Shown: one piece after another, positions 1 through 64,000 of the stretch
How positions within the stretch are numbered: the stretch's first letter is position 1
Layout of the letters: each line of letters starts with the position of its first letter
DNA from: Flavobacteriaceae bacterium
GTDB taxonomy: Bacteria > Bacteroidota > Bacteroidia > Flavobacteriales > Flavobacteriaceae
Assembly (NCBI GenBank): GCA_025800395.1
Contig: JAOXRU010000075.1
Coordinates: 62,001 to 126,000 of the forward strand
Direction of reading: 5' to 3'
Length of the DNA stretch: 64,000 nucleotides
Translations under genes and position numbers: made by a program
The notes under the pieces: model-generated
The model's input: the letters and a program-made list of their open reading frames with translations, nothing else
What the model was told of the DNA's origin: nothing
Databases searched by the model: none

Positions 1-137
1 TTTCTTTTCAAACTTATAGTTTAAACAAATTACCATTTTTTCACTTTAGGTCTTGGATTCAAAAGAGGTATTGCTCCCGATTCGGGGAAGCAATACCCAA
101 ATTATTATAATCGATTATATGTTAACACAGTCTTTTC

Positions 138-1055
138 TTACAAGTTTTTATACGCTGGTAATTCCGGACGAACAGCCAATGCCTTTTCAATTACAGAAAC
201 CACATGCGCTCTTTCTTCTCCAGACAATACCAATCTGGGTGGGCGAACTGCTTCCGAACCTATTTTGGTATACACCTCAGCCAATTTGATGTTTTGTACC
301 AATTTTGGATTAATATCCAATTCCAACAATGGCAAAAACCAACGATATATCGCTATAGCTTCTTTTATTCTACCTGCTTTTTGTAATTGGTATATCGCAA
401 CAGTCTCTGCTGGAAAAGCACAAACCAAACCTGCAACCCAACCATGAGCTCCCATCAACAAGCTTTCCAATGCTAGGGTGTCTACACCACATAATATTTG
501 CAAACGATCGCCAAAACGATTGATTATACGTGTTACATTCGAAACATCACGAGTAGACTCCTTAACCGCTTCTATATTTGGACAAGCAGCCAAAAGTTCC
601 TCAAACATATCCAAGGTCACCTCTATTTTATAATCCACAGGATTGTTGTAAATCATCAATGGTAACTTGGTACTATTCGCAACTGCTTTGAAATACGCTA
701 CCACTTCTGCATCTCCTGCTTTGTATCGCATTGGAGGCAAAATCATCAATCCTGCTGCCCCGTCTTCTTCTGCTCTTTTTGCCGCAGCTATGGCTCCAGT
801 AGTGGTTCCTTCTGCTATATTGATCAACACAGGCACCGCTCCGTCTACCAATTCTACGGTATAACGAGTTAGGCTACTTTTTTCCGCATCGGAAAGTGTA
901 CTGGCTTCTCCCAAAGTTCCACCCAGAACTATACCATGTACTCCTGCATCCAATTGTGCTTTTATGTTTACTGCAAATAGATCTAAATCTAAAGTATCAT
1001 CTTCTTTGAACTTTGTAGTCACTGCGGGGAATACCCCATTCCAATTAATAGACAT
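138..1055 (-). CDS. Dihydrodipicolinate synthase/N-acetylneuraminate lyase family aldolase
   Basis: 305-residue (beta/alpha)8 class I aldolase of the DapA/NanA superfamily, the usual length. The family's GTxGE-type loop is present (GGTLGEAST, residues 45-53), as are the catalytic Tyr136 (in YNNP) and the Schiff-base Lys165 (in EAVKEST). It is cytosolic and would cleave or form a 2-keto acid adduct, or act as a deaminase. True DapA is one possibility, but a divergent AraC regulator beside it suggests a catabolic role. In Bacteroidota such pairs occur in hydroxyproline-degradation loci. That function is inference, because its likely partner genes lie beyond the window edge. The start at 1055 fits the family N-terminus. 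Confidence 0.85.
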   Translation of the reverse strand: MSINWNGVFPAVTTKFKEDDTLDLDLFAVNIKAQLDAGVHGIVLGGTLGEASTLSDAEKSSLTRYTVELVDGAVPVLINIAEGTTTGAIAAAKRAEEDGAAGLMILPPMRYKAGDAEVVAYFKAVANSTKLPLMIYNNPVDYKIEVTLDMFEELLAACPNIEAVKESTRDVSNVTRIINRFGDRLQILCGVDTLALESLLMGAHGWVAGLVCAFPAETVAIYQLQKAGRIKEAIAIYRWFLPLLELDINPKLVQNIKLAEVYTKIGSEAVRPPRLVLSGEERAHVVSVIEKALAVRPELPAYKNL

Positions 1056-1083
1056 AAGAATGTGTTTTGTTTAATTTCTGGAT

Positions 1084-1091
1084 CAAAATTA
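1084..1091 (-). promoter_or_regulatory. Putative -7 box for the DapA-family gene
   Basis: The minus strand reads TAATTTTG, an exact match to the Bacteroidota -7 consensus TAnnTTTG, about 30 bases before the aldolase start. No clear -33 TTG is present at the usual spacing. Confidence 0.4.
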
Positions 1092-1178
1092 CAAGCTTTA
1101 AACCTCCTTTTGTAATGGCTTTTTACTGGATAATGGTATTATTTTATCTTGATTTTCATATATTAGCAAAATTAGAGT

Positions 1179-1186
1179 TATTTTTG
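1179..1186 (+). promoter_or_regulatory. Putative -7 box for the AraC gene, implying a nearly leaderless mRNA
   Basis: TATTTTTG matches TAnnTTTG and ends 7 bases before the ATG at 1194. Transcription would then begin at or next to the start codon. No TTG is present at standard -33 spacing. Confidence 0.4.
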
Positions 1187-1193
1187 TATCGTT

Positions 1194-2048
1194 ATGAAGC
1201 AAGTACTGCCTTTTCAAATAGCCAAACCGGAAGACAAAAATTTGATTGTACAGGAGGACTATGTTCCCGTGTTTTACAACCAATTGCACCAACACGAAGA
1301 AATTCAGATCAGCCTGATTTTGGAAGGAGAGGGGTCTCTTTTTGCTGGAGACAGTATTACCCATTTTCAAACAAACGATATTTTTGTATTAGGAAGTAAA
1401 CTACCTCATGTTTTTATCAGTGAAGAAAAAGACCAGCAACTTTCTAAAATGATATCGGTATTCTTTAAAATGGACTCTTTGGGCTCCAATTTCTTTCAAT
1501 TGGCAGAGCTCAAGTACATCAGTCCATTATTTGCGGCATCTCTTGCGGGTTTCAAAATAGAAAACCCTAGTATAGAGCTATTGGAAAAACTGAAAAACAT
1601 GCCAGTATACCGCCCCATGGAAAGTGTGATTGTATTTCTACAATTGCTGAAAGAACTGCAAGAACATACCAAAAGTCAACTTTCCTCCATTATTTATGAC
1701 AAAAAAATAAATAAACACGAAGGGGAACGTATGCGCGAGGTATTTGAATATAGTATGCAAAATTACACCAGAGATATCAATTTGGACGAAATATCTAGAC
1801 ATGCAGCCATGACCAAAAATGCATTTTGCAGATATTTTAAAAAACACACCAACAAAACCTACATTACCTTTCTAAACGAATTGCGAATAGCACATGCCTG
1901 TAAATTGCTGATACAGAAGAAAGAAATGCCCATAGCGGAAATCTCCGAAAAATCGGGCTTTGTAAACATTTCTAATTTCAATCGAATTTTTAGAGCATCA
2001 AAAGACTGTACGCCAAGAAACTTTCGAAAACAAAATAGCATCGTATAG
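1194..2048 (+). CDS. AraC family transcriptional regulator
   Basis: 284-residue regulator. The N-terminal half is a cupin-like sensor (HQHEEIQISLILEGEGSLF and following, about residues 30-75). The C-terminal ~100 residues form the paired AraC helix-turn-helix, including the second-helix segment EISEKSGFVNISNFNRIF. It is transcribed divergently from the DapA-family aldolase with 138 bases between start codons, so it probably controls that gene in response to a small ligand that is unknown here. It converges on the MutS-like gene with only 24 bases between stops. Confidence 0.9.
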   Translation: MKQVLPFQIAKPEDKNLIVQEDYVPVFYNQLHQHEEIQISLILEGEGSLFAGDSITHFQTNDIFVLGSKLPHVFISEEKDQQLSKMISVFFKMDSLGSNFFQLAELKYISPLFAASLAGFKIENPSIELLEKLKNMPVYRPMESVIVFLQLLKELQEHTKSQLSSIIYDKKINKHEGERMREVFEYSMQNYTRDINLDEISRHAAMTKNAFCRYFKKHTNKTYITFLNELRIAHACKLLIQKKEMPIAEISEKSGFVNISNFNRIFRASKDCTPRNFRKQNSIV

Positions 2049-2072
2049 CGAACTAAGAAGTAAAAAAAAGCC

Positions 2073-3836
2073 CTAAATAATCTCCATTTTACGCAACAAA
2101 AAGGACGCGTTCATATTTTGGCAAATACCTTCTTTGAGTTGGTAGTCGAAAAACAATTCGTCATTTTTGATTTCTGCATCAAAATAATAGTTTTGGATTC
2201 CCCCTATTTGTTCTTGTAGTTCACACAAACTCAAATCGTGTGTAGCGATGATACCGGTATTTTGGCTATTGCTCAGCTTTCTTATAAACTTTGCAGAGCC
2301 TTCTGCTTTGTCTACACTATTGGTTCCTTTCAAAATTTCATCTAGTATAATAAAGTAGTTATCCTGCTTTATGGTATTTACGATATACTTCAACCTACTC
2401 AATTCGGCAAAGAAATAAGAAGTATTATCGTTTAGAGAATCTTCTGTGCGCATACTACTGATGAGCTTTATCGGTTTATACTTCATACTTTTTGCACACA
2501 CAGGCAATCCGGTATTCGCCATTATAATCGCCAGACCAACCGTACGCAAAAAGGTACTTTTTCCAGCCATATTGGCACCAGTAACTATAAAAAAAGATTC
2601 GGAATCTATTTTAAAATCATTGTAGACACAATTGGTATTGGCAATCAACGGATGCCCCAAATCACGGGCTTGTATCTGCCCATTTTGCACCAAATCGGGA
2701 TAAACGAAATGTGGATGATTAAAAGCAAAATTGGATAAACTCTGCATGGCGTCAAACCAAGCCAAAACAGCAAACCAAGAAGCTACTTTTTTTTGATGTT
2801 GTTCCATCCAGCGTTCTATGTCCAAAACTACCCATATATCTCTCAGAAAAAAACCATTGGCTGGTACTCCTATCAACATATTGTTGCGCTGATCAAATCG
2901 ATCTAGTAAACGAGAAAAGGATTGAATCACCGCCGAAGAACGCTCCTTTTCACTCACCAATGTTGCTTTCTTTTCTTTTAGCAATTCCGAAGCAAATTCT
3001 TTATTTTCTATCTGTTCAAGCAAAAATCCATAAGCTCTAAAGACCTCTTGTAATTTGTCTAATTGGGAACCAAGACGATTGATTTTTTTTAAATAAGGCA
3101 TCATAATACCAGCACCAACAAAAAAACAAACAAACAGCCATGCTCCATGCAACCATTCTGCAAAATATCCCGCAATTACTACTACCGAAATCAGACTCAT
3201 TGCCCAAGTCACATATCGGAGGCTTTTTGGTAGGAAGACCTGGTAATGAGCAACATATTCCAATTGCTTTTCCAAATCCAAATCTTGGGGAACCATCTGG
3301 GCCTGTATTTCATAATCTTGACGCCAGTCTGCTATGTTTGTCAATTCTTGTATGGCTTGCTGACGACTTGCTATCCCATCGGCTCGATTGGCCTTTAGCA
3401 ATTGGGCCAATTGTTGGGAACCTTGTTGCAAAGCTGTTCTATTGAGATACTGATACAAAGACCCCCAACCAAACAAATCCATATCCGAACTATAGGCATG
3501 CAAAGGATCCGAAAACTCCGCCCCATCTTCTTGGGACTTGTCGAAAGATGCTAGCAATCTCAATTCGCGCTGTTGCATGCCTACCCCTATTTGCAACATG
3601 CGTTTTTGGCGTTTCCACTTCTTGTGCACCAGCATCAATCGAAAAAACACTAGTAACAACAACAGGGAAACCAACCAACTCCAAGACCATTTTGGGTAAC
3701 CAAAATACATCACAAATAGAGCTGACAAAAACAAACACAACCTCAAAAAACCCATAATTCGGAGGAATTTGCGATTTTTTTGCAACTCCTGCTGCAATTC
3801 TTCCAATCGTTTTTGATAATAAGACTTTGGCTGCAT
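2073..3836 (-). CDS. MutS-related membrane-anchored ATPase
   Basis: 587 residues from the ATG at 3836 (MQPKSYY...); an upstream in-frame start at 3866 is less likely. The C-terminal third is the MutS ABC-type ATPase: Walker A GANMAGKST near residue 420, Walker B FIILDEILKGTNS, and the ATHDLS switch histidine. The N-terminal part lacks mismatch-recognition domains and instead has two predicted membrane segments around residues 25-65, with two more near 220-260. Bacteroidota commonly carry this MutS-like family with no known role in mismatch repair, so it should not be read as the repair protein MutS. It stands alone, with no operon partner. Confidence 0.85.
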   Translation of the reverse strand: MQPKSYYQKRLEELQQELQKNRKFLRIMGFLRLCLFLSALFVMYFGYPKWSWSWLVSLLLLLVFFRLMLVHKKWKRQKRMLQIGVGMQQRELRLLASFDKSQEDGAEFSDPLHAYSSDMDLFGWGSLYQYLNRTALQQGSQQLAQLLKANRADGIASRQQAIQELTNIADWRQDYEIQAQMVPQDLDLEKQLEYVAHYQVFLPKSLRYVTWAMSLISVVVIAGYFAEWLHGAWLFVCFFVGAGIMMPYLKKINRLGSQLDKLQEVFRAYGFLLEQIENKEFASELLKEKKATLVSEKERSSAVIQSFSRLLDRFDQRNNMLIGVPANGFFLRDIWVVLDIERWMEQHQKKVASWFAVLAWFDAMQSLSNFAFNHPHFVYPDLVQNGQIQARDLGHPLIANTNCVYNDFKIDSESFFIVTGANMAGKSTFLRTVGLAIIMANTGLPVCAKSMKYKPIKLISSMRTEDSLNDNTSYFFAELSRLKYIVNTIKQDNYFIILDEILKGTNSVDKAEGSAKFIRKLSNSQNTGIIATHDLSLCELQEQIGGIQNYYFDAEIKNDELFFDYQLKEGICQNMNASFLLRKMEII

Positions 3837-3979
3837 ACCATTTTGTTTAAGAAATCGAAAATACAATTTCTATTTCAATAAGCAACTTCCAAGACAAACT
3901 GTTTTGAAATTCGTTGTTTACTCACACAATTTACACAACTTCATCGGCGTTATTACTACTATAATTCACCAATAATCCA

Positions 3980-5500
3980 ATGAAAAAATTCGTTCAAATC
4001 TGCCTTATTTGCAGCTGTCTCATTCCTGGCATATTGGTAGCCCAAAAAGTCTGTAAAGCCGACAAGGAAAATAGAGCGTTTTTTAAATCGCACCCCCATG
4101 CGCACATCGAGCACCAAAGGATCAATAGCAAAACGCCTCATTTTGAAGAACCCCCAAATGGAGAATACATCATTCCTGTTGTTTTTCATGTATATGGCAC
4201 ATACTTCAACGGCAAATCGGTAACATTGGCTTTACTCGAAGAAACTTTGGCAGAAGCTACCAAAGATTTTCAGGGACTAAACGATGACTACAACTCTGTA
4301 GATCCAGCTTTTCAAAGTTTACGAGGCAATTTCAAAATCAGCTTCAAACTCGCTCAACTAGATCCAAATGGCAATCCTACTAATGGTATGGTTACCTATG
4401 CCGCAAAAAGTGGCTATGGCAATAGCACTGGATATGACAACCAAATAAAAGCCGATGCCTGGGACAACAGCAAATATTTGAATGTGTATATACAAAACGA
4501 TTTGTACGACGATGGGACTACCAACAATTCTGGCATTGCTTGGTATCCCAACACCTGGATGACCAACAACAATTTGGCGCGCATAGTATACAATGGCGCC
4601 TATTTGGCAAGTAACACCAACAAAGAATTTGCCTCTACCTTTACCCACGAAATAGGCCATTATCTCAATCTGTATCATACTTTTTTTGATGGTTGCTCGG
4701 GTACCGATTTTGTAGAGGATACCCCAAGAGAAGATGGCGCACACTCCCTCAATTGTAACCCTGGGACCAATTGTGGGGATTCTTATGTGAATATCGAAAA
4801 TTATATGGGCTATAATGGAGCAAGAGGTTGTTACAAAATGTTTACTCAAGGTCAAGTTACGCGTATGAAAGCCGCTTTGGATTTGCCCTCGAGAAACAGC
4901 TTGTGGAAGGAGACAAACCTTATCGCAACAGGCATCATAACCCATGCCATAGATCCGGTAGCACCCACTATCGAAATTACAAACCCAAACAACAATTATA
5001 CTGTAGAAGAAGGCCAGAGTGTGGAACTTATAACTGTTGTTTCAGACCAAAACGGTATAGACGATATTGCAAAAGTAGCATTCTTTGACAATGACCAACT
5101 CCAATACACCGATACTTCTACACCATATAGATATACCTACAGCCAATTGGAAGTAGGCAGTCACCAACTAAAGGCAGTGGCAACCGACAATGCAGATTTG
5201 ACCGCCACGGCTAGTATACATGTGGAGGTCTTGGCTGCAATTCAATTTCCTTCTATACATTGGATTCGCACCACCCAAAGATATAGAGAAGATGGTTCCG
5301 AATTTTACAATCGTGAGCTTTATCGCATAGAAATTGAACCACAAGAAAAGACCTATGATATCGTTATAAAAGGCCCAAACAGTTATAGTCGAAATCTAAA
5401 AACCAGTAGTACGCAAACTATAGTTTTGGAAGATTTGAAAGCGGGAACTTACACCATTATAATCCCTAGTATCGAGAAAAAAATAAGCAAGAGTTTCTAA
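3980..5500 (+). CDS. Secreted M43-type zinc metalloprotease with Ig-like domain
   Basis: 506 residues with a cleavable signal peptide (KKFVQICLICSCLIPGILVAQ). The metalloprotease core has HEIGHYLNLYH starting at His223 and a Met-turn-like ENYMGY, as in the pappalysin (M43) family. The usual glycine of HExxHxxGxxH is replaced by Asn. Paired cysteines surround the site. After the protease, residues ~325-415 resemble a bacterial Ig-like fold (PTIEITNPNNNYTVEEGQ...), followed by a ~90-residue tail that could be a secretion or adhesion module. I do not see a convincing type IX C-terminal signal. It probably cleaves extracellular proteins; the substrate is unknown. A small lipoprotein gene follows after 4 bases. 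Confidence 0.85.
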   Translation: MKKFVQICLICSCLIPGILVAQKVCKADKENRAFFKSHPHAHIEHQRINSKTPHFEEPPNGEYIIPVVFHVYGTYFNGKSVTLALLEETLAEATKDFQGLNDDYNSVDPAFQSLRGNFKISFKLAQLDPNGNPTNGMVTYAAKSGYGNSTGYDNQIKADAWDNSKYLNVYIQNDLYDDGTTNNSGIAWYPNTWMTNNNLARIVYNGAYLASNTNKEFASTFTHEIGHYLNLYHTFFDGCSGTDFVEDTPREDGAHSLNCNPGTNCGDSYVNIENYMGYNGARGCYKMFTQGQVTRMKAALDLPSRNSLWKETNLIATGIITHAIDPVAPTIEITNPNNNYTVEEGQSVELITVVSDQNGIDDIAKVAFFDNDQLQYTDTSTPYRYTYSQLEVGSHQLKAVATDNADLTATASIHVEVLAAIQFPSIHWIRTTQRYREDGSEFYNRELYRIEIEPQEKTYDIVIKGPNSYSRNLKTSSTQTIVLEDLKAGTYTIIIPSIEKKISKSF

Positions 5501-5504
5501 AAAT

Positions 5505-5900
5505 ATGAAAAAAATAAGTTTTCTATTGTGCAGCATATTATTGCTAACCGCTTGTAAAAAAGATGCAGACATCAGCTTGCCAAGTCCAGATTTTAGCTGG
5601 ACTTCTAGCCATGTATCCAAAGACAATTTAGAGATATCCATCCGCCTGCAATCCGATGCGGATTTGCCCAAAGGAAAAATTGCCATTTATGTAGATAAGA
5701 GAGCCATTCAGTTTTATCCGCCAGTAAAGGGTGTGCGCACGTATACAGCCTACACTTTTGTAGACGACGAAGCCCACCAGCTAGAAGTCCGCTTCGAGTT
5801 TGAAGACGGACGCCCCTCTTTATCTATGGAGAAATCGGTGCAACGTGCGCAAGAGACGCAAACCACTTCTTCGGTAAAAGCGGATTGGACAGATTTATAA
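5505..5900 (+). CDS. Small lipoprotein of unknown function
   Basis: 131 residues. The N-terminus (KKISFLLCSILLLTACKKD) is a signal peptide with lipobox LTAC, so the mature protein would be lipid-anchored. The rest is soluble and beta-rich, with no family recognised. It begins 4 bases after the metalloprotease stop and is probably co-transcribed with it, so it may be an accessory or surface partner. It overlaps the convergent YjbR gene by 6 bases at the 3' end. Confidence 0.7.
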   Translation: MKKISFLLCSILLLTACKKDADISLPSPDFSWTSSHVSKDNLEISIRLQSDADLPKGKIAIYVDKRAIQFYPPVKGVRTYTAYTFVDDEAHQLEVRFEFEDGRPSLSMEKSVQRAQETQTTSSVKADWTDL

Positions 5901-6266
5901 ATTTCGAAGCAACTCCCGATCTTTTTTCGGAAGTTTGGCTACAACCAAACCATAAGAATGATCGATAAGCGATTCTACCATTTCTTTTGATAATTCTCTT
6001 TGATGCAATTGTAAGGTGTTCCAATGATTTTTATTCATATGATAGCCAGGTTCTACACTGCCATAAGAAGCTCTTAATTCTAAGGCACGCTCTGGATCAC
6101 ATTTTAAATTTATACTTTCCTCTCCTGCTTCCCAAGTTTTTAAGCCAGTTAAAGCAAACATTTTTCCTATGACTTTAAACACCAATACTTGATCGTCAAA
6201 AGGAAAACTCTCACTAACTCCTGCCTTCGAAAGGCAATAATCACGTATCCAATCGATATGCATCAC
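5895..6266 (-). CDS. MmcQ/YjbR family protein
   Basis: 123 residues, the normal length for the YjbR/CyaY-like fold family (SFPFDDQVLVFKVIGKMFAL, then SINLKCDPERALELR and GYHMNKNHWNTL, the conserved core motifs). These proteins are often annotated as DNA-binding, but their cellular role is unsettled. It is the last gene of a leftward six-gene operon; its start lies inside the 3' end of the DUF4230 gene (26-base overlap, or 23 with the second Met). Confidence 0.85.
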   Translation of the reverse strand: MMHIDWIRDYCLSKAGVSESFPFDDQVLVFKVIGKMFALTGLKTWEAGEESINLKCDPERALELRASYGSVEPGYHMNKNHWNTLQLHQRELSKEMVESLIDHSYGLVVAKLPKKDRELLRNL

Positions 6267-6888
6267 TTTTGGTTTTTAATGTTTTTACCTCATTGTTGAT
6301 CTCCAGAGCCGAATAATCGAGCCTCCAACCAATTGCCTCTACGATCTTTTCTATGATCATAACGGCCTCCACAGCCTCTTTGCGTGCTGTATCCATTAGG
6401 CCACTTTCTGGAATCTTATCTTCGATATGCTGCTTCGCTTCTCTATTGAGTTGACTCAAATCAGCAGAGTCGAATTTATTGAACAAACTGTTCTGAATAT
6501 CGTAGTATTGTAAATTGGGCTCTATAGACAGCAATTGCGGCTGTGGAAACCGGGTAAGTACAATCGTTTTTTTTCTTGTATCTGCCTTCAAGTGCACCTG
6601 CTTGAGATCATAACCAATATGCACCTTGGCATGTATGAGCACCAAAGCTTTTTTCTTGGAAGTCATCAAATTTAGAAAGTGTTCTTTTTTGTCTTCATAA
6701 TGATAGATTTCTGAAAAATCGCCTTCCACGGTGATCAGTCGACAAACACTTTTTATCTTTTCTAACAAAATCACAGACTGTCTTTCTGTGGTTTGTTTTT
6801 GATTTTTGCGACGCCAAATCAGCATGACTGCGGCTCCAACCATTAGTCCAATTACTACTCCATATACGATATCAATCATTGGCTTCAA
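6241..6888 (-). CDS. DUF4230 domain membrane-anchored protein
   Basis: 215 residues. One N-terminal membrane helix (about residues 5-25, VVIGLMVGAAVMLIW) is followed by a soluble DUF4230 domain (KIKSVCRLITVEGDFSEIY..., with strands typical of the family). The function of DUF4230 is not known. The gene lies 3 bases after the cyclase-family gene and overlaps YjbR, so it is translated as part of the operon. Confidence 0.75.
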   Translation of the reverse strand: MKPMIDIVYGVVIGLMVGAAVMLIWRRKNQKQTTERQSVILLEKIKSVCRLITVEGDFSEIYHYEDKKEHFLNLMTSKKKALVLIHAKVHIGYDLKQVHLKADTRKKTIVLTRFPQPQLLSIEPNLQYYDIQNSLFNKFDSADLSQLNREAKQHIEDKIPESGLMDTARKEAVEAVMIIEKIVEAIGWRLDYSALEINNEVKTLKTKSDAYRLDT

Positions 6889-6891
6889 AAA

Positions 6892-7638
6892 TTAAATCAC
6901 TTTATATAATAAGGGGCGGCTAGGAGCTGCATCATTTTCAAAGGCTGCTATTTGTAGCTCCAGCATATACAATCCGTCTTCTACATGGTTTGGTACATAA
7001 ATAAGTTCGGTAATCGTTGCTTGGGTTCTTACTTTTCCGTCTACATCCCAAAAGGCACGATGCGACACCAAAGCCCCATTGTCTTTTTCCTTGTCTACAG
7101 ACGGCAAATCGATAAGTAAATGCTGTACTCCTTTATCTCTAAAAAATACCGCTGCTTCTTCCAATAAATACGGTGGATTGGTATGAGAGTATTGTGCCTG
7201 TTTTTTGTCTGCCAAGTTGGGGAGGGTGCGTATCACCACAGCTTCCCGTTTTTTGTTTCCCAAAGCATACTGCAGCTGCTTCTTAGAGATTACCCAATCC
7301 TCTCCTTGTTTTTCGGGAGCCACGGTAATGACTTCTGCCTTAAAGAAAAATTTGGTAAACAATCTATCTATTGGCACTTGCCTATCCAATATATGCCAAA
7401 CCGTTTCGGTATGCGTGCCATGTGCATGCGGATTGAACAATATATTATTGAAATTCACCGCAGCTCCTTCCGCTATACTTACCGGCTTTCCTTCATATTC
7501 CCAAGGAACTATTTGCGGGTGTTCAATATACCAAGCGTTTACATTTTCGGCTTTCCCCCTTATGGAGATTGAGATGTCTATGGGAGCGCTCAAATCTATT
7601 TTTAAGCTCTTTCCGTTATAAAGAATTGTTGTTTTCAA
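6892..7638 (-). CDS. Cyclase family metal-dependent hydrolase (kynurenine formamidase-like)
   Basis: 248 residues. It belongs to the cyclase/KynB superfamily, whose hallmark is an HxGTHxD metal-binding motif. Here it reads HAHGTHTE near residue 92, with a downstream His (TVWH), so the final acidic ligand is Glu rather than Asp. A second metal-site region is LIDLPSVD. Such enzymes hydrolyse amides or lactones; N-formylkynurenine is the best-known substrate. No kynurenine-pathway genes are nearby, so the substrate is unassigned. It sits between hemW and the DUF4230 gene in the operon. Confidence 0.8.
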   Translation of the reverse strand: MKTTILYNGKSLKIDLSAPIDISISIRGKAENVNAWYIEHPQIVPWEYEGKPVSIAEGAAVNFNNILFNPHAHGTHTETVWHILDRQVPIDRLFTKFFFKAEVITVAPEKQGEDWVISKKQLQYALGNKKREAVVIRTLPNLADKKQAQYSHTNPPYLLEEAAVFFRDKGVQHLLIDLPSVDKEKDNGALVSHRAFWDVDGKVRTQATITELIYVPNHVEDGLYMLELQIAAFENDAAPSRPLLYKVI

Positions 7639-7659
7639 GTCTAGTTTGTTTTCGTTGGT

Positions 7660-8790
7660 CTAATCTACATAAAAAAGATCAGAAGCGATACCATCGCTAA
7701 AGAATTTTCCTTCTTGGGTACAATACAGTCTTCCGTCATTTGCTTCTAGCCACCCTTTTTTGATATAAGTGATGGCTTGCTGCTTCAAATACTTTTCAAA
7801 AAATGTACCAAAACGCTGTGTTACATCCAAAATACCTATCCCTTTCTTGGTGCGCAAAGCAGTCATTATATATTCGTTGTATTTATCGTTCTCACTGAGC
7901 AACTCCGTGGTGATCGGCATTTGGTTGATTTCCAATATGCTATGGCAATATTTACTATTGTTGGCAATGTTCCAAGATCGGGTATTCCCATCAAAACTAT
8001 GTGCAGAAGGTCCTATACCCAGATAGGGTTTGGCCTCCCAATAGGCAGTATTGTTTACCGAATAATATCCTTCTTTCCCAAAATTGGACAATTCGTATTG
8101 TTCATAGCCTCTTTGGGTAAGAAAATCGACCATAAAATGAAATTGGTCCGAAGCTTTCTTTTCGTCTAATGGTGCTATTTTTTTCTTTCGAATCCAATGG
8201 GCTAGCACCGTCTTTTCTTCCACCGTAAGGGCATAGGCGGATATATGTGGTAATTCTAAGCCTATAAGATGCTGCAAATTTTGTTCCCAGCGTTTGTGAT
8301 CTGCTGTAGGTATGCCATAAATCAAATCTACAGTGAGATTGTCAAAATATTGTTTTGCCAATTCTATCGAATCTAAAGCTTCCTGGGCATGGTGCGCCCG
8401 ATTCATAAACTGTAAATCCTCTTCAAAAAAGGACTGCACGCCTATGCTCAAACGGTTGATGCCTGTTTGGGATAGTTGTTCTATTTTTTGCGGATGCAAA
8501 TCATCGGGATTGGCTTCTAAGGTGATTTCGATTTGTGGAGAAAAATTAAAATAAGACGCACATTCCGCCAACAATATTTCTATCTCCTCAGCAGACAGCA
8601 AACTTGGGGTTCCTCCTCCAAAATATATCGATTGTAATGGTGCTTTTGGCAATTCTTCTCTGCGTCTTTGCAATTCTATTTGCATCGCACGAAGCAGCTT
8701 CTCTTTGTTTTTTAAACTCGTAGAAAAGTGAAAATCGCAATAATGACATGCCTGTTTACAAAATGGAATATGAAAGTATATGGAAGACAA
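7660..8790 (-). CDS. hemW: HemW-like radical SAM protein
   Basis: 376 residues, typical of HemW and shorter than HemN. The radical SAM cluster motif is at the N-terminus: Cys11, Cys15 and Cys18 in CKQACHYCDF. It is followed by the SAM-binding GGGTPSLL, then SIGVQSFFEEDL and the C-terminal HemW winged-helix region. HemW proteins are heme chaperones rather than true coproporphyrinogen dehydrogenases, although many are annotated as such. It lies in an operon after ruvC, with a 50-base gap. Confidence 0.9.
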   Translation of the reverse strand: MSSIYFHIPFCKQACHYCDFHFSTSLKNKEKLLRAMQIELQRRREELPKAPLQSIYFGGGTPSLLSAEEIEILLAECASYFNFSPQIEITLEANPDDLHPQKIEQLSQTGINRLSIGVQSFFEEDLQFMNRAHHAQEALDSIELAKQYFDNLTVDLIYGIPTADHKRWEQNLQHLIGLELPHISAYALTVEEKTVLAHWIRKKKIAPLDEKKASDQFHFMVDFLTQRGYEQYELSNFGKEGYYSVNNTAYWEAKPYLGIGPSAHSFDGNTRSWNIANNSKYCHSILEINQMPITTELLSENDKYNEYIMTALRTKKGIGILDVTQRFGTFFEKYLKQQAITYIKKGWLEANDGRLYCTQEGKFFSDGIASDLFYVD

Positions 8791-8840
8791 GATATTTTTT
8801 TTGTAAAGATATAAAACTAGCTCTTTGTCATATCACTATT

Positions 8841-9410
8841 TTAACTGGATTGGCCTTTCTTCACTACGCGTTTTTCGTTTTGCTTTACAAAACTACCCCA
8901 GCCCGAATAACTTTTTCCGCCAGCAGTCTTACCAGAATTAAAATGATGGCACACAGCTGCTGCCAGTCCGTCGGTGGCATCCAAATTTTTTGGAATTTCT
9001 TTCAATTGCACCAATTGCTGTAGCATTTTGGCCACTTGCTCTTTGGATGCATTACCATTGCCTGTAATGGCCATTTTGATCTTCTTAGGACTGTATTCGG
9101 TAATGCTTATTTCCCTAGATAAACCAGCCGCCATAGCTACGCCTTGTGCACGTCCTAGTTTTAACATCGATTGGACATTTTTACCAAAAAATGGTGCTTC
9201 TATAGCAATTTCGTCTGGATGATAGGTATCGATAAGTGCGACGGTGCGTTCAAATATTTTTTGAAGCTTGAGATAAGGATCTTGGTATTTTTGCAACAGC
9301 AATTCATCGAGCCGGATCAACGCTATCTTTTGCCCTACAACCTGTATGATCCCAAAACCCATAATGGTAGTTCCAGGGTCTATTCCCAAAATAATTTTCT
9401 CTTTTGCCAC
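8841..9410 (-). CDS. ruvC: Crossover junction endodeoxyribonuclease RuvC
   Basis: 189 residues. This is the Holliday-junction resolvase of homologous recombination. All four catalytic acids are visible: Asp11 (GIDPGT), Glu71 (IEAPFFGKN), Asp144 and Asp147 (LDATDGLAAA). The family motif SPKKIKMAITGNGNASKEQV is intact. The C-terminal ~20 residues are a basic extension. Its start codon directly abuts the stop of the upstream TonB-like lipoprotein gene, indicating translational coupling. Confidence 0.96.
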   Translation of the reverse strand: MAKEKIILGIDPGTTIMGFGIIQVVGQKIALIRLDELLLQKYQDPYLKLQKIFERTVALIDTYHPDEIAIEAPFFGKNVQSMLKLGRAQGVAMAAGLSREISITEYSPKKIKMAITGNGNASKEQVAKMLQQLVQLKEIPKNLDATDGLAAAVCHHFNSGKTAGGKSYSGWGSFVKQNEKRVVKKGQSS

Positions 9411-9887
9411 CTAATCGATATTAAAAATTAACGCCAATCTGAAAGTTGTGATTACGGCTTTGGATTTTTTTCTGGCTGGTTCCATTTTGGGTAATGCCAA
9501 AATTCCTTCTTCCAGCGTGGCTCTTATATGAGGAAAACGATCTGCAATCTCTTCTTGCTCAGATAACTTCAACATTTTCAATTCCCCAAATTCATTTATT
9601 TCTAGGCGGATCTGGGCTACTGCGTACAAAGGCGCTTTGCTGAGGCTATCGGTCTTGATTACACGATTGTACAAATACGCTGTCAACTGCGTTTCGAAAC
9701 ACTCTCGCTGTAAAGCCCTGCCGTCTTCCATACTACAATCGCCATACTTAGGATATCGGTCTACATCTATCCAATTGACACGCTGCACTATTTCAGCTTC
9801 TGGAGCTTCCGTTTGTACTGTAGAGGTGTTTTTAGAATTACATGAGGCCAACAAACATAAGAAGATAAATACCCAAATATTCTGCAT
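9411..9887 (-). CDS. Lipoprotein with TonB C-terminal-like domain
   Basis: 158 residues. The N-terminus (MQNIWVFIFLCLLASCNSK) is a signal peptide with lipobox LASC. The C-terminal part (RLEINEFGELKMLKLSEQ... to the end) resembles the TonB C-terminal fold found in many Bacteroidota envelope proteins, but there is no proline-rich linker or inner-membrane anchor, so it is not a classical TonB. It is the first gene of the six-gene leftward operon. Function unknown. Confidence 0.65.
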   Translation of the reverse strand: MQNIWVFIFLCLLASCNSKNTSTVQTEAPEAEIVQRVNWIDVDRYPKYGDCSMEDGRALQRECFETQLTAYLYNRVIKTDSLSKAPLYAVAQIRLEINEFGELKMLKLSEQEEIADRFPHIRATLEEGILALPKMEPARKKSKAVITTFRLALIFNID

Positions 9888-10042
9888 TACATTTCGTTTC
9901 TCGGTCGAAAATTACGACATTTTTACTAAAAACTAAGCTATCGAACTGAAGTATTTACCGCTAATATCCTTTCTTTTGAAATTGGATTGAAAAAAAAGGC
10001 AATATAAATGCTTTTGCAAAAAAAATATTTGTAATTACGGCG

Positions 10043-11185
10043 TTAATCTTCTCCAAAAAACGCTTTTTCTTTAAGATCTTTCAACTGTCTTTCTATTAGC
10101 TTCTTGAAATATTTTGGTTGGTCTTTACGTGTTTCCAAATAATCCCTAAACTTGGTTAAATAGGCAATTTTATGCGCATTATCTCCAATATGTTTACGGG
10201 TTAAATTACAAGCGTAAAACATATACATCGGATTGTTTTCTTCCCGAAATGCCTTTTCATAATAGGAAACCGCCTTTTTATATTGCTGTTGCCCAGCATA
10301 CACTCGCGCCAATGCATCGTATTCTTTGCCAAAAGTTTGGGTTTTTTCCTCTAAAGATCTTTTTAATGCAAACGCTGCTTTCGTCCAATTCTTCTGCTTG
10401 ATATAAATCAAACCTAGCATATACCAAGCTTTATAATCTGCTTCTAAAGAAGCGTCTAACATTTCTTGCATTAAGGCAATTCCTTTTTCAAACTCCCATT
10501 CTTCATAATAACTATTTGCTAGTTTATACTTCGTTCTATCACCTAAACGACTAACAGACATCAAACGCTCAAAAATGGCAATGGCATCCCCGTGCAAACC
10601 TCTCTGATAAAAAGCCTCCCCTCTTACCAATAATAAATTTTTGTCATATGGCTTAGTCGAAAGCCCTTTGGCTGTGGTGAGATCTACTAAGTGCCATTTT
10701 TTTGTATCCAAATACGCTTTGCTCAAGCGATACAGCGCCCTAATGTGGGTACTATCTATGGCAACCGCCTTTTTGTAGTGTTGAATACATTCGTTTTTAG
10801 GTGCAATAGCCCTTCCCAAATAATAATGGTAGTTGGCAACCGTGCTATCTTGTTGCACCAGTTTTTGAAAAGTGGCAATAGCTAACGCATGGTTTCGATT
10901 GCTCAAATACAGTTTTCCTAATGCCAATTGGGCAAACGGGTTTTTTGGATCTTTAGACAACACAAATTCGTATTGTTTTATAGCCTGTTTGGGATACAAC
11001 ATTTTCTCATAGACCTGGGCAATTTTAATCTGATTGGTGAGCGTAGGTTTTTTAGCATAGCTATTCACCGCATCGCGGTATCTACCAAGTTGTAATAAAC
11101 TATCTCCTTCTGAAGCAAAAAGTTGGGCTTGGCACATATGCATACCAGCCCAACTGCAAATGAGCATTAATTTCCAATTTCGCAT
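10043..11185 (-). CDS. Tetratricopeptide-repeat periplasmic protein
   Basis: 380 residues with a signal peptide (NWKLMLICSWAGMHMCQAQ) and then about eight to nine TPR units. Recognisable examples are PKQAIKQYEFVLSKDPKNPFA, NHALAIATFQKLVQ and YKKAVSYYEKAFREENNP. It is a protein-interaction scaffold outside the cytoplasm. Its ATG shares a base with the TAA of the BlaR1-like gene (TAATG), so it is the third gene of the blaI-blaR operon and may work with the M56 sensor. No catalytic domain seen. Confidence 0.85.
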   Translation of the reverse strand: MRNWKLMLICSWAGMHMCQAQLFASEGDSLLQLGRYRDAVNSYAKKPTLTNQIKIAQVYEKMLYPKQAIKQYEFVLSKDPKNPFAQLALGKLYLSNRNHALAIATFQKLVQQDSTVANYHYYLGRAIAPKNECIQHYKKAVAIDSTHIRALYRLSKAYLDTKKWHLVDLTTAKGLSTKPYDKNLLLVRGEAFYQRGLHGDAIAIFERLMSVSRLGDRTKYKLANSYYEEWEFEKGIALMQEMLDASLEADYKAWYMLGLIYIKQKNWTKAAFALKRSLEEKTQTFGKEYDALARVYAGQQQYKKAVSYYEKAFREENNPMYMFYACNLTRKHIGDNAHKIAYLTKFRDYLETRKDQPKYFKKLIERQLKDLKEKAFFGED

Positions 11186-12762
11186 TAAATTAGCTTAAAG
11201 GTTATCGGGATAGAAAATGGCACCGCCACAACTTTGCCCTTATGCTTACCTGGTGTCATTTTTGGTAAACGGTTTATGATACGCTCCGCCTCTTTTTCCA
11301 ACATTTTGTTCGGGCCGCGTTTTTTAATATCTCTTATATTTCCTTCCGAATCTATTACAAACATTACAAACACCTTACCTTGAAATCCTTTTGTTTGTGC
11401 TTCTGCTGGATAATTGAAGTGCTTACGGATATGCTTTTTAATAGCTTTTTGAAAACATGCTTTCTTGTCTTCTTCATTTTCACAACCAGGGAATACTGGC
11501 ACCTCATCTACTACAGCAAAAGGAACTTTATCGCTTGCAGAAATTTGCTGAATTTCAAGTTTTTCATCATGTTTTGGAAAGATTTTTACATTTTTTCCAC
11601 CCAAATCCAAATAACTATCATGATCGGCCAAACGCGTTTTGGAATACAAATATTGCATGTTTTCCACATCTTCATAGGTCTCTATGTGGATGTATTCTAT
11701 ATACTGCCTGGATACAGCAAAACTATTCAAAGCCTCTCTTTGCTCTTTATTGGTCTGCTGCTGACTGAAGGAAAATTGCTCCAACCCGCCCTCTTGGTTG
11801 GTTTCAATTTTTAAAAAAGGGTATTGTTTTTGCAAATTGGCAACTTCCTCTATGGCTGCAGATTGTTGTATTTCTTGTTCACAAGAATTCAATAATAGGC
11901 CTAGAGCCAATGCGGGAAGTACTAGCATATACTTCCATAAGCGGTTGGGACTGGATTTTTGTTTTCTTAACATAGCAATTCTTTTTTTAATTAATTTTTT
12001 GTGATAAAATGTATGAACAAAACTCATGCGATGTACCCCAAAAAGCTGGGACACCAAGAGTTGAAAATGCTGTTTTCTCGCTGCTTTTTCTACTACGGCA
12101 TCTGCCAAGTATTCGTGCAATTCGCGCAATCGAGACTGATAGAGATACACCATAGGATTAAACCAAAACACCACCCGAAGCATTTCTACAAAGAGCATGT
12201 CTATGGTATGTTTCTGATGGATGTGTACCCCCTCGTGCTGCAAGAGAGCAGGATAATCTGCCTCGGATATCTCGGATCCGATATACACCCGATTCCAAAA
12301 GGAAAACACAAATCTGGATTGTGGTATGCGATGTATCAAAGTTCCTTCAAAAGTAAATTTCGTGCTCTTTTGATGAATGCGATATAGAAACACCAATTTC
12401 CACAAAAACAAGACTAAAGCCACCGCCATACCAATAAACAAAACCCAGCCTGTTATACTTAATTGCTTCCATATAGGTAGTTGTTCTGCCATAGTTTGTA
12501 GCTGCTCGCTCATTGCAGACTGCGAAGCAGCTTGCCCCTCTGCTGTTAAAATAACTTCTGGCAATTGCACCACCATTAGTTTTGGTATCGCCGTGCGCAA
12601 ACTCCATATTTTAATAGCAGGAACCCCCAAAGACACCATCAAACTCCCCAACAAATACCAGCGATTCCACGTAAAAAAAGTTTCCCTTTTTAATAAGAAA
12701 TCATACAGCATCAAAAACAATAACTGTATGCCCAATGCAATTAGAAAATACCGTATCATCAT
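11185..12762 (-). CDS. BlaR1-like M56 peptidase with C-terminal TonB domain
   Basis: 525 residues. Three N-terminal membrane helices (about 4-22, 35-52, 103-128) are followed by a cytoplasmic gluzincin domain with HEGVH (176-180) and a downstream Glu in LHEYLAD (about 217), then a fourth helix (278-293). The C-terminal ~105 residues are a TonB-like domain (GKVFVMFVIDSEGNIRDI...) in place of the penicillin-binding sensor of true BlaR1. It therefore looks like a sensor-protease that would inactivate the adjacent BlaI-type repressor; a beta-lactam signal should not be assumed. The start overlaps the repressor stop by 4 bases (ATGA). Confidence 0.88.
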   Translation of the reverse strand: MMIRYFLIALGIQLLFLMLYDFLLKRETFFTWNRWYLLGSLMVSLGVPAIKIWSLRTAIPKLMVVQLPEVILTAEGQAASQSAMSEQLQTMAEQLPIWKQLSITGWVLFIGMAVALVLFLWKLVFLYRIHQKSTKFTFEGTLIHRIPQSRFVFSFWNRVYIGSEISEADYPALLQHEGVHIHQKHTIDMLFVEMLRVVFWFNPMVYLYQSRLRELHEYLADAVVEKAARKQHFQLLVSQLFGVHRMSFVHTFYHKKLIKKRIAMLRKQKSSPNRLWKYMLVLPALALGLLLNSCEQEIQQSAAIEEVANLQKQYPFLKIETNQEGGLEQFSFSQQQTNKEQREALNSFAVSRQYIEYIHIETYEDVENMQYLYSKTRLADHDSYLDLGGKNVKIFPKHDEKLEIQQISASDKVPFAVVDEVPVFPGCENEEDKKACFQKAIKKHIRKHFNYPAEAQTKGFQGKVFVMFVIDSEGNIRDIKKRGPNKMLEKEAERIINRLPKMTPGKHKGKVVAVPFSIPITFKLI

Positions 12763-13121
12763 TCGTCCTCCTTATCCATTTCCTTTAAAATATCTTCCAA
12801 CTCCGCCGTATTTACGTCGTTTTTCTTCATAAAAAAGGACACCATACTGCTAAAGGATCCTTGAAAATAACCGTCTAGCAATTTGGTTATCCTCTGATTG
12901 CTATACGCCTCCTTAGTCAATATCGGATGATAGATATACCCCTTCCCCTTTTTGGTATGGGACACAAATCCTTTTTGCTCCAATATGCGGACTATCGTAG
13001 ATACCGTATTATAGGCTGGCTTGTTTCCCTGGTATTCCGCTATGATAGCTGCAACATTTGCCAGTTCTAACTGCCACAAAATCTGCATCACCTCTTCTTC
13101 TGCCTTGGTCAATTGTTTCAT
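12759..13121 (-). CDS. BlaI/MecI/CopY family repressor
   Basis: 120 residues from the ATG at 13121 (MKQLTKAEEEVMQ...), the conserved N-terminus; an upstream in-frame start at 13154 would run through the operator. It is a winged-helix repressor with the typical NTVSTIVRILEQKGFVSHTKKGKGYIYHP wing region, of which only the first part is diagnostic. It would bind as a dimer to the palindromes just upstream and be released when the partner M56 peptidase cleaves it. It is first in a repressor-sensor-TPR operon. Confidence 0.92.
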   Translation of the reverse strand: MKQLTKAEEEVMQILWQLELANVAAIIAEYQGNKPAYNTVSTIVRILEQKGFVSHTKKGKGYIYHPILTKEAYSNQRITKLLDGYFQGSFSSMVSFFMKKNDVNTAELEDILKEMDKEDE

Positions 13122-13124
13122 TTC

Positions 13125-13140
13125 AACTAATTTTTTAGTT
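13125..13140. promoter_or_regulatory. Proximal BlaI-type operator
   Basis: A perfect palindrome with arms AACTAA and TTAGTT around four T, ending 4 bases upstream of the repressor start codon. Binding here would block transcription or translation initiation. Confidence 0.6.
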
Positions 13141-13151
13141 CTAACATAAAA

Positions 13152-13159
13152 CAAATATA
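13152..13159 (-). promoter_or_regulatory. Putative -7 box of the blaI-blaR operon
   Basis: The minus strand reads TATATTTG, an exact TAnnTTTG, and lies between the two operator palindromes. No well-spaced -33 TTG was found. Confidence 0.5.
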
Positions 13160-13176
13160 ACTAAAAGTTTCGTTCT

Positions 13177-13192
13177 AACTAAATTTTTAGTT
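13177..13192. promoter_or_regulatory. Distal BlaI-type operator
   Basis: A palindrome with arms AACTAAA and TTTAGTT around two T, 52 bases centre to centre from the proximal copy and on the other side of the -7 box. The shared AACTAA/TTAGTT arms mark both as sites for the same dimeric repressor. Confidence 0.6.
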
Positions 13193-13201
13193 ACAAAACT
13201 G

Positions 13202-13485
13202 TTTTTTGGTCCCTCTCCGCCCTTTTTCCATAGCATATCTCTATGTAAAATGCAGTACAGGGCGGAGACCGGGCTATGCGGTTGTAGTTTTCTACACTGC
13301 CAAAAGCTTTACTAGCACTGCGGGAGCTTCCACAGGTCGCTTCCTCCTGCAAGTGCAGCTATATTGGTAGTGCAGAAAAGCTACCCCTACTATCCCTGGT
13401 ACATTTTACCTAATATTGGAAATACTTATTCTCAAAATTGTAACAATTAATGCCTATTTTAGTCTTATAAATAAAAGTAATATCC
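13202..13485. repeat. Structured intergenic repeat region (copy of module B at 13311-13398)
   Basis: No gene is seen in this stretch. It holds nested inverted repeats: TCTCCGCCCT at 13214-13223 pairs with AGGGCGGAGA at 13259-13268, and CATAG at 13229-13233 pairs with CTATG at 13241-13245. Bases 13311-13398 align with 55426-55515, sharing blocks such as ACTAGxxCTGCGGGxGCTTCC and AAAAGCTACCxCTACxATCC. It is therefore one copy of a dispersed intergenic repeat. Confidence 0.6.
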
Positions 13486-14001
13486 ATGGACATCTTTTTA
13501 CTCATTTTGGGCTTGGTATGTATGATCGTAGGAGTAATTGGTAGTTTTTTGCCGATACTACCTGGTCCACCAATAAGCTGGCTAGGCTTGCTGCTTATAC
13601 ACCTTGCAAAGGCAGTTCCTATGGATAAAACCCTTCTTGGGATTACTTTGGCCATAGCCCTCTTGGTATTTGTAATGGATTATATCATACCCGCCATGGG
13701 AACCAAAAAATTTGGTGGTAGCAAATACGGGGTTTGGGGAACTACGATAGGCTTACTTTTGGCCTTTATTTTTCCAATATTTGGCTTGTTCGGCATCATC
13801 ATCTGGCCATTTATTGGTGCTTTTGTTGGGGAAACTTTAAACAAATCCAATAAAAAAGATGCTACCAAAGCGGCTTTTGGTAGTCTTATTGGTTTTCTAA
13901 CGGGTACTTTCTTAAAATTTATTGTAACCCTAGCATATTTTGGAATATTTATGAGCACATTTATAGATTATTGGAAAGATTTCTTCCCGTATTTTCAATA
14001 A
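13486..14001 (+). CDS. DUF456 family membrane protein
   Basis: 171 residues, almost entirely hydrophobic with about four to five predicted membrane helices and glycine-rich loops (GVIGSFLPILPGPPISWLG near the N-terminus, a DUF456 signature; also KYGVWGTTIGLLLAFIFPIFG). It is an inner-membrane protein of unknown function. It stands alone between a repeat region and a gene remnant. Confidence 0.85.
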   Translation: MDIFLLILGLVCMIVGVIGSFLPILPGPPISWLGLLLIHLAKAVPMDKTLLGITLAIALLVFVMDYIIPAMGTKKFGGSKYGVWGTTIGLLLAFIFPIFGLFGIIIWPFIGAFVGETLNKSNKKDATKAAFGSLIGFLTGTFLKFIVTLAYFGIFMSTFIDYWKDFFPYFQ

Positions 14002-14109
14002 ATCAATTCTGCCTTATCCTATTTAGAATAGTAAACTATAAACCAAATGCGGTTTTTGTTCTATAATATTGCCTATTTTTTGTGGTTTTCAGTTTCTAAC
14101 CTATATGAA

Positions 14110-14621
14110 ATGAAAATAACACTATCTAGAGTTGCCATTTTATTGGTGGCTTTCTTGCTTTTTTGCAAACACCTTCGCACAAGATAATACCTATTGGTCG
14201 TATCAATTTACCAACATTCCCAATATGGCTTATGGATCCTAACCAGCACAAAAACTAGAGCTTTATACACAAGGAAAATGGTTTGGCCCTTCCGACCTTG
14301 CCAGTTTAAACCAATACTACCAGAAGATAAAAATGCCTATGCATTTTATCCAACTATGGGCAAGATCATCTATTCCAATTCTGGAGCTATGCGAAAAATA
14401 CTCCCCTACAAACCATATCGATAAAATAGTCCGCCTATTTTAAGCATACAGGGAACAAGGGATACCGCAGTACCGCATGCACAAAGTCTAAAATTACATC
14501 AGGCCCTGGATCAGTTGGGTGTAAAAATCAACTCCTTACCCTGAATGGCGGAACACATATGGGGTTTAGTGATAAACAATTTCAACAGATCTATAAAACC
14601 ATTTATAAATTTATAGAATAG
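14110..14621 (+). pseudogene. Decayed secreted alpha/beta-hydrolase gene
   Basis: From the ATG at 14110 the first 18 codons encode a signal peptide. A frameshift is then needed to continue into ...ANTFAQDNTYWSYQF and NIPNMAYGS-stop-PAQKLELYTQGKWFG, which resembles the start of an esterase-type hydrolase domain. After further frame changes comes PPILSIQGTRDTAVPHAQSL, the acid-residue motif of alpha/beta-hydrolases. A last frameshift leads to LNGGTHMGFSDKQF, the catalytic-His motif, ending at the TAG at 14621. The middle of the protein, including the nucleophile elbow, appears deleted. This is a dead gene with at least three frameshifts and an in-frame stop. Confidence 0.75.
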
Positions 14622-14679
14622 ACCAAATCCCTTTTGCAAGCTATCTGGTGTTGTTCCAATTTTTTGGTAATAGACCTAA

Positions 14680-14783
14680 AAACAAAAAAGCCTTCCACAA
14701 GGAAAGCCTTTCAATAAGGGTAAACTAATTAAATTAGTTCAACAACTCCTCCTTTTTGGAGGATCAACAACGAGACAAAAGTA
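14680..14783 (-). ncRNA. Candidate structured small RNA with own promoter and terminator
   Basis: The minus strand has an exact -7 box (TACTTTTG, 14776-14783). Three helices follow: CCTCC-loop-GGAGG (14749-14763), flanked by direct repeats GTTGTTGA; a near-palindrome AACTAATT/AATTAGTT (14722-14739); and a GC-rich hairpin followed by a T-run (14683-14709). The transcript would be about 90 nt. No ORF is present. It lies downstream of, and on the same strand as, the LysR gene. It could belong to a known Bacteroidota RNA family that I cannot identify by eye. Confidence 0.6.
14681..14709 (-). terminator. Rho-independent terminator of the candidate small RNA
   Basis: On the minus strand, GGCTTTCC and GGAAGGCT form a stem (one G-T wobble) around a TTGT loop, followed by TTTTTTG and more T. 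Confidence 0.75.
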
Positions 14784-14923
14784 ATGATTTTTTATAGAAC
14801 ATGTACTTTTTTTACCAAAAAGTAAGAAAAAAGGCGAAAGAAATTTCAGCACCATGGCTATTTCCTAAATGCATATTCATTTTTAAAATTCTTTTGAGAT
14901 CCAAGATACCCCCTCATAAACGC

Positions 14924-15817
14924 TTAGGAAGACAAGGCGTGAGGCAATAAATGTTCCAACAACAAATTCTTGTTGTCTTTGCGCCACATCACTCCTAGCC
15001 TGGCCTTTTGGCGTATGTTGTGCAATGGTAAAAATTTCACCTTTAGGTTGTAACCATACTGCAAGGCGCTTGGCACTATGGATACTCCCAATCCTGCTTC
15101 TACCAGTTTGAAAATCGTTTGTGCATGCACCGATTTATGTGAAATCTGTGGCTCAAATCCCCGATCTTTACAGATACTCATTATTTTATCATAATACAAT
15201 GGACTATAGTCCGAGGAGAACATGATAAACTTTTCGTTTTTTAACTGCCCTATATGTCTAAAGGACTCCAGATTCATCGCATGTTGCTCCGGCAAAACCA
15301 CAGAAAAAGTATCTTCGAATACCGTTTCTAGTGCCATGTTTTCTGGCGGCTTGGAAAGTCGTACATAAGCCAAATCAATCTGATTGTTTTGCAATGCTTT
15401 CACCTGATCAGATATAGACATTTCTTTTAAACTTACCCTAACCTCCTTAAAATGCGAATCTATCGCCAACAAAAACTTTGGAATGACCTGCTGCATGGCA
15501 GAACCCACAAAGCCTATGCGAAATTCCCCTTTTAAACCAGCACCTAGCAAACGTATGTTTTGCTCCAATTGCTCCATCTGCAAAAACAATTGCTGCGCCT
15601 CCTCCAACAAAAACTTTCCCGCCTGTGTCAATTGCACTACCCTACTGCTTCTCTCAAACAATACTGTTCCCAAGCCTGCTTCCAATTGTTTGATTTGCCT
15701 ACTCAAACCTGGCTGCGTTATAAATAAAGAATCTGCAGCCTTTCTAAAATTGAGGTGTCGGGCCACAGCCACAAAATAGCGCAATTGCCTACAGTCTAAT
15801 TGATACTTCATAAGCAT
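14924..15817 (-). CDS. LysR family regulator, probably of the hut operon
   Basis: 297 residues (295 from the second Met at 15811). The N-terminal winged helix is clear: LRYFVAVARHLNFRKAADSL, then ITQPGLSRQIKQLEAGLG, followed by a periplasmic-binding-like effector domain that would sense a small molecule. It is transcribed divergently from hutH with 69 bases between start codons, the classic arrangement for a LysR regulator controlling both itself and its target. The effector may be urocanate or histidine; this is inference. Confidence 0.9.
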   Translation of the reverse strand: MLMKYQLDCRQLRYFVAVARHLNFRKAADSLFITQPGLSRQIKQLEAGLGTVLFERSSRVVQLTQAGKFLLEEAQQLFLQMEQLEQNIRLLGAGLKGEFRIGFVGSAMQQVIPKFLLAIDSHFKEVRVSLKEMSISDQVKALQNNQIDLAYVRLSKPPENMALETVFEDTFSVVLPEQHAMNLESFRHIGQLKNEKFIMFSSDYSPLYYDKIMSICKDRGFEPQISHKSVHAQTIFKLVEAGLGVSIVPSALQYGYNLKVKFLPLHNIRQKARLGVMWRKDNKNLLLEHLLPHALSS

Positions 15818-15828
15818 TAATAATGATA

Positions 15829-15886
15829 GTTAAAAGTATTTATAAGTATCAAAATAAGCAAGTATTTTTGTAGAAAAGACAAGTAT
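15829..15886 (+). promoter_or_regulatory. hut promoter and candidate LysR site
   Basis: TATTTTTG at 15863-15870 is an exact -7 box, placing transcription start about 10 bases before hutH. Upstream, GATA and TATC half-sites flank an A+T-rich 18-base core, a plausible LysR binding region. No -33 TTG is present, which fits an activator-dependent promoter. Confidence 0.5.
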
Positions 15887-17440
15887 ATGCAAAAGCCTAC
15901 ATTCTATTACGGACAAGATCGTCTTCACGCCAAACTTGCACTAGACATAGCTAGAGGCTTGGTAAAAGCGGAAGTAAATACCGATATACGCAACAAAGTA
16001 GCAGCCAACAAAGCTATAGTAGATGAAATAGTAGCCGAGAAAAAAACAGTTTACGGTATCAACACTGGTTTTGGTTCTCTGTGTACTACCACCATTTCTG
16101 AGGAAGATACCAAGACATTACAATCGAATATTCTACAAAGTCATAGTGTAGGCGTAGGGGAACCTATAGCTACGGAAACGGCAAAACTAATGTTGATTCT
16201 GAAATTGCAATCGCTCTGCCAGGGGCATTCTGGTATTGCTTTAGATACCATTGACCGTATTCTATGGATGATAGAAAACGATTGCATTCCTGTAGTTCCA
16301 AGCCAGGGATCTGTAGGGGCATCTGGAGACTTAGCGCCTTTGTCTCATTTATTCCTTCCATTGCTAGGAAAGGGAAAAGTAGTATATCAGGGAAAAACAC
16401 AAGACACCGCAGCTGTATATACCCAGCTTGGCTTGAATCCAATTGCGCTTGGACCAAAAGAAGGATTAGCACTGATAAACGGCACCCAATTTATCTTGGC
16501 GCATGCTGTATTGGTGGTAGAACGCTTGCAACAATCTTTGAATCAGGCGGATCTAATCGCCGCTTTAATGATTGAAGGTTTACAGGGATCCGTAAAACCA
16601 TTTTACAAAGAATTGCATGATTTGCGCCCATATGATGGCAATAGACATGTAGCCGCTCGCATATTCGATTGGCTGCAAGGATCCGAAAACAACCACCATC
16701 ATGCCGACTGCGATCGGGTGCAAGATCCGTATAGCCTGCGTTGTATTCCGCAAATACATGGGGCTTCTAGAAATGCTTGGAGACACCTCAAAGATTTGGT
16801 GGAAATCGAACTCAATGCTGCTACCGATAATCCAATAATTATAGACAAAGAACTTACCATAAGCGGAGGAAGTTTTCACGGACAACCATTGGCTATGGCA
16901 TTAGACTATGCTTGCTTGGCTGCTTCAGAAATAGGAAATGTGTCGGATAGGCGTATTTATTTGGCATTGGAAGGCGCTCCGGGTTTGCCAAAATTATTAA
17001 TGAATAGCACTGGTCTCAACTCTGGTTTCATGATATTACAATATACCTCAGCTGCTTTATCAAGTGAAAACAAGAGCTTGTGTTTCCCTGCAAGTGCCGA
17101 TAGCATACCAACTTCCATGGGACAAGAGGATCATGTGAGCATGGGCTCCATTAGCGCTAGAAAAACTTTAAGAGTGATTGATAATGTGCAAAAAATACTA
17201 GGCATAGAACTCATGTGTGCTGCGCAAGCCTTTGAGTTTCGAAGACCTTTAAAATCCAATCCAGTACTGGAGAAGGTATGGGAAACTGTTAGAGAAGAGG
17301 TTTCTTTTGCAGATACCGATCGTATTTTTGCTCCTGATATGGAAAAAGCCATTCAGATGGTTAGAGAAAACCGTATAGGCGCGCGCACCAATGAATTGCG
17401 CAAAGCCACAGCTTGGGAAAATATTTTTGAAAAATACTAA
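15887..17440 (+). CDS. hutH: Histidine ammonia-lyase
   Basis: 517 residues. It deaminates L-histidine to urocanate, the first step of histidine degradation. The self-made MIO cofactor forms from Ala145-Ser146-Gly147 in GSVGASGDLAPLSHL, and the active-site tyrosine loop TVYGINTGFG (residues 54-63) is intact. NILQSHSVGVG (81-91) is the substrate-selectivity region. It leads hutH-hutI-hutU with only 5 bases before hutI. A second MIO-enzyme gene at 52270-53796 belongs to pigment synthesis and differs in this region. Confidence 0.95.
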   Translation: MQKPTFYYGQDRLHAKLALDIARGLVKAEVNTDIRNKVAANKAIVDEIVAEKKTVYGINTGFGSLCTTTISEEDTKTLQSNILQSHSVGVGEPIATETAKLMLILKLQSLCQGHSGIALDTIDRILWMIENDCIPVVPSQGSVGASGDLAPLSHLFLPLLGKGKVVYQGKTQDTAAVYTQLGLNPIALGPKEGLALINGTQFILAHAVLVVERLQQSLNQADLIAALMIEGLQGSVKPFYKELHDLRPYDGNRHVAARIFDWLQGSENNHHHADCDRVQDPYSLRCIPQIHGASRNAWRHLKDLVEIELNAATDNPIIIDKELTISGGSFHGQPLAMALDYACLAASEIGNVSDRRIYLALEGAPGLPKLLMNSTGLNSGFMILQYTSAALSSENKSLCFPASADSIPTSMGQEDHVSMGSISARKTLRVIDNVQKILGIELMCAAQAFEFRRPLKSNPVLEKVWETVREEVSFADTDRIFAPDMEKAIQMVRENRIGARTNELRKATAWENIFEKY

Positions 17441-17445
17441 TAGAC

Positions 17446-18687
17446 ATGGCAAACAAACAGCTCATAGGACCATTTAGACAAATAGTCAGCTTAGCAGATC
17501 TTCCTCTTAAAGGTGCGCTAGAAGACAATCAATTGCAATGCGCAATGCAGGCAGGTGTACTTATAGAGGAAGGAAAAATTCTAGCTATAGATAGCATGTC
17601 TTCTTTAATTGCCAACAAAGACATAGATACCAAATTGGTAGAAATAATCGGAGAGCAAATCTTGCTTCCTGCTTTTGTAGATGCACACACGCATTTGTGT
17701 TTTGGAGGAAATAGAGCCAAAGACTATGCCATGCGCAACGCTGGTAAAACCTATTTGGAAATTGCAAAAGCAGGTGGCGGCATCTGGGATACGGTTCAAA
17801 AAACAAGGCTTTTCAGTGAAAAAGAATTAGAAACGGGAATTCTACAGCGCGCCAATGACTTATTACAACAAGGAATCACCACGATAGAAATAAAAAGTGG
17901 TTATGGTTTAAATTTAGAATCCGAATTGGCCATGTTGCGTGCCATACAAAATGCTAGTGACTCTATGGCTCAGGATGTAATAGCTACTTGTTTGGCTGCA
18001 CACATCAAACCCAAAGATTTTGAAGGAGATCATACTGCGTATTTAGCCTATGTACTTCAAGAAATTCTTCCAAAAGTGAAAGAAGAACAATTGGCTAGCA
18101 GAGTAGATGCCTTTATAGAAGAAGAGGCATTCTCAGAAGCCATCACCCTACCGTATTTACAAGCTGCAAAAGAAATGGGCTTCGATATATGCGTACATGC
18201 CGATCAGTTTTCTACGGGAGGAAGCAAAGTGGCCATAGCAGCAGGCGCCATTAGTGCGGACCATTTGGAGGCCAGTACAAAAAAGGAAATAGAGATGCTT
18301 GCCAACAGTGATACCATAGCCATGGCACTACCTGGAGCAAGTATGGGATTGGGCTGTGCCTTTACCCCTGCAAGAGCTTTGTTGGATGCAGGAGCAGCAG
18401 TTGCCATTGCCAGCGATTACAACCCAGGCTCTGCTCCTATGGGACATTTGCTCACCCAAGCTGCCATTTTGGGCACCTTCCAAAAGCTTTCTAATGCAGA
18501 AGTTTTGGCAGGAATCACCTATCGAGCAGCAGCAGCACTAAACCTAGCAGACAGAGGAAGATTAGCTATAGGAGAAATTGCCGATATGGTAAGTTTCCCT
18601 ACAGATAATTATCAAAACATATTTTACAGACAAGGACAAATTGCACCCAATATGGTTTGGAAAAATGGGCAACTGTTTCAATTTTAA
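17446..18687 (+). CDS. hutI: Imidazolonepropionase
   Basis: 413 residues. An amidohydrolase-fold enzyme that opens imidazolone propionate to N-formimino-L-glutamate, the third step of the Hut route. Metal-binding motifs are present in order: DAHTHLCFGG (near residue 80), CLAAHIKP, CVHADQFS and ASDYNPGSAP. It lies between hutH and hutU in a tight operon. Confidence 0.95.
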   Translation: MANKQLIGPFRQIVSLADLPLKGALEDNQLQCAMQAGVLIEEGKILAIDSMSSLIANKDIDTKLVEIIGEQILLPAFVDAHTHLCFGGNRAKDYAMRNAGKTYLEIAKAGGGIWDTVQKTRLFSEKELETGILQRANDLLQQGITTIEIKSGYGLNLESELAMLRAIQNASDSMAQDVIATCLAAHIKPKDFEGDHTAYLAYVLQEILPKVKEEQLASRVDAFIEEEAFSEAITLPYLQAAKEMGFDICVHADQFSTGGSKVAIAAGAISADHLEASTKKEIEMLANSDTIAMALPGASMGLGCAFTPARALLDAGAAVAIASDYNPGSAPMGHLLTQAAILGTFQKLSNAEVLAGITYRAAAALNLADRGRLAIGEIADMVSFPTDNYQNIFYRQGQIAPNMVWKNGQLFQF

Positions 18688-18698
18688 AGACAAATTCT

Positions 18699-20702
18699 AT
18701 GGATTTTAAAGCCGCTATACTTCAAGGGATTCCCAACGAATTACCGCCAAAATACGATTACAAAACCACAGACAACCATGCGCCAAAACGCAAGGAGATT
18801 CTAAACTCGGAAGAAAAAAAACTAGCTCTTCAAAATGCCTTGCGATATTTTCCTGCTGCTTGGCATCAGGAATTGGCAGCAGAATTTGCAGAGGAACTTC
18901 GACTATATGGTCGTATTTATATGTATCGTTTCAAACCACAATACAAAATGTACGCGCGCAGCATATCCGAATATCCTGCGAAAACTAGCGAAGCTGCAGC
19001 CATCATGCTGATGATACAAAACAATCTGGATCCGGCGGTGGCACAGCATCCAGAAGAACTAATCACCTATGGTGGTAATGGTGCCGTTTTTCAGAATTGG
19101 GCACAATACCTATTGTGTATGCACTACTTGGCCACCATGGATAGAAACCAAACCTTGCATATGTACTCTGGACATCCTATGGGACTCTTCCCTTCTACTC
19201 CAGCTGCCCCAAGAGTAGTGGTCACCAATGGGATGATGATTCCCAATTATAGCAAACCAGACGATTGGGAGAAATACAATGCTCTGGGTGTTACCCAATA
19301 CGGTCAAATGACAGCCGGTTCTTATATGTATATTGGCCCGCAAGGAATTGTACACGGCACTACCATAACCGTAATGAATGCCTTTAGAAAAACCTTAAAA
19401 AAAGGAGAAAACAGCAAGGGAAAAATATTCCTTACCGCCGGATTGGGTGGTATGAGTGGAGCACAACCCAAAGCGGGTAATATTGCAGGTTGTATTACTA
19501 TTTGCGCAGAGGTAAACCCCAATGCTGCTATGAAAAGACACCAGCAAGGTTGGGTAGACGAACTTATAGATTCTATGCCAACTCTTTTGGAGCGGACCAA
19601 AAAAGCCATAGAGCAAGAAGAAGTGGTTTCTATTGCCTATATTGGAAATATAGTAGAGATCTGGGAACAATTCTATAAGGAAGACATCTATATTCATCTA
19701 GGTTCCGATCAAACAAGTTTGCACAATCCATGGGCAGGTGGGTATTATCCGGTAGATGTCTCCTTTGCTGCTGCGAATGAAATGATGGCCAATACGCCAG
19801 AGAAATTTAAAGAAGCGGTACAAGAATCTTTAAGACGTCATGCAGCAGCAATCAATAAACACACAGAAAAAGGCACCTATTTCTTCGACTATGGAAACGC
19901 CTTTCTCTTGGAAGCCTCTAGAGCTGGGGCAGATATCGTGGCAGCAAATGGTGTTGATTTTAAATACCCTTCTTATGTGCAAGATATCTTAGGGCCGATG
20001 TGCTTCGACTATGGGTTTGGTCCATTTCGCTGGGTCTGTACCTCAGGAAAAGAAAGCGATTTGGACAAAACCGACGCCATAGCTCTAGAAGTAATGCGCG
20101 CAATGATGCTAAATGCTCCTAAAGAAATCACGCAACAAATGCACGACAATATTCGCTGGATTGAAGAAGCCAAAAAAAACCAGTTAGTGGTAGGTTCTCA
20201 AGCCCGAATATTGTATGCAGATGCTGAAGGAAGGGCCAAGATTGCAGCGGCTTTCAACAAGGCAGTTGCCAACGGCCATCTGGATGCTCCAGTTGTATTG
20301 GGCAGAGACCATCATGATGTGAGTGGTACGGATTCTCCATATAGAGAAACTTCCAATATTTACGACGGCAGCAAATTCACAGCCGACATGGCCATTCACA
20401 ATGTTATTGGAGATAGTTTTAGAGGCGCTACTTGGGTAAGCATCCATAATGGCGGTGGCGTCGGTTGGGGAGAAGTTACCAATGGTGGCTTTGGAATGCT
20501 ACTTGATGGCAGTGAAGAGGCAAATCAGCGATTGCAGCAAATGCTATTCTTTGATGTAAACAACGGCATAGCGCGCCGTAGTTGGGCGCGAAACGAAGAA
20601 GCCCTGTTTGCGATACGAAGAGAAATGAAAAGAAGACCAGACTTGCGCATCACCCTTCCCAATATGGTGGATAAGGACATATTGAAGCAATTCAATTCTT
20701 AA
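18699..20702 (+). CDS. hutU: Urocanate hydratase
   Basis: 667 residues from the ATG at 18699 (MDFKAAILQG...), chosen because the earlier in-frame start at 18657 lies inside hutI. It converts urocanate to imidazolone propionate with tightly bound NAD. The urocanase core motifs YGGNGAVFQNWAQYL, GGMSGAQPKAG and CFDYGFGPFRWVCTSG are present. It is about 110 residues longer than the proteobacterial enzyme, as is usual in Bacteroidota. It ends the operon; no hutG or formimidoyltransferase gene is in the window, so formiminoglutamate must be handled elsewhere. Confidence 0.94.
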   Translation: MDFKAAILQGIPNELPPKYDYKTTDNHAPKRKEILNSEEKKLALQNALRYFPAAWHQELAAEFAEELRLYGRIYMYRFKPQYKMYARSISEYPAKTSEAAAIMLMIQNNLDPAVAQHPEELITYGGNGAVFQNWAQYLLCMHYLATMDRNQTLHMYSGHPMGLFPSTPAAPRVVVTNGMMIPNYSKPDDWEKYNALGVTQYGQMTAGSYMYIGPQGIVHGTTITVMNAFRKTLKKGENSKGKIFLTAGLGGMSGAQPKAGNIAGCITICAEVNPNAAMKRHQQGWVDELIDSMPTLLERTKKAIEQEEVVSIAYIGNIVEIWEQFYKEDIYIHLGSDQTSLHNPWAGGYYPVDVSFAAANEMMANTPEKFKEAVQESLRRHAAAINKHTEKGTYFFDYGNAFLLEASRAGADIVAANGVDFKYPSYVQDILGPMCFDYGFGPFRWVCTSGKESDLDKTDAIALEVMRAMMLNAPKEITQQMHDNIRWIEEAKKNQLVVGSQARILYADAEGRAKIAAAFNKAVANGHLDAPVVLGRDHHDVSGTDSPYRETSNIYDGSKFTADMAIHNVIGDSFRGATWVSIHNGGGVGWGEVTNGGFGMLLDGSEEANQRLQQMLFFDVNNGIARRSWARNEEALFAIRREMKRRPDLRITLPNMVDKDILKQFNS

Positions 20703-20715
20703 CAAAAACTAGCTG

Positions 20716-20738
20716 CCAAAAACACTTCTGGTTTTTGG
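20716..20738 (+). terminator. hut operon terminator
   Basis: CCAAAAAC and GTTTTTGG form a perfect 8-bp stem with a 7-base loop, 13 bases after the hutU stop. A T-rich stretch follows, but with no strong T-run. Confidence 0.6.
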
Positions 20739-21118
20739 TGGCTTTATTCTTGTGTATTTTCTACTCTATTGTGTATATACCCAAGAAGCATATACTCCGA
20801 CAGCCTACTTCTAATACCTTTTACCACTTGATATCAGCGCAATAAACTGCCCTTTTATCTTTTCTACTTCAACAAATCCCGAATTACGAATTAGAAAATC
20901 TATTAGGTATTGAAATTGTTTCAAAACAATAATTGGTTTTATAAAAAATTCACATTTTTTGATTATTGCAAACAAAATTTCAGGAAATATGAGCTCAAAA
21001 TCAGCATATAAGCTATATATCGATCTAGTATAATCTATTCAAATGCGACCTATGTAGTATTTTTCTTCGTTTTTTCGATATATTTTTATATATTTGTAAT
21101 GGTTTTAGAAAATTAGCA
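20739..21118. other. A+T-rich intergenic region
   Basis: About 380 bases with no supported ORF. The only signal seen is an exact -7 box TATATTTG at 21089-21096, upstream of the first small membrane protein gene. Confidence 0.5.
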
Positions 21119-21355
21119 ATGATGAAGAAAAAGACGCCATTCCCTACTTTAACAAGAAAAAAATTGGTCATCTGGTTTTTGATTTTTACCAATATGTTTT
21201 TGTTTTTTTACTATACATCTCCAAGTATTTTATTGAGAAAAGGGCATTTACTTAGTTTAAATAGCGCCATAAACGACAATGTCACTTTTAGGTTATTGGT
21301 GAGTTCTTTGGCTATTCTAGCAGTATTTTTTGCTCTTATTTCCAATCGGAAATAG
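21119..21355 (+). CDS. Small two-helix membrane protein, copy 1
   Basis: 78 residues with a basic N-terminus (MMKKKTPFPTLTRKK) and two predicted membrane helices (about 17-33 and 58-73), ending in SNRK. It is related to the next gene in layout and sequence: FPT near the N-terminus, IFTNMFLFFYYTSPSILL against ILSNIFAFSFYLAPAIFL, and a final NRK. No family recognised. It has its own -7 box about 22 bases upstream of the start. Confidence 0.6.
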   Translation: MMKKKTPFPTLTRKKLVIWFLIFTNMFLFFYYTSPSILLRKGHLLSLNSAINDNVTFRLLVSSLAILAVFFALISNRK

Positions 21356-21405
21356 ATCGCTTTTATACCATTTAAATAGGGTTTTATTAAATTTTTTTTC
21401 GACGG

Positions 21406-21438
21406 TTGGCTCTATTTGTTAAAAGTGTGATAATTTTG
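21406..21438 (+). promoter_or_regulatory. Promoter of the second small membrane protein gene
   Basis: TTG at 21406-21408, a 22-base spacer, then TAATTTTG at 21431-21438. Both elements and the spacing match the Bacteroidota promoter, about 48 bases before the ATG. Confidence 0.55.
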
Positions 21439-21486
21439 CAACCAATCACCATCTTGTTTACGTAATTCCTTTAGTTCTTACAAAAA

Positions 21487-21714
21487 GTGATGATGATGAA
21501 AAACAAACCTATTGTTTTCCCTACAACTGGGAGATCTACATTTATTTTGGTGTTAATTCTATCCAATATTTTTGCCTTTTCTTTTTATTTGGCGCCAGCA
21601 ATTTTTTTACAACAGTATTCCAATGATAATCTAATAGATTTTTATGTGCTTAGGCTCAGTGTAGCATTACTATCTACATTCACTGCTCTATTAGCCATGT
21701 TGAACCGCAAGTAA
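21487..21714 (+). CDS. Small two-helix membrane protein, copy 2
   Basis: 75 residues (up to three fewer if a later ATG in the ATGATGATGATG-type start is used). Two predicted membrane helices (about 19-36 and 53-70) and a C-terminal NRK. It is a tandem paralogue of the gene 130 bases upstream but has a separate promoter, so the two could be expressed differently. Function unknown; the size and topology resemble toxin-like or stress membrane peptides, but nothing specific supports that. Confidence 0.6.
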   Translation: MMMMKNKPIVFPTTGRSTFILVLILSNIFAFSFYLAPAIFLQQYSNDNLIDFYVLRLSVALLSTFTALLAMLNRK

Positions 21715-21835
21715 CAAGGTTTTAAGCAATTTCACCTCAAAGTACTAGTGGACTGGAGAAAACTATATCACAAACTCTGCATAAGGTTTTTGCCATAAGT
21801 CTAAAGAATTCTTAGTTTTATAAAAATTCTAAGCT

Positions 21836-22267
21836 ATGCGACAGTTACTAGTACTTTTTCTTCTTTTAGTTTGCAACAATCTTTCTTTTGCTCAAAATGA
21901 AAGTGCCGACAAACAAGCTATTAGAGACCTAATGAAAAAACAAGAACAGGCTTGGTCTAACCATGACTTGGAAGGGTTTATGGCTGGCTATTGGAAATCG
22001 GACTCTTTGCGCTTTTTTGGTGCAAACGGACTCACCTATGGCTGGCAAAAAACGCTTGATAATTATACAAAAGGGTACCCCACTAAAGACCATACAGGTA
22101 TCTTAAAATTTGCCATAGAAAGTTTAACCAAAATAAATGATGGTGCATATTTCGTCATGGGCAGATACCATCTCGATAGAAAAGCCGGAGAAGCCAAAGG
22201 GGTTTTTATGATTATCTTTAAAAAAATACAAGGTAAATGGAAGATTATAGCAGATACATCCTGCTAG
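21836..22267 (+). CDS. Secreted SnoaL/DUF4440-like (NTF2 fold) protein
   Basis: 143 residues. The signal peptide (RQLLVLFLLLVCNNLSFAQ) is followed by one NTF2-like domain: AIRDLMKKQEQAWSNHDLEGF, then MAGYWKSDSLRFFG and the closing KIQGKWKIIADTSC. In this family the domain binds small ligands or acts as a hydrolase or isomerase; the role here is unknown. A -10-like TAGTTTTA with TTG 20 bases upstream lies just before it. It converges on the GNAT gene with a 5-base gap. Confidence 0.8.
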   Translation: MRQLLVLFLLLVCNNLSFAQNESADKQAIRDLMKKQEQAWSNHDLEGFMAGYWKSDSLRFFGANGLTYGWQKTLDNYTKGYPTKDHTGILKFAIESLTKINDGAYFVMGRYHLDRKAGEAKGVFMIIFKKIQGKWKIIADTSC

Positions 22268-22272
22268 AACAG

Positions 22273-22740
22273 CTATTCTAATCGCATTCGCATATTTAAC
22301 ATATTACTAGTAAATCCAGCTTTTTCATAGGCTTTAATGGCAGCTTCATTTACCGTATACACATCTAAACGCAACTCTAGGAGATTTTCCTTCTTACACC
22401 ATTTTTTTAATTCTTCAATTAATAATTTATTAATCCCCTTACCTCGGTGCTCTGGCGCAACATACATAAAGCCTAGATAAGCATAGCTATGGTGATCTAA
22501 ATAAGGCCTAGGTGTTTTTTTTCGGGCATAACCAGAAGCAATTGGCACGCCCCTGTGACAAACCACCAATAGTTTTACATCTGCACTAGACAAAAAGTAC
22601 TCTAAATCGTAATAAGTAATGGGTGTTTTTCTAATAGTAGGATTCATTGGGCGTTCTGCTTCAATGACCCCTTGCTCAAATTTTAGTAGATAGGGCATAT
22701 CTGCTTGTACCGCAGGCCTAATGGTATATTCCAATTTCAT
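22273..22740 (-). CDS. GNAT family N-acetyltransferase
   Basis: 155 residues forming a single GNAT domain. The acetyl-CoA binding motif A is YVAPEHRGKGINKLLIEEL, and the C-terminal NEAAIKAYEKAGF is the usual beta6-alpha4 region. The substrate cannot be read from the sequence. It follows the pigment cluster on the same strand after 54 bases and might be transcribed by read-through, but it is not a recognised cluster member. Confidence 0.85.
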   Translation of the reverse strand: MKLEYTIRPAVQADMPYLLKFEQGVIEAERPMNPTIRKTPITYYDLEYFLSSADVKLLVVCHRGVPIASGYARKKTPRPYLDHHSYAYLGFMYVAPEHRGKGINKLLIEELKKWCKKENLLELRLDVYTVNEAAIKAYEKAGFTSNMLNMRMRLE

Positions 22741-22794
22741 AATATTATATTCTTAGTCTAAAGATATGAAGTATATTCAGAATAAAAGAACAGT

Positions 22795-23913
22795 TTATTG
22801 TTGTATCCGATTCTCTACAGGAGTTGCATATATGGCCAACAATCTTGTTTGAATTTTGGAAGCTTGGGGAGCTTGTTCTAAGTGTTTCAAAAAGCGTTCT
22901 TTGTCTTCTAAAGTATAGTGATCGGCATACTTTTGCTTGCCAGACAGCAAATCCGCTGCCAAATAATTGGTAGGAAACAATTTATAATTTTTATGCATTA
23001 TTGCATCTATTCGTTCTGCCAACAATTGTATAATCTTCTTTTTTGGTAAATTAAAATCTATCCCTTCTAAAGAAAGTTGCTCATAACACAAATGCACTTT
23101 CCCTTTGTAATCCTGAATACCATGCACAATGCTATTTATGTTTTCGTACTTGGTTTTTTCATAATGACCAGTATCTTCTATGGTTTGTAATTCTTTGGCC
23201 TTTTCCACATCACAGGGCTCGTATTCGTAGCTTACTGTAGAAATCATTATTGGCAAGCGATGTAGTTTTTCTTTGATATCCTGCTCTCCTAAAAGCAACA
23301 TATTAATTAAGCCTGGAAATGTTTTATCATTTCCATCCTTGGTTCTACCATTGCCCTGGGCGATCCAAGCAGATACTTTCTTTTCACTTATAGCATGTTG
23401 CAAATAAGCAGACAACACTTTTGCATTGTTTATCAATTCCGATTTACTGCCATACCGAACTACAGTGTACATGCTGTTTAACTTAGCTACCCGCTCCATT
23501 ACTTCGTTTACAATAAGGTTGTTACCCAAAGATATCTCCGTAAACGGATGTCCATTATGATACAATTCGTATTGCAACAAACCGGCATCTAAAAATATAT
23601 CTCTATGGTTAGAAATAAATAAATACGCTGCTCCTTTTTTTATATTATCAAATCCCTCAAAACGAAGTTCACTAATGCTATGTTTGATCAAGTCTGAAAT
23701 CATTGGCTCTATAAACGCCACCTGAAAATCGGCACAACTTTTGCAATTCTCCAATTTTTTTACGATACCTTCTTTCGTCCAGCTAGGATGGATATATTGA
23801 ACCCCTTGTATAAATTGACTGCTGTTTTTTAGCCAATCTAAAGCCTCAATTATCTCGGAAGAAGTATAGGGTGCTATATCTCGATAAACAGCTGGTGTAC
23901 GTGTCAATATCAT
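22795..23913 (-). CDS. PlsC/PlsB-like acyltransferase, last gene of the pigment cluster
   Basis: 372 residues with a glycerolphosphate-acyltransferase-type core. The catalytic block reads SNHRDIFLD: His103 is followed by Asp at +2 and +6, so the classical HxxxxD spacing is not met. SAWIAQGNGRTKDG would be the second motif, and PIMISTVSYEYEPCD resembles the fourth. No membrane helix is obvious. It begins 5 bases after the AMP-ligase stop. It may acylate a pigment intermediate or membrane lipid; inferred from context. Confidence 0.75.
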   Translation of the reverse strand: MILTRTPAVYRDIAPYTSSEIIEALDWLKNSSQFIQGVQYIHPSWTKEGIVKKLENCKSCADFQVAFIEPMISDLIKHSISELRFEGFDNIKKGAAYLFISNHRDIFLDAGLLQYELYHNGHPFTEISLGNNLIVNEVMERVAKLNSMYTVVRYGSKSELINNAKVLSAYLQHAISEKKVSAWIAQGNGRTKDGNDKTFPGLINMLLLGEQDIKEKLHRLPIMISTVSYEYEPCDVEKAKELQTIEDTGHYEKTKYENINSIVHGIQDYKGKVHLCYEQLSLEGIDFNLPKKKIIQLLAERIDAIMHKNYKLFPTNYLAADLLSGKQKYADHYTLEDKERFLKHLEQAPQASKIQTRLLAIYATPVENRIQQ

Positions 23914-23918
23914 ATGGG

Positions 23919-25211
23919 TTATTGCTTTCTATAATCGATTAATACGCGTGGTTTGCGACTCATTTTTGGAAACTGCAACTGATTGATTTCTGCTATTTCT
24001 TTAAATTCTATTTCTGGCAACACGCGTAATTTTGCACGGAAACGATCTTGTATTCGCTTCATTAATACATCGCTAGGCGCCTTAGCGCCTATTTTCACCT
24101 TTACATGATCTGTTCCTATTTCATTGGTATGTAGCTCTATTACAAAATTGGTTACTGCATTAAAATCGTTGAGCAAATCAAACATCGCAGGAGGATAAAT
24201 CGTAGTTCCCTTATATTTTATCATCTGAGCCTTGCGACCAATAACTGGCCCCAATCTAGGGGTAGTTCTTCCACAACTGCAAGGCGTAGAAAATTTTTGC
24301 ACCATATCTCCAGTCTTAAATCGCACCAATGGCATGCCTTCCACGCCAAGGGTAGTGACCGTAAGTTCGCCAACTTCTCCCTCTCCTACAACTTGGTCTT
24401 GATCGTCCAAAACTTCGGTGATAATCAGTTGGGATATTTCGTGCCCGCCTTGTTGGGCACTGCATTCGGTAAAAGCCGTACTCATCTCTGTAGATGCATA
24501 GGTATTGTAGAGCTTCAATGGCCATTTTTCCACTATTTTTTTTGCCAATATGGTATAATTCATCTTGGCATCTCTCAAACTCTCTCCTATACAGACCACC
24601 GATTTTACGCTGCTGTTCTTGTAATCGATACCATTGGCTTCGGCATATTGAATCAACTTCAGTAAAAACGACGGAACGGCTATCAGGTATTCTGGCCGGA
24701 ACTTCAAAATAGAATCCCATTGCATTTCTGGAACTCCTGCACCAACCCGCACTATACTAGCACCCAATTTCCTAGCACCCAAAAAATAAGCCAAGCCAGC
24801 CATAAAACGCTTGTCGATGGTAGTCAACAACTGTATGGTGTGCTCGGAGGTGATGCCTGTCATCGCCAAAGAAGTAGCTTCGTTGTATGCCAAGCGTTCC
24901 AAATCGCTTTCGGTAAGTACAAAACTTACTGGCTTACCCAATGTGCCCGAAGTAGTCGCTATATCTACTATCTGTTTTTGATCCACACAAATAAAATCAT
25001 CGTTGAAATCTTCTAAATGCGATTTTGTCGTTGGCGGTATTTGCTGTAAATCCAATGGAGATTTTATAGTAGATATATCTATATGATGGGCAGCAAACCA
25101 CTGCTTGTAGAAGGTAGATTGTTTTGCAACATATGCCAACTGCTCTTGGAGTCTGCTCGCTTGAAGCAAGCTTATATTTTCTTTGTTTTCTTTATCTGTA
25201 TGGAAGGTCAT
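23919..25211 (-). CDS. AMP-dependent aryl/acyl ligase (phenylacetate-CoA ligase-like)
   Basis: 430 residues from the ATG at 25211, which overlaps the upstream stop as ATGA; an in-frame start at 25238 is also possible. It is an adenylate-forming enzyme: ATTSGTLGKPVSF is the phosphate-binding loop, YNTYASTEMSTAF the A5 motif, and FKTGDMVQKF with the Cys-rich CSCGRTTPRLG are PaaK-like. The likely job is activating 4-coumarate, made by the cluster's tyrosine ammonia-lyase, for loading onto an ACP as polyene starter. This is inferred from pathway logic. Confidence 0.82.
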   Translation of the reverse strand: MTFHTDKENKENISLLQASRLQEQLAYVAKQSTFYKQWFAAHHIDISTIKSPLDLQQIPPTTKSHLEDFNDDFICVDQKQIVDIATTSGTLGKPVSFVLTESDLERLAYNEATSLAMTGITSEHTIQLLTTIDKRFMAGLAYFLGARKLGASIVRVGAGVPEMQWDSILKFRPEYLIAVPSFLLKLIQYAEANGIDYKNSSVKSVVCIGESLRDAKMNYTILAKKIVEKWPLKLYNTYASTEMSTAFTECSAQQGGHEISQLIITEVLDDQDQVVGEGEVGELTVTTLGVEGMPLVRFKTGDMVQKFSTPCSCGRTTPRLGPVIGRKAQMIKYKGTTIYPPAMFDLLNDFNAVTNFVIELHTNEIGTDHVKVKIGAKAPSDVLMKRIQDRFRAKLRVLPEIEFKEIAEINQLQFPKMSRKPRVLIDYRKQ

Positions 25212-26866
25212 CGTTGCTTTCTTTTGCATTTTTTCCAATATTTCTCTACCTTATTCCGCTGTGGAAGGGTAGTAATTTCCAACTTCATCGCCTTGGCAAA
25301 TTCAATTTCCGCTGCACGATAATACCCGCATTCATAATAATACTGACCTGCAAGATAATACGCTTCCCAATAATATGGGTTAAGTTTCTGTAAATTTCGG
25401 AAATCTGCAGCATTCAGCTGTTTTTTTTGTGACATTGCCGTCTTTATTTCTCTGCTTTTTATACGGTAAGCTTCGTATTTGGCATACTCCTGGCTTAGCA
25501 AAAAAGGATCGGAAGCAATGGAATACGAAGCTTGCTCATAGCTCTTGGGCTCTGCGATACTGCTAGGTGTTCCAAATACGGTATTCAAATCATATGCCAC
25601 AAAGGTTCCCAACTGATAGGGTGCAGTAGATACCCAAACTCGCAATGCATCGGGTTGAAATACAATACCGTGATGCGCCAAGAGCTGATTGAGTGATTTT
25701 TCGTTCCCAAATCCTATATTATTCTGATCGATCCCTTGGGTATTGCGCAATATGGCAACTGCATCTATGGGCGAAATAGCTTTGTCCCCTAGCTCTTTTT
25801 CCATTTTCTCAAAACGATACATGCTATGGCTCTCCAGTTTGTGACGATTATTTCTTTTGTCGTCCGCAAAGGCAGAAGATTGAAAATGATTGGAGCATAC
25901 CAGCTGGCTACTATTCTCTTTTTTGTACACGCCAAATGTTTTTGGAGCCATTTCTATAAGTATGGCTGCTTGTTCTTTGGCACTGCTCACCATTATCGAT
26001 TCTGCAACAAACACCTCCATATCCTTTGCAATAGCTACAGCCTCGTCTAAGCTCGAAGCATATTGCAATATTCGCCTAGTAACCAATGAAATAGGTGTTT
26101 TGGCAATAAGCGGAATACTCGACTTGCCAGCATTGATCGTTACACTGATGCCTGCTGTATTCATACCAGAAACTACACCCAACATGCCTGGCCAAGAATA
26201 ACTTACAAATGGATGTCCTTTGTCTGGGCGAATAAAATACAATAGCTTTTCTCTGGCAAATGCATCACCTGCATAAAAATCAAAATTTCTCCCTACCAGC
26301 AATTTGCCATCCGCACTATTTTTGCCCCAAACGGCAAAGGAAGAACAGCCAACCAACATCAAATCTTGCATGGCATGTCCAATATCGTGTGCACCGTGCA
26401 AATACAAAGCGCGCAAATAGGCCGACCCCACATGCTTGTACTTTTCGGAGGCATATCGAGATAATCCATAAATTTCTTGTTTCATCTCTTCCGACACATA
26501 CATATGAGTTTTCCTGTTAAACCAAGCTAAAAACTTCAATAGGATATTTTGATAGGTTCTAGAAGGTACCAATTCCGCTATTTTTCCAAAAAATATATGT
26601 TCTTGATTTTGGTATAATTCTTTGCTCAAATTTCCAATGGCAACTCCTCGTTCCAAAGCATTGCCTTCAACATACATTTCCCAGATGCCATGTTTGTTTT
26701 TTAGCAAACTGTTGTTTCCTTGCGTAAAAATGGTATCTGCCCATTGTTTTCTGGCTGGTTGTTCCAGCGCATATTTGGGCTGTGCTTTTATAGCTTTTTG
26801 TAAGCCACAAGAAGACATGGTAAAAACAAAAAACAGCAAACCTATTCCTATTCTCCAACTGCTCAT
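25208..26866 (-). CDS. C45-type (penicillin acyltransferase-like) lipoprotein
   Basis: 552 residues. The N-terminal signal has a lipobox-like FTMSSC (Cys20), so it is probably tethered to the envelope. The core matches the Ntn-hydrolase C45 family: Gly173-Cys174-Ser-Ser, where Cys174 would become the autoprocessed N-terminal nucleophile, then GKLLVGRNFDFY and GVVSGMNTAGISVT. The C-terminal ~70 residues form a TPR-like helical pair. C45 enzymes transfer or hydrolyse acyl groups on amides. In a pigment cluster whose product is an ester, it is a candidate acyl-transfer enzyme outside the cytoplasm. Confidence 0.82.
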   Translation of the reverse strand: MSSWRIGIGLLFFVFTMSSCGLQKAIKAQPKYALEQPARKQWADTIFTQGNNSLLKNKHGIWEMYVEGNALERGVAIGNLSKELYQNQEHIFFGKIAELVPSRTYQNILLKFLAWFNRKTHMYVSEEMKQEIYGLSRYASEKYKHVGSAYLRALYLHGAHDIGHAMQDLMLVGCSSFAVWGKNSADGKLLVGRNFDFYAGDAFAREKLLYFIRPDKGHPFVSYSWPGMLGVVSGMNTAGISVTINAGKSSIPLIAKTPISLVTRRILQYASSLDEAVAIAKDMEVFVAESIMVSSAKEQAAILIEMAPKTFGVYKKENSSQLVCSNHFQSSAFADDKRNNRHKLESHSMYRFEKMEKELGDKAISPIDAVAILRNTQGIDQNNIGFGNEKSLNQLLAHHGIVFQPDALRVWVSTAPYQLGTFVAYDLNTVFGTPSSIAEPKSYEQASYSIASDPFLLSQEYAKYEAYRIKSREIKTAMSQKKQLNAADFRNLQKLNPYYWEAYYLAGQYYYECGYYRAAEIEFAKAMKLEITTLPQRNKVEKYWKKCKRKQR

Positions 26867-28386
26867 GCGTTTGCCTTTTTAATTTTTTCTAATAAATCCA
26901 CCTCGGGCCCAAGAATCTCTCTACAACTTACTATAGCAGATATGGTAACTCCCAATATACCGTGCATTTTGATAGATTGCCCAGTGAAAAACAAATTACT
27001 GATCTTGGTTCGTGGCGAAACAAACGATTTATAAGGCGTGTTTACATCTTTTAAATAGCCATACATAGATCCTCGATTACATCCTATATAGTCTCTATAC
27101 GACAAAGGCGTAGAGGCATAGGTCTCCAATATACAATCTCGGATATTGGGGTACTGCTTCTCCAATTCCACCAAAATCTTTTCTGTTTTTTCACGTTTAA
27201 AGGTTTCATAGGATTGCCCCCTTTCATTTTCTGTTACCTTGGTGTTGAATGTATCTTCCCAAGGTTTTACATCTTCATAGCGCATATAAGTTAGCACCGT
27301 TAGACTTTCCGCCCATTGTTCCTGATTTTTTTTGACTCCCATAGATAGCATATAGCCCTCGGGCCAGCTTTCTTGGGTATATTCATGTGACTTTAAATAG
27401 CCATTGGCGTTCTTAAAGTGATATCTATTGTAGTTTAAATAAGGAAAAGTATTTGGCTTCAATACAATATAGACACTAAAACCAGCTATGCCATTTTGAA
27501 TATTAAAAATACGATTGGCATAGGACTTTCGGATATTACCTTCAAGCATTTTTAAAGTAGTTTTTGGTTCTATATTGGAAACAAAGGTTGTAGCTTCTAC
27601 GGTAGACCCGTCTTTGAGACGTACCGCTTTTACAACTTTGTCTTCTAGTTCAAACCCAATCACTTCTTTGTATTTGTAGATTTCTCCGCCATGGGCTTTT
27701 AATTGTCTAACCAATAATTTTGATATTTGAGAACCTCCATTAACACAACGCCAAGCGCTTCTAATATAAGAATTTACAGAAAGGGCATGCACATAAAAAG
27801 GGGTAACCCCTTCTATACCAGCATATAAAAAACTATTTCCTGCCAAAACGGCTTTTAATTTTTCATTGGATGTGAGTTTGTTTAAAAAGCCAGAAAGGCT
27901 TAATGTCATCACATTATGATCATCAAAAAATGGTTTTCCTGGTTGCAAATTATACAATGGAAAATTATCACAGATCTCTTGAAGCTTATCTATATAGGTT
28001 GCTATTGCTTTTTCTTCCTTGGGAAAACAAACAAGAAGTTGCTTTTTAAAATTCTCATAACCCTGTGCATGCGGGTAATGGGTTGTTTCTCCATCGAAGC
28101 TTATTCTATCATAGGCATCCGTATCTAGTTGCTTGATTTGCAGATCTTGGTAGATTCCTAAGTACTGAAAATACTGCTGTAGATTTTCCCCTTTTCCTAA
28201 CCCACCAATATAGTGCACCCCTGTATCAAAAATACATTTATCTCTTGAAAAGGTTTGTAGATTTCCACCAAACTGGTTGTTCTTTTCCAATACGCATACC
28301 TTGTTCCCTTCCATAGCTAGGATATTGGCAGAGACCAGTCCCCCAAGTCCGCTTCCAATTATAACTACATCATACTGTTTATTCAT
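26863..28386 (-). CDS. FAD-dependent oxidoreductase, phytoene desaturase/retinol saturase-like
   Basis: 507 residues. The N-terminal dinucleotide fold reads VVIIGSGLGGLVSANILA, then VLEKNNQFGGNLQTF, as in CrtI/CrtO-type and all-trans-retinol saturase enzymes. The C-terminal FTGQSIKMHGILGVTISA is the second flavin contact. It may oxidise or saturate the polyene or an alkyl chain. No carotenoid genes are nearby, so a carotenoid role is unlikely. The stop overlaps the C45 gene start by 4 bases. Confidence 0.85.
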   Translation of the reverse strand: MNKQYDVVIIGSGLGGLVSANILAMEGNKVCVLEKNNQFGGNLQTFSRDKCIFDTGVHYIGGLGKGENLQQYFQYLGIYQDLQIKQLDTDAYDRISFDGETTHYPHAQGYENFKKQLLVCFPKEEKAIATYIDKLQEICDNFPLYNLQPGKPFFDDHNVMTLSLSGFLNKLTSNEKLKAVLAGNSFLYAGIEGVTPFYVHALSVNSYIRSAWRCVNGGSQISKLLVRQLKAHGGEIYKYKEVIGFELEDKVVKAVRLKDGSTVEATTFVSNIEPKTTLKMLEGNIRKSYANRIFNIQNGIAGFSVYIVLKPNTFPYLNYNRYHFKNANGYLKSHEYTQESWPEGYMLSMGVKKNQEQWAESLTVLTYMRYEDVKPWEDTFNTKVTENERGQSYETFKREKTEKILVELEKQYPNIRDCILETYASTPLSYRDYIGCNRGSMYGYLKDVNTPYKSFVSPRTKISNLFFTGQSIKMHGILGVTISAIVSCREILGPEVDLLEKIKKANA

Positions 28387-28387
28387 C

Positions 28388-31300
28388 TTAGCTGTGATAC
28401 GCTATTTTTTGATAACAAGATACGAGTTTCGTGCTATTTTCTAAATCGAAAATTAAATTTCCTGCTTGTATTGCATCTAATTTAGAACCTAACACCCAAA
28501 CCACCTCCACCAAACTAATAAGTTTATCCCAATCTGCAGAAGGCAGCGGCTGTTTATCTAAAACCAACTGTAAATTAGACACCCCTTCCATCTCTTCTAG
28601 TACTTCTATTTGTTTAAACCCTCGACACGATAGGCTATACAAATGGGAAACAATTTCTTTCTCTTTTTCACTGGTAGACCAACTATAGAGTTTACGTTTT
28701 TGCGATTTTAGACTAAGTAACAATTCTAAAATACCAGAAGAATCACTACTACAAACTACCCCAACATCTTCACCTAACTTATTGTTAATTTCCCGATAAG
28801 CTGTTTTTCTATCTTCAAAAAGCGCTTTTTGTGTTTCCCACAAATTTTCTGATTTATATAAATAATTGCTCCGAAGAATGTCTTTAAAGTAATCCACATT
28901 TTCCCATTCCTTCCTATAATGCCACATATTGGTCTTAAAGAACTTCGATACATTTTTTGTTATAGCTCTTTCGGATCCAGAGCGCAAGGGATCTTCCATA
29001 CCTATGCGCTTCCCTACTTTTACTTGGAGCGATCCATCGTAAATCATAAAATCCCCTTTTGGATTCACCTCAGCAGCACCATGTATATAAATAGGAAGTA
29101 TATCTAGTTCCAATTCTTGGGCAAGGTGAAAAGCACCTTTGTGAAACCTCCCTATTTTGTTGGTTAAGGAGCGTTTCCCCTCCGGAAATACCACAAGACA
29201 ATATCCTTGTCGTACTTTCTGCTTCAAATGTTCGAGACTATTGTCTACCCCTTTGGAAACTGGATAAAAACCAGCTACCCTAGCCAATAAACCAAAAATA
29301 GGTGATTTGTACACCCAATCGTTTACCAAATAAATAATATTGGGCGTCACCATACCAAGTATCAATGTATCCAAGGCACTACTGTGATTGGCAATTACCA
29401 AAGCTGGTTTTTCAAATGTTTCGCCATGCGGGTTCTCTACCGATTTTTTCACAAAAGGATTGGCGTACAAAACTGCGGTTACCAATCGGGCAATTATACG
29501 GTGCAACCAGCGCATTTTTATCTTCTTAGAAATAGGGATAAGTGGCCATAACAACAAACTTAAAACAGATAAAACCATTCCGCCCAAGGCGTAAAATACG
29601 GAAAGCAAAAAGGAGTGTATCGCTACTCTTATTCGAAAAGGAGCAAACCCTTTTCTTGTACGTTTCCCTATAAATAACCTAAACAATATAGGCTGTAAAA
29701 CAAAGCTGAGCAACACAGCCATTAAAATCCCTAAAATGGAAATACTGGAGATAGATTTTAAAGCCGGATGCTTGGCAAAAATCAAGGCTCCAACACCAAG
29801 CAAGGTTGTACATACCGACAGGATGATGGATGCTTTGTAACTTGGCAATATGCTTTTTCCATTGGTGTATTGCTGCCGCAATCCGTTGGTCATAAATATG
29901 CTATAATCTACCCCTAAACCAAATATAAAAGTGGTAATAATAATATTGAAAATATTAAACTCTAAATCCAAAAAGCCCATCAAACCAGAAGTGAAATACC
30001 AACAAAGCACTATAGGTAATGTAGTTATCAGAACCAAAGTAAACTGCCTATAAAACAGCCATAATATACCAATTACTGCCAAAAGTGAGTACCACATCAG
30101 TGTTTGGAAATGCACTTTGAGATTTCCGAGAAAGATTTCGTTCATCTCTTGTCGGTCTACCACCAACACTTGTTTTTCCTTTGCAAAAACTTTTTTGATA
30201 TCCGCTATTTGATCTGGAGCAACTTTAATCATAGACATAGCAGTATGGAAACCATCCTCTTCATTTTCATGGATAAACTCTTCTAAAAATAAGGTAGAAA
30301 TTTGCTGATAGGCGTCCAAGTCTAGCTGTGGAAAACTATGTTGTGCCAATAATTGGTAAAACGCCTGAAAGGTGTGAGGTTTTAAACCCAATGGAGTTCC
30401 TACCTCTACCATTTGATGGTGTAGCGCCTCTTTTCTTTCTAGCGTCCAGAAAGCATTCCAACGGTCTACTTTTTCTTGTTGCGTTTTCAGATCTAAAACT
30501 ATGCCTCCTACTGCACTTATGCTTTGTATAGCTCCAGCCTTTTTTAATTTTTGCAACTGATGTAGTACATCGTGATTCTTTGCCAATACTTTTTGTAAGT
30601 CATTTCCATAAGCAGTAACGTACAAAGACTTATTATGGGTTTGCAACAAAGCATTTAATCTTTTTTCGGTAGCCAGTAAACTTTCTGTTTGGTAATTCAT
30701 TGCAGCCAAATCTGTATTGAAAACTACCTTCTGAAAATAAAACGCACTACCTATCGTTAAAACAGCAATAAAAACCCAAAGTCCTTTCTGTTTTGAAAAA
30801 GAAAATGCAGCCAATTTATCAATAAACATGGCCTTGGGTACCTTGCCCTTAGACCTCACCAATAATGGAATTAGTATTAAAGCAAAAAAAGCAGATCCCA
30901 AAACGCTAATAGAGGCAAACAACCCCAAATCTTGTAAGGCTTTAGATTGCACCAGAGTTAAACACATAAAGGCCAGGGCAGTTGTAAGGCTACTCATCCA
31001 TATGGGTTTGGTTACATCTGCATATAGTTTTTGAATATTTGGGTGATTCCTATAATGGGTGAGCAAGTGTAAGGCATAATCTAAAGTAATGCCCAATAGC
31101 ACCGAACCTATCCCTAAAGAAATGGCAGATACGGTTTCGCCTCGAATTGCCAAAACAAACAAAGCTAGAGATCCGCCAAAAAGAGTTGGCAAAAATAATA
31201 TAATAGGCACTAAAAATCTTCGATAATACAGCAGTAAAATCAACAATAAAATTCCCAGTGCAATACTTAAGGTTAGCTGAATATCTTTTTTAATCTGATT

Positions 31301-32089
31301 GGCATTAGCCACCGATACTATGGTAGAACCATAGTAACTTACTTGTATGTTTGCATCTGCATAGGTTTGATTAAACAGTTTCCCAATTTCTTCTAGGCGC
31401 TCAACAAATGCCGTGTTCTTATCTGTTTCATTGGCTGCCAAAGCTGGCTTGATGAAAAACAACAAAGAGCGCTTATCTTTACTCATCAAAAAGCCATTCT
31501 CTATTTGAAAGGCATCGCCAACTTTTAGTTGCTTCAACTTTTCGAGTCCCTTAAAACTTATTCCCAAAGGGTCGCGTTGTATTTGACGTCTACCAATAAG
31601 TCCTGTGGGTGAGATAAGCGCTTTAAAATTGGACTCGGTAAGCTTTGCTAGCTTTTGTGGGCTGAGTGCTGCTTCCAAATACTGATAGTCCGCTTCGTCC
31701 AAGAAATATGGCAAATGATGGTAGATAAAATCCAAGGTTTGTCCCAAATCCTCTGAACCTATTTCTCCTTGTATTGCTGAAATATAGGGAGTACACTGTT
31801 TTTGAATGCTATCCAACAGAGCAGCAGCTGCCTTGGTCATTTGAGCTACCTCTCTAGGCCTATCGCTATGCACTTGTACCACCACCTTGTCTGCAAACTG
31901 CATATTATTTAGCACTTGCTGCAGTTGATCGGCTTTTTCGGACTGGGGTATCAGTTTAGTGATATCTTCTTCAAATCTCAAACTGCTTCCAACCCCCAAA
32001 AACAAGACCAACAAGCCAGCAAAAAAAAGCAAACTACCTATCCAGTTCTTTTTAGCAAACTGATACCAATGGAAAAACAACCTATGCAC
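28388..32089 (-). CDS. MMPL-family exporter fused to a lysophospholipid acyltransferase and a methyltransferase-like tail
   Basis: 1233 residues. Residues ~1-850 form an RND/MMPL transporter with two sets of six membrane helices and large periplasmic loops. Residues ~880-1050 are a PlsC acyltransferase with an intact HxxxxD (ANHSSALD, His near 904) and the FPEGKRS motif. Residues ~1055-1233 resemble the methyltransferase end of the trifunctional MMPL proteins of Bacteroidota, but the SAM-binding glycine motif is replaced by GEDVGVVCSSDSSG, so it may be inactive. It probably moves the lipid-like pigment or its precursor across the inner membrane. It overlaps the GT2-DUF2062 gene by 8 bases. 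Confidence 0.88.
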   Translation of the reverse strand: MHRLFFHWYQFAKKNWIGSLLFFAGLLVLFLGVGSSLRFEEDITKLIPQSEKADQLQQVLNNMQFADKVVVQVHSDRPREVAQMTKAAAALLDSIQKQCTPYISAIQGEIGSEDLGQTLDFIYHHLPYFLDEADYQYLEAALSPQKLAKLTESNFKALISPTGLIGRRQIQRDPLGISFKGLEKLKQLKVGDAFQIENGFLMSKDKRSLLFFIKPALAANETDKNTAFVERLEEIGKLFNQTYADANIQVSYYGSTIVSVANANQIKKDIQLTLSIALGILLLILLLYYRRFLVPIILFLPTLFGGSLALFVLAIRGETVSAISLGIGSVLLGITLDYALHLLTHYRNHPNIQKLYADVTKPIWMSSLTTALAFMCLTLVQSKALQDLGLFASISVLGSAFFALILIPLLVRSKGKVPKAMFIDKLAAFSFSKQKGLWVFIAVLTIGSAFYFQKVVFNTDLAAMNYQTESLLATEKRLNALLQTHNKSLYVTAYGNDLQKVLAKNHDVLHQLQKLKKAGAIQSISAVGGIVLDLKTQQEKVDRWNAFWTLERKEALHHQMVEVGTPLGLKPHTFQAFYQLLAQHSFPQLDLDAYQQISTLFLEEFIHENEEDGFHTAMSMIKVAPDQIADIKKVFAKEKQVLVVDRQEMNEIFLGNLKVHFQTLMWYSLLAVIGILWLFYRQFTLVLITTLPIVLCWYFTSGLMGFLDLEFNIFNIIITTFIFGLGVDYSIFMTNGLRQQYTNGKSILPSYKASIILSVCTTLLGVGALIFAKHPALKSISSISILGILMAVLLSFVLQPILFRLFIGKRTRKGFAPFRIRVAIHSFLLSVFYALGGMVLSVLSLLLWPLIPISKKIKMRWLHRIIARLVTAVLYANPFVKKSVENPHGETFEKPALVIANHSSALDTLILGMVTPNIIYLVNDWVYKSPIFGLLARVAGFYPVSKGVDNSLEHLKQKVRQGYCLVVFPEGKRSLTNKIGRFHKGAFHLAQELELDILPIYIHGAAEVNPKGDFMIYDGSLQVKVGKRIGMEDPLRSGSERAITKNVSKFFKTNMWHYRKEWENVDYFKDILRSNYLYKSENLWETQKALFEDRKTAYREINNKLGEDVGVVCSSDSSGILELLLSLKSQKRKLYSWSTSEKEKEIVSHLYSLSCRGFKQIEVLEEMEGVSNLQLVLDKQPLPSADWDKLISLVEVVWVLGSKLDAIQAGNLIFDLENSTKLVSCYQKIAYHS

Positions 32090-33299
32090 CTTTATTAGCT
32101 TTTGAAAAGTTCAAAAATAACAAAGCACCAAATCCAAACACCAAAGCAAGTATACTCGCCAAACCAAAACTACCCACTACATACTGCATCAAATTTTTTT
32201 GCACATCAAAACCATCCTGCAATTGGGATATTCGCAGGCTATTGGTTTGTCCCATTAAGAGCGCACCGACCTCCAAACTTCCGTATACTACAAAAGGAAT
32301 TAAGGGGGGAATACTCACATTAGATGCTGCGAATGCAATGGTGCGATTGAGCTTCAAAAATGTAGCCAAAGTTAGTGTCAACACAGTTTGTAATCCCCAA
32401 AAGGGAGAAATTCCAAGAAACACGCCCAAAGCTATAGATTTGGCCTTTTTTGTTGGACTGTCTTTGCTGCCAATGAGGTCTTCTTTGAGAAATTTTTTAA
32501 ATCCCTTTTTTCGAAAACTACGGAAATAATCCCTTGGTTTGATATATAAAAATGCAATGAAGAAAAAAACCGTATTCAGCACACTTATTCTAAAAAAATC
32601 TGTAAATGGCCTAAAGTGAGAAACCCTGTCTTCTTGCTCATAATGCACTTGTATGGGGATATTTTTAACCCCAACGCCAAGCCAAGCCGCACGAACAATA
32701 ACTTCTATCTCGTATTCAAACTTCTTGGTATATGCTTTAAATGCTGCTAATGGCTCTAAAGGGTATAGCCGATAACCCGATTGGGTGTCTTGCAAATCAA
32801 TTCCCGTATGCATCCAATACCAAAAGCTAGAGAATTTGTTTCCAAAACTACTGCCTTTTGGAATCCCTTCTTGGGTCATATTGCGATCGCCTATAAGTAT
32901 GTGATCCGGACTTTGCTCAATGGCTTCTAAAAAAACAGGAATGTCTTCTGGGAAATGTTGTGCATCCGAATCTATAGTGATGGCATACCGAAATCCCAAC
33001 TGATGTGCTCGGGCGAAACCAGCTTGCAAAGCAGCTCCTTTACCCCTATTTTTCTGAAAATCTATTCGCGCAATCTTGGTGTACTTCTCTAAAATGGCTG
33101 GGGTGCTATCTGTGGCGCCATCGTTTACCACCAATATATCTTGTATATACGCAAAGGCACCATCTACAACCTTTGCTAAGGTCTTCTCATTGTTATAAGT
33201 AGGAATGATGAGGCAACAACCCAATTGTTTTGCCAATTCAATACTTGCTTGTGTAGACCTTTGCTCCAAGGCGGCGTTTTTTTTGGTTATCAAACCCAA
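32082..33299 (-). CDS. Glycosyltransferase family 2 fused to DUF2062
   Basis: 405 residues. The N-terminal ~230 residues are a GT-A glycosyltransferase with CCLIIPTYNNEKTL, VNDGATDSTP and the metal-binding DSDAQHF. The C-terminal ~130 residues are a DUF2062 membrane domain with helices and the conserved GVFLGISPFWGLQTVLTL. The GT2 type resembles dolichol-phosphate mannosyltransferases. It is a regular member of flexirubin clusters, where the acceptor is unknown. Confidence 0.9.
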   Translation of the reverse strand: MGLITKKNAALEQRSTQASIELAKQLGCCLIIPTYNNEKTLAKVVDGAFAYIQDILVVNDGATDSTPAILEKYTKIARIDFQKNRGKGAALQAGFARAHQLGFRYAITIDSDAQHFPEDIPVFLEAIEQSPDHILIGDRNMTQEGIPKGSSFGNKFSSFWYWMHTGIDLQDTQSGYRLYPLEPLAAFKAYTKKFEYEIEVIVRAAWLGVGVKNIPIQVHYEQEDRVSHFRPFTDFFRISVLNTVFFFIAFLYIKPRDYFRSFRKKGFKKFLKEDLIGSKDSPTKKAKSIALGVFLGISPFWGLQTVLTLTLATFLKLNRTIAFAASNVSIPPLIPFVVYGSLEVGALLMGQTNSLRISQLQDGFDVQKNLMQYVVGSFGLASILALVFGFGALLFLNFSKANKGA

Positions 33300-33325
33300 A
33301 ATGGGCTGCGCTACAAATATAAGCT

Positions 33326-33823
33326 TTACGCCTTTAAAAACAAGGCCTTTTCCCCCTCGGTAAAGGATTTGGATTGTTTCACAAACCCCTGTATATATCG
33401 TTTGAGCTTTGGGTTTTTAACCTTAGAGATATGCCTTGTCAAAAACGCCTTATCCTCTTCTCTATTTTTTCTGTATTTAATAAACTTAGGAAGGTTTTCT
33501 TGCAAGCTCAATCGCACACATCGCAATTCTATATTATTGGGTGCAATGGTAATAGCCTGCTCTAACTCACCTATTCCACTATGAATAAGTTCCTTTTTAA
33601 GCTTCTTCTTTCTGGTATATCTTGCTTTCAAAATTAAAGATGCGCCCTTATACCCACGAAATACCACCGCATCTTTATCCGTTATATTTTGTAGTGCTTC
33701 ATGCAATTCTATGGCTTTGGTTTTGTTTTTGGCCGCAGCCACCCACAGTATTCTAAGCTTCTCCAATTTTGGAGGAGATACTGTCACAGCTAGTAAGCCT
33801 ACAAAAAATATTGCTAATCTCAT
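33326..33823 (-). CDS. Uncharacterised secreted pigment-cluster protein
   Basis: 165 residues with a hydrophobic N-terminus (RLAIFFVGLLAVTVS) that looks like a signal peptide or anchor. The rest is strongly helical and lysine-rich, with TPR-like spacing (SGIGELEQAITIAPNNIELR). No family recognised. It lies 3 bases after the FabZ-like gene and within the unbroken operon, so it is probably a periplasmic accessory factor of pigment assembly or transport. Confidence 0.65.
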   Translation of the reverse strand: MRLAIFFVGLLAVTVSPPKLEKLRILWVAAAKNKTKAIELHEALQNITDKDAVVFRGYKGASLILKARYTRKKKLKKELIHSGIGELEQAITIAPNNIELRCVRLSLQENLPKFIKYRKNREEDKAFLTRHISKVKNPKLKRYIQGFVKQSKSFTEGEKALFLKA

Positions 33824-33826
33824 CTA

Positions 33827-34192
33827 TTATAGTATATCAAAAGTTACACGCATCTTCAAGGCTGTAGTATCGTCATATGCACAACTGTTTTTCACGCTTA
33901 TCGATTCTGTGTCTTTCTCCATCTGAATGACCATATCCAAATCGGGATGACTCTGTGGATTGATTACCGACATAAACTTGATATTGCTCGCCTTGCGAAG
34001 AAACAATTCTTTGCTCGTCGCTTTTTCGGTAAGCTCCTTTACAATCATTATCATACACACCCCAGGCATGACTGGGTTATTGGGAAAATGCCCATCAAAT
34101 ACTTCGTGATCTTTATTGATATGAATCTGTGCATCGATTTTGTCGTCTGATACTTCAAAGCGCTTTACGCTATATAATCCTTCTATTAACAT
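33827..34192 (-). CDS. FabZ-like 3-hydroxyacyl-ACP dehydratase
   Basis: 121 residues, a single hotdog domain. It carries the FabA/FabZ signature VFDGHFPNNPVMPGV (about residues 32-46) with the catalytic His in GHFP. It would remove water from beta-hydroxyacyl-ACP during polyene or alkyl chain synthesis. It is one of three hotdog dehydratase-like proteins in the cluster and the only one with the canonical motif. The gap to the preceding beta-barrel gene is 3 bases. Confidence 0.85.
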   Translation of the reverse strand: MLIEGLYSVKRFEVSDDKIDAQIHINKDHEVFDGHFPNNPVMPGVCMIMIVKELTEKATSKELFLRKASNIKFMSVINPQSHPDLDMVIQMEKDTESISVKNSCAYDDTTALKMRVTFDIL

Positions 34193-34195
34193 CTA

Positions 34196-34798
34196 TTAAA
34201 ATTGAAATCCTAAACCTAATTGTAATACTCTATTGAATTTGGAATCTCCAGAAAAAACCCAGCCACTATCTCCATAGATCACATTAAAACCATGCTTGTA
34301 ACGAAACTCCATGCTCATGCCAAACGGAAAAGTATACCCCATCCCCAAAGTTCCTCCTACATCATACTTATCTATATCAAAATCCGCATTGTCATTTATT
34401 TTGTAATCCAATACTGGCCCCACCATTATATGAAAGCCTGCATTGGGTACTACATAAAACTTATTGATCAGTCCAAAAGACAAATAGTTGACATCCAAAG
34501 TCTGTTTTTTTATCATCGTCTGCATACTGGTATCGATAGGGCCTCCAGCATCGTTTACAGCATACTCTATTTTACCACCTTGTCTGCTATATACAATTTC
34601 TGGTTGTAAGGCATACCACTTGGTGAGGCGCATATGCACCAAGCCACCAAAATAAAAATCTTCTTTGGAATCGCCTACCTGATTGCGAATATCTGCCAAA
34701 TTGAGACCGAAACGAAATCCTCCTTCTACTTTTATTTGCGCCTGTAAACCCATGCTATACAAACCCAGAATGGTAATTAATAATAAATTTTTTTTCAT
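34196..34798 (-). CDS. Outer-membrane beta-barrel (porin-like) protein
   Basis: 200 residues. A signal peptide (KKNLLLITILGLYSMGLQAQ) is followed by an opacity/porin-type eight-strand barrel pattern: GGFRFGLNLADI, then YALQPEIVYSRQGGKIEYA, ending in the aromatic residue typical of barrel insertion (VLQLGLGFQF). It may serve as an outer-membrane partner for delivering the pigment, which resides in that membrane; inferred from context. Confidence 0.82.
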   Translation of the reverse strand: MKKNLLLITILGLYSMGLQAQIKVEGGFRFGLNLADIRNQVGDSKEDFYFGGLVHMRLTKWYALQPEIVYSRQGGKIEYAVNDAGGPIDTSMQTMIKKQTLDVNYLSFGLINKFYVVPNAGFHIMVGPVLDYKINDNADFDIDKYDVGGTLGMGYTFPFGMSMEFRYKHGFNVIYGDSGWVFSGDSKFNRVLQLGLGFQF

Positions 34799-34815
34799 CT
34801 TGCTTCGTATTGAAG

Positions 34816-35430
34816 TTATGATTTTACGTAATTTAAATCTATTCGTAGTTTCACATCTTTATGTTGAATATGAAAACGATATGGGACCTGATTTCTCACT
34901 TCCTCAAAATCAAAAATAACCTTTTCTTTGGTTTTGGATGTGCGCAATACTTGTTTTAGTTGCTGCCGTTTGGTGTCCATTACATAAAAAAACGATTGTT
35001 TCTTTTCTTGCCGACGGTAATATAGCTGTTTCCCTGTTTGGTATATTTTGTTCGCCTTTAGTTTTTCCATGGTAAGCAAATGCAAATCTTTTTGCAGTAG
35101 ACTAATAAACATAGGTCTGTTAAATTCTTCCAGCACAAAATGGGTTTTAAAATTATTTTGTTTGCGTTCAAAATCAAACATTTTACTACCAAACTCCGAA
35201 ACAAATACGTATCGATAATGCGATACCCCCAATTTTTTTAGCACCAACAAACCCCCAGCATAATGGCCATAAATATTCAATTTTGCTTTGTACACATAAT
35301 CCTTACTATCCTGAAAATACGGATTCTTAATTTCCGCAGACTGCACTTTCTCTTGTAGACCTGCAACTGTTTTTAAACTACAGGATTGCATGCCGATAAT
35401 GAACAACAAACTAATGAGAAAATTCCGCAT
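34816..35430 (-). CDS. Putative lipoprotein of the pigment cluster
   Basis: 204 residues. The N-terminus (RNFLISLLFIIGMQSCSLK) is a signal peptide with an atypical lipobox MQSC. The body is beta-rich with a LolB-like feel (YKAKLNIYGHYAGGLLVLKKLG, YRFHIQHKDVKLRIDLNYVK), and the gene directly follows and overlaps a LolA-like gene by 20 bases. A LolB-type receptor role is a reasonable guess but the similarity is weak. Confidence 0.6.
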   Translation of the reverse strand: MRNFLISLLFIIGMQSCSLKTVAGLQEKVQSAEIKNPYFQDSKDYVYKAKLNIYGHYAGGLLVLKKLGVSHYRYVFVSEFGSKMFDFERKQNNFKTHFVLEEFNRPMFISLLQKDLHLLTMEKLKANKIYQTGKQLYYRRQEKKQSFFYVMDTKRQQLKQVLRTSKTKEKVIFDFEEVRNQVPYRFHIQHKDVKLRIDLNYVKS

Positions 35431-36037
35431 CGGACAAGCTTAAGTTTTCTTTTCTATTGGAAAAAATAATATGGGTGTAATCCTGGGAAGGTTCTACAAT
35501 TTTCACCTCCATTACTGTCGCAGTCTTCTTATTAAAGAACAGCTCAAATTGAGCAATATATTGTTTTAACTTCACATCCCTAGGCTGCAATTGGACCCAA
35601 TAGTGTTTGTTGTTTTTCTTATACTGAATATAAAACTGAGCATCATCAAACATATTGCCGTGCACGCTGCTTATCATAAACTCATTGAGTTTTTTAAACA
35701 ACTTGTTTGCGCCCATATCCATATCACTCTTGGTGCCATCATCATCCACCAATAAGCGATTTTCCTTAAAAATAACACTGTATTTATAAGGTTTCGTGTA
35801 TGTCCATTTCACTTTATTTGGTTTTTGGTAAAGCATAAAACCAGTAGACGTAATATCGTTGGCCAAAAAATCGAGATGCTTGTGTTGTACAAAACTACTT
35901 TTAATAGTTCGTACTTGAGTAGCACGCTCCTTCAATGTTTCTTTTAGCTCATTTACTTCGGAAGCAGTCATGTTTTGTTGGGCCATTGCACCACTACCAA
36001 TTAAAAAACACCCTAATAAAATAATTCGTTTAATCAT
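35411..36037 (-). CDS. LolA-like periplasmic lipoprotein-carrier protein
   Basis: 208 residues with a signal peptide (KRIILLGCFLIGSGAMAQ). The LolA fold is indicated by VRTIKSSFVQHKHL, then DITSTGFMLYQKPNKVKWTY and a following strand YSVIFKENRLLVDDDG. LolA carries lipid-modified proteins through the periplasm. A cluster-specific copy suggests carriage of the hydrophobic pigment between MMPL pump and outer membrane. The start overlaps the deacetylase gene by 8 bases. Confidence 0.88.
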   Translation of the reverse strand: MIKRIILLGCFLIGSGAMAQQNMTASEVNELKETLKERATQVRTIKSSFVQHKHLDFLANDITSTGFMLYQKPNKVKWTYTKPYKYSVIFKENRLLVDDDGTKSDMDMGANKLFKKLNEFMISSVHGNMFDDAQFYIQYKKNNKHYWVQLQPRDVKLKQYIAQFELFFNKKTATVMEVKIVEPSQDYTHIIFSNRKENLSLSDAEFSH

Positions 36038-36803
36038 ATGCTTTTATATCCAATAATTGGCTTACTGTTACCGCTTTCCAATTTTTCTTTTTTATCATTA
36101 GCAATAACTGTTCCAAAACAGCTACCGACTTTTCACTGGTGTCGTGCAGCAAAACAATATCTCCAGCTCTAATACGCTTTTCCAAACGTGACACGATCCG
36201 CTCTTTAGACCGCTTGGTGGTATCATAGGTTCTATGACTCCACCCTATGGTTTGTAACTGCAGCTGCTGCGTTGCTTTTGCGATATTGGGATTGGTAACA
36301 CCAAATGCTGGGCGAAACAGACGCATTTTCTTTCCCAATACCACTTGACCAGCTACAAGTGCTTTTTCCAAATCTCTTTCCACCTTCACTTTAGTCCAAA
36401 ATCCTATCGTACGATCATGACTATAGGTATGATTTCCGATACAATGCCCTTCTGCTATGATTTGTTGTGCCAAATCCGGATAGTCCAACATTTTTTCTCC
36501 AATGCAAAAAAATGTAGCTTGGGCTTGGTGCTGTTTCAACAGTTGCAACACTTTGGGCGTAAATTCTGGATGCGGACCATCATCGAAGCTAATCGCAATA
36601 CTGTTTACTTTCTCTGCATTTCGATGCAACATGGGTAAGAAATAATTCCATCGTACATGGAAAGATCCTACCACAATAAGGACCAACCAAAGAAAAACTG
36701 GAAAAAGCACCCAATAAAAGGAAATATTCCATACCAAAAATACCGTTAACAGAGCAATTACTGTTAGCATCACAACAATTCGTATTGGTTGGTGTTTTAG
36801 CAT
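36030..36803 (-). CDS. Membrane-anchored NodB-type polysaccharide deacetylase family protein
   Basis: 257 residues. Two N-terminal helices (about 7-27 and 30-48) anchor a NodB domain with metal-binding Asp75 (SFDDGPH), His125 and His129 (GNHTYSH), and the C-terminal DIVLLHDTS motif. All catalytic residues are present. It would remove an N- or O-acyl group; the substrate in pigment synthesis is unknown. It overlaps the ketosynthase-like gene by 7 bases. Confidence 0.88.
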   Translation of the reverse strand: MLKHQPIRIVVMLTVIALLTVFLVWNISFYWVLFPVFLWLVLIVVGSFHVRWNYFLPMLHRNAEKVNSIAISFDDGPHPEFTPKVLQLLKQHQAQATFFCIGEKMLDYPDLAQQIIAEGHCIGNHTYSHDRTIGFWTKVKVERDLEKALVAGQVVLGKKMRLFRPAFGVTNPNIAKATQQLQLQTIGWSHRTYDTTKRSKERIVSRLEKRIRAGDIVLLHDTSEKSVAVLEQLLLMIKKKNWKAVTVSQLLDIKAYD

Positions 36804-37861
36804 GTTTGCAATAGCACTACACTATGGTATTTTCCTCTATATTGGTTGTACAACAATATGTTTTTTATTGCTGTTGGAGGTTTTCCTTGCAACAACAAGC
36901 TTTTTGGCACCTCTTGCCTTTTCAACACTTGAACCGCAGTCCAAAATCCGAAAGAGGAGGCCGTAAAATACTCTCCAGACAAATGTTTGTATGCCAAGGC
37001 TGGTGTATTGGCCAATTGGCCTTGCATCAGGGTATCGTACCAAGAATCAAATGTGACATCGCCATTTTTTCCAAGTACCATCAAATCTATATCCGCTAGT
37101 TTCATTTGGTGAGACCTTACAAAATCAGCCATAGTTTCATCAAGAGTTTCTTGGCTTAGCGTATTCCACATATCCATGCCTACTACACGAGCATAGCTAT
37201 TGTCTTGTTGGATATTGGACAACACAAAAAAGCTGGCACCCTCTCCAAAAATACTACCCGAAGTATTCGATTCATACAATCGATCGGATTGGATGTTTTC
37301 TGGCTTGATATGTCCTAGCAATTGATACAAGGTATACGTATGCTTTCCTATTTCATCTACCCCTCCAATAAGCACTTGTTGTCCTTCATTACTCGCCAGC
37401 ATCATGGAGGCGTCCAACAAACTAGATTCGAAAGAAGTAGCACCATGCACATACGTAAAATTATAAGCATTGCACTGCATAGCTAAGGCTATTTGTCCGG
37501 CAACTGTATTGTGCGTAGACTGTATAAAAGGGGTTGGGGTAAGATATTGTTCATCGTTGTCGATAATGGCACTCACAAATTTCTCGGATTCTATCAAGCA
37601 GCCCATTCCTGTGCCTGTAATAATTCCATCCAATTGCGCTACATCGGCATTGGCAACCGCTTGTTTTCCAGCAACCACACCCATTTTTATCCCCTTGGCC
37701 ATTCGACGTGCTGCTGCTCTCGGTATAAAATCGGTGTATTTTGGATTTAGAGCAGCCAAAATATTTTCTTCATACCGCTTAACCTCTTCTAAAAAGCCTT
37801 CGTTTTCAAAAGTTTCTTGGGCAGAAATGGCTACGGCGCTATTGATGTATACCTGTTTCAT
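36797..37861 (-). CDS. Ketosynthase-like protein lacking the active-site Cys (chain-length-factor type)
   Basis: 354 residues from the ATG at 37861, 4 bases after the next KS stop; the ORF is open upstream to 37936. It has a thiolase fold like KAS II, but the position of the nucleophile (TVSxACxSG in active enzymes) reads YVHGATSFESS, with Thr142 where Cys should be. The His motifs are also missing. This matches the chain-length-factor partner of aryl polyene synthases. It probably forms a heterodimer with the active KS encoded just upstream. Confidence 0.82.
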   Translation of the reverse strand: MKQVYINSAVAISAQETFENEGFLEEVKRYEENILAALNPKYTDFIPRAAARRMAKGIKMGVVAGKQAVANADVAQLDGIITGTGMGCLIESEKFVSAIIDNDEQYLTPTPFIQSTHNTVAGQIALAMQCNAYNFTYVHGATSFESSLLDASMMLASNEGQQVLIGGVDEIGKHTYTLYQLLGHIKPENIQSDRLYESNTSGSIFGEGASFFVLSNIQQDNSYARVVGMDMWNTLSQETLDETMADFVRSHQMKLADIDLMVLGKNGDVTFDSWYDTLMQGQLANTPALAYKHLSGEYFTASSFGFWTAVQVLKRQEVPKSLLLQGKPPTAIKNILLYNQYRGKYHSVVLLQTC

Positions 37862-37865
37862 ATAA

Positions 37866-39068
37866 CTACGGCTCAAGGGTAAATATAATAGTACTACAAT
37901 TCCCTCCAAACCCCAAGGAATTGGAGAGCACTGCATTTATTTTTTTGTCTTTTAATTCTAATTCGGGACGCAATGGAATTTCTTCCATGGGTGTCTGATA
38001 ATTGAGATTTGGGAAAAGTTTTTGGTTTTGCAAAGCCAAGACTGCGTACACTGCCTCTACCCCACCTGCTGCTGCAAGGGTATGTCCGGTATAAGGCTTG
38101 GTAGAAGAAAATTCTGGTACGCCATTTTTAAATACACGCATAAGCGCCCTTCCTTCGGAAAGATCATTATTTCTAGTTGCCGTGCCATGCGCATTGATAT
38201 AATCTATCTGTTCTGCCTTCATATTGGCTACCGCCAAAGCCTTTTCCATGGCCAAGGTAGCACCGTCTCCATTTTCTGACGAGGCCGTCTGATGAAAGGC
38301 GTCGTTGGCATTGCCATAACCTTTTACATAAGCTAGAACTTCTTTGTTTTCTGCCGACACCACTGCCTCGGACTCCAATACCAAGTAGGCTGCTGCCTCT
38401 CCTAGGTTTAAACCTTTTCTATTTTGATCGAAAGGGGTGTTTTTGTCATCCGAAAGTATCATTAAAGTATTAAAACCATTGATGGTGAACTTCGACAAAC
38501 AATCGCTTCCTCCTACAATTACCCGATCTAGTTTGCCAGATTTTATAAGTCGCGCACCAAACATAATGGCATTTGCTGCAGAAGAACATGCGGTGCTAAT
38601 AGTGGTTACCAAACTCTGAGATACTCCAAGTTGCTCTGCCATTTTTTCGGCAGCATCCCCAGCATGATGACCAGGTACAAAACGCCTTAGATCGGCATCT
38701 TCCAGATATTTATAATAGTGCTTTTCGGTAAAATCCATACCCCCTACGGAAGTAGCAGATACGATACCTGTTTTATAGGCATGCATATCTACTATGCCGG
38801 CTTGTGCAACTGCTTCTTTGGCTGCCAGAACCCCCAAAAGTGTGGTACGGGTATAATTGTGATTTGACTCCAAATCTAGTGCTGCCTCCATGGCTGTATT
38901 GGACATGCCTATCTCCCCAACCTTGATGCTGTCTTTTAGATTGGTTTGAATTTTCTCTACCGTTCCTATACCACATCTTCCTGCAAGTAGAGCGTTGTAG
39001 TTTTCGGATACATTGTTTCCAATGGCCGAAATAATACCCATACCAGTTATGGCAACCCCTTTACTCAT
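37866..39068 (-). CDS. Beta-ketoacyl-ACP synthase (KAS II type)
   Basis: 400 residues with a full catalytic triad: Cys161 (ISTACSSAANAI), His294 (INAHGTATRND-type loop) and His329 (KPYTGHTLAAAGG). It condenses malonyl-ACP with the growing chain. It lies immediately upstream of the Cys-less ketosynthase, implying a KS-CLF pair that builds the polyene. The start at 39068 matches the family MSKGVAITGMGI. Confidence 0.93.
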   Translation of the reverse strand: MSKGVAITGMGIISAIGNNVSENYNALLAGRCGIGTVEKIQTNLKDSIKVGEIGMSNTAMEAALDLESNHNYTRTTLLGVLAAKEAVAQAGIVDMHAYKTGIVSATSVGGMDFTEKHYYKYLEDADLRRFVPGHHAGDAAEKMAEQLGVSQSLVTTISTACSSAANAIMFGARLIKSGKLDRVIVGGSDCLSKFTINGFNTLMILSDDKNTPFDQNRKGLNLGEAAAYLVLESEAVVSAENKEVLAYVKGYGNANDAFHQTASSENGDGATLAMEKALAVANMKAEQIDYINAHGTATRNNDLSEGRALMRVFKNGVPEFSSTKPYTGHTLAAAGGVEAVYAVLALQNQKLFPNLNYQTPMEEIPLRPELELKDKKINAVLSNSLGFGGNCSTIIFTLEP

Positions 39069-39072
39069 TTTC

Positions 39073-39330
39073 TTATTTTGTTCTATTGGCTTCGATATAT
39101 GTAGCCATTACTTCTACATTCTCAAATATCTTCTTCCCTTCTTTTGGATCGGTGATTTTGATTCCGTAATCTTTATCCAACATTACGATAAGCTCTAAGG
39201 CATCTATAGAATCTAAACCTAAACCATCGCCAAACAAAGGCTCTGTATCTCCCATTTCCTCCACAGTCATATCCTCTAAGTTCAATTGTTCGATGATCTT
39301 TTCTTTGATTTCTTGCTTTAGTGCATCCAT
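39073..39330 (-). CDS. Acyl carrier protein
   Basis: 85 residues. Phosphopantetheine is attached at Ser41 in GLGLDSIDALEL. The protein is acidic and helical, of normal ACP length. It is placed just before the KS-CLF genes, which are its probable partners. It is one of two ACPs in the cluster. Confidence 0.95.
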   Translation of the reverse strand: MDALKQEIKEKIIEQLNLEDMTVEEMGDTEPLFGDGLGLDSIDALELIVMLDKDYGIKITDPKEGKKIFENVEVMATYIEANRTK

Positions 39331-39335
39331 ATTCT

Positions 39336-39953
39336 CTATTCTAAATTATATAAAGTTCTAATATTGTCTTTTGTATGCGATATTTCTCCATTATAACCAA
39401 CCTTGTACATAAAAGAATTATAATTTTCCCCTTCCAATTCTACCCATGCACACAATACGCTATTGGCTCTTTTTTCTTTTAATAAGATCTCCGCATAATT
39501 GTGTAACAGCTCTGCATTAAACGTTTCAAAGATAAAAAAACTATTCTCCGAACATAGTTTGTGCCGTATACTAATTTCTCCTACACTTATATTTGGTAAG
39601 GTATACACAAAAACTGCTGGACTAGGAAAATACTGTTGTGCGTCTTGTATACTTTCTTGGTGTTTATAATCGGTATCCAAACTAGAAGCCTTATTCGAAA
39701 AAACCAAGGCTACTTCATCATCCAATTCCGCATCCGCAAGTGGCGCTTCCAAAAGCAACTCTGCCCCCAAAAAAGCAAGCTTGCTGAGCCTGTCCATTTT
39801 AAAGAATTTGGCATAATTTAAGCCCAAATGCTTATAAGAGGTTTTTATGAAAGAATTAAAATCTTCTCCTTTCGCCTCAAAAACGGTTTTTCCATTATGC
39901 AACATTCGCGCATCTTGTATATGACTATATGCCTCTATGAAATACTGCTGCAT
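39336..39953 (-). CDS. Ketosynthase-like half protein
   Basis: 205 residues that resemble only the N-terminal half of a beta-ketoacyl synthase: DEVALVFSNKASSLDTD, then SPAVFVYTLPNISVGEISIRHKL, a KS dimer-interface motif. The region around the expected nucleophile (LCSENSFFIF) lacks the ACxSG motif, and there is no C-terminal half with catalytic His. It is a whole gene between intact neighbours rather than a broken one, so it is probably a regulatory or structural partner. Non-catalytic role inferred. Confidence 0.7.
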   Translation of the reverse strand: MQQYFIEAYSHIQDARMLHNGKTVFEAKGEDFNSFIKTSYKHLGLNYAKFFKMDRLSKLAFLGAELLLEAPLADAELDDEVALVFSNKASSLDTDYKHQESIQDAQQYFPSPAVFVYTLPNISVGEISIRHKLCSENSFFIFETFNAELLHNYAEILLKEKRANSVLCAWVELEGENYNSFMYKVGYNGEISHTKDNIRTLYNLE

Positions 39954-39955
39954 GT

Positions 39956-41095
39956 TTATACTTTTTCAAATATTACTGCCGTATTACAACCTCCAAAACC
40001 AGAGGCTGTTTTTATAAACCGGTGAATTTTGGCTTCTCTTGTTTTTTCAATTATCGCAATTGGCTGTGTTACCCCCATGGCATCAAAACCCAACGAACGA
40101 TGCAACTTACCGCTTGCCATACTGTGCAAGCCTAATATACTCTCCAACAAACCAGAAGCACCTAATGTATGTCCAAAATATCCTTTATAACTATTCACTG
40201 GAATATGTTCCATCCCAGCTCGATTAAAAGCAATTGCCTCCATTTCATCGTTAAAAATGGTAGCTGTACCATGAGCGGAAATAAAATCGATGTCTTCCGC
40301 TTTCAAATTGGCTTCTTGCAAACTGTTTTGTATACACCTATAAAGCCCTTCTCCTGTTCTAGAGGGACCAGAAATATGGTTGGCATCGTTAGAATTGGCA
40401 TCTCCAATTATTTCAGCTGAAGTGGGGGTTAGCAAACTGCTGTCATTAGTTAACAAAGCAGCAGCAGCTACTTCTCCTATATTAATCCCTGTTCTATTCT
40501 TGGAATAGGGCTTGCATTTTTCATCACTCAATGCCTGGAAAGATCTAAACCCAGACAAGATAAAGGGTGTAACCAAGTCACCCCCCACTACCAACACATG
40601 ATCGTAAGTGCCATTTGCTATGAGGCGTTTCCCTACAGAAACAGCCATCACCCCAGACACACAGGCGTTGGACAACACCATAGGAGTAGATTGTATATCC
40701 AATGCCTTTTGTAGCTCTTCACCAAGCACCCCCAATCGGGCTCTTTTTTTTGGAAAATCACTATTGGCATCTAAGGCATCTATATTTCCTTTGGTAGTGG
40801 CAACGATTAAACCTACTCTATCATTTATTTCTAAAGATGCTTGTGCAATAACCTGTTTTAAAGCCACTAACATCATTTTTTCTAAAGTAGTATGCCCAGG
40901 GTCCATTTGATGTGTTTTGCAAGCAGCTTCCAACTGATCTTTGGGAACCAAGGAAGTCATTACTGGTACATCAAAGCCTGGCACTTCTTGTTTTTCTAAA
41001 GCAGAAACTTCGTTTGCCACTTGCCCTGCTACTGTTTCGGAATCAAAACCCAAAGCAGAAACGATACTGTGATATGTGATATACACCTTATTCAT
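39956..41095 (-). CDS. Beta-ketoacyl-ACP synthase, second copy
   Basis: 379 residues with Cys145 (SNACVSGVMAV), His275 (ISAHGTATIFND) and His309 (GYFGHTLGASG), so it appears catalytically complete. It is shorter than KAS II at the N-terminus. Its neighbours are a thioesterase upstream (overlap of 8 bases) and the KS-like half protein downstream. It may extend a different chain from the other synthases, for example the alkyl arms of the resorcinol. Confidence 0.9.
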   Translation of the reverse strand: MNKVYITYHSIVSALGFDSETVAGQVANEVSALEKQEVPGFDVPVMTSLVPKDQLEAACKTHQMDPGHTTLEKMMLVALKQVIAQASLEINDRVGLIVATTKGNIDALDANSDFPKKRARLGVLGEELQKALDIQSTPMVLSNACVSGVMAVSVGKRLIANGTYDHVLVVGGDLVTPFILSGFRSFQALSDEKCKPYSKNRTGINIGEVAAAALLTNDSSLLTPTSAEIIGDANSNDANHISGPSRTGEGLYRCIQNSLQEANLKAEDIDFISAHGTATIFNDEMEAIAFNRAGMEHIPVNSYKGYFGHTLGASGLLESILGLHSMASGKLHRSLGFDAMGVTQPIAIIEKTREAKIHRFIKTASGFGGCNTAVIFEKV

Positions 41096-41516
41096 TTAAT
41101 AGCCCTACTTTTTGTTTCCACTCTTCAAAAAACTCTGGCAAGGTCAACCACAAATCTCCGTCTTGGTGTACAAAAACCTGTACCGTTTCTCCTGTGCAAA
41201 CCAATTGCTCTTTTGGGTTATATATCTCGTATTTAAAAATCATTTTAGCCGCTGGACTATCTACAAAAATGGTTTTAATAGTAGCCACATCTCCATAGCG
41301 CAATGGCAATTTGTGCTCACAGGTAGATTTTACAATAGGCGTAGTAAAACCCTTGTCTTTTTGATCTAAATAAGAAATACCATGGTGTCTGCCAAATGCC
41401 TCTCTTCCGTCCTCGAAATACTGTATGTAATTTCCATGCCACACGATCCCCAAAGGATCGGTTTCTACAAAGCGAATGCGAATTTTGCTAACAAAACTAA
41501 TTTCTTTAGACGGCAT
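41088..41516 (-). CDS. Hotdog-fold acyl thioesterase (4-hydroxybenzoyl-CoA thioesterase type)
   Basis: 142 residues. The family motif is intact: ETDPLGIVWHGNYIQYFEDGR, with the catalytic Asp20 and His27. It would release or edit acyl groups from ACP or CoA in the pathway. It overlaps the ABC permease gene upstream and the KS gene downstream. Confidence 0.9.
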   Translation of the reverse strand: MPSKEISFVSKIRIRFVETDPLGIVWHGNYIQYFEDGREAFGRHHGISYLDQKDKGFTTPIVKSTCEHKLPLRYGDVATIKTIFVDSPAAKMIFKYEIYNPKEQLVCTGETVQVFVHQDGDLWLTLPEFFEEWKQKVGLLNE

Positions 41517-42774
41517 TTTTTTTCTGATTATAAATTAGGGCGATAAAAGTAGTAAAACAAAAGAACAGCAGCAACAATAACAACTCTTGCCAAATATCCC
41601 CAAAACTGCCTTGACGCAAAAACAAATCGTAAAATGCATTGAGTCCCCAGTTCATAGGAGAAGCTTTTGCCACCATTTGCATAAAATTAGGCATCACAAA
41701 TACCGGCACCCATACCCCACCTATAGCCGCTAGTATAACAACTAGGGTAGCACCAAAAGGAGCCGACTGTTCTTGTGTATTGGCTATAGTACCCAACAAA
41801 ATTCCAAGACCAATAGCTGCTAATCCGCAAAAAGCAGCTACTACCAAGAGCCAATGCAAATTGTTAGAAAGTTGTAATGCCTCTAAACCAAAATACGGAA
41901 ATACATACATACCTACCAATAGCATGAGCAGAAATTGCAGTATACAAACAATGGTGTAATTGATGATTTTTCCAGCTAATACCGTTGCATAAGATGTAGG
42001 TACGGTTTGCATTCGAACAAAAGTTCCTTGATTTTTTTCTTTAACCAAATTAATAGAAAGCGGTACAATTATAAAGAAAATAGCAAACAAAGACCAAGCA
42101 GGCACATTGTGCTGTACCGCATTAGGAATTACTAGCTTAGCTCCTTTTTTTTGAGGAACTTCCTCTTGAAATCTAATCAGGTTGCTTGTTTGAAATTGCA
42201 AACTATCTTCCTCCATTTGCTCTTGAAAGCTTTGGTAGATCGTTTGGGTTTCTACACCCAAAATGATACTCGCTATTCCGCTTTTAACGGCACTCTTAAA
42301 GCTGCTTTGGGTTGCTGGATCAAAATACAGTTTAATCGCCTCTGTTGGCACGGTTTCAAAAGCTTCTTCAACCTTTTCCTCTTCTTCATAACTAAAGCTA
42401 GACAGGATTCCTTCTACATTATGGTCAACCGTAGTTTTTAAGCTTGTACTTATTCCTTTTGGCACCACTATAGCCAATTGATAATTTCCTTTTCGCACGG
42501 AGGTTTTGGCTGTGCCCTCAGATTGTTCTATCACCAATTCTAATGCAGAGTTTTTGGACAAATCTTCTTGAATTTTATTTGCTACTGCTCCCCCATCATT
42601 ATCTACAAATAGGACAGGTATTTTTTCTTCCGATATGGTTTTAAAACTACTATCCTGAATAAGGGTAACCGTAAGAATAAGTACCAATGGCATCACAAAC
42701 AGTATGGCAATACCACCGATATCTCTGCTGAGCAACAAAAACTCTTTGTATGTAGCCGCCAAAATCTTACGCAT
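41506..42774 (-). CDS. ABC-2 type transporter permease
   Basis: 422 residues. One N-terminal helix (about 20-40), a large extracytoplasmic loop (about 45-235), then five helices from about 235 onward, as in the YhhJ/NodJ-like ABC-2 exporters. The segment NLVKEKNQGTFVRMQTVPTSY is typical. It pairs with the ATP-binding protein encoded 5' of it (8-base overlap). It probably exports a pigment component or lipid. Confidence 0.9.
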   Translation of the reverse strand: MRKILAATYKEFLLLSRDIGGIAILFVMPLVLILTVTLIQDSSFKTISEEKIPVLFVDNDGGAVANKIQEDLSKNSALELVIEQSEGTAKTSVRKGNYQLAIVVPKGISTSLKTTVDHNVEGILSSFSYEEEEKVEEAFETVPTEAIKLYFDPATQSSFKSAVKSGIASIILGVETQTIYQSFQEQMEEDSLQFQTSNLIRFQEEVPQKKGAKLVIPNAVQHNVPAWSLFAIFFIIVPLSINLVKEKNQGTFVRMQTVPTSYATVLAGKIINYTIVCILQFLLMLLVGMYVFPYFGLEALQLSNNLHWLLVVAAFCGLAAIGLGILLGTIANTQEQSAPFGATLVVILAAIGGVWVPVFVMPNFMQMVAKASPMNWGLNAFYDLFLRQGSFGDIWQELLLLLLFFCFTTFIALIYNQKKNAV

Positions 42775-43510
42775 GGTCTCTCAATGCTTTTCCAGTTAAA
42801 CTAATAAATACATCTTCTAAATATCTCGCATCTGGTGCGTTTGCCACTAAATCTTTTGGTTTACCAACAGTAATTAGCTCCCCATTATCGATAATTCCAA
42901 CACGAGTACAAAAGGTTTCTGCTTCATTTAAATGATGAGAAGTATAAATAATCGTAGTGCCTTTTTCGTTTAAATTTTGCAAATAGGCCATAATGGCATT
43001 TTTAGAATGAACATCCACCCCCACGGTAGGCTCGTCTAGAAACAGTACTTTGGGCTCGTGCAATATACTTGCCAATAAATTCACCCTTCTTTTCATCCCA
43101 CCAGAAAAAACCCTTACTTTTTTGTGAGCAAAAGATGTTAACCCCATCAATTCTAAACCTTCGGCTACCTTTTTCTTTAGTGTTTTCCCATGCAAACCAT
43201 ACATAGCCCCAAAATATTCTAGATTTTCTCTAGCCGTAAGTGTAGGATAAAGTGCGTATTCCTGTGGCACTACACCAATGCGTTGTTGTAATTGCTGCTT
43301 GTTGTCTCTATAGCTAATGCCGTCTATTTGAAAACTACCACTAGTAGGCTTTAACAAACCACACAAAATGGAAATCGCAGTGGTTTTTCCCGCGCCATTG
43401 GGTCCCAACAGTCCAAAGATTTCCTGTTCGGCTATCTTTAAATTTAAATCTGTTAAAGCAGAGCGATCGGAACCCTGATATTGTTTATACAAAGCAATTA
43501 CCTCAATCAT
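42767..43510 (-). CDS. ABC transporter ATP-binding protein
   Basis: 247 residues with Walker A (GPNGAGKTT), signature VFSGGMKRR, Walker B (VLFLDEPTVG) and H-loop (TSHHLNEA). This is the energising subunit for the adjacent ABC-2 permease. It overlaps the BtrH-like gene by 4 bases. Confidence 0.95.
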   Translation of the reverse strand: MIEVIALYKQYQGSDRSALTDLNLKIAEQEIFGLLGPNGAGKTTAISILCGLLKPTSGSFQIDGISYRDNKQQLQQRIGVVPQEYALYPTLTARENLEYFGAMYGLHGKTLKKKVAEGLELMGLTSFAHKKVRVFSGGMKRRVNLLASILHEPKVLFLDEPTVGVDVHSKNAIMAYLQNLNEKGTTIIYTSHHLNEAETFCTRVGIIDNGELITVGKPKDLVANAPDARYLEDVFISLTGKALRDHA

Positions 43511-44505
43511 GATATAGCTTTCTTCAATTTTTTAAACAAGGCTTCTTCCAAATCTGCAATCTGCAATAACTTATCTGCCACAGAAATATAGGTATCGGTT
43601 TTTGCCTGTCTGTTTTTATAAATTCGAGAAGCATCTAGAGCAAAGTCGCGCCAAAGATCTCCTATTTTTGTCATTTCCACTGCGAATTCCTTTAAGGTGT
43701 CGTTTTTTAATACTTCCGACGCTTCTTGCAAAAACGCAGCATAGATATAACGAAAACCTCCTCCACCTGTACCAATCTCCTCCTGCATACGCACCACTTG
43801 CCCGAGATAATGATTTGCTTTTTTGGTGCCGTGCTTCACTGGCCATTTTTTTATAAGTTTAGCAACTGTTCGAATTCCTTTTACACCTACTATAGGTACT
43901 GGCGCCAACATCTCTCTGCAGGTTTGCTTTATTCCTTTTTTTATTGCTGAAGCTAAGGCCAATTCTTTAGGGATGGAAATCGGAAAATACATATGCCCTT
44001 TAGGTGCAAATGCTCCTTTGGCATAACGAACCGCTTCTAATTCGTCTTCTGACAAACTGGTAACACCTTCCATAACTGGATCGCTTATCAAATATCGATC
44101 TGCCTCCTTACCATAAACCACCAAATTGTGAGCATTAAAATGAAAGCGATATTCCTCTGGAAAGTATTTTAAAAGATAAACCCCTACTTGAAGTCCAACT
44201 GGATTATTGTTTGCTAAGTTCTCATCCAAAACCTGTTTTGCAACTTCTGGCTTCTTAAACTTTTGTCTTTTTATTTGAAAACCTACTCGCTTGGCAAATC
44301 GACTAAAAATAGTTCCAGGCATAGAACGGTAAGTAAGTGCAGGCGCATGATTTACTTTTAAAAAAGGTATGTAACAAAACAACAAACCAGAGCCAATACC
44401 AAATACCATAGGCTCAGATACTTCAAAACCATGAAAGTTCAACAAGTTTCTTACTACGCCGTTTTCACAATGCGCAGATTGTTTGTGTTCAAAATCTATC
44501 TTCAT
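43507..44505 (-). CDS. BtrH-like N-terminal domain protein (candidate ACP-dependent acyltransferase)
   Basis: 332 residues. The first ~145 residues fit the BtrH_N fold: Cys13 (AHCENGVVRNLL), His126 (FNAHNLVVYG) and Asp142 (YLISDP) make a plausible papain-like triad. The C-terminal ~130 residues are helical, as in DUF4872. In butirosin biosynthesis BtrH moves an acyl chain from an ACP to a sugar amine. Here the family fits transfer of the polyene acyl group from ACP to the resorcinol hydroxyl. That step is a hypothesis. Confidence 0.82.
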   Translation of the reverse strand: MKIDFEHKQSAHCENGVVRNLLNFHGFEVSEPMVFGIGSGLLFCYIPFLKVNHAPALTYRSMPGTIFSRFAKRVGFQIKRQKFKKPEVAKQVLDENLANNNPVGLQVGVYLLKYFPEEYRFHFNAHNLVVYGKEADRYLISDPVMEGVTSLSEDELEAVRYAKGAFAPKGHMYFPISIPKELALASAIKKGIKQTCREMLAPVPIVGVKGIRTVAKLIKKWPVKHGTKKANHYLGQVVRMQEEIGTGGGGFRYIYAAFLQEASEVLKNDTLKEFAVEMTKIGDLWRDFALDASRIYKNRQAKTDTYISVADKLLQIADLEEALFKKLKKAIS

Positions 44506-44506
44506 G

Positions 44507-44908
44507 CTATCCTTTAAAATTCTTTAGTTCTTCCACACTTATTTGAAACACTTTGGCATACTTCTCCAACTGCTTTGGTCGTAATTTTTTAAATATATTT
44601 GGTTTAAAATGTCTTTTAACGCGCCATTGCCACATTCCTATGTAGGCTGCCAAAATAGGAAGATCCATTCTATGCACCTCCATAAAATATACAATAGGAC
44701 TAGCCTTACCCATACGTATTTCTTCTAAGGCTTCAGCTTTCCTTCTTTCTATTTCTTCCAAGGCGTTATCTAAAGCTATGGTTTTTGGCTCCCATCCTTG
44801 AGATAAAGCAGTGGTATATTTCCCTTCTTCATCTACAGCATAACAAAGCTCTTTAAACCCTTTTTTAGAAAGGCCACTCCGATCTTGTGGTACTTCTTTG
44901 CGTTTCAT
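44507..44908 (-). CDS. Uncharacterised 133-residue pigment-cluster protein
   Basis: 133 residues from the ATG at 44908, which overlaps the preceding stop as ATGA; the longer ORF to 44992 runs inside the dehydratase gene. It is basic at the C-terminus and helical, with no signal peptide. The segment ALEEIERRKAEALEEI is likely a coiled coil, and KLRPKQLEKYAKVFQISVEELKNF looks like a helix-turn-helix-like helical tail. It lies 1 base before the BtrH-like gene and might act with it. No family recognised. Confidence 0.65.
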   Translation of the reverse strand: MKRKEVPQDRSGLSKKGFKELCYAVDEEGKYTTALSQGWEPKTIALDNALEEIERRKAEALEEIRMGKASPIVYFMEVHRMDLPILAAYIGMWQWRVKRHFKPNIFKKLRPKQLEKYAKVFQISVEELKNFKG

Positions 44909-45363
44909 GCCTTGAGTTCTTGTATGATTAAATTTATTTCTGCTTCGATACTTAAATTGCTTGCTACATAAGATTTCGCTTTCATGGTGCACATCACAAA
45001 CTCTGCGGTATCCAATCTGCTCTTTAAGCTTGCCTCTGTATACAACCAGGTTCCACTAGCAGGCAACTGATGCATTTGCACCTTTTTTATGCCACTTATA
45101 AAGCCAATTAATTTGGTTTTATCTCTTTGGTTTTCCTCTACAAAATAACTCTGACCTACCACAGAAGAACAAGATTGCGCCAAATTCTCAATCAGCCCTT
45201 CCTCTACCAATTTCCCAGAACGAATAAACAACCCTTTTTCTGGTATCCAATACCTAGTTTTTACTGTTTTGGCATCTATGTGTATCACCTCATCTACCAT
45301 CAGCATCGGATTCCGATGCGGCAAGAAGCTTTTCACATCTATATGTTTCTCTTCTGGCAACAT
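44905..45363 (-). CDS. Hotdog-fold ACP dehydratase-like protein (ApeP/FabZ type)
   Basis: 152 residues. It begins with a FabZ-like FLPHRNPMLMVDEV, with the catalytic-type His in PHR. The central helix region (GLIENLAQSCSSVVG) holds an acidic residue at the position of the catalytic Glu. It is one of two tandem hotdog proteins resembling aryl polyene dehydratases. It probably dehydrates 3-hydroxyacyl-ACP in chain building. The start abuts the preceding gene's stop. Confidence 0.85.
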   Translation of the reverse strand: MLPEEKHIDVKSFLPHRNPMLMVDEVIHIDAKTVKTRYWIPEKGLFIRSGKLVEEGLIENLAQSCSSVVGQSYFVEENQRDKTKLIGFISGIKKVQMHQLPASGTWLYTEASLKSRLDTAEFVMCTMKAKSYVASNLSIEAEINLIIQELKA

Positions 45364-45800
45364 TAAGACGCAATCACAGTTTTCATTTCCCCACTAGCAA
45401 TTTGTTCTCCGTCTACAGTTACCAAAACTTCCACCATGGTAACTCCCATTATATCGTACAATATATGCACTTTTGTCTGGATTTCTTCGCCTATTGCTAC
45501 CAAACGCTGTATTGCTATTTTTTTTATCGCACCTATATAACCAACAGGCGGCTCTTCCTTGGCCAAGGCATATTTATAGCCTGTATGCAAAGCTACGCTT
45601 TGTGCCATATGCTCTATGATGCCCGGAGCTTGCAAAAATCCAGAGCCACAAAAGATATTGGATTCTTTTACTGTGAATCCAGTTTCAATGGTGGTCTCTG
45701 TAAAAGAAAACATTTTATCTACCATTAGGATGGGATCTGCATGTGGCAACAAATCAGCCACAAGATCTGCATCTAATATTTTATGGATAACAGTCTCCAT
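45363..45800 (-). CDS. Second hotdog-fold ACP dehydratase-like protein
   Basis: 145 residues with DLLPHADPILMVDKM and APGIIEHMAQSVALHTGYK, the same two hotdog motifs as its neighbour (His near 20, Glu near 83). The two may work as a heteromer, as ApeI/ApeP-type pairs are thought to. It shares a base with the next gene and follows darB after 1 base. Confidence 0.85.
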   Translation of the reverse strand: METVIHKILDADLVADLLPHADPILMVDKMFSFTETTIETGFTVKESNIFCGSGFLQAPGIIEHMAQSVALHTGYKYALAKEEPPVGYIGAIKKIAIQRLVAIGEEIQTKVHILYDIMGVTMVEVLVTVDGEQIASGEMKTVIAS

Positions 45801-45801
45801 A

Positions 45802-46938
45802 CTAGCAAACCGTTAAATAAGCATAAGCATACGAAAATCTGGCACTTTCTGGTACAGATAGTAAAATACGATCTCCTTTTTTCAAATCGTTACTAGCAGC
45901 CAACTCTTCCAACATCAAATAGATGGAAGCTGCGCCTACGTTTCCAACCTTGTAGAGATTCATAAACCAATTGTCCCAACCAATTTCAAAATCTTGTTTT
46001 ACCATTTCATTGTACAATCTTTCTTTGAAATAGTAAGAAGAAATATGCGGTAGGTAGTAATCTACATCTGCTGCTCCCAATTGGTGCTTTTCCATTGCCC
46101 ATTTCATACTTTCGACCCCTTTTACCAAGATGTTTTCTCCGAGCAATTTGGCGTCTTGTTTTAATGCAAATATAGATTGCTGCATCCACTCCATAGGCGT
46201 ATACTCACTCCAAGACCTTAGGCTTCCATTCTCTAATTTGTCGGCGCCATTATACATACAGCTCTCCAACTCATTTGCATAGGAATAGCCTTCCATCCAT
46301 TCTATTTTAAAAGACAAATCCCCTTCTGGCTTATCTTTTAGCAAAAAGGCACCTGCGCCATCAGAAAGCATCCAACGTAAAAACTCTTTATGAAATGCAA
46401 TTATTGGCTGTTCTTCTAAAGCCTCTAATTGCTTTACTTCTTCATCAAATTTATTGGATAAAAACCAAGTAGAAGGACGTTCGGATCCCGTGCATATAGC
46501 ATTTTCTACAAGACCCGCTCTCACAGCCATATACCCGTATTTTAAAGCATTCATACCAGAGCAACAAGCGCCAGATGGTGCATTAATCTCTAAATTCGGA
46601 CTATTGGGCAACAAACCATGAACCATAGCTGCGTGGGAAGGAATGAGTTGATCTGGACTAGCAGTACCACAGGATAACAACTGCGCGTCTGACTCTTTAA
46701 AGTCTTCATCAAATAACGCCATCACCGCCTCTTGGGTTAAAGCGGCATTATTGTGCGTTGGATTTCCTTGCTTATCTAGGGCATAGTAGCGCTTCTTTAT
46801 TTGATTGTTGCGCAAAACAATACGTTTGGCAATAGATGCTCTATCATTGATACAGCCCAAAATTTCCTCCATAGCATCATTCTCTACTGCTTCATTAGGA
46901 AGAAACTTAGCTGTCTTGGTTATATATACCTCTTTCAT
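45802..46938 (-). CDS. darB: Ketoacyl synthase III-like DarB, dialkylresorcinol-forming
   Basis: 378 residues from the ATG at 46938 (MKEVYITKTAKFLPNEAVEN). It is a FabH-type thiolase fold with nucleophile region GACCSGMNAL (probably Cys126), a His in YYLPHISSYY and an Asn in VGNVGAASI, the Cys-His-Asn triad. DarB enzymes condense two beta-ketoacyl chains and close the ring to a cyclohexanedione. The neighbouring DarA-like gene confirms the assignment. This makes the alkyl-resorcinol half of flexirubin. Confidence 0.9.
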   Translation of the reverse strand: MKEVYITKTAKFLPNEAVENDAMEEILGCINDRASIAKRIVLRNNQIKKRYYALDKQGNPTHNNAALTQEAVMALFDEDFKESDAQLLSCGTASPDQLIPSHAAMVHGLLPNSPNLEINAPSGACCSGMNALKYGYMAVRAGLVENAICTGSERPSTWFLSNKFDEEVKQLEALEEQPIIAFHKEFLRWMLSDGAGAFLLKDKPEGDLSFKIEWMEGYSYANELESCMYNGADKLENGSLRSWSEYTPMEWMQQSIFALKQDAKLLGENILVKGVESMKWAMEKHQLGAADVDYYLPHISSYYFKERLYNEMVKQDFEIGWDNWFMNLYKVGNVGAASIYLMLEELAASNDLKKGDRILLSVPESARFSYAYAYLTVC

Positions 46939-47009
46939 GTAATTCTTTTGTTCTTTTAACTTCCTATAAAACCACCTAAACACCGCGCATAAAAATGATT
47001 TTATCTGGT

Positions 47010-47936
47010 TTAGTCTTGCTTATATTCTACAGAGGAATAATAAGCCTTCTGCCTTTCAATATGTTTTATCCTAAAAACATAGGTTATCAAAAATACAATA
47101 AAAACAATAGGTGCAATCACCCATATGGCAAATAATAAATAATAATTAAACAATTTCAATAATCTCTTTCTTTTTGCAACATCCTTATTTGTATTGCTTG
47201 TAATAAACTTGGCCCATTTCCCAAACAATATATTGGCTCGCTGATCTGCCAAAACCAAAAACGGCTTCACTTTTACCCCTCCTAGCTTCAACAATTTCGC
47301 TTGCAAGGAATCATAACTCTCCTGCAATAATGCTTTTTCTATTGGCTTACCAAACTTTTTGGCTTCCGCAATGTCTTTATCAGAGACCCCAGGTTTAGGA
47401 AATATGCCTAAATATTTTTCTTTCTTCCCGCTAAACATCCATTGCACTATGGTAATTACGCTTATATGGTTTATATGCCTATCTACCAATGCAATGTTTC
47501 CTACTAACTTCACATCCAATCCCTGCAAATATTTCTTCACCTTTTCTTGCGCCATTATCCACATATTGCGACTGGCATTTAGGGTAATCACAGCTTTGTT
47601 AGACAACAATTTCTTTGCCGCTTCTGACTGCAAAAAAGATGCCGTGGGAATGGAAGGAGACAAATACCATACCGTGTACCCTAATACTATCAAATCATAA
47701 TTGGTATTTAAAACAGCTTCTGGTATTGCTTCTATTGGTTCGGCTTTTTCTAGGAACGACTCTGGAAATGCATCAAAGAAATCGGGCTTCTTCCACGGGA
47801 ATTTAAACTTTCGCTTGCTAGCAATAGGCTGATAGTCTATCTGTACCTGCATTGTATCTATAGAAGAACATACTTGTTTTAAAATTTCTTCTAATTGACC
47901 CGATTGGGAATAGTACAAAACCAATATTTTCTTCAT
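47010..47936 (-). CDS. darA: DarA-like dialkylresorcinol aromatase (flavodoxin-fold)
   Basis: 308 residues. The N-terminus is a flavodoxin-like FMN site (KILVLYYSQSGQLEEI; later LIVLGYTVWYLSPSIPTA). The C-terminal ~50 residues contain one strong membrane helix (LLFAIWVIAPIVFIVFLITYVF), so the protein is membrane-bound. DarA-type proteins oxidise the DarB cyclohexanedione to the aromatic resorcinol. It precedes darB by 71 bases. Confidence 0.9.
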   Translation of the reverse strand: MKKILVLYYSQSGQLEEILKQVCSSIDTMQVQIDYQPIASKRKFKFPWKKPDFFDAFPESFLEKAEPIEAIPEAVLNTNYDLIVLGYTVWYLSPSIPTASFLQSEAAKKLLSNKAVITLNASRNMWIMAQEKVKKYLQGLDVKLVGNIALVDRHINHISVITIVQWMFSGKKEKYLGIFPKPGVSDKDIAEAKKFGKPIEKALLQESYDSLQAKLLKLGGVKVKPFLVLADQRANILFGKWAKFITSNTNKDVAKRKRLLKLFNYYLLFAIWVIAPIVFIVFLITYVFRIKHIERQKAYYSSVEYKQD

Positions 47937-47939
47937 CCC

Positions 47940-48824
47940 TTAGTTTTTAGAATTCGCTTGCCAAAAATCAAAATAATTAAACCACTGCAACGGATAGCGC
48001 GCCAATATTCCTTCTATACTTTTACAATATTCTTCCAACAGGCCTTGGGAATCTCTTCGTTTAAATTGCGCCTGACGGGCGTACAAATGATAGTGTTTAT
48101 TGGTTTCTTTCATCACATAAACAAACAATACTGGTGCTTGCAAACGCGAACTCAATAAAAAAGGTCCTACCGGAAACTTTGCTTTTTCTCCTAGCAAATC
48201 TGCTTGGATGGTTTTAGATCCTTCAAAATATCTATCTCCAGTAAAACACACCAAGCCATTGCTGTCCAAGGCATGATGTATTTCAAAAATATGCGACATA
48301 TCCTCTCGTACGATGATGGTTTTTACCTGAGATTTCCCCGTGACTCCATCCAAATACTGTTGCAATTTTTCGTGCTCTGCATCCGTAGTTACGATATAAA
48401 TGGAAGATTCTATATCGATTTCTGCAAAAAACTTATTGGCTATTTCAAAATTTCCAATATGTGCAGAAATAAGCACCCCACCTTTTTTTTCGCGAAGCAA
48501 TGCTTTAATATGGTCTATCCCATCAAACTCATAGGTGAAATAATCGCGCAGTCCGGAAGAAATAGCTACCTTATCTATAATGGTTTGCCCAAATACAAAA
48601 TAACTTTTGTAAATAGATACAAAGCTCTTCCAAAAACCATAACCCAATCGCTTTCTAAAATAATAATAAATGGATTTGCTGCCGTAATAAGAAAACAAAA
48701 AGAAATAGAATGCCACAAATACCAGCAAGCCATAAGCAGCAACTACCCCTAATTTCTCCATGAGGTAAATAAATATTTTATAGCCCGTTACTGTGCCTCT
48801 CGACTTCCCTTCCCACTGGGTCAT
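47940..48824 (-). CDS. LpxL/HtrB-like acyltransferase
   Basis: 294 residues. An N-terminal membrane helix (about 22-42) is followed by a lysophospholipid/lipid A-type acyltransferase core. The HxxxxE-type motif SAHIGNFEIAN and CFTGDRYFEGS are typical of LpxL relatives. Being inside the pigment operon, it may transfer an acyl chain to the resorcinol or polyene at the inner membrane, rather than to lipid A. Acceptor unknown. Confidence 0.83.
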   Translation of the reverse strand: MTQWEGKSRGTVTGYKIFIYLMEKLGVVAAYGLLVFVAFYFFLFSYYGSKSIYYYFRKRLGYGFWKSFVSIYKSYFVFGQTIIDKVAISSGLRDYFTYEFDGIDHIKALLREKKGGVLISAHIGNFEIANKFFAEIDIESSIYIVTTDAEHEKLQQYLDGVTGKSQVKTIIVREDMSHIFEIHHALDSNGLVCFTGDRYFEGSKTIQADLLGEKAKFPVGPFLLSSRLQAPVLFVYVMKETNKHYHLYARQAQFKRRDSQGLLEEYCKSIEGILARYPLQWFNYFDFWQANSKN

Positions 48825-48836
48825 AGCAAAAAGGTG

Positions 48837-49079
48837 TTATGCTAATTTGTGTTCTATTAAATCGTAAAAGTCTTGCAGTGTAGCCACATCTTTAAAATCT
48901 TCTCCAACCAATTTTACTCCAAAATTAGCCTCTATAGCTACCACTAAGTCTACAAAATCGAGGCTATCCAATTCCAAAGTATCTTTCAAATTGGCATCGG
49001 GGGCGATGTCTCCTTGCTCTACTTCAAATTCATCAACTAAAAAATAGTTGATTTTTTCAATGATTACTGATTTGTCCAT
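48837..49079 (-). CDS. Acyl carrier protein, second copy
   Basis: 80 residues from the ATG at 49079; the ORF extends to 49109 but would overlap the ketosynthase. Phosphopantetheine attaches at Ser39 in TLELDSLDFVDL. It is acidic and helical. It is located 13 bases after the KS stop, so it probably serves that enzyme and the following FabG-dependent cycle. Confidence 0.94.
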   Translation of the reverse strand: MDKSVIIEKINYFLVDEFEVEQGDIAPDANLKDTLELDSLDFVDLVVAIEANFGVKLVGEDFKDVATLQDFYDLIEHKLA

Positions 49080-49092
49080 TCTTTTGACTATC

Positions 49093-50310
49093 CTATATTT
49101 TTTTGACAATTAATGCCGAGTTCGTTCCTCCAAATCCGAACGAGTTAGACAAAAATACATCAATTTTCTTTTCTACTGTTTTATTCACCAAATTTATTCG
49201 TTGCGCGGCCTCATCTGGTTGTTCTAAATTAATATTTGGTGCCACAAAACCATGTTGCATCATTATCATACTATAAATCACCTCACTAGCACCTGCCATC
49301 CAACACTCGTGCCCGGTCATAGACTTGGTAGAACTCACCTCTGGGCAAGCCTCTCCAAATATTTCAAAAATAGCTTTTGCCTCATTGGCATCTCCCAAAG
49401 GGGTAGATGTTGCATGTGCATTTACATAGTCTATATGTGAAGACTGCATTCCTGCCTGATCTAAAGCCATCTGCATAGCCCTGGCAGGCCCTTCCACATT
49501 GGGGGTAGAGATATGATCCCCATTGGAAGAAAACCCGTAACCAACCACTTCACCTAGTATAGTAGCACCCCGCGCCATAGCAGATTCATAACTCTCTAAT
49601 ATCAGTGTTGCTGCACCACCACTTGGCACCAAGCCATCTCTATTGCTATCAAAAGGCCTACACGCTTGCTCTGGGCTATCTTCTCTTGTAGAGAAAACCC
49701 CCAAACCATCAAAACTTGCCATAGCGTATTGATTTGTTTCTTGCGCACCACCACAAATTACCATCTCTTGCAAACCTCCTTTAATAAGATTATACCCCAA
49801 ACCAATAGAATGCGAACCACTTGCACAAGCTGCACTTACAGTAAAGTTGATTCCTTTTAACTTAAACAAGGTAGCCAAATTCATGGTTACGGTGGAATTC
49901 ATAGCTTTAAATATAGCACCAGAACCCACCAAAGTAGTATCCTTCTTTTTTCTAACAGTATCTAAAGAATCTATAACCGACTTTGCTGTACTATCGTTCC
50001 CGTAGATGATTCCTATATCGCGTTGGTTTAAAAAATCGTCATCTATACCTGCTTGCACAAATGCCTCCATAGTGGCTACATAAGCATACAAACTTTCTTC
50101 ACCCATACTAATACGTTGCCTTCTAGACAATTGCTTCTTTAGGTTAGGCGTGGGCAACTTTCCGGTTAAACCAGAGCGGTAACCAAAATCTTTTCTGTCG
50201 GCATCTAATACGATACCAGATTTTCCTGCAAATAAAGATTGTCTCACTTCTTCTATATTTAATCCTATGCAAGAATAAATTCCCATTCCGGTGATGACTA
50301 CTCTACTCAT
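49093..50310 (-). CDS. Beta-ketoacyl-ACP synthase, third copy (FabF-like)
   Basis: 405 residues, the closest in the window to canonical FabF. Cys162 (SAACASGSHSIG), His299 (NAHATSTPLGD) and His334 (KSMTGHECWMAGA) are all in place, and the C-terminus has SNSFGFGGTNSALI. It pairs with the ketoreductase and ACP around it as one elongation module. Confidence 0.94.
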   Translation of the reverse strand: MSRVVITGMGIYSCIGLNIEEVRQSLFAGKSGIVLDADRKDFGYRSGLTGKLPTPNLKKQLSRRQRISMGEESLYAYVATMEAFVQAGIDDDFLNQRDIGIIYGNDSTAKSVIDSLDTVRKKKDTTLVGSGAIFKAMNSTVTMNLATLFKLKGINFTVSAACASGSHSIGLGYNLIKGGLQEMVICGGAQETNQYAMASFDGLGVFSTREDSPEQACRPFDSNRDGLVPSGGAATLILESYESAMARGATILGEVVGYGFSSNGDHISTPNVEGPARAMQMALDQAGMQSSHIDYVNAHATSTPLGDANEAKAIFEIFGEACPEVSSTKSMTGHECWMAGASEVIYSMIMMQHGFVAPNINLEQPDEAAQRINLVNKTVEKKIDVFLSNSFGFGGTNSALIVKKI

Positions 50311-50324
50311 ATTACTTGTTGTTT

Positions 50325-51050
50325 TTAATAGATTCCTCCATTAATATTAATCACTTCTCCTGTAATATAAGACGATTTTTTAGACGCCAAAAAAGCCACC
50401 AAATCTGCTACTTCTTCCGCCTCTCCAAATCTATTGGCAGGTATCATACGTTTTAGCTCATTTTCATCCATCTCTGCAGTCATATCGGTTTTAATAAAAC
50501 CAGGTGCTACCGCATTTACCGTTATTTTTCTTTTTGCCACCTCTTGCGCCAATGCCTTGGTGGCGCCTACCAAAGCAGCCTTAGCAGCAGAGTAGTTGGT
50601 TTGCCCTGGTGTACCTTTTACCCCAGAGACCGAAACCATATTAATAATGCGCCCATAGCGGTTGCGCAATAATTTCTGAATTAAATGATTGGTTACATTA
50701 TAAAATCCATCTAAACTAGTGCGAATTACGCTATTCCAATCTTCTTGCGGCATCCACATAAACAAACCGTCTTTGGTAATACCTGCATTGTTTACAATCA
50801 CCTCTACCAAATCGTCTGGATGCGCTTCTTGCCAAGCATCTAAGGCAGTGGTTACCGCTTCTCTGTCTGCTACATCAAACTGCACTATAGCACCTTTACC
50901 ACCAAGTGCCTCTACTTCTTGTAAGGCGTCTTCTGCCGCAGCCTTATTGCTGTGATAATTAATTAATACTGCATAATTGGTAGTTGCTAACTTCTCACAA
51001 ATAGCTCTCCCTATTCCTCTTGATCCTCCGGTAACTAATGCCCACTTCAT
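50325..51050 (-). CDS. fabG: 3-oxoacyl-ACP reductase
   Basis: 241 residues; a short-chain dehydrogenase with VTGGSRGIGRA at the NADPH site, NNAG, and catalytic Ser140, Tyr153 and Lys157 (TNYSAAKAAL). This would be the only ketoreductase in the cluster, so it probably serves all its ketosynthases. It lies 12 bases after the WG-repeat gene stop. Confidence 0.93.
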   Translation of the reverse strand: MKWALVTGGSRGIGRAICEKLATTNYAVLINYHSNKAAAEDALQEVEALGGKGAIVQFDVADREAVTTALDAWQEAHPDDLVEVIVNNAGITKDGLFMWMPQEDWNSVIRTSLDGFYNVTNHLIQKLLRNRYGRIINMVSVSGVKGTPGQTNYSAAKAALVGATKALAQEVAKRKITVNAVAPGFIKTDMTAEMDENELKRMIPANRFGEAEEVADLVAFLASKKSSYITGEVININGGIY

Positions 51051-51062
51051 GCTTTATGCTCT

Positions 51063-52211
51063 TTATTTTACGTTTACAAATGCCTCTACAAATTTAAACC
51101 ATTTTCCGCCCAATGGCTCGCCGTTTTTATTTATAAAGCCCCAATTCTTCTTATGTGTTACACGAGCCCATCCGTTTAGAAAACCTTTGGTTTCTCCCAT
51201 ACGAAACAACTGTGCAAAACCGCCCGTAGATATCCCATATCTCATTGGCACTACCAATTCCCCTTGGGTGTTGATAAATCCCCACATTTTCTTTTCCTTA
51301 ACCGGCGCCAAACCATCTTCACTAAATATTTCTGCGTCTCGGTACTGCTCTTCTACTACCATTTCGCCTTTGGTATTTACATAACCCCATAACTTCCCAG
51401 TGGTAGACACTGGCGCCAAACCATTTACAAAGGCACGTACCTTTTTGTAGGTTGGTTTAATTAACCAATTTCCTTTCTTATCTACAAAACCCCATAGTTT
51501 ACTAGCATCGGATGCATAGGTGTATGTTCCGCCAGGCCGAAAATCTTTTATTTTTACCGCACCCTCTAAGGCTTTAAATTTCTTATTCACCAAAACTCCA
51601 GCTTGCTGACTTTTCATAACGGTTACCACCCCATTTTCCAATACAGCTCCTATGCTTTGATAATTTGCCGGCACTACTACTTTACCATTTCTATCTAAAA
51701 GCCCCCAATTGTTATTGTCTTTAAACTTGGCCAAACCATTTTTAAAATTTAATATTTTCTGATATATTGGTTCTACCAATACGTTTCCTTGGTTGTCTAT
51801 TAAACCAACTAGCTTATTTCTGCGAATAAACGCCCTTCCATCCTTAAAATCATATAGCTTATCACTCTGGGGCATCTCTAACTCTTTTCCTTTTTTATCT
51901 ATATAAAACCAACGCTTATCCTTGGCTACAACAGCAACTCCTCCTCCAAAGGCCTTTACCTTATTGTAACGGGCAGCAATTACTTGCTCTCCTTTCAAAT
52001 TTAAAAAACCCCAAAGCTTTCCTTCTTTAAAGGCTATCAACCCATCTGCGTAATTCCCCAATTTATCAAAGCTAGACCCTATTATCCAAGCGCCTGTTTC
52101 ATCTATTACCCCAAATTTGCCATTGTTGTCTCTAACTGTTGCCACACGTTTTTGTGCAAACAACTGCGAACCCAATAGTAGGCCAACCAATACAATTACA
52201 TGTTTTTTCAT
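51063..52211 (-). CDS. WG-repeat secreted protein
   Basis: 382 residues with a signal peptide (KKHVIVLVGLLLGSQLFAQ). It is made of many WG repeats, each about 25-48 residues with LWGFxNxKGExV-type cores, e.g. LWGFLNLKGEQVI, NWGLLDRNGKVVV, LWGYVNTKGEMVV, MWGFINTQGELVV. These form a beta-rich solenoid, usually for protein binding. Its presence between tyrosine ammonia-lyase and fabG is unusual for an enzyme operon; it may be a scaffold in the envelope. Confidence 0.9.
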   Translation of the reverse strand: MKKHVIVLVGLLLGSQLFAQKRVATVRDNNGKFGVIDETGAWIIGSSFDKLGNYADGLIAFKEGKLWGFLNLKGEQVIAARYNKVKAFGGGVAVVAKDKRWFYIDKKGKELEMPQSDKLYDFKDGRAFIRRNKLVGLIDNQGNVLVEPIYQKILNFKNGLAKFKDNNNWGLLDRNGKVVVPANYQSIGAVLENGVVTVMKSQQAGVLVNKKFKALEGAVKIKDFRPGGTYTYASDASKLWGFVDKKGNWLIKPTYKKVRAFVNGLAPVSTTGKLWGYVNTKGEMVVEEQYRDAEIFSEDGLAPVKEKKMWGFINTQGELVVPMRYGISTGGFAQLFRMGETKGFLNGWARVTHKKNWGFINKNGEPLGGKWFKFVEAFVNVK

Positions 52212-52247
52212 GACTTTATCTTACATTTAAAATTATACCATTAAAGG

Positions 52248-52260
52248 CTAGGGACCCTAG
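52248..52260. promoter_or_regulatory. Palindrome between the ammonia-lyase and WG genes
   Basis: CTAGGG-A-CCCTAG, perfect on either side of the central base, extended by G-T pairs. In the transcript it would form a hairpin in the 58-base gap but is not followed by a long T-run. It could be a processing or attenuation site. Confidence 0.3.
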
Positions 52261-52269
52261 TTTAACTTT

Positions 52270-53796
52270 CTATGCTTGATTATTCATTAAATACTGCTTT
52301 ACCTCATTCACATAAGGGTACATTATCGGATCTTCTGTAAAAGCAGGAACCATTGCTCTAATTCTATTGTACAACTTCTTGGTACCACTGCTTAGCTTGC
52401 TATCAAAATCCATATATTCTATGGCTTGCACTATGGTAATGAGTTCTATCCCCAATACCTCAAAGCCATTTTCTATTACTTTTTTGGTAAGCAGGGCAGC
52501 ATTAGTTCCCATACTCACTATGTCTTGGTTGTCGTTGTTGTTTGGTATACTGTGGACGTACATTGGGTTAGACAAGGTTTGGTTTTCTGCCGTGGTAGAA
52601 GTAGCGGTAAACTGCACCCCTTGCATTCCAAAATTCAGACCAAGCTTTCCTAGATTCACAAATGGCGGCAACTTATCATTCAGCTTGGCATTTAATAAAT
52701 AATTTAGCTGACGTTCCGATAACATACTTAACTTGGTAATCACCAGCTTTAGTTTATCCATTTCTAAAGACACATAATCTCCATGAAAATTACCACCGTG
52801 ATATACCTGTTGTTTTTCTACATCTATAATAGGGTTGTCATTGGCAGAATTTACCTCTTCTATCAAAATTTTCTCTACCATTTTTAAGGTATCCCATACC
52901 GGCCCCAATATCTGTGGCACACAACGCAAAGAGTAGTACTCTTGGACCTTCTCTTTAAACACAGGGGTATGGTTGTTGCCCTTATATAAATGTTGGTCTC
53001 TTTTTCTTACCAACTGACTATCTGCTAAGTGCGCCCGCATTTGCTTGGCAATCTCACGTTGCCCCACATGCTTTTTGGTGCCATTTATTTCTTCGGATAA
53101 ATGATCGTCATAGGCCTCTACTATTTCATTTATAGCTGCCGAACCAATAATAGCCCAATCCAACAATCGTTTGGCATACATGGTATTTACAATTCCAATA
53201 CCTGTCATTACCGAGGTACCATTCATTAGTGCCAATCCTTCGCGCAGAGCAACCGTTATTGGTGCTAAACCTTCTGCTGCAAACACATCTGCGGTAGCTT
53301 TTCTTTCTCCTTTATAGAAAACCTCTCCTTCTCCTATAAGCACCAAGGCCAGATGCGCTAGCTGCACCAAATCGCCACTGGCACCTACGCCACCGTGCTC
53401 GTATATAAGCGGAATAATATCTTTATTGAGCAAAGTCGCCATTAGTTTTATGGCAGACGGATGCACGCCAGAATGTCCCAAACTAAGGGTATTTAAACGC
53501 GCCAACATGGCCGCACGTACATACATAGGTGCCAATGGCTTACCCGTACCTGAAGCATGAGAACGAATTAAATTGTACTGTAATTGTATTCTATCTGCAT
53601 CATCTATCTTGTATTGTGCCATTGGCCCAAAACCAGTATTCACCCCATAAATTACTTTGTTCTCCGAAAAGGTTTTTAAAAATGAAAAACTCTCTTCTAC
53701 CCTCTTTAATAAACTCTGGTGCAATTCTAAGGGCTCTTTTTCAAAAATAACCGCAAAGAAATCCGCTAGAGTTAGCGCTTCTTTAAGTACTGGCAT
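52270..53796 (-). CDS. Tyrosine ammonia-lyase of the flexirubin cluster
   Basis: 508 residues. The MIO cofactor would form from Ala139-Ser140-Gly141 (GGVGASGDLVQLAHL). Tyr50 (VIYGVNTGFG) is the active-site loop. The selectivity segment LQYNLIRSHASGTG and the long conserved stretches match, from memory, the characterised tyrosine ammonia-lyase of Flavobacterium johnsoniae. It would convert tyrosine to 4-coumarate, the starter of the aryl polyene. It is the first gene of the leftward operon and has its own promoter. It is distinct from hutH in this window, which has LQSNILQSHSVGVG there. Confidence 0.92.
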   Translation of the reverse strand: MPVLKEALTLADFFAVIFEKEPLELHQSLLKRVEESFSFLKTFSENKVIYGVNTGFGPMAQYKIDDADRIQLQYNLIRSHASGTGKPLAPMYVRAAMLARLNTLSLGHSGVHPSAIKLMATLLNKDIIPLIYEHGGVGASGDLVQLAHLALVLIGEGEVFYKGERKATADVFAAEGLAPITVALREGLALMNGTSVMTGIGIVNTMYAKRLLDWAIIGSAAINEIVEAYDDHLSEEINGTKKHVGQREIAKQMRAHLADSQLVRKRDQHLYKGNNHTPVFKEKVQEYYSLRCVPQILGPVWDTLKMVEKILIEEVNSANDNPIIDVEKQQVYHGGNFHGDYVSLEMDKLKLVITKLSMLSERQLNYLLNAKLNDKLPPFVNLGKLGLNFGMQGVQFTATSTTAENQTLSNPMYVHSIPNNNDNQDIVSMGTNAALLTKKVIENGFEVLGIELITIVQAIEYMDFDSKLSSGTKKLYNRIRAMVPAFTEDPIMYPYVNEVKQYLMNNQA

Positions 53797-53833
53797 CTTA
53801 TAATACTTCCTAAATAGTTTTTTTGACTAAAAT

Positions 53834-53866
53834 CAAAAATATTCTTCTCAATCTAGAATATTTCAA
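53834..53866 (-). promoter_or_regulatory. Promoter of the leftward pigment operon
   Basis: On the minus strand a TTG (53864-53866), a 22-base spacer and TATTTTTG (53834-53841) match the Bacteroidota -33/-7 pattern. The start site would be about 30 bases before the ammonia-lyase start. A second exact -7 box, TACATTTG, is at 53869-53876. Confidence 0.6.
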
Positions 53867-53906
53867 AGCAAATGTAATACATTTATAGTCTACACAACAA
53901 ATAATA

Positions 53907-55151
53907 ATGAAACCAGATACCATAGACGTACTCATCATTGGCGCAGGACCTTCTGGCGCTGTATCTGCTGGCTATTTAAACCAACAGAAAAAAGACATAC
54001 TGCTAGTCGAAAAAGTGAAATTTCCGCGCTATGTTATAGGAGAAAGTCTTATTCCACGATGCATGGATCATTTTGAAGCAGCCGGACTATTAGCTTGCTT
54101 AAAAAAACAAAACTATGAAGTTAAAAGAGGGGCGCGTTTTCTTAGAAAAGACGAGGTATGTTTATTCGATTTTTCTAAAAAACATGGCGATGGTTGGGAT
54201 TGGACTTGGCAAATTCCCAGAGACCACTTCGACCATACCCTTACCCAAGAACTAGAGCGCAAAGGTGTGCCTATACTTTGGGAATGGGAGGTTACCCATG
54301 TAGATTTTGACACAGACCTCTGCAAAACCGTTTTAAAGCACAAAAACGGAGAAATCAAAACCATATTATCGAAGTACATTATAGATGCCAGCGGATACGG
54401 ACGTGTACTACCGCGTTTGTTAGACTTAGACCGCCCATCTACCCTAGACGACCATAGCTCTATTTTTACCCAAGTAGCAGATAGCCAGCGCCCAGATGGA
54501 GAGGAAGGCACCCTTATTTCTTTCGATATTGTAGAAAAAGAAGTTTGGCTATGGGTAATTCCGTTCTCTAATGGCAACACCAGTATAGGCGTAGTAGCAC
54601 CCACACTATGGCTAAATAATATACCAGGCACCCCTGCAGAAAAACTGCAAGCCGTTATTGCCATGTCAGACCATTATAAAACACGCTTTACGCCCTACGA
54701 GCCCATTATGGACACCCTTAGAATCACCACCTTTTCCAAAAGTGTAAAGCAACTATACGGAGACCGATACGTGCTCACCGGAAACAGTTCCGAATTCTTA
54801 GACCCTGTATTCTCCTCTGGGGTAAGCTTTGCCACAGAAAGTGGTATTTTGGCCGCAAAACTACTCAACAAACAACTAAACGGAGAAAGCGTAGACTGGC
54901 AAACCCAATACGCCGATTATATTGCCAAAGGTGTAGCCGTATTTAGCACCTACGTAAAGGAGTGGTACACTGGAAACCTGCAAAAGCTATTCTTTCACCG
55001 CCCAGAAAACCCCGAAGTAAAAAGGCAAATTTGCGCCGTACTAGCAGGCTATGTCTGGGACGATACCAACCCCTTTGTAAAAAAACACCATAGAATTGTA
55101 AAAACCCTCGCTCACCTTATAGATATGGAAACCGAGACCGAGACCAACTAA
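53907..55151 (+). CDS. FAD-dependent halogenase-like monooxygenase, divergent from the pigment operon
   Basis: 414 residues. The FAD fold starts with IIGAGPSGAVS (Gly12, Gly14, Gly17), with GESLIPR and the halogenase-like Lys73 region (YEVKRGARF). WLWVIP at 214-219 fits the WxWxIP signature of flavin halogenases; an earlier WTWQIPRDHFDH (99-110) fits the FAD-contact region of the superfamily. It may chlorinate or hydroxylate the aromatic ring of flexirubin. It is the only cluster gene on the plus strand and shares the intergenic control region with the ammonia-lyase. Which reaction it performs is uncertain. Confidence 0.82.
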   Translation: MKPDTIDVLIIGAGPSGAVSAGYLNQQKKDILLVEKVKFPRYVIGESLIPRCMDHFEAAGLLACLKKQNYEVKRGARFLRKDEVCLFDFSKKHGDGWDWTWQIPRDHFDHTLTQELERKGVPILWEWEVTHVDFDTDLCKTVLKHKNGEIKTILSKYIIDASGYGRVLPRLLDLDRPSTLDDHSSIFTQVADSQRPDGEEGTLISFDIVEKEVWLWVIPFSNGNTSIGVVAPTLWLNNIPGTPAEKLQAVIAMSDHYKTRFTPYEPIMDTLRITTFSKSVKQLYGDRYVLTGNSSEFLDPVFSSGVSFATESGILAAKLLNKQLNGESVDWQTQYADYIAKGVAVFSTYVKEWYTGNLQKLFFHRPENPEVKRQICAVLAGYVWDDTNPFVKKHHRIVKTLAHLIDMETETETN

Positions 55152-55181
55152 AGCAGAAACAGTGTATTACACCTGTGCTTT
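55150..55181 (+). terminator. Possible terminator after the flavin enzyme
   Basis: AAAGCA and TGCTTT flank an inner GTGT/ACAC helix, giving a stem overlapping the stop region. Only a short T-tract follows, so this is weak. Confidence 0.35.
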
Positions 55182-55904
55182 ATTACAATGAATAAATCTT
55201 TTCGGCATGCCCCTGCGGGTCGGGCTGTTCGCTAATAGTTTTTACTCCAAAACCCAGCTTTATACCATTTCTATTTTGAAATGCCCTTAAAAGAAATCGA
55301 TGATTTTTTTCTTTATATAAAGTAGAAAAATCAAGCATAGCCTTAGTTTATGGTTTCTTTTTGTTCTGAAATAGAAAGGAAAAAAGGGCTATTTATTGGG
55401 GTGATTTTAAACTAGAAATGGTATTACTAGTGCTGCGGGGGCTTCCAAATGGTCGCCTCCTCGCCTAAGTACAACTAGTCTTTCGGTGCAAAAAGCTACC
55501 ACTACCATCCCTCATGCGGACTTAGATTATTGCTATTATTCTCTTCACTCATCCCATCATAAGACAGCTACTCTAAATTCTCCATAACTGATACCAATGC
55601 CTCCTTTTGACAAGCATCTAAACCAATTGCAATAATTAATAGTAAAAAAACTGTTTTAGTATATATTATAAAAAGTTAATTAGATTTATTTCTATCTAAA
55701 ACAGTTGGAAGGAGTATTTCTTCTAATGTACAGCTATTTGTACACTAAACACATGGTTTACCAAAAAAATGTGCTAAAACAAATAGCTAGCATTTATATT
55801 TTATCAAAGAAACGCAACCAGATTATGGCTGTGTTCTATTCCTTTTTTATTCGCTCAAAAAAAGAGCAGACACACGAGTCAGCCTCAACAATAATACATC
55901 CTTA
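55182..55904. repeat. Repeat-bearing intergenic region
   Basis: No supported gene. Module A (55384-55425) recurs at 63802-63843 with four mismatches in 42 bases. Module B (55426-55515) recurs at 13311-13398. A G+C-rich patch at 55200-55240 (CCCCTGCGGGTCGGGCTGTT) precedes them. The rest is A+T-rich; a 67-codon ORF at 55705-55908 has no family features. Confidence 0.6.
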
Positions 55905-56378
55905 CTAGCCTCCAACGACCTTATCTTCTTGTAGCAGTTTTTTATATTGAAAATAAAAATAATAAGCTAGGCAAATCCCAATTAAACTAAGTAATTCCAA
56001 CACAAAACTCAATTGAAAAAGATTTTTTCCTCTGGAAAGATACACACTTAAACCAATATTGAACAATACCAAAACCAAACCTATAAGTATGGATGTTTTT
56101 GGATATTTTGGCACTAGTAGACCAAGCACCCCGAATATTATAGCTACTATAAAGGCTATCCATGCAATCCACATAAACAATGCTGCCATTTTTTCACCTA
56201 TAAATTGTATTTCGGCAAATCTACCCATCTCCTTATAGGCAAAAAAACCGATAAACAAATAGACCACACCGATAAACCAAAATACAACACTAGCTAGACT
56301 CATATTTGAACGGGCTTCGTCTAGGCGATTTTTTCGCAAAATCTCCTGCACTACACTATTGTCCGATTTACCCTCCAT
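55905..56378 (-). CDS. Four-helix membrane protein of unknown function
   Basis: 157 residues from the ATG at 56378 (MEGKSDNSVVQEIL...), chosen because the ORF to 56480 runs into the upstream lipoprotein gene. After a charged helical start, about four membrane helices follow (VVFWFIGVVYLFIGFF, MWIAWIAFIVAIIFGVLGLL, SILIGLVLVLFNIGLSVYL, FVLELLSLIGICLAYYF). No family recognised. It lies 31 bases after two related lipoprotein genes and may be their membrane partner. Confidence 0.65.
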   Translation of the reverse strand: MEGKSDNSVVQEILRKNRLDEARSNMSLASVVFWFIGVVYLFIGFFAYKEMGRFAEIQFIGEKMAALFMWIAWIAFIVAIIFGVLGLLVPKYPKTSILIGLVLVLFNIGLSVYLSRGKNLFQLSFVLELLSLIGICLAYYFYFQYKKLLQEDKVVGG

Positions 56379-56409
56379 ACTCTCTTTTATTATTGTAATA
56401 CCATTTCTC

Positions 56410-56973
56410 TCAATTTCCCGCTTGAAGCGTATAGTAAAAACTCTTGTAAAAGTAACCGCTAATCTCCCTACCCTGAACATCTGTACAATTAAAACTCAAT
56501 TCATACAAATCTTTAGAGCTTTTGGTTATCTCCAAAGTTCCTCCTATTAGCAAAACACTATCCCGATCTCCAAAATCATCATAAAACACAGACCCTTGAT
56601 CAAATGTAAACTCCCCGCCAGAGGAATTAAAAGAGTAACGCCCAGGCTTGAGCTGAAATGCCAAACTAGAATACAATCTAAACTGAATACCATTCCCTTC
56701 GCCAATAAGCTCTCCATCCTCATTTATAGTAAAACCATCGGTAAGCATGGTCAAATCGATGCGATATGGGCCTTGCCCAGATGTGTTGCTATAATCCATT
56801 GCCAAGCCTCTTTCCAACTCTTTCTTTTCCCCGTCAATATAGAACACATTCTTTTCCTCTATCAAATTACTCCTATCGGCTGTACAAGAAACCAATAGCA
56901 ACATGATTATCCATGATGCAACAATCCTTTTTTCTAATAAACTCTCTTTGTATTGTAAACTTTTCCACCACAT
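56410..56973 (-). CDS. Putative lipoprotein, paralogue of the next gene
   Basis: 187 residues with a signal segment (IVASWIIMLLLVSCTAD) and lipobox LVSC; the true start could be internal, since a 15-residue basic extension precedes it. The body is related to the neighbour: GLAMDYSNTSGQGPYRIDLTMLTDGF against GFAYDYGGDNSIYNIDLSLLTKGL, and both end in a SGYxxxxxxY strand. Function unknown; probably surface-exposed or periplasmic. Confidence 0.65.
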   Translation of the reverse strand: MWWKSLQYKESLLEKRIVASWIIMLLLVSCTADRSNLIEEKNVFYIDGEKKELERGLAMDYSNTSGQGPYRIDLTMLTDGFTINEDGELIGEGNGIQFRLYSSLAFQLKPGRYSFNSSGGEFTFDQGSVFYDDFGDRDSVLLIGGTLEITKSSKDLYELSFNCTDVQGREISGYFYKSFYYTLQAGN

Positions 56974-56979
56974 AATATT

Positions 56980-57504
56980 CTAATTTAGTTTGGAGTAAAC
57001 CACATTCCCCTGATAATAACCCGATAATTTTACACCATATGAATCCGTGGCTCGAAATCGAACTTCGTAACTTGATTCTCCGTTGTGTGTAATGGTAAGT
57101 ATTCCAGATTTGAAAACCTTCTCTTCTTGTTTGCCTCCACCCTGATATTGACTTAATTTTACATAAGCTGTATTGGGCAAAGGCTTATATCCGGAGACTA
57201 ATTTTGGAATAACGGTATAACTACCAGATCGTATTTTACCGTCTACCGATGTAAATACTTCAAATTCCAATTCCCAACCCGAACCAGATTGCCCAGTAGA
57301 CCCTGGTATCAAACCTTTGGTAAGTAAAGACAAATCGATATTATAGATGCTGTTATCCCCACCATAATCGTAGGCGAAACCCAAATCCAAGGCGTACTCT
57401 GTGTTTTCAATATTTAGATGATTATTCCCTTCTTCATCTTTATCACAAGAAAAGACAATCAATAAAACAGCACTTAGTAGCACATAAATAAAAATGTTTT
57501 TCAT
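56980..57504 (-). CDS. Putative lipoprotein, first of a tandem pair
   Basis: 174 residues with signal peptide and lipobox (IYVLLSAVLLIVFSCDKDEE). Beta-rich, with the same strand order as the next gene. The two genes are 6 bases apart, so they form one transcript, together with the membrane protein that follows. The family is unrecognised, but pairs of this kind are frequent in Bacteroidota. Confidence 0.68.
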   Translation of the reverse strand: MKNIFIYVLLSAVLLIVFSCDKDEEGNNHLNIENTEYALDLGFAYDYGGDNSIYNIDLSLLTKGLIPGSTGQSGSGWELEFEVFTSVDGKIRSGSYTVIPKLVSGYKPLPNTAYVKLSQYQGGGKQEEKVFKSGILTITHNGESSYEVRFRATDSYGVKLSGYYQGNVVYSKLN

Positions 57505-57670
57505 ACTGTAATCATTTTCTTACAATATTAGGACATTTATACCCCTACTCTATAAAAATGTTGTGAATACCTCCAATTTCGTTGGCAAAAACTAGATTGT
57601 TTAGGTTTATCCCTATCCACACTTCACTTTGAACAGCAAAATGTTCTATTACAAAACAACTTGGGAGTAT

Positions 57671-57922
57671 CTATTGTTGGTTTTGAGCACTACTAGAAGA
57701 AGTTGCCAATAAGGCAAACAACTTTAGCACCACCAATCGCAGTAGCAAAAGCCATGGAAAACCATGTAGCAACACATCAAACCAATCTATCGGCTTCATA
57801 CCTACTGCCCCTCCGGCAATCCAAAGCAGCTTTCCCCATATATGTGGTTCTGGAAAAAAAGGCGCAAGACCTAGCGTAAAGCACATTAGTAAAATCAGCT
57901 TCCAATCATTGAGTTGTTGCAT
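57671..57922 (-). CDS. Small membrane protein, Bacteroidota type
   Basis: 83 residues from the ATG at 57922 (MQQLNDWKLILLMC...); an upstream TTG at 57952 would add 10 residues. Two membrane segments: about 8-21 and 46-66. The central HIWGKLLWIAGGAVGMKPIDWFDVLLHG is a recognisable conserved stretch of unknown function. It lies next to pckA with a shared bidirectional terminator between them. Confidence 0.7.
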   Translation of the reverse strand: MQQLNDWKLILLMCFTLGLAPFFPEPHIWGKLLWIAGGAVGMKPIDWFDVLLHGFPWLLLLRLVVLKLFALLATSSSSAQNQQ

Positions 57923-57960
57923 GCGGCTCGTATTTTTGTTATTCCTATACAAATATCCAA

Positions 57961-57996
57961 AAAAAAGACCTTTTACTTCCGCAAAAGGTCTTTTTT
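57961..57996. terminator. Bidirectional terminator downstream of pckA
   Basis: AAAAAAGACCTTTT and AAAAGGTCTTTTTT form a perfect 14-bp stem with an 8-base loop (ACTTCCGC), 50 bases beyond the pckA stop. Symmetrical A and T runs allow it to work from either strand. Confidence 0.85.
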
Positions 57997-58046
57997 AAAC
58001 AAATTTTTAAGTTGTCTTAGGTCTTGCTTCTACGAAAACAAAAGAC

Positions 58047-59654
58047 TTATTCAACACGAACAGGGCCACCAGCAATGATCTCCTCATTGGCAACCTCTTC
58101 AAATTGTTCGAAGTTCTTTTTAAAAGCTTTAGCCAATTTAAAGGCTGTTTTGTAGTATCCTTCGTCATCTTTCCAAGCGCTTCTTGGCGTGAGTACTTCA
58201 TCTGGCACATTTGGACAAGAAAGTGGCATAGCCAAACCAAATACGGTATGGTTGAAATAATCCACCTTAGATTCCTCCAAATCCCCGTTTAAAGCAGCGT
58301 TTATCATGGCTCTAGTATAGCGCAATCGGATGCGATTTCCTACACCAAAAGAACCTCCTACCCATCCGGTATTCACCAACCAAACAGTAACCCCAGATTC
58401 TTGCATTTTCTTGCTTAGCATTTCTGCGTAACGCGTAGGATGTAAAGGCATAAATGGCGCTCCAAAACATGCGGAGAAAGATGGCAATGGCTCATCTATT
58501 CCAGCCTCTGTTCCAGCAACCTTAGCGGTATAACCAGAAATAAAGTGATAGGCTGCCTGCCCAGGAGTTAGCCTACTTATAGGAGGCAGCACACCAAAAG
58601 CATCTGCGGTAAGGAAAAAGATGTTCTTCGGATTTCGCCCTATAGATCCTTCTTGTATGTTATCTATATGATATATTGGGTAACTTACACGAGTGTTTTG
58701 TGTAATAGAAGTATCCTCATAGTCTACTTTCCCTTCTTCGTTCATGATTACATTTTCCAATAGAGCCCCTTTCTTAATGGCCCTATAAATGTCTGGTTCT
58801 TTCTCTTCAGACAGGTCTATTACCTTAGCGTAACAACCACCCTCAAAGTTAAACACCGTGTTCTCGTTGGTCCAGCCATGCTCATCATCCCCAATAAGTT
58901 TGCGACTGGGATCGGCACTCAATGTCGTTTTTCCAGTTCCCGACAGTCCGAAGAAAATAGCCGTATCCCCATCCTCTCCAACATTGGCAGAACAATGCAT
59001 AGGCAGGGTGTTTTTTTCTACTGGCAAAATAAAGTTTAATGCAGAAAAGATTCCCTTCTTCATCTCTCCTGTATAACCAGTACCCCCTACAAGCGCTATC
59101 TTTCTAGTAAAGTTTAAGATGGCAAAATTGTGCTGACGCGTTCCGTCTATAGCAGCATCTGCCATAAACTCTGGCGCATTTACAACTATCCAATCTTCTT
59201 TAAAGTTTTCTAATTCGGCTGCCTCTGGTCGAATAAACATATTGTATGCAAACATATTAGACCAAGGTAATTCGGTGATAACACGAATATTTAAACGATA
59301 ATTGTCATCTGCACACACATAACTATCGCGCACATACAATTCTTTTTCACTAAGATAAGCTACTACCTTATCGTATAGCGTATCAAATTTGTCTGAATCA
59401 AAAGGAATATTGATATCCCCCCACCATACTTCGTTCTCAGTGATTGCGTCCTTTACAATAAAACGATCCATAGGAGAGCGCCCTGTAAACTCTCCAGTAT
59501 TAATTGCCAAAGCGCCGTTATCAGCCTCTTTTCCAAGACCTTTATCTAAGGTGTCTTGGTGCAACTCATCTGGAGTCATTTGATAATTAACTACTGCATT
59601 TTTAATTCCGTATGCTTCTAGACTAATGCTGGAAGCTAACTTTTCAGATGCCAT
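58047..59654 (-). CDS. pckA: Phosphoenolpyruvate carboxykinase (ATP)
   Basis: 535 residues, normal for the ATP-type enzyme. The P-loop is GLSGTGKTTLSADPSRKLIG, followed by the metal and oxaloacetate residues in GDDEHGWTNENTVFNFEGG and the ATP-site region NTRVSYPIYHIDNI. It interconverts oxaloacetate and phosphoenolpyruvate for gluconeogenesis. A -7 box, TAGTTTTG, lies at 59689-59696 on its strand, about 35 bases before the start. Confidence 0.96.
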   Translation of the reverse strand: MASEKLASSISLEAYGIKNAVVNYQMTPDELHQDTLDKGLGKEADNGALAINTGEFTGRSPMDRFIVKDAITENEVWWGDINIPFDSDKFDTLYDKVVAYLSEKELYVRDSYVCADDNYRLNIRVITELPWSNMFAYNMFIRPEAAELENFKEDWIVVNAPEFMADAAIDGTRQHNFAILNFTRKIALVGGTGYTGEMKKGIFSALNFILPVEKNTLPMHCSANVGEDGDTAIFFGLSGTGKTTLSADPSRKLIGDDEHGWTNENTVFNFEGGCYAKVIDLSEEKEPDIYRAIKKGALLENVIMNEEGKVDYEDTSITQNTRVSYPIYHIDNIQEGSIGRNPKNIFFLTADAFGVLPPISRLTPGQAAYHFISGYTAKVAGTEAGIDEPLPSFSACFGAPFMPLHPTRYAEMLSKKMQESGVTVWLVNTGWVGGSFGVGNRIRLRYTRAMINAALNGDLEESKVDYFNHTVFGLAMPLSCPNVPDEVLTPRSAWKDDEGYYKTAFKLAKAFKKNFEQFEEVANEEIIAGGPVRVE

Positions 59655-59688
59655 AAATTTTTGTTTAGTGCATTAATTTTTTATCCTA

Positions 59689-59696
59689 CAAAACTA
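59689..59696 (-). promoter_or_regulatory. Putative pckA -7 box
   Basis: The minus strand reads TAGTTTTG, an exact TAnnTTTG, 35 bases before the start codon. No -33 TTG at standard spacing. Confidence 0.5.
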
Positions 59697-59727
59697 AAAA
59701 AAAATGATGGGGTGACTGCCTTTATTT

Positions 59728-60120
59728 CTATTTATTTGATTTTTTGAAAATAAATTCGACAAACAACAGCATCCATGCTACAATTAACATAAATCCTCCT
59801 ACGGGCGTAATTAAAGCAATGGTTTTAAAGTCGAATCCAGTATGGGCATTGGTTGCCAAACCATAAATACTACCACTAAAAAACAAAACCCCTATACATG
59901 CCAACCAATACACAAGCTTCTCTCTGTTTACCGACGCAAACGAATATAAGCCTACAAACAATAGAAAAAGTGCATGGTACATTTGATAACGCACCCCTAC
60001 CTCAAAGGTCTGTAACTGGTCTGCATCTAATAGCTTTTCCAATCCATGTGCTCCAAAAGCTCCTAGGATTATACCACTCATTCCCAAGGCAGCCGCAGTT
60101 ATTAGAATTGTTTTTTTCAT
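59728..60120 (-). CDS. DUF423 family small membrane protein
   Basis: 130 residues from the ATG at 60120 (MKKTILITAAALGMSGIILG...), which restores the family N-terminus; the ORF is open to 60273 but would cross the divergent promoter. Four predicted helices and the conserved AFGAHGLEKLLDADQLQTFEVGVRYQMYHALFL, of which AFGAHGL and YQMYHA are the hallmarks. Function unknown. Confidence 0.88.
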   Translation of the reverse strand: MKKTILITAAALGMSGIILGAFGAHGLEKLLDADQLQTFEVGVRYQMYHALFLLFVGLYSFASVNREKLVYWLACIGVLFFSGSIYGLATNAHTGFDFKTIALITPVGGFMLIVAWMLLFVEFIFKKSNK

Positions 60121-60137
60121 AACTTTATATCTAATTT

Positions 60138-60186
60138 TTGTTTGATTTATAACATTCTTGTATTTTCGTAATTCATTACAAAAGTA
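60138..60186. promoter_or_regulatory. Overlapping divergent promoters
   Basis: Plus strand: TTG at 60138-60140, 20-base spacer, TATTTTCG at 60161-60168, one mismatch from consensus. Minus strand: TACTTTTG at 60179-60186, exact, for the DUF423 gene. Confidence 0.5.
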
Positions 60187-60192
60187 GTTCAA

Positions 60193-61563
60193 ATGCGACA
60201 TATACTCATTATCGGAGCGGGTAAATCCACTTCCTATCTTATAGACTATCTCATAGAACAATCTACGAGCCAAGACCTACATATAACTATAGGTGATTTG
60301 CAGCCCAATAAGTTACAACACTATAGCAAGTTTCGCTGTATAACCATCATCGAACTCGATATACATCAAAAAGAAGCCCGACAGCAAGCCATACAGCAGG
60401 CCGATATCGTCATTTCTATGTTACCAGCATTCTTACATGGCAATGTAGCCAAAGACTGTTTGCAGTACAAAAAACACCTGGTAACCGCATCCTATATCAG
60501 TCAAGAAATGAAAAATCTAGACAAGGCAGTAAAAAAAGCTGGCTTGGTTTTTATGAACGAAATTGGACTCGATCCGGGCATAGATCATATGTCGGCTATG
60601 CAAGTTATTGATAGAATTCGAGATAAAGGTGGCAAAATGTTGTTGTTCGAATCTTTTACAGGTGGTCTGGTAGCCCCAGAGAGCGACAACAATCTCTGGA
60701 ACTACAAGTTTACTTGGAATCCGCGTAATGTAGTTTTAGCCGGACAAGGAGGTGCTTCTAAATTTATCCAAGAAGGCAAATACAAGTACATTCCGTACCA
60801 TAGACTCTTTAGACGTACAGAATTTTTGACCATAGATGGCTATGGTAAGTTCGAAATTTACCCCAATAGAGACTCTCTCAACTACAGAGAAGCATACGGT
60901 TTGCAAAATGTACTTACTCTTTATAGAGGCACGATGCGGCGAGTGGGATTTTCTAGAGCTTGGAATATGTTTGTAACCTTAGGCATGACAGATGATAGTT
61001 ATGTAATGGAAAACTCCGAATCCCTTTCTTATCGCGATTTTACCAACTCCTTTCTACCCTATTCCCTTACCGATAGCGTGGAACTAAAGTTGCGTCATTA
61101 TTTGCATATAGAACAAGACGATATCATGTGGGAAAAACTACTCGAACTCGACTTATTTAATCCCGACAAAATAGTGGGCATCAAAAATGCTAGTCCCGCC
61201 CAAATTCTACAAAAAATACTAGAAGATAGTTGGACTCTAGATAGCTCCGACAAAGACATGATAGTGATGTACCACAAATTTGGCTACGAATTGGATGGCA
61301 AAAAACAACAAATCGATTCTCATATGGTAGTTACAGGTAAAGACCAAACCTATACAGCCATGTCCAAAACCGTAGGATTACCAGTTGCTATCGCTTGTAT
61401 GCAAATACTCAATGGCAAGATCGCTACTCCAGGGGTGCATTTGCCCATACACAAAGAAGTCTACCAAAGTATATTGGAAGAACTAGAGAGCTACGGTATA
61501 CGCTTTAAAGAAAAAAAAGTGCCATATATGGGCTATAACAATGGTAATGCCATTTCTAATTAG
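60193..61563 (+). CDS. Saccharopine dehydrogenase-family reductase
   Basis: 456 residues. An N-terminal Rossmann fold (ILIIGAGKSTSYLIDYLIEQ) is followed by the saccharopine dehydrogenase catalytic and dimerisation region (NEIGLDPGIDHMSAMQVID, then LLFESFTGGLVAPESDNNLWNYKFTWNPRNVV, of which the first stretch is the family signature). It could take part in lysine breakdown or synthesis, or homospermidine or carboxyspermidine metabolism; the exact substrate is open. An Lrp-type regulator gene follows. Confidence 0.86.
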   Translation: MRHILIIGAGKSTSYLIDYLIEQSTSQDLHITIGDLQPNKLQHYSKFRCITIIELDIHQKEARQQAIQQADIVISMLPAFLHGNVAKDCLQYKKHLVTASYISQEMKNLDKAVKKAGLVFMNEIGLDPGIDHMSAMQVIDRIRDKGGKMLLFESFTGGLVAPESDNNLWNYKFTWNPRNVVLAGQGGASKFIQEGKYKYIPYHRLFRRTEFLTIDGYGKFEIYPNRDSLNYREAYGLQNVLTLYRGTMRRVGFSRAWNMFVTLGMTDDSYVMENSESLSYRDFTNSFLPYSLTDSVELKLRHYLHIEQDDIMWEKLLELDLFNPDKIVGIKNASPAQILQKILEDSWTLDSSDKDMIVMYHKFGYELDGKKQQIDSHMVVTGKDQTYTAMSKTVGLPVAIACMQILNGKIATPGVHLPIHKEVYQSILEELESYGIRFKEKKVPYMGYNNGNAISN

Positions 61564-61699
61564 CAATGGTATAAAATCTAAAACTGCATTTTAATAATTT
61601 TTGAAACCCAAAGACAACACTTTAAAACTAAAAGTGTATTTTTACTAATAATGTGATAGACTATAAGCCTATTTCCAACAAAAAATGTAAGAAACAAAA

Positions 61700-62173
61700 A
61701 TGGCAAAATTACCCGAAAAAATCCTGCAAATTGACGGTATAGACAAACAAATACTGCGCTATCTGATGACAGATGCACGCAAGCCAATTTTGGAAATTGC
61801 TCGTCAGATAGGTATTTCTGGTGCGGCAATCCATCAACGATTGCGAAAGCTGGAAGCTTCTGGCCTTATCGTTGGTTCCAAATTTGTGATTGCTCCAAAA
61901 GTACTAGGATACACCACTATGGCCTATATCGGCATCTATCTAGATAGAGCAAAGAGCAATCCACGAGCTGTTCGCGAACTGGAAAAAATACCAGAAGTAT
62001 TGGAGTGTCATTATACCACAGGCAATTGGAGCATCCTCGCCAAAATCCTCTGTAAAGACAACGAACACTTGATGGAAGTACTCAACAAACAAATTCAGGA
62101 AATAGAAGGGGTAAGTCGCACAGAGACTTTTATCTCCCTAAAACAACAAATCGATAGACAGATACAGATCTAA
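61700..62173 (+). CDS. Lrp/AsnC family transcriptional regulator
   Basis: 157 residues. The N-terminal helix-turn-helix (IDKQILRYLMTDARKPILEI, then GISGAAIHQRLRKLEASGLI) is followed by the RAM ligand-binding domain (AYIGIYLDRAKSNPRAV... VLECHYTTGNWSILAKI). It would respond to an amino acid and may regulate the saccharopine dehydrogenase gene located 136 bases upstream. A 7-of-8 -7 match lies at 61637-61644. Confidence 0.92.
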   Translation: MAKLPEKILQIDGIDKQILRYLMTDARKPILEIARQIGISGAAIHQRLRKLEASGLIVGSKFVIAPKVLGYTTMAYIGIYLDRAKSNPRAVRELEKIPEVLECHYTTGNWSILAKILCKDNEHLMEVLNKQIQEIEGVSRTETFISLKQQIDRQIQI

Positions 62174-62197
62174 AATCCAATAGCATCATAAACAAAC

Positions 62198-62224
62198 TAC
62201 CCTTTAGGCCGCACCCAAAGGGTA
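62198..62224 (+). terminator. Terminator between lrp-like and hemD
   Basis: TACCCTTT and AAAGGGTA form a perfect 8-bp stem around an 11-base loop, followed by ATTGTATTTT. It sits between convergent genes. Confidence 0.6.
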
Positions 62225-62250
62225 ATTGTATTTTAGAACAAACCTATTGT

Positions 62251-62994
62251 TTATTTGTTTACTTCTTCTACATATTTCTGCAAAGCCATCGTCATCGATG
62301 GAGCCTCTGGCGTAGGCACCTGTATGTCGATGCGCAATCCCGCCTCTGTAGCTGCCTTCACGGTGGTATTTCCAAAAACTGCAATTCGTGTTTCGTTTTG
62401 CTTAAAATCTGGAAAATTCTTCAATAAAGATTCGATGCCAGACGGACTGAAAAATACCAAAATATCATAATAGACATCACGAAGATCAGACAAATCACTT
62501 ATTACTGTCTTATAGAATACACCTCGAACCCAATCTAGCTTAGACTCGTCTAGCAATTTTGGAATGGAAGGCTTGAGCACATCTGCAGAGGGCAACAAAA
62601 ACTTCTCGTCTTTGTATTTTTTTATCATAGGCAACAATTCTGGAAAGGTTCGCTTTCCTACATAAATTTTGCGCTTGCGATACACCACATATTTCTGTAA
62701 ATAATACGCGACTGCTTCGGATTGACAAAAATACTTCATGCTATCCGGAACCTTAAATCGCATTTCCTCAGCTAAGCGAAAATAATGATCTACAGAGTTT
62801 CTACTCGTCAATATCACCGCTGTAAAATCCGATAAATCAATCTTTTGCTGACGAACATCTTTTGCTTCAACACCTTCTACATGTATAAAAGGGCGAAAAT
62901 CCACCTTGATTTTTTGCGCATCAATTAGCTTTGCATAAGGAGAATTTTCTGCTTTAGGTTCGGGCTGGGAGATTAAAATGGTTTTTACCTTCAT
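62251..62994 (-). CDS. hemD: Uroporphyrinogen-III synthase
   Basis: 247 residues. The HemD two-lobe fold is indicated by VILTSRNSVDHYFRL, DILVFFSPSGIESLLKNFPDF and ETRIAVFGNTTVKAATEAGLRIDIQVPTP-type endings, of which the SPSG and GNTT motifs are diagnostic. It closes hydroxymethylbilane to uroporphyrinogen III in heme synthesis. It follows the DUF4271 gene with 1 base between, an arrangement usual in Bacteroidota. Confidence 0.9.
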   Translation of the reverse strand: MKVKTILISQPEPKAENSPYAKLIDAQKIKVDFRPFIHVEGVEAKDVRQQKIDLSDFTAVILTSRNSVDHYFRLAEEMRFKVPDSMKYFCQSEAVAYYLQKYVVYRKRKIYVGKRTFPELLPMIKKYKDEKFLLPSADVLKPSIPKLLDESKLDWVRGVFYKTVISDLSDLRDVYYDILVFFSPSGIESLLKNFPDFKQNETRIAVFGNTTVKAATEAGLRIDIQVPTPEAPSMTMALQKYVEEVNK

Positions 62995-62995
62995 A

Positions 62996-63655
62996 TTACC
63001 AATATTTGAAATAATGTCCTACAATTATATAGGGGGAGATTTCGAGAGCGCAAAGATACAAAATAAAATAGAAAATATTGATGGAAATTGCTTTTTGGTA
63101 TGTTTTAATCGTTGTAATCCAGCCAACAAAATTGATAAGAAGAAAAAAGAAACCAATAATATAGATCGCTGGTTCTACGCTACTAAAGCTATACACTAGC
63201 ATCGTATTGGCTATCAACAAAAAAATGGCGCTATAATTAAAATAACTCCATTTGTGATACACATAGTTATGAACTAAATGATCTATATCGAATAAATTTC
63301 CTATCAATTTCTGAAGCAACCATTTAAGCATCATAAACACAAATATCCCCAACATGATATAAAAAAAATGCAATATGGTATTTCCCTCTGGCAAAATCCC
63401 AAAATGATCGCCACCTATCCACAAAAACAAGGTAGTACAAAAAAACTGAAACAAAGTATTTACCAAATGAAAACCACTAAACAATTTGGCTCCTTTCTCA
63501 TACAATAAAAAATACCTGTTGTTGATCGGCAAGATTAAATAATCTTTAAATTTTTTATCATTTATTATTTTGGCCATTGCCAGCAAAAACAAACAGACAA
63601 ATAGCACGATGGTGATCCAGTTTTGTGTAGGAAGGCTTCGTTCTATCCAATTCAT
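62996..63655 (-). CDS. DUF4271 membrane protein
   Basis: 219 residues with about six predicted membrane helices (e.g. WITIVLFVCLFLLAMAKII, ILHFFYIMLGIFVFMMLKW, AIYIIGFFFLLINFVGWIT). DUF4271 proteins are regularly found beside hemD in this phylum; a functional connection to heme synthesis is not shown. It is probably co-transcribed with hemD. Confidence 0.86.
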   Translation of the reverse strand: MNWIERSLPTQNWITIVLFVCLFLLAMAKIINDKKFKDYLILPINNRYFLLYEKGAKLFSGFHLVNTLFQFFCTTLFLWIGGDHFGILPEGNTILHFFYIMLGIFVFMMLKWLLQKLIGNLFDIDHLVHNYVYHKWSYFNYSAIFLLIANTMLVYSFSSVEPAIYIIGFFFLLINFVGWITTIKTYQKAISINIFYFILYLCALEISPYIIVGHYFKYW

Positions 63656-64000
63656 TATAAAAAGAAAAACATCATTAAAAGTAACCTAGCAAAAATACAA
63701 AAAATATGTGGCTTTTTTCTCGCAGCTCACTATTTAACGTGAGTTCGATATAACTTACGCACACAGTTTATTTTGATTTTCTTAGGCTAGACGTGGCTTT
63801 GAAGGGCTATTTATTGGGGTAATTTTGAGCTAAAAATGGTATTGTGGTTTAAGCTGCGCCTTTTTAATCCAAATCTCACTATTTATAAGGCTTCTGTGAA
63901 GATCATTTATATCGAACTCACGTTATTTATATACTCAAGCCCTTATTGGGCTTCTCAAAAAGATAAAAATAAAGCTAAATTCATAATGCATACCAATATC
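63656..64000. repeat. Terminal intergenic region with a 19-bp inverted repeat and dispersed-repeat module A
   Basis: No gene. TAACGTGAGTTCGATATAA near 63734-63752 and its exact reverse complement near 63907-63925 frame about 190 bases. Inside lies module A (63802-63843), shared with 55384-55425. There is no transposase, so this could be a MITE-like remnant. The copy may continue beyond the window. Confidence 0.6.

Follow-up and report, generated by a model that had tools for sequence, protein, structure and literature searches.

DarH as a candidate coupling enzyme in a flexirubin-type gene cluster of a Flavobacteriaceae bacterium

Flexirubin is the yellow-orange pigment of many Flavobacteria. 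The locus described here lies in a window of 64,000 nucleotides (the whole stretch of DNA analyzed) from a Flavobacteriaceae bacterium, and raises the question of which enzyme joins the aryl polyene to the dialkylresorcinol (DAR). As a find, the cluster is of little significance, flexirubin clusters having already been described; it is useful in that its genus has no same-genus relative among the sampled genomes. Comparison with other genomes divides the 33 genes between a polyene side and a DAR side, which turns the coupling question into a two-gene deletion test. The one fresh point is DarH as a coupling candidate; also added are an HTH-like domain in DarG, and halogenase signatures together with a missing methyltransferase.

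As a reading of the sequence only had stated, 32 minus-strand genes (22795-53796) and one divergent plus-strand gene (53907-55151) are present (Table 1). When two starts were shifted downstream on the basis of homology (DarG to 44908 and the ketosynthase-like partner to 37861), all 31 junctions measured at most 58 bases, in line with the gaps of mostly under 60 bases described earlier, and 13 of them overlapped. The "many ATGA overlaps" were overstated, a 4-base overlap occurring at 3 of 31 junctions. The named enzyme types were recovered: ammonia-lyase, ketosynthases (three of them Cys-bearing, at 37866, 39956 and 49093), a Cys-less partner, two ACPs, ketoreductase, dehydratases, an AMP-dependent ligase, several acyltransferases, and ABC, MMPL, LolA and LolB proteins. 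Of the claimed DarA/DarB pair, DarB passed a strict cut-off, whereas DarA is presumed from position and conservation, with a weak flavodoxin match (E 3.5e-4, under cut-off) and no NCBIfam match. That at least ten genes have no known role was a fair estimate.

Table 1. Genes of the flexirubin-type cluster (positions in the window)
Gene product	Coordinates	Strand	Evidence
PlsC-like acyltransferase ATx, accessory, last gene	22795..23913	-	PF01553 just over cut-off
FlxY, acyl-CoA ligase	23919..25238	-	NF053551 675.8 bits, cut-off 520
C45 family autoproteolytic acyltransferase/hydrolase, lipoprotein-like N-terminus	25208..26866	-	NF040521 224.2 bits, cut-off 85
CrtD/CrtI-like FAD oxidoreductase	26863..28386	-	TIGR02733 E 8.7e-32, far under cut-off; 28/31 genomes
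MMPL-type exporter with fused acyltransferase domain	28388..32089	-	PF03176, PF01553 over cut-off
GT2 glycosyltransferase with DUF2062	32082..33299	-	PF00535, PF09835 over cut-off
Conserved small protein, no assigned family	33326..33823	-	17-row alignment
FabA-like dehydratase	33827..34192	-	PF07977 over cut-off
Outer-membrane beta-barrel, accessory	34196..34798	-	PF13568 over cut-off; 14/31 genomes
LolB2	34816..35430	-	NF053540 186.8 bits, cut-off 60
LolA2	35411..36037	-	NF053544 243.7 bits, cut-off 125
Polysaccharide deacetylase	36030..36803	-	PF01522 over cut-off
Cys-less ketosynthase-like partner, chain-length-factor-like	36797..37861	-	PF00109
Ketosynthase, Cys-His-His	37866..39068	-	PF00109, PF02801; C161, H294, H329
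Acyl carrier protein	39073..39330	-	PF00550; NF006617 82.6 bits, cut-off 70
Short Cys-less ketosynthase-like protein	39336..39953	-	conserved in 18 rows
Second ketosynthase, Cys-His-His	39956..41095	-	PF02801, PF00109
YbgC/FadM-type thioesterase	41088..41516	-	TIGR00051 80.7 bits, cut-off 68.7
ABC-2 transporter permease	41506..42774	-	PF12698 over cut-off
ABC transporter ATPase	42767..43510	-	PF00005 over cut-off
DarH, BtrH-type acyltransferase	43507..44505	-	NF053550 505 bits, cut-off 300
DarG, C-terminal HTH-like domain	44507..44908	-	NF053545 199.2 bits, cut-off 170
FabZ-like dehydratase	44905..45363	-	TIGR01750 E 3.7e-9, under cut-off
FabZ-like dehydratase	45363..45800	-	NF000582 E 7.9e-12, under cut-off
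DarB	45802..46983	-	NF053539 646.3 bits, cut-off 550
Presumed DarA	47010..47936	-	position beside DarB and conservation, 29/31 genomes
LpxL/HtrB-like acyltransferase	47940..48824	-	PF03279 over cut-off
Acyl carrier protein	48837..49109	-	NF003757 67.7 bits, cut-off 65
FabB/FabF-type ketosynthase, Cys-His-His	49093..50310	-	PF00109, PF02801
FlxB ketoreductase	50325..51050	-	NF053542 420.4 bits, cut-off 340
WG-repeat protein, signal-peptide-like N-terminus (by eye)	51063..52211	-	PF14903, 8 stretches
FlxA tyrosine ammonia-lyase	52270..53796	-	NF053541 893 bits, cut-off 700
Flavin-dependent halogenase-like protein	53907..55151	+	closest PDB sequence 3nix_A

The region carries the well-known flexirubin gene set in intact form, as many Flavobacteria do, and as a system it belongs to a described class with curated models. 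Eight proteins exceeded curated NCBIfam cut-offs for flexirubin/DAR families, and a type II set for polyene synthesis (KS, Cys-less partner, ACP, KR and DH) was present, as was a LolA2/LolB2 pair, both over NCBIfam cut-offs, of the kind linked to flexirubin loci (PMC11885536). The proposed gene-order check against Flavobacterium johnsoniae, run on a contig titled strain CI04, revealed that, within the 21 kb compared, the genes follow one another as in the window all the way from FlxA to LolB2, including the WG-repeat gene and the DarA-DarB-FabZ-like-FabZ-like-DarG-DarH-ABC-ABC-thioesterase-KS block; inside this block the contig carries two further ORFs (106 and 164 aa) that the window lacks. 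The cluster in the window ends with ATx; of the 31 genomes compared, G164 and G003 are the two with a homologue next to FlxY, the F. johnsoniae contig being compared for those 21 kb only. On the basis of the family models and this synteny, 22795-55151 is very probably a flexirubin-type biosynthesis and export cluster. The description "complete" holds for the backbone. The cluster lacks, however, two accessory genes that some relatives possess, one for a Methyltransf_2-type methyltransferase (present in 9 of the 31 genomes compared) and one for a Cupin_8 protein (in 6 of the 31); the organism's own draft genome gave no more than a 19-bit match for the former and no match for the latter, which at 94.6% completeness does not prove their absence.

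Near-identical gene order recurs across other genomes, and the cluster is thus far beyond chance. Among the best 80 of 565 named loci, chosen by DarH, 69 were full-length; all 69 contained DarA, DarB, DarH, both ABC genes, both FabZ-like genes, the thioesterase, the ketosynthase-type genes at 36797, 37866 and 39956, the ACP at 39073 and the short protein at 39336, and 68 contained DarG. Of the 63 named loci that have both FlxA and FlxB (again among the best 80 of 565), 61 have the WG-repeat gene between the two.

Judged from family membership, FlxA would convert tyrosine to 4-coumarate, which FlxY would activate; both enzymes of Chitinophaga pinensis have been assayed, its FlxA making 4-coumarate from tyrosine and its FlxY activating the product (PMC3992019). 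A type II fatty-acid-like set of ketosynthases with the Cys-less partner, ACP, FlxB and dehydratases would extend 4-coumarate to the aryl polyene, while DarB and the presumed DarA would make the DAR, with substrate perhaps supplied by the ketosynthase/ACP pair 49093/48837. DarH would then couple the two in the cytoplasm via Cys13, and the adjacent ABC transporter, the MMPL exporter, LolA2 and LolB2 may move the product to the outer membrane. The C45 protein would belong with the polyene genes and is probably active outside the cytoplasm. The partner at 36797-37861 has HGATSFES (by eye) at the ketosynthase active-Cys position. The product of 39336-39953 resembles another Cys-less protein of the ketosynthase type, shorter than this partner: its profile matched 6kxd_B ("Ketosynthase", E 0.0019), but hhalign against three ketosynthases of the window gave nothing usable (probability 1.7). 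No significant PDB relative was found for the small protein at 33326 (best E 0.054).

DarH has a BtrH_N (PF14399, 175.8 bits) and a DUF4872 (PF16169, 209.4 bits) domain, and its C13, H126 and D142 were invariant in 15 rows. Its predicted model (mean pLDDT 87.5) aligned over the full length with CtaG (Z 23.8, 3.6 A, 293 residues), followed by AziU2-U3 (Z 22.1) and CcbD (Z 21.5), the next match falling to 14.2. For CtaG, the variants C11A, H128A and D144N have been deposited; the three DarH residues were matched to those of CtaG through their numbering and spacing rather than by superposing coordinates. A search of the PDB with the DarH sequence profile gave helical matches to the C-terminus only, so that the link to CtaG rests on the predicted fold and the BtrH_N family. 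Within the group of CtaG, CcbD, AziU2-U3 and BtrH, to which DarH shows 10-17% identity, it shares the predicted whole-chain fold, the Cys-His-Asp positions and the BtrH_N/DUF4872 domains. CcbD is described as loading a carrier-protein-bound acyl group on its Cys and passing it to an acceptor (PMC12945683), and the reaction predicted for CtaG is the transfer of 4-hydroxybenzoyl from one carrier protein to another (PMC6772006). DarH probably takes the polyene from ACP onto Cys13 and transfers it to a DAR hydroxyl, the ester being formed in the cytoplasm.

To compare gene distributions, 296 Bacteroidota genomes were scanned with family cut-offs, DarB being counted by NF005293. FlxA was over its cut-off in 25, DarB in 24 and DarH in 23; every DarB genome was FlxA-positive and every DarH genome DarB-positive. 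In 60 relatives, all 13 genomes with DarH over cut-off also had DarB and FlxA. C45 occurred in 24 of the 25 FlxA genomes, and 22 of the 25 carried both C45 and DarH; the contrast between the two therefore rests on three genomes. G175 has FlxA and C45, no DarA, DarB or DarH genome-wide, and neither an ABC pair nor the 49093-type ketosynthase in its fetched cluster. In G156, DarA, DarB, DarH and the ABC pair occur and no C45 scores above 25 bits; G293 contains FlxA, C45 and a DarB on its own, with neither DarA nor DarH. Weighing against the proposed scheme, G331 (448.7 bits) and G309 (435.3 bits) gave DarB-like matches that narrowly missed the NF005293 cut-off, both genomes being without FlxA, DarH and DarA.

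It is improbable that the C45 protein instead forms the ester at the membrane, outside the cytoplasm, after separate export of polyene and DAR. C174 of the protein was invariant in 15 rows, and SCG lay near the N-terminus in 11 of 15. Its acyltransferase/hydrolase family, an export signal by eye at the N-terminus, the presence of both ABC and MMPL exporters and its frequency in FlxA genomes are consistent with such a role. However, G175 keeps C45 where the lack of DarA/DarB leaves nothing to couple, and G156 has DarA, DarB and DarH without it. Moreover, arcuflavin of Azoarcus is a polyene-DAR ester, and in its published gene table one dar gene is BtrH-like while C45 has no entry (PMC3949708). 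Given this distribution, the acyltransferase fold and the invariant Cys13, His126 and Asp142, DarH is preferred over C45 as the candidate for esterification.

It is likewise doubtful that DarH and DarG serve DAR synthesis, for example by chain transfer to or from ACP, with another enzyme, such as the LpxL-like acyltransferase or FlxW, making the ester. In every locus examined, DarH and DarG were accompanied by DarA/DarB or by one another, and none of the genomes examined was DAR-only and could separate the two roles; but darA and darB alone gave DAR in a heterologous host, as told in PMC3992019, and the LpxL-like gene also occurs in the polyene-only cluster of G175. Several points do run against coupling by DarH: its look-alikes with described reactions form amides and it would need to make an aryl ester; the CcbD triad is Cys-His-Glu (PMC12945683) rather than Cys-His-Asp; Bacteroides ihuae, a control genome, has FlxA over cut-off and a DarB-like match under the NF053539 cut-off, yet no DarH; and the ligase-like FlxW has been suggested for the ester (PMC3992019).

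DarG ends in a helix-turn-helix-like domain according to its predicted model, in which residues about 63-133 form a five-helix HTH fold (Z about 10 against DdrO, SinR and rows tied with them). Its NF053545 match begins at residue 29 of a longer ORF (44507-44992). Foldseek gave no match with E <= 0.001 for the model, and no sequence match was found for the domain. Since the HTH domains of HppE enzymes tie with repressors in the fold list, the fold is no proof of DNA binding. Taken with DarG as an HTH-fold partner, for ACP docking or as operon regulator, the reading of DarH as the long-missing flexirubin coupling enzyme, an ester-forming, papain-like, carrier-protein-dependent acyltransferase using Cys13-His126-Asp142 on the ACP-bound aryl polyene before export, has a slightly better than even chance of being right.

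That the pigment is a polyene alone, of the xanthomonadin or plain aryl-polyene type, with no DAR half, is very improbable: the backbone enzymes do resemble those of aryl-polyene clusters, and the gene list published for E. coli includes counterparts of the KS, ACP, dehydratase, thioesterase, acyltransferase, glycosyltransferase, RND, LolA-like and LolB-like genes (PMC8253772), but DarB, DarG and DarH all exceed their cut-offs, that of DarB being a strict one, the presumed DarA is adjacent, all frames are open, and the start-up is by FlxA/FlxY, not a 4-hydroxybenzoate one.

By published description, the flx/dar genes of C. pinensis share the FlxA and FlxY families and the logic of polyene plus DAR, but its dar genes lie apart from flx, whereas in the window they lie inside (PMC3992019). 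By gene table, the Azoarcus arc/dar loci have in common with the window the BtrH-like gene, ABC genes, LolA, an exporter, a glycosyltransferase and a halogenase-like gene; they differ in being split and in a starter from a chorismate enzyme, not tyrosine (PMC3949708).

The divergent flavoprotein (53907-55151) is halogenase-like by its sequence signatures. The match to 3nix_A ("Flavoprotein/dehydrogenase") had E 8.9e-187, and the next PDB matches were halogenases (PltA, 1e-53; 3e1t, 1.3e-51). W214-x-W216-x-I218-P219 and K73 were invariant in 13 rows, the K73 column aligning with the PltA and 3e1t lysines; we take the WxWxIP motif and the active-site Lys to be signatures of flavin-dependent halogenases. 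Pfam Trp_halogenase scored 64.4 bits (cut-off 21), and the NCBIfam CmlS equivalog was far under its cut-off (142 vs 900). Known flexirubins are described as varying in how their rings are methylated and chlorinated (PMC3992019), and the halogenase-like gene together with the missing methyltransferase allows a testable guess at ring decoration.

The sequence-only reading had called a flexirubin-type gene cluster, and this call was correct: eight of the encoded proteins (FlxY, LolB2, LolA2, DarH, DarG, DarB, FlxB and FlxA) passed NCBIfam curated cut-offs, and together with the gene order in relatives they identify a standard flexirubin cluster. Pfam assignments covered ketosynthases, ACPs, a thioesterase, an ABC pair, an MMPL-acyltransferase fusion, a glycosyltransferase, a polysaccharide deacetylase, an LpxL-like acyltransferase, a WG-repeat protein and a halogenase-like flavoprotein. 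The 32 minus-strand genes were separated by gaps of at most 58 bases and 13 of their 31 junctions overlapped, three by exactly 4 bases (two starts adjusted in each case), and 110 bases lay between this block and the divergent flavoprotein gene. Across the window, no tRNA or Rfam RNA element was found over threshold. The Cys-His-His residues were kept in three ketosynthases; hhalign gave no usable alignment of the short ketosynthase-like protein with three ketosynthases of the window. The cluster itself is of low interest; the role proposed below for DarH is testable and moderately interesting.

Coordinates of features in and around the flexirubin-type cluster of the window
Feature	Position	Strand	Remark
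hutH, hutI, hutU	15887-20702	+	histidine degradation
Block of 32 genes	22795-53796	-	
ATx	22795-23913	-	PlsC-like acyltransferase
C45 protein	25208-26866	-	acyltransferase/hydrolase
Short protein	33326-33823		no significant structural relative found
Ketosynthase-like protein	36797-37861		without active Cys
DarH	43507-44505	-	
DarG	44507-44908	-	
WG	51063-52211	-	WG-repeat protein
FlxA	52270-53796	-	tyrosine ammonia-lyase
Flavoprotein	53907-55151	+	halogenase-like, divergent
Three ORFs	55905-57504	-	between cluster and PEP carboxykinase gene

Among 296 evenly drawn Bacteroidota genomes (at least 90% completeness requested), FlxA was over cut-off in 25, DarB (NF005293) in 24 and DarH in 23, and a C45 match above 400 bits was present in 24; related genomes in these counts are not independent. 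The genomes with DarH formed a subset of those with DarB, which in turn formed a subset of those with FlxA. FlxA, DarB, DarH and C45 occurred together in 22 of the 25 FlxA genomes, the exceptions being G175, G156 and G293. G175 had no DarA, DarB or DarH and retained FlxA, FlxB, FlxY, ketosynthase, ACP, thioesterase, LpxL-like protein, deacetylase, LolA2, GT2, MMPL and C45. Its FlxA-type cluster (contig C1, approximately 990000-1013000; L088 and L089), which also lacks DarG, is a natural polyene-only version within the same family. G156 contained DarA, DarB, DarG, DarH and the ABC pair, with no C45 match above 25 bits, and G293 had FlxA, C45 and a lone DarB, with DarA and DarH not found. On the basis of these three patterns, DarH tracks DarA and DarB, and C45 tracks the polyene, in a sample that contained no dialkylresorcinol (DAR)-only genome. 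Some cases ran against this picture or blurred it: in the control genome of Bacteroides ihuae, FlxA was over cut-off and DarH was missing, and its DarB-like match stayed under the cut-off of NF053539; two genomes without FlxA, DarH or DarA (G331 and G309) had DarB-like matches of 448.7 and 435.3 bits, just below the cut-off of 450. The DarB of G293 is a doubtful DAR producer, and so are the DarB-like proteins below cut-off in G331, G309 and G274, because none of these genomes yielded a DarA.

The orphan DarH of G023 was rejected as a counter-example, since DarB and FlxA are present elsewhere on its chromosome; DarB, DarH and FlxA are dispersed and unclustered there (C1, 683786, 736482 and 1245548). 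DarH-like proteins of approximately 150-186 bits, below cut-off, were observed at loci L014 and L015 and in G214, and as second matches in G265, G320 and G324. No DarB or FlxA over threshold was found in G033 and G038, the genomes of L014 and L015; therefore, a sister family with a different role seems to exist.

DarH is a candidate for the enzyme that esterifies the aryl polyene to DAR. DarH is already labeled an acyltransferase by its NCBI family ('BtrH-related acyltransferase DarH'). Its AlphaFold2 model (mean pLDDT 87.5, pTM 0.88) matched CtaG (Z 23.8), AziU2-U3 (22.1) and CcbD (21.5) over the full length, the next fold group scoring 14.2; the sequence profile alone did not retrieve these structures. 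C13, H126 and D142 of DarH were invariant in 15 sequences, and among the structure entries of CtaG are the variants C11A, H128A and D144N, together with one complex labeled PHBA. The predicted activity of CtaG is the transfer of 4-hydroxybenzoyl from one carrier protein (PMC6772006). CcbD uses a ping-pong mechanism through a Cys thioester (PMC12945683), and PMC10318531 presents BtrH as an ACP:aminoglycoside acyltransferase. Because an aryl-polyene acid resembles a stretched 4-hydroxyphenyl acid, an ACP-bound polyene donor and a DAR hydroxyl acceptor would be the natural reading. We propose here that DarH would transfer the polyene from ACP to a hydroxyl of DAR, a role new to this analysis; its assignment to DarH was not found in the partly available literature searched, which misses most subscription journals. 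The ligase-like FlxW has been suggested for the coupling (PMC3992019), and it could not be mapped to any gene of the window.

The C45 protein was ranked below DarH as the ester former, considering its presence in G175 without DarA, DarB and DarH and its absence from G156, which has all three. C174 was invariant, and by eye 11 of 15 rows had a lipoprotein-like start and the other four a hydrophobic start without Cys; because of these starts, the protein probably acts outside the cytoplasm. Its profile matched mostly TPR-type PDB entries, toward the C-terminus, and showed one weak NTN-type amidase match (6dy3, E 6.2e-4).

For DarG (mean pLDDT 85.1), the fold search covered residues 63-133, with the N-terminal part barely probed; this region resembled XRE-type HTH domains (Z approximately 10), tied with the HTH domains of the enzyme HppE, and Foldseek returned nothing at E ≤0.001. 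The conserved K98, R99, H100 and K102 would fit either DNA or an acidic ACP.

To compare gene order, predicted ORFs were aligned by BLAST across 31 genomes besides the window's own, most of which were represented by 28 to 60 kb; G324, G075 and G293 were partial, and a blank there does not mean absence. DarB and C45 were each found in 30, DarH, DarG and DarA each in 29, FlxA in 28 and WG in 19. A Methyltransf_2-type gene occurred in nine of the genomes, a Cupin_8 gene in six and ATx in two. The sampled relatives share the family of the window's genome and belong to different genera. The best 80 of 565 DarH matches in named genomes, a selected set, were Flavobacteriales-level only; 69 of the 80 were full length, of which 63 loci had both FlxA and FlxB, with WG between them in 61. 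A contig whose title names F. johnsoniae CI04 (L159) showed the window's gene order across its 21 kb, with two additional ORFs. Two additional ORFs (216 and 344 aa) also separate DarH from the ABC genes in F. psychrophilum DSM 3660 (L168, 11015-12700), and in G320 (C300; L069 and L070) the FabZ-like gene and DarG are set apart by an inserted opposite-strand ORF of 970 aa. In G230, G257, G340 and L168, DarA is adjoined by a second CrtD-like gene that is distantly related (26-28% identity).

With regard to ring decoration, the nearest PDB sequence of the flavoprotein was 3nix_A, labeled only 'Flavoprotein/dehydrogenase', with halogenases next. WxWxIP and K73, which we take to be halogenase signatures, were invariant. 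Since the gene is also present in the polyene-only G175 cluster, the flavoprotein likely acts on the polyene side. No paper on chlorinated flexirubin structures was found in the literature searched, in which most subscription journals are missing. Absence of a Methyltransf_2-type gene would suggest an unmethylated ring, to be taken with caution in an incomplete draft genome (4,166,207 bases, 667 contigs, 94.56% complete, 7.72% contaminated).

Outside the cluster, the hutH product passed the cut-off as a genuine HutH and differs from FlxA. The three ORFs on the other side had no Pfam or NCBIfam match over cut-off, and two of them showed lipoprotein-like starts by eye.

Follow-up and report, generated by a model that had tools for sequence, protein, structure and literature searches.

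DarH, a BtrH-like protein, as the probable acyltransferase joining the polyene and resorcinol halves of flexirubin

DarH, a BtrH-like protein coded within a flexirubin cluster of Flavobacteriaceae, is probably the ester-forming acyltransferase that joins the polyene and resorcinol halves of the pigment. The initial annotation of the window (the whole stretch of 64,000 nucleotides analyzed here) had proposed this role from the letters alone, and it is now supported by an invariant catalytic triad, a fold match along the full length of the protein, co-occurrence with DarB, absence from clusters that make only the polyene, and persistence in genomes without the rival acyltransferases.

The gene is, as first described, an intact BtrH-like open reading frame on the minus strand, with an ATG start, a product of 332 aa and no internal stop. 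Both Pfam domains of BtrH-type acyltransferases score above their cut-offs, BtrH_N at residues 12 to 143 (175.8 bits) and DUF4872 at residues 154 to 327 (209.4 bits), and the NCBIfam equivalog model NF053550 (DarH_acyl) is matched along its full length at 505 bits (cut-off 300). The same Pfam search gave no match to a C39 peptidase family above cut-off in DarH, while PF13529 is matched by some distant BtrH relatives. The best 80 contig matches are only close relatives from Bacteroidota, almost all of them Flavobacteriaceae, and no relatives were found on viral contigs or, with a single-sequence search, in the PDB; coiled-coil matches to designed proteins in the PDB profile search were taken as chance. 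Distant BtrH_N/DUF4872 homologues are common on plasmids (45 records from Acinetobacter and 26 from Rhodococcus), and these plasmid matches were rejected as DarH.

Table 1. Features of the flexirubin cluster in the window.
Feature	Position	Strand	Remarks
FlxY coumarate CoA ligase	23919..25238	-	NF053551, 676 bits
C45/AAT Ntn-type acyltransferase or hydrolase	25208..26866	-	Rival candidate; present in most polyene-only clusters
MMPL exporter fused to PlsC-type acyltransferase domain	28388..32089	-	
Polyene/export genes: GT2, dehydratase, OMP, LolB2, LolA, deacetylase, ketosynthases, ACP	32082..41095	-	
4HBT thioesterase	41088..41516	-	Polyene core member
ABC-2 permease	41506..42774	-	
ABC transporter ATPase	42767..43510	-	Start overlaps DarH stop by 4 bp (ATGA)
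DarH, BtrH_N + DUF4872, 332 aa	43507..44505	-	Proposed polyenoyl-ACP:dialkylresorcinol O-acyltransferase
DarG, 133 aa	44507..44908	-	NF053545; ATG at 44908 overlaps dehydratase stop (ATGA)
FabZ-like dehydratase	44905..45363	-	
FabZ-like dehydratase	45363..45800	-	
DarB dialkylresorcinol ketosynthase	45802..46983	-	NF053539, 646 bits (cut-off 550)
DarA	47010..47936	-	Position beside DarB, weak flavodoxin match, recurs beside DarB elsewhere
LpxL-like acyltransferase	47940..48824	-	Rival candidate; present in polyene-only clusters
ACP, ketosynthase, ketoreductase, WG-repeat protein, aromatic ammonia-lyase (flxA type)	48837..53796	-	

The neighborhood also agrees with its first description, with two FabZ-like dehydratases, DarG, DarB and a gene in the DarA position upstream of DarH and an ABC pair downstream (Table 1). 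The genes are tightly packed, as seen from the ATGA overlaps between DarH and the ABC ATPase and between a dehydratase and DarG. The order DarA-DarB-DH-DH-DarG-DarH-ABC-ABC-TE is kept in all 69 Bacteroidota loci with a length of 20 kb or more, one from a strain of F. johnsoniae (L108) among them. A WG-repeat protein between the ammonia-lyase and ketoreductase genes (51063-52211 in the window) is kept in 67 of these 69 loci. In some dar loci, DarH and the ABC pair are accompanied by a separate ACP-ketosynthase-CLF set (loci L168, L174, L175 and L185; genomes G388, G521, G582 and G584).

Cys13, His126 and Asp142, which were correctly numbered when the triad was proposed, are invariant in 70/70 orthologues and also in BtrH homologues of 21 to 28% identity, those from actinobacteria and haloarchaea (down to 21%) included. 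The AlphaFold model of DarH has a mean pLDDT of 84.8 and a pTM of 0.85, built on a shallow alignment of sequences 67 to 76% identical to the query (from the window and related loci), and its confidence is moderate around Cys13 and His126 (block means of 76 and 69). In this model, Cys13 lies just before the first helix, His126 is at the beginning of a strand and Asp142 comes right after the next strand, an order consistent with a papain-like arrangement. A Foldseek search of the PDB with the model gave matches along the entire protein, the DUF4872 half included, to AziU3, CtaG and CcbD, with E values of about 5e-10 to 5e-7 and TM scores of 0.62 to 0.68.

The structural relatives with a known transfer reaction form amides, not phenol esters. 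AziU3, from the azinomycin pathway, is the best Foldseek match and is also the natural-product relative found by sequence profile (E = 1.4e-5); it was solved in complex with AziU2, whereas DarG has no relative of solved structure by profile, AziU2 included. CtaG, from the closthioamide pathway, is only about 10% identical to DarH, but the variants deposited in the PDB (C11A, H128A and D144N, judged from the entry titles) point to a layout like that of C13/H126/D142, with a His-Asp spacing of 16 in both proteins. It was assigned the transfer of 4-hydroxybenzoyl from one carrier protein onto a peptide bound to a second one (PMC6772006); its acceptor is an amine, while a phenol is proposed for DarH. 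CcbD and LmbD, the lincosamide condensation enzymes (identity of about 15%), also take their donor from a carrier protein, the acyl group being loaded on the Cys in a ping-pong reaction before attack by an amine (PMC12945683). Their carrier binding relies on basic residues close to the C terminus, a region in which DarH has mostly conserved lysines (K325, K326, K328 and K329). They differ from DarH in having a Cys-His-Glu triad and an amide product. BtrH itself, from the butirosin pathway, shares the BtrH_N domain, and the Cys, His and Asp of DarH fall inside this Pfam match. The product of BtrH is an amide on an aminoglycoside. PMC10318531 gives the role of BtrH as that of an acyl-carrier-protein:aminoglycoside acyltransferase, whereas the acceptor proposed for DarH is a phenol.

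By this chemistry, Cys13 would first be loaded with the aryl-polyene acyl group by its carrier protein, giving a thioester on DarH. His126, held by Asp142, would activate the phenolic hydroxyl of the 2,5-dialkylresorcinol, and the activated hydroxyl would then attack the thioester and release the ester. What we infer here is that the donor is an ACP and not CoA, along with the acceptor, the type of bond and any help from DarG.

The step had been described as one with no assigned enzyme, which is only partly right, since there is already a named database family and an earlier rival proposal. The name of NF053550, "BtrH-related acyltransferase DarH", covers the protein of the window as a member and gives no donor, acceptor or bond, and Schoner et al. 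suggested in 2014 a "ligase-like enzyme (FlxW)" for the flexirubin ester (PMC3992019). We found no experimental assignment, nor any test of DarH, in the open-access literature searched. Azoarcus makes a polyene-resorcinol hybrid and has a BtrH-like gene in the order darA-darB-darD-darE-ABC, as here; this darE, located after darB and darD, was listed in 2014 as a "BtrH-like peptidase" (PMC3949708). By gene order, DarG and DarH of NCBI appear to be darD and darE of Azoarcus, where the names darG and darH are used for other genes. The novelty of DarH is thus limited, as both the NCBIfam name and the Azoarcus listing precede it.

Among 395 class-level genomes, DarH was found in 63 and canonical DarB in 65, with 62 genomes coding for both, one for DarH only, three for DarB only and 329 for neither. 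DarB-like matches within ORFs of about 620 aa, which we regarded as a different type, were excluded from this count; such ketosynthases, in ORFs of about 617 to 635 aa, occur mostly in genomes without DarH (G182:C12, G258, G275, G415, G457, G550 and G588). With FlxY as a marker for the polyene pathway, the FlxY-positive genomes divide into 57 with both, one with DarH only, three with DarB only and seven with neither (Fisher p = 9.5e-7, a descriptive value that overstates independence because the sampled genomes are related). In 45 genomes DarH and DarB are no more than 6 kb from each other, and in 17 they are not. Contigs are short in most of these 17, but the separation is real on long contigs, where the distance is large in G017, G388 and G462 and about 41 kb in G531, so linkage alone is not enough to explain the co-occurrence.

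DarH is present along with DarB and the polyene genes and absent from polyene-only clusters, the pattern proposed for an ester synthase, with four exceptions. G378, with DarH only, is a MAG that is 78% complete; G382 is a fragmented MAG with DarB on a contig of 5.5 kb and no intact DarH; in G409, DarB is present and DarH is interrupted by stops; and G238, also without an intact DarH, has a solo DarB behind a TetR gene, and the 20 kb examined there contain no DarA. Solo ketosynthases of the DarB type, placed right behind a regulator (TetR, or a helix-turn-helix annotation in L163), were seen at L044:9521-11252 (the unit of G238), L161:7361-9131 and L163:7409-9134, the last two on plasmids of Prevotella and Bacteroides, and neither DarA nor DarH was found near any of them. 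These units are possibly small-molecule signal synthases with their receptor.

Six polyene-only clusters (G118, G238, G395, G444, G463 and G553) are missing the whole DarA-DarB-DarG-DarH-ABC set. They retain the LpxL-like and PlsC-type genes and usually C45, with no nearby C45 gene in G395. The absence of DarH from these clusters indicates that it is dispensable for the polyene half. It is dispensable for the resorcinol half too, as a heterologous host needed only darA and darB to make the resorcinol (PMC3992019).

The C45/AAT protein, which we guess from gene order to be the FlxW of Schoner et al., could make the ester and leave another task to DarH. Besides the 2014 proposal, this has in its favor that C45 homologues are found in 56 of the 59 DarH/DarB genomes tested. 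Nevertheless, C45 is present in five clusters that make only the polyene (G118, G238, G444, G463 and G553), was not found in three genomes with both DarB and DarH (G099, G268 and G305, the last an incomplete MAG), and is missing from the Azoarcus polyene loci as listed (PMC3949708), all of which makes it a very unlikely ester synthase. The compact cluster of G099 is one such case, with DarA-DarB-DarG-DarH-ABC and the polyene core and neither a C45 nor an LpxL homologue found. We consider it unlikely, too, that DarH is a carrier-protein acyltransferase of some other step, such as loading the DarB chain or releasing the polyene as an acid, with the ester made by the LpxL-like or PlsC-type enzyme. 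The chemistry of the family permits other acceptors, and the dar loci with their own ACP-KS-CLF set (the four genomes named above) would fit such a step, but the heterologous resorcinol synthesis by darA and darB alone speaks against it, as does the retention of the LpxL-like and PlsC-type genes in polyene-only clusters.

DarH might instead act in export or maturation, as a C39-like peptidase or an accessory protein for the ABC transporter coded next to it. BtrH_N and the C39 peptidases are related (PMC10318531), a C39-like peptidase is among the weaker fold matches, and the last 4 bp of darH are shared with the ABC ATPase gene. However, the peptidase matches only part of the protein, and the best matches are full-length natural-product enzymes that include the DUF4872 half; no candidate gene for a substrate peptide was apparent by inspection, short of a systematic search. 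Moreover, DarG-DarH occurs without an adjoining ABC pair in G017, G462 and G303, and in G268 the gene immediately next to DarH is the thioesterase. We therefore regard a role in export or maturation as highly improbable. With C45 and the LpxL-like and PlsC-type rivals eliminated, DarH and DarG are left as the candidates, transporter aside, and only DarH has a recognizable catalytic triad. A counterpoint to the role of DarH as the ester-forming enzyme is that DarG and the ABC pair follow much of the same phyletic pattern.

DarG is the least explained part of the set. It precedes DarH in nearly all mapped genomes, at times as an isolated pair (G017, at L047:8883-10343, G462 and G303). A longer ORF of 161 aa reaching 44992 was rejected as an over-extension. 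The protein has no Pfam match above cut-off and no PDB relative by profile, its predicted C-terminal half weakly resembles XRE helix-turn-helix proteins, and a match to Ebola VP30, below cut-off, was taken as chance. A tentative possibility is a phenol O-acyltransferase made of two proteins, in which DarH would supply the Cys triad and DarG would be indispensable, binding not DNA but either the resorcinol or the carrier protein. If so, the pair would be, to our knowledge, the first ester-forming papain-like carrier-protein acyltransferase.

The bond proposed here for DarH is the last one of flexirubin, between the colored polyene half and the resorcinol half of an orange bacterial pigment. A phenol ester, if true, would be a new type of bond for a family known for amides. 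Flexirubins have long been in use as chemotaxonomic markers of Bacteroidota, and darH would then serve as a genetic marker to tell clusters for polyene-resorcinol esters from those for the polyene only. With a named catalytic residue, natural controls in which the gene is absent and a co-varying partner, the ester step becomes directly testable.
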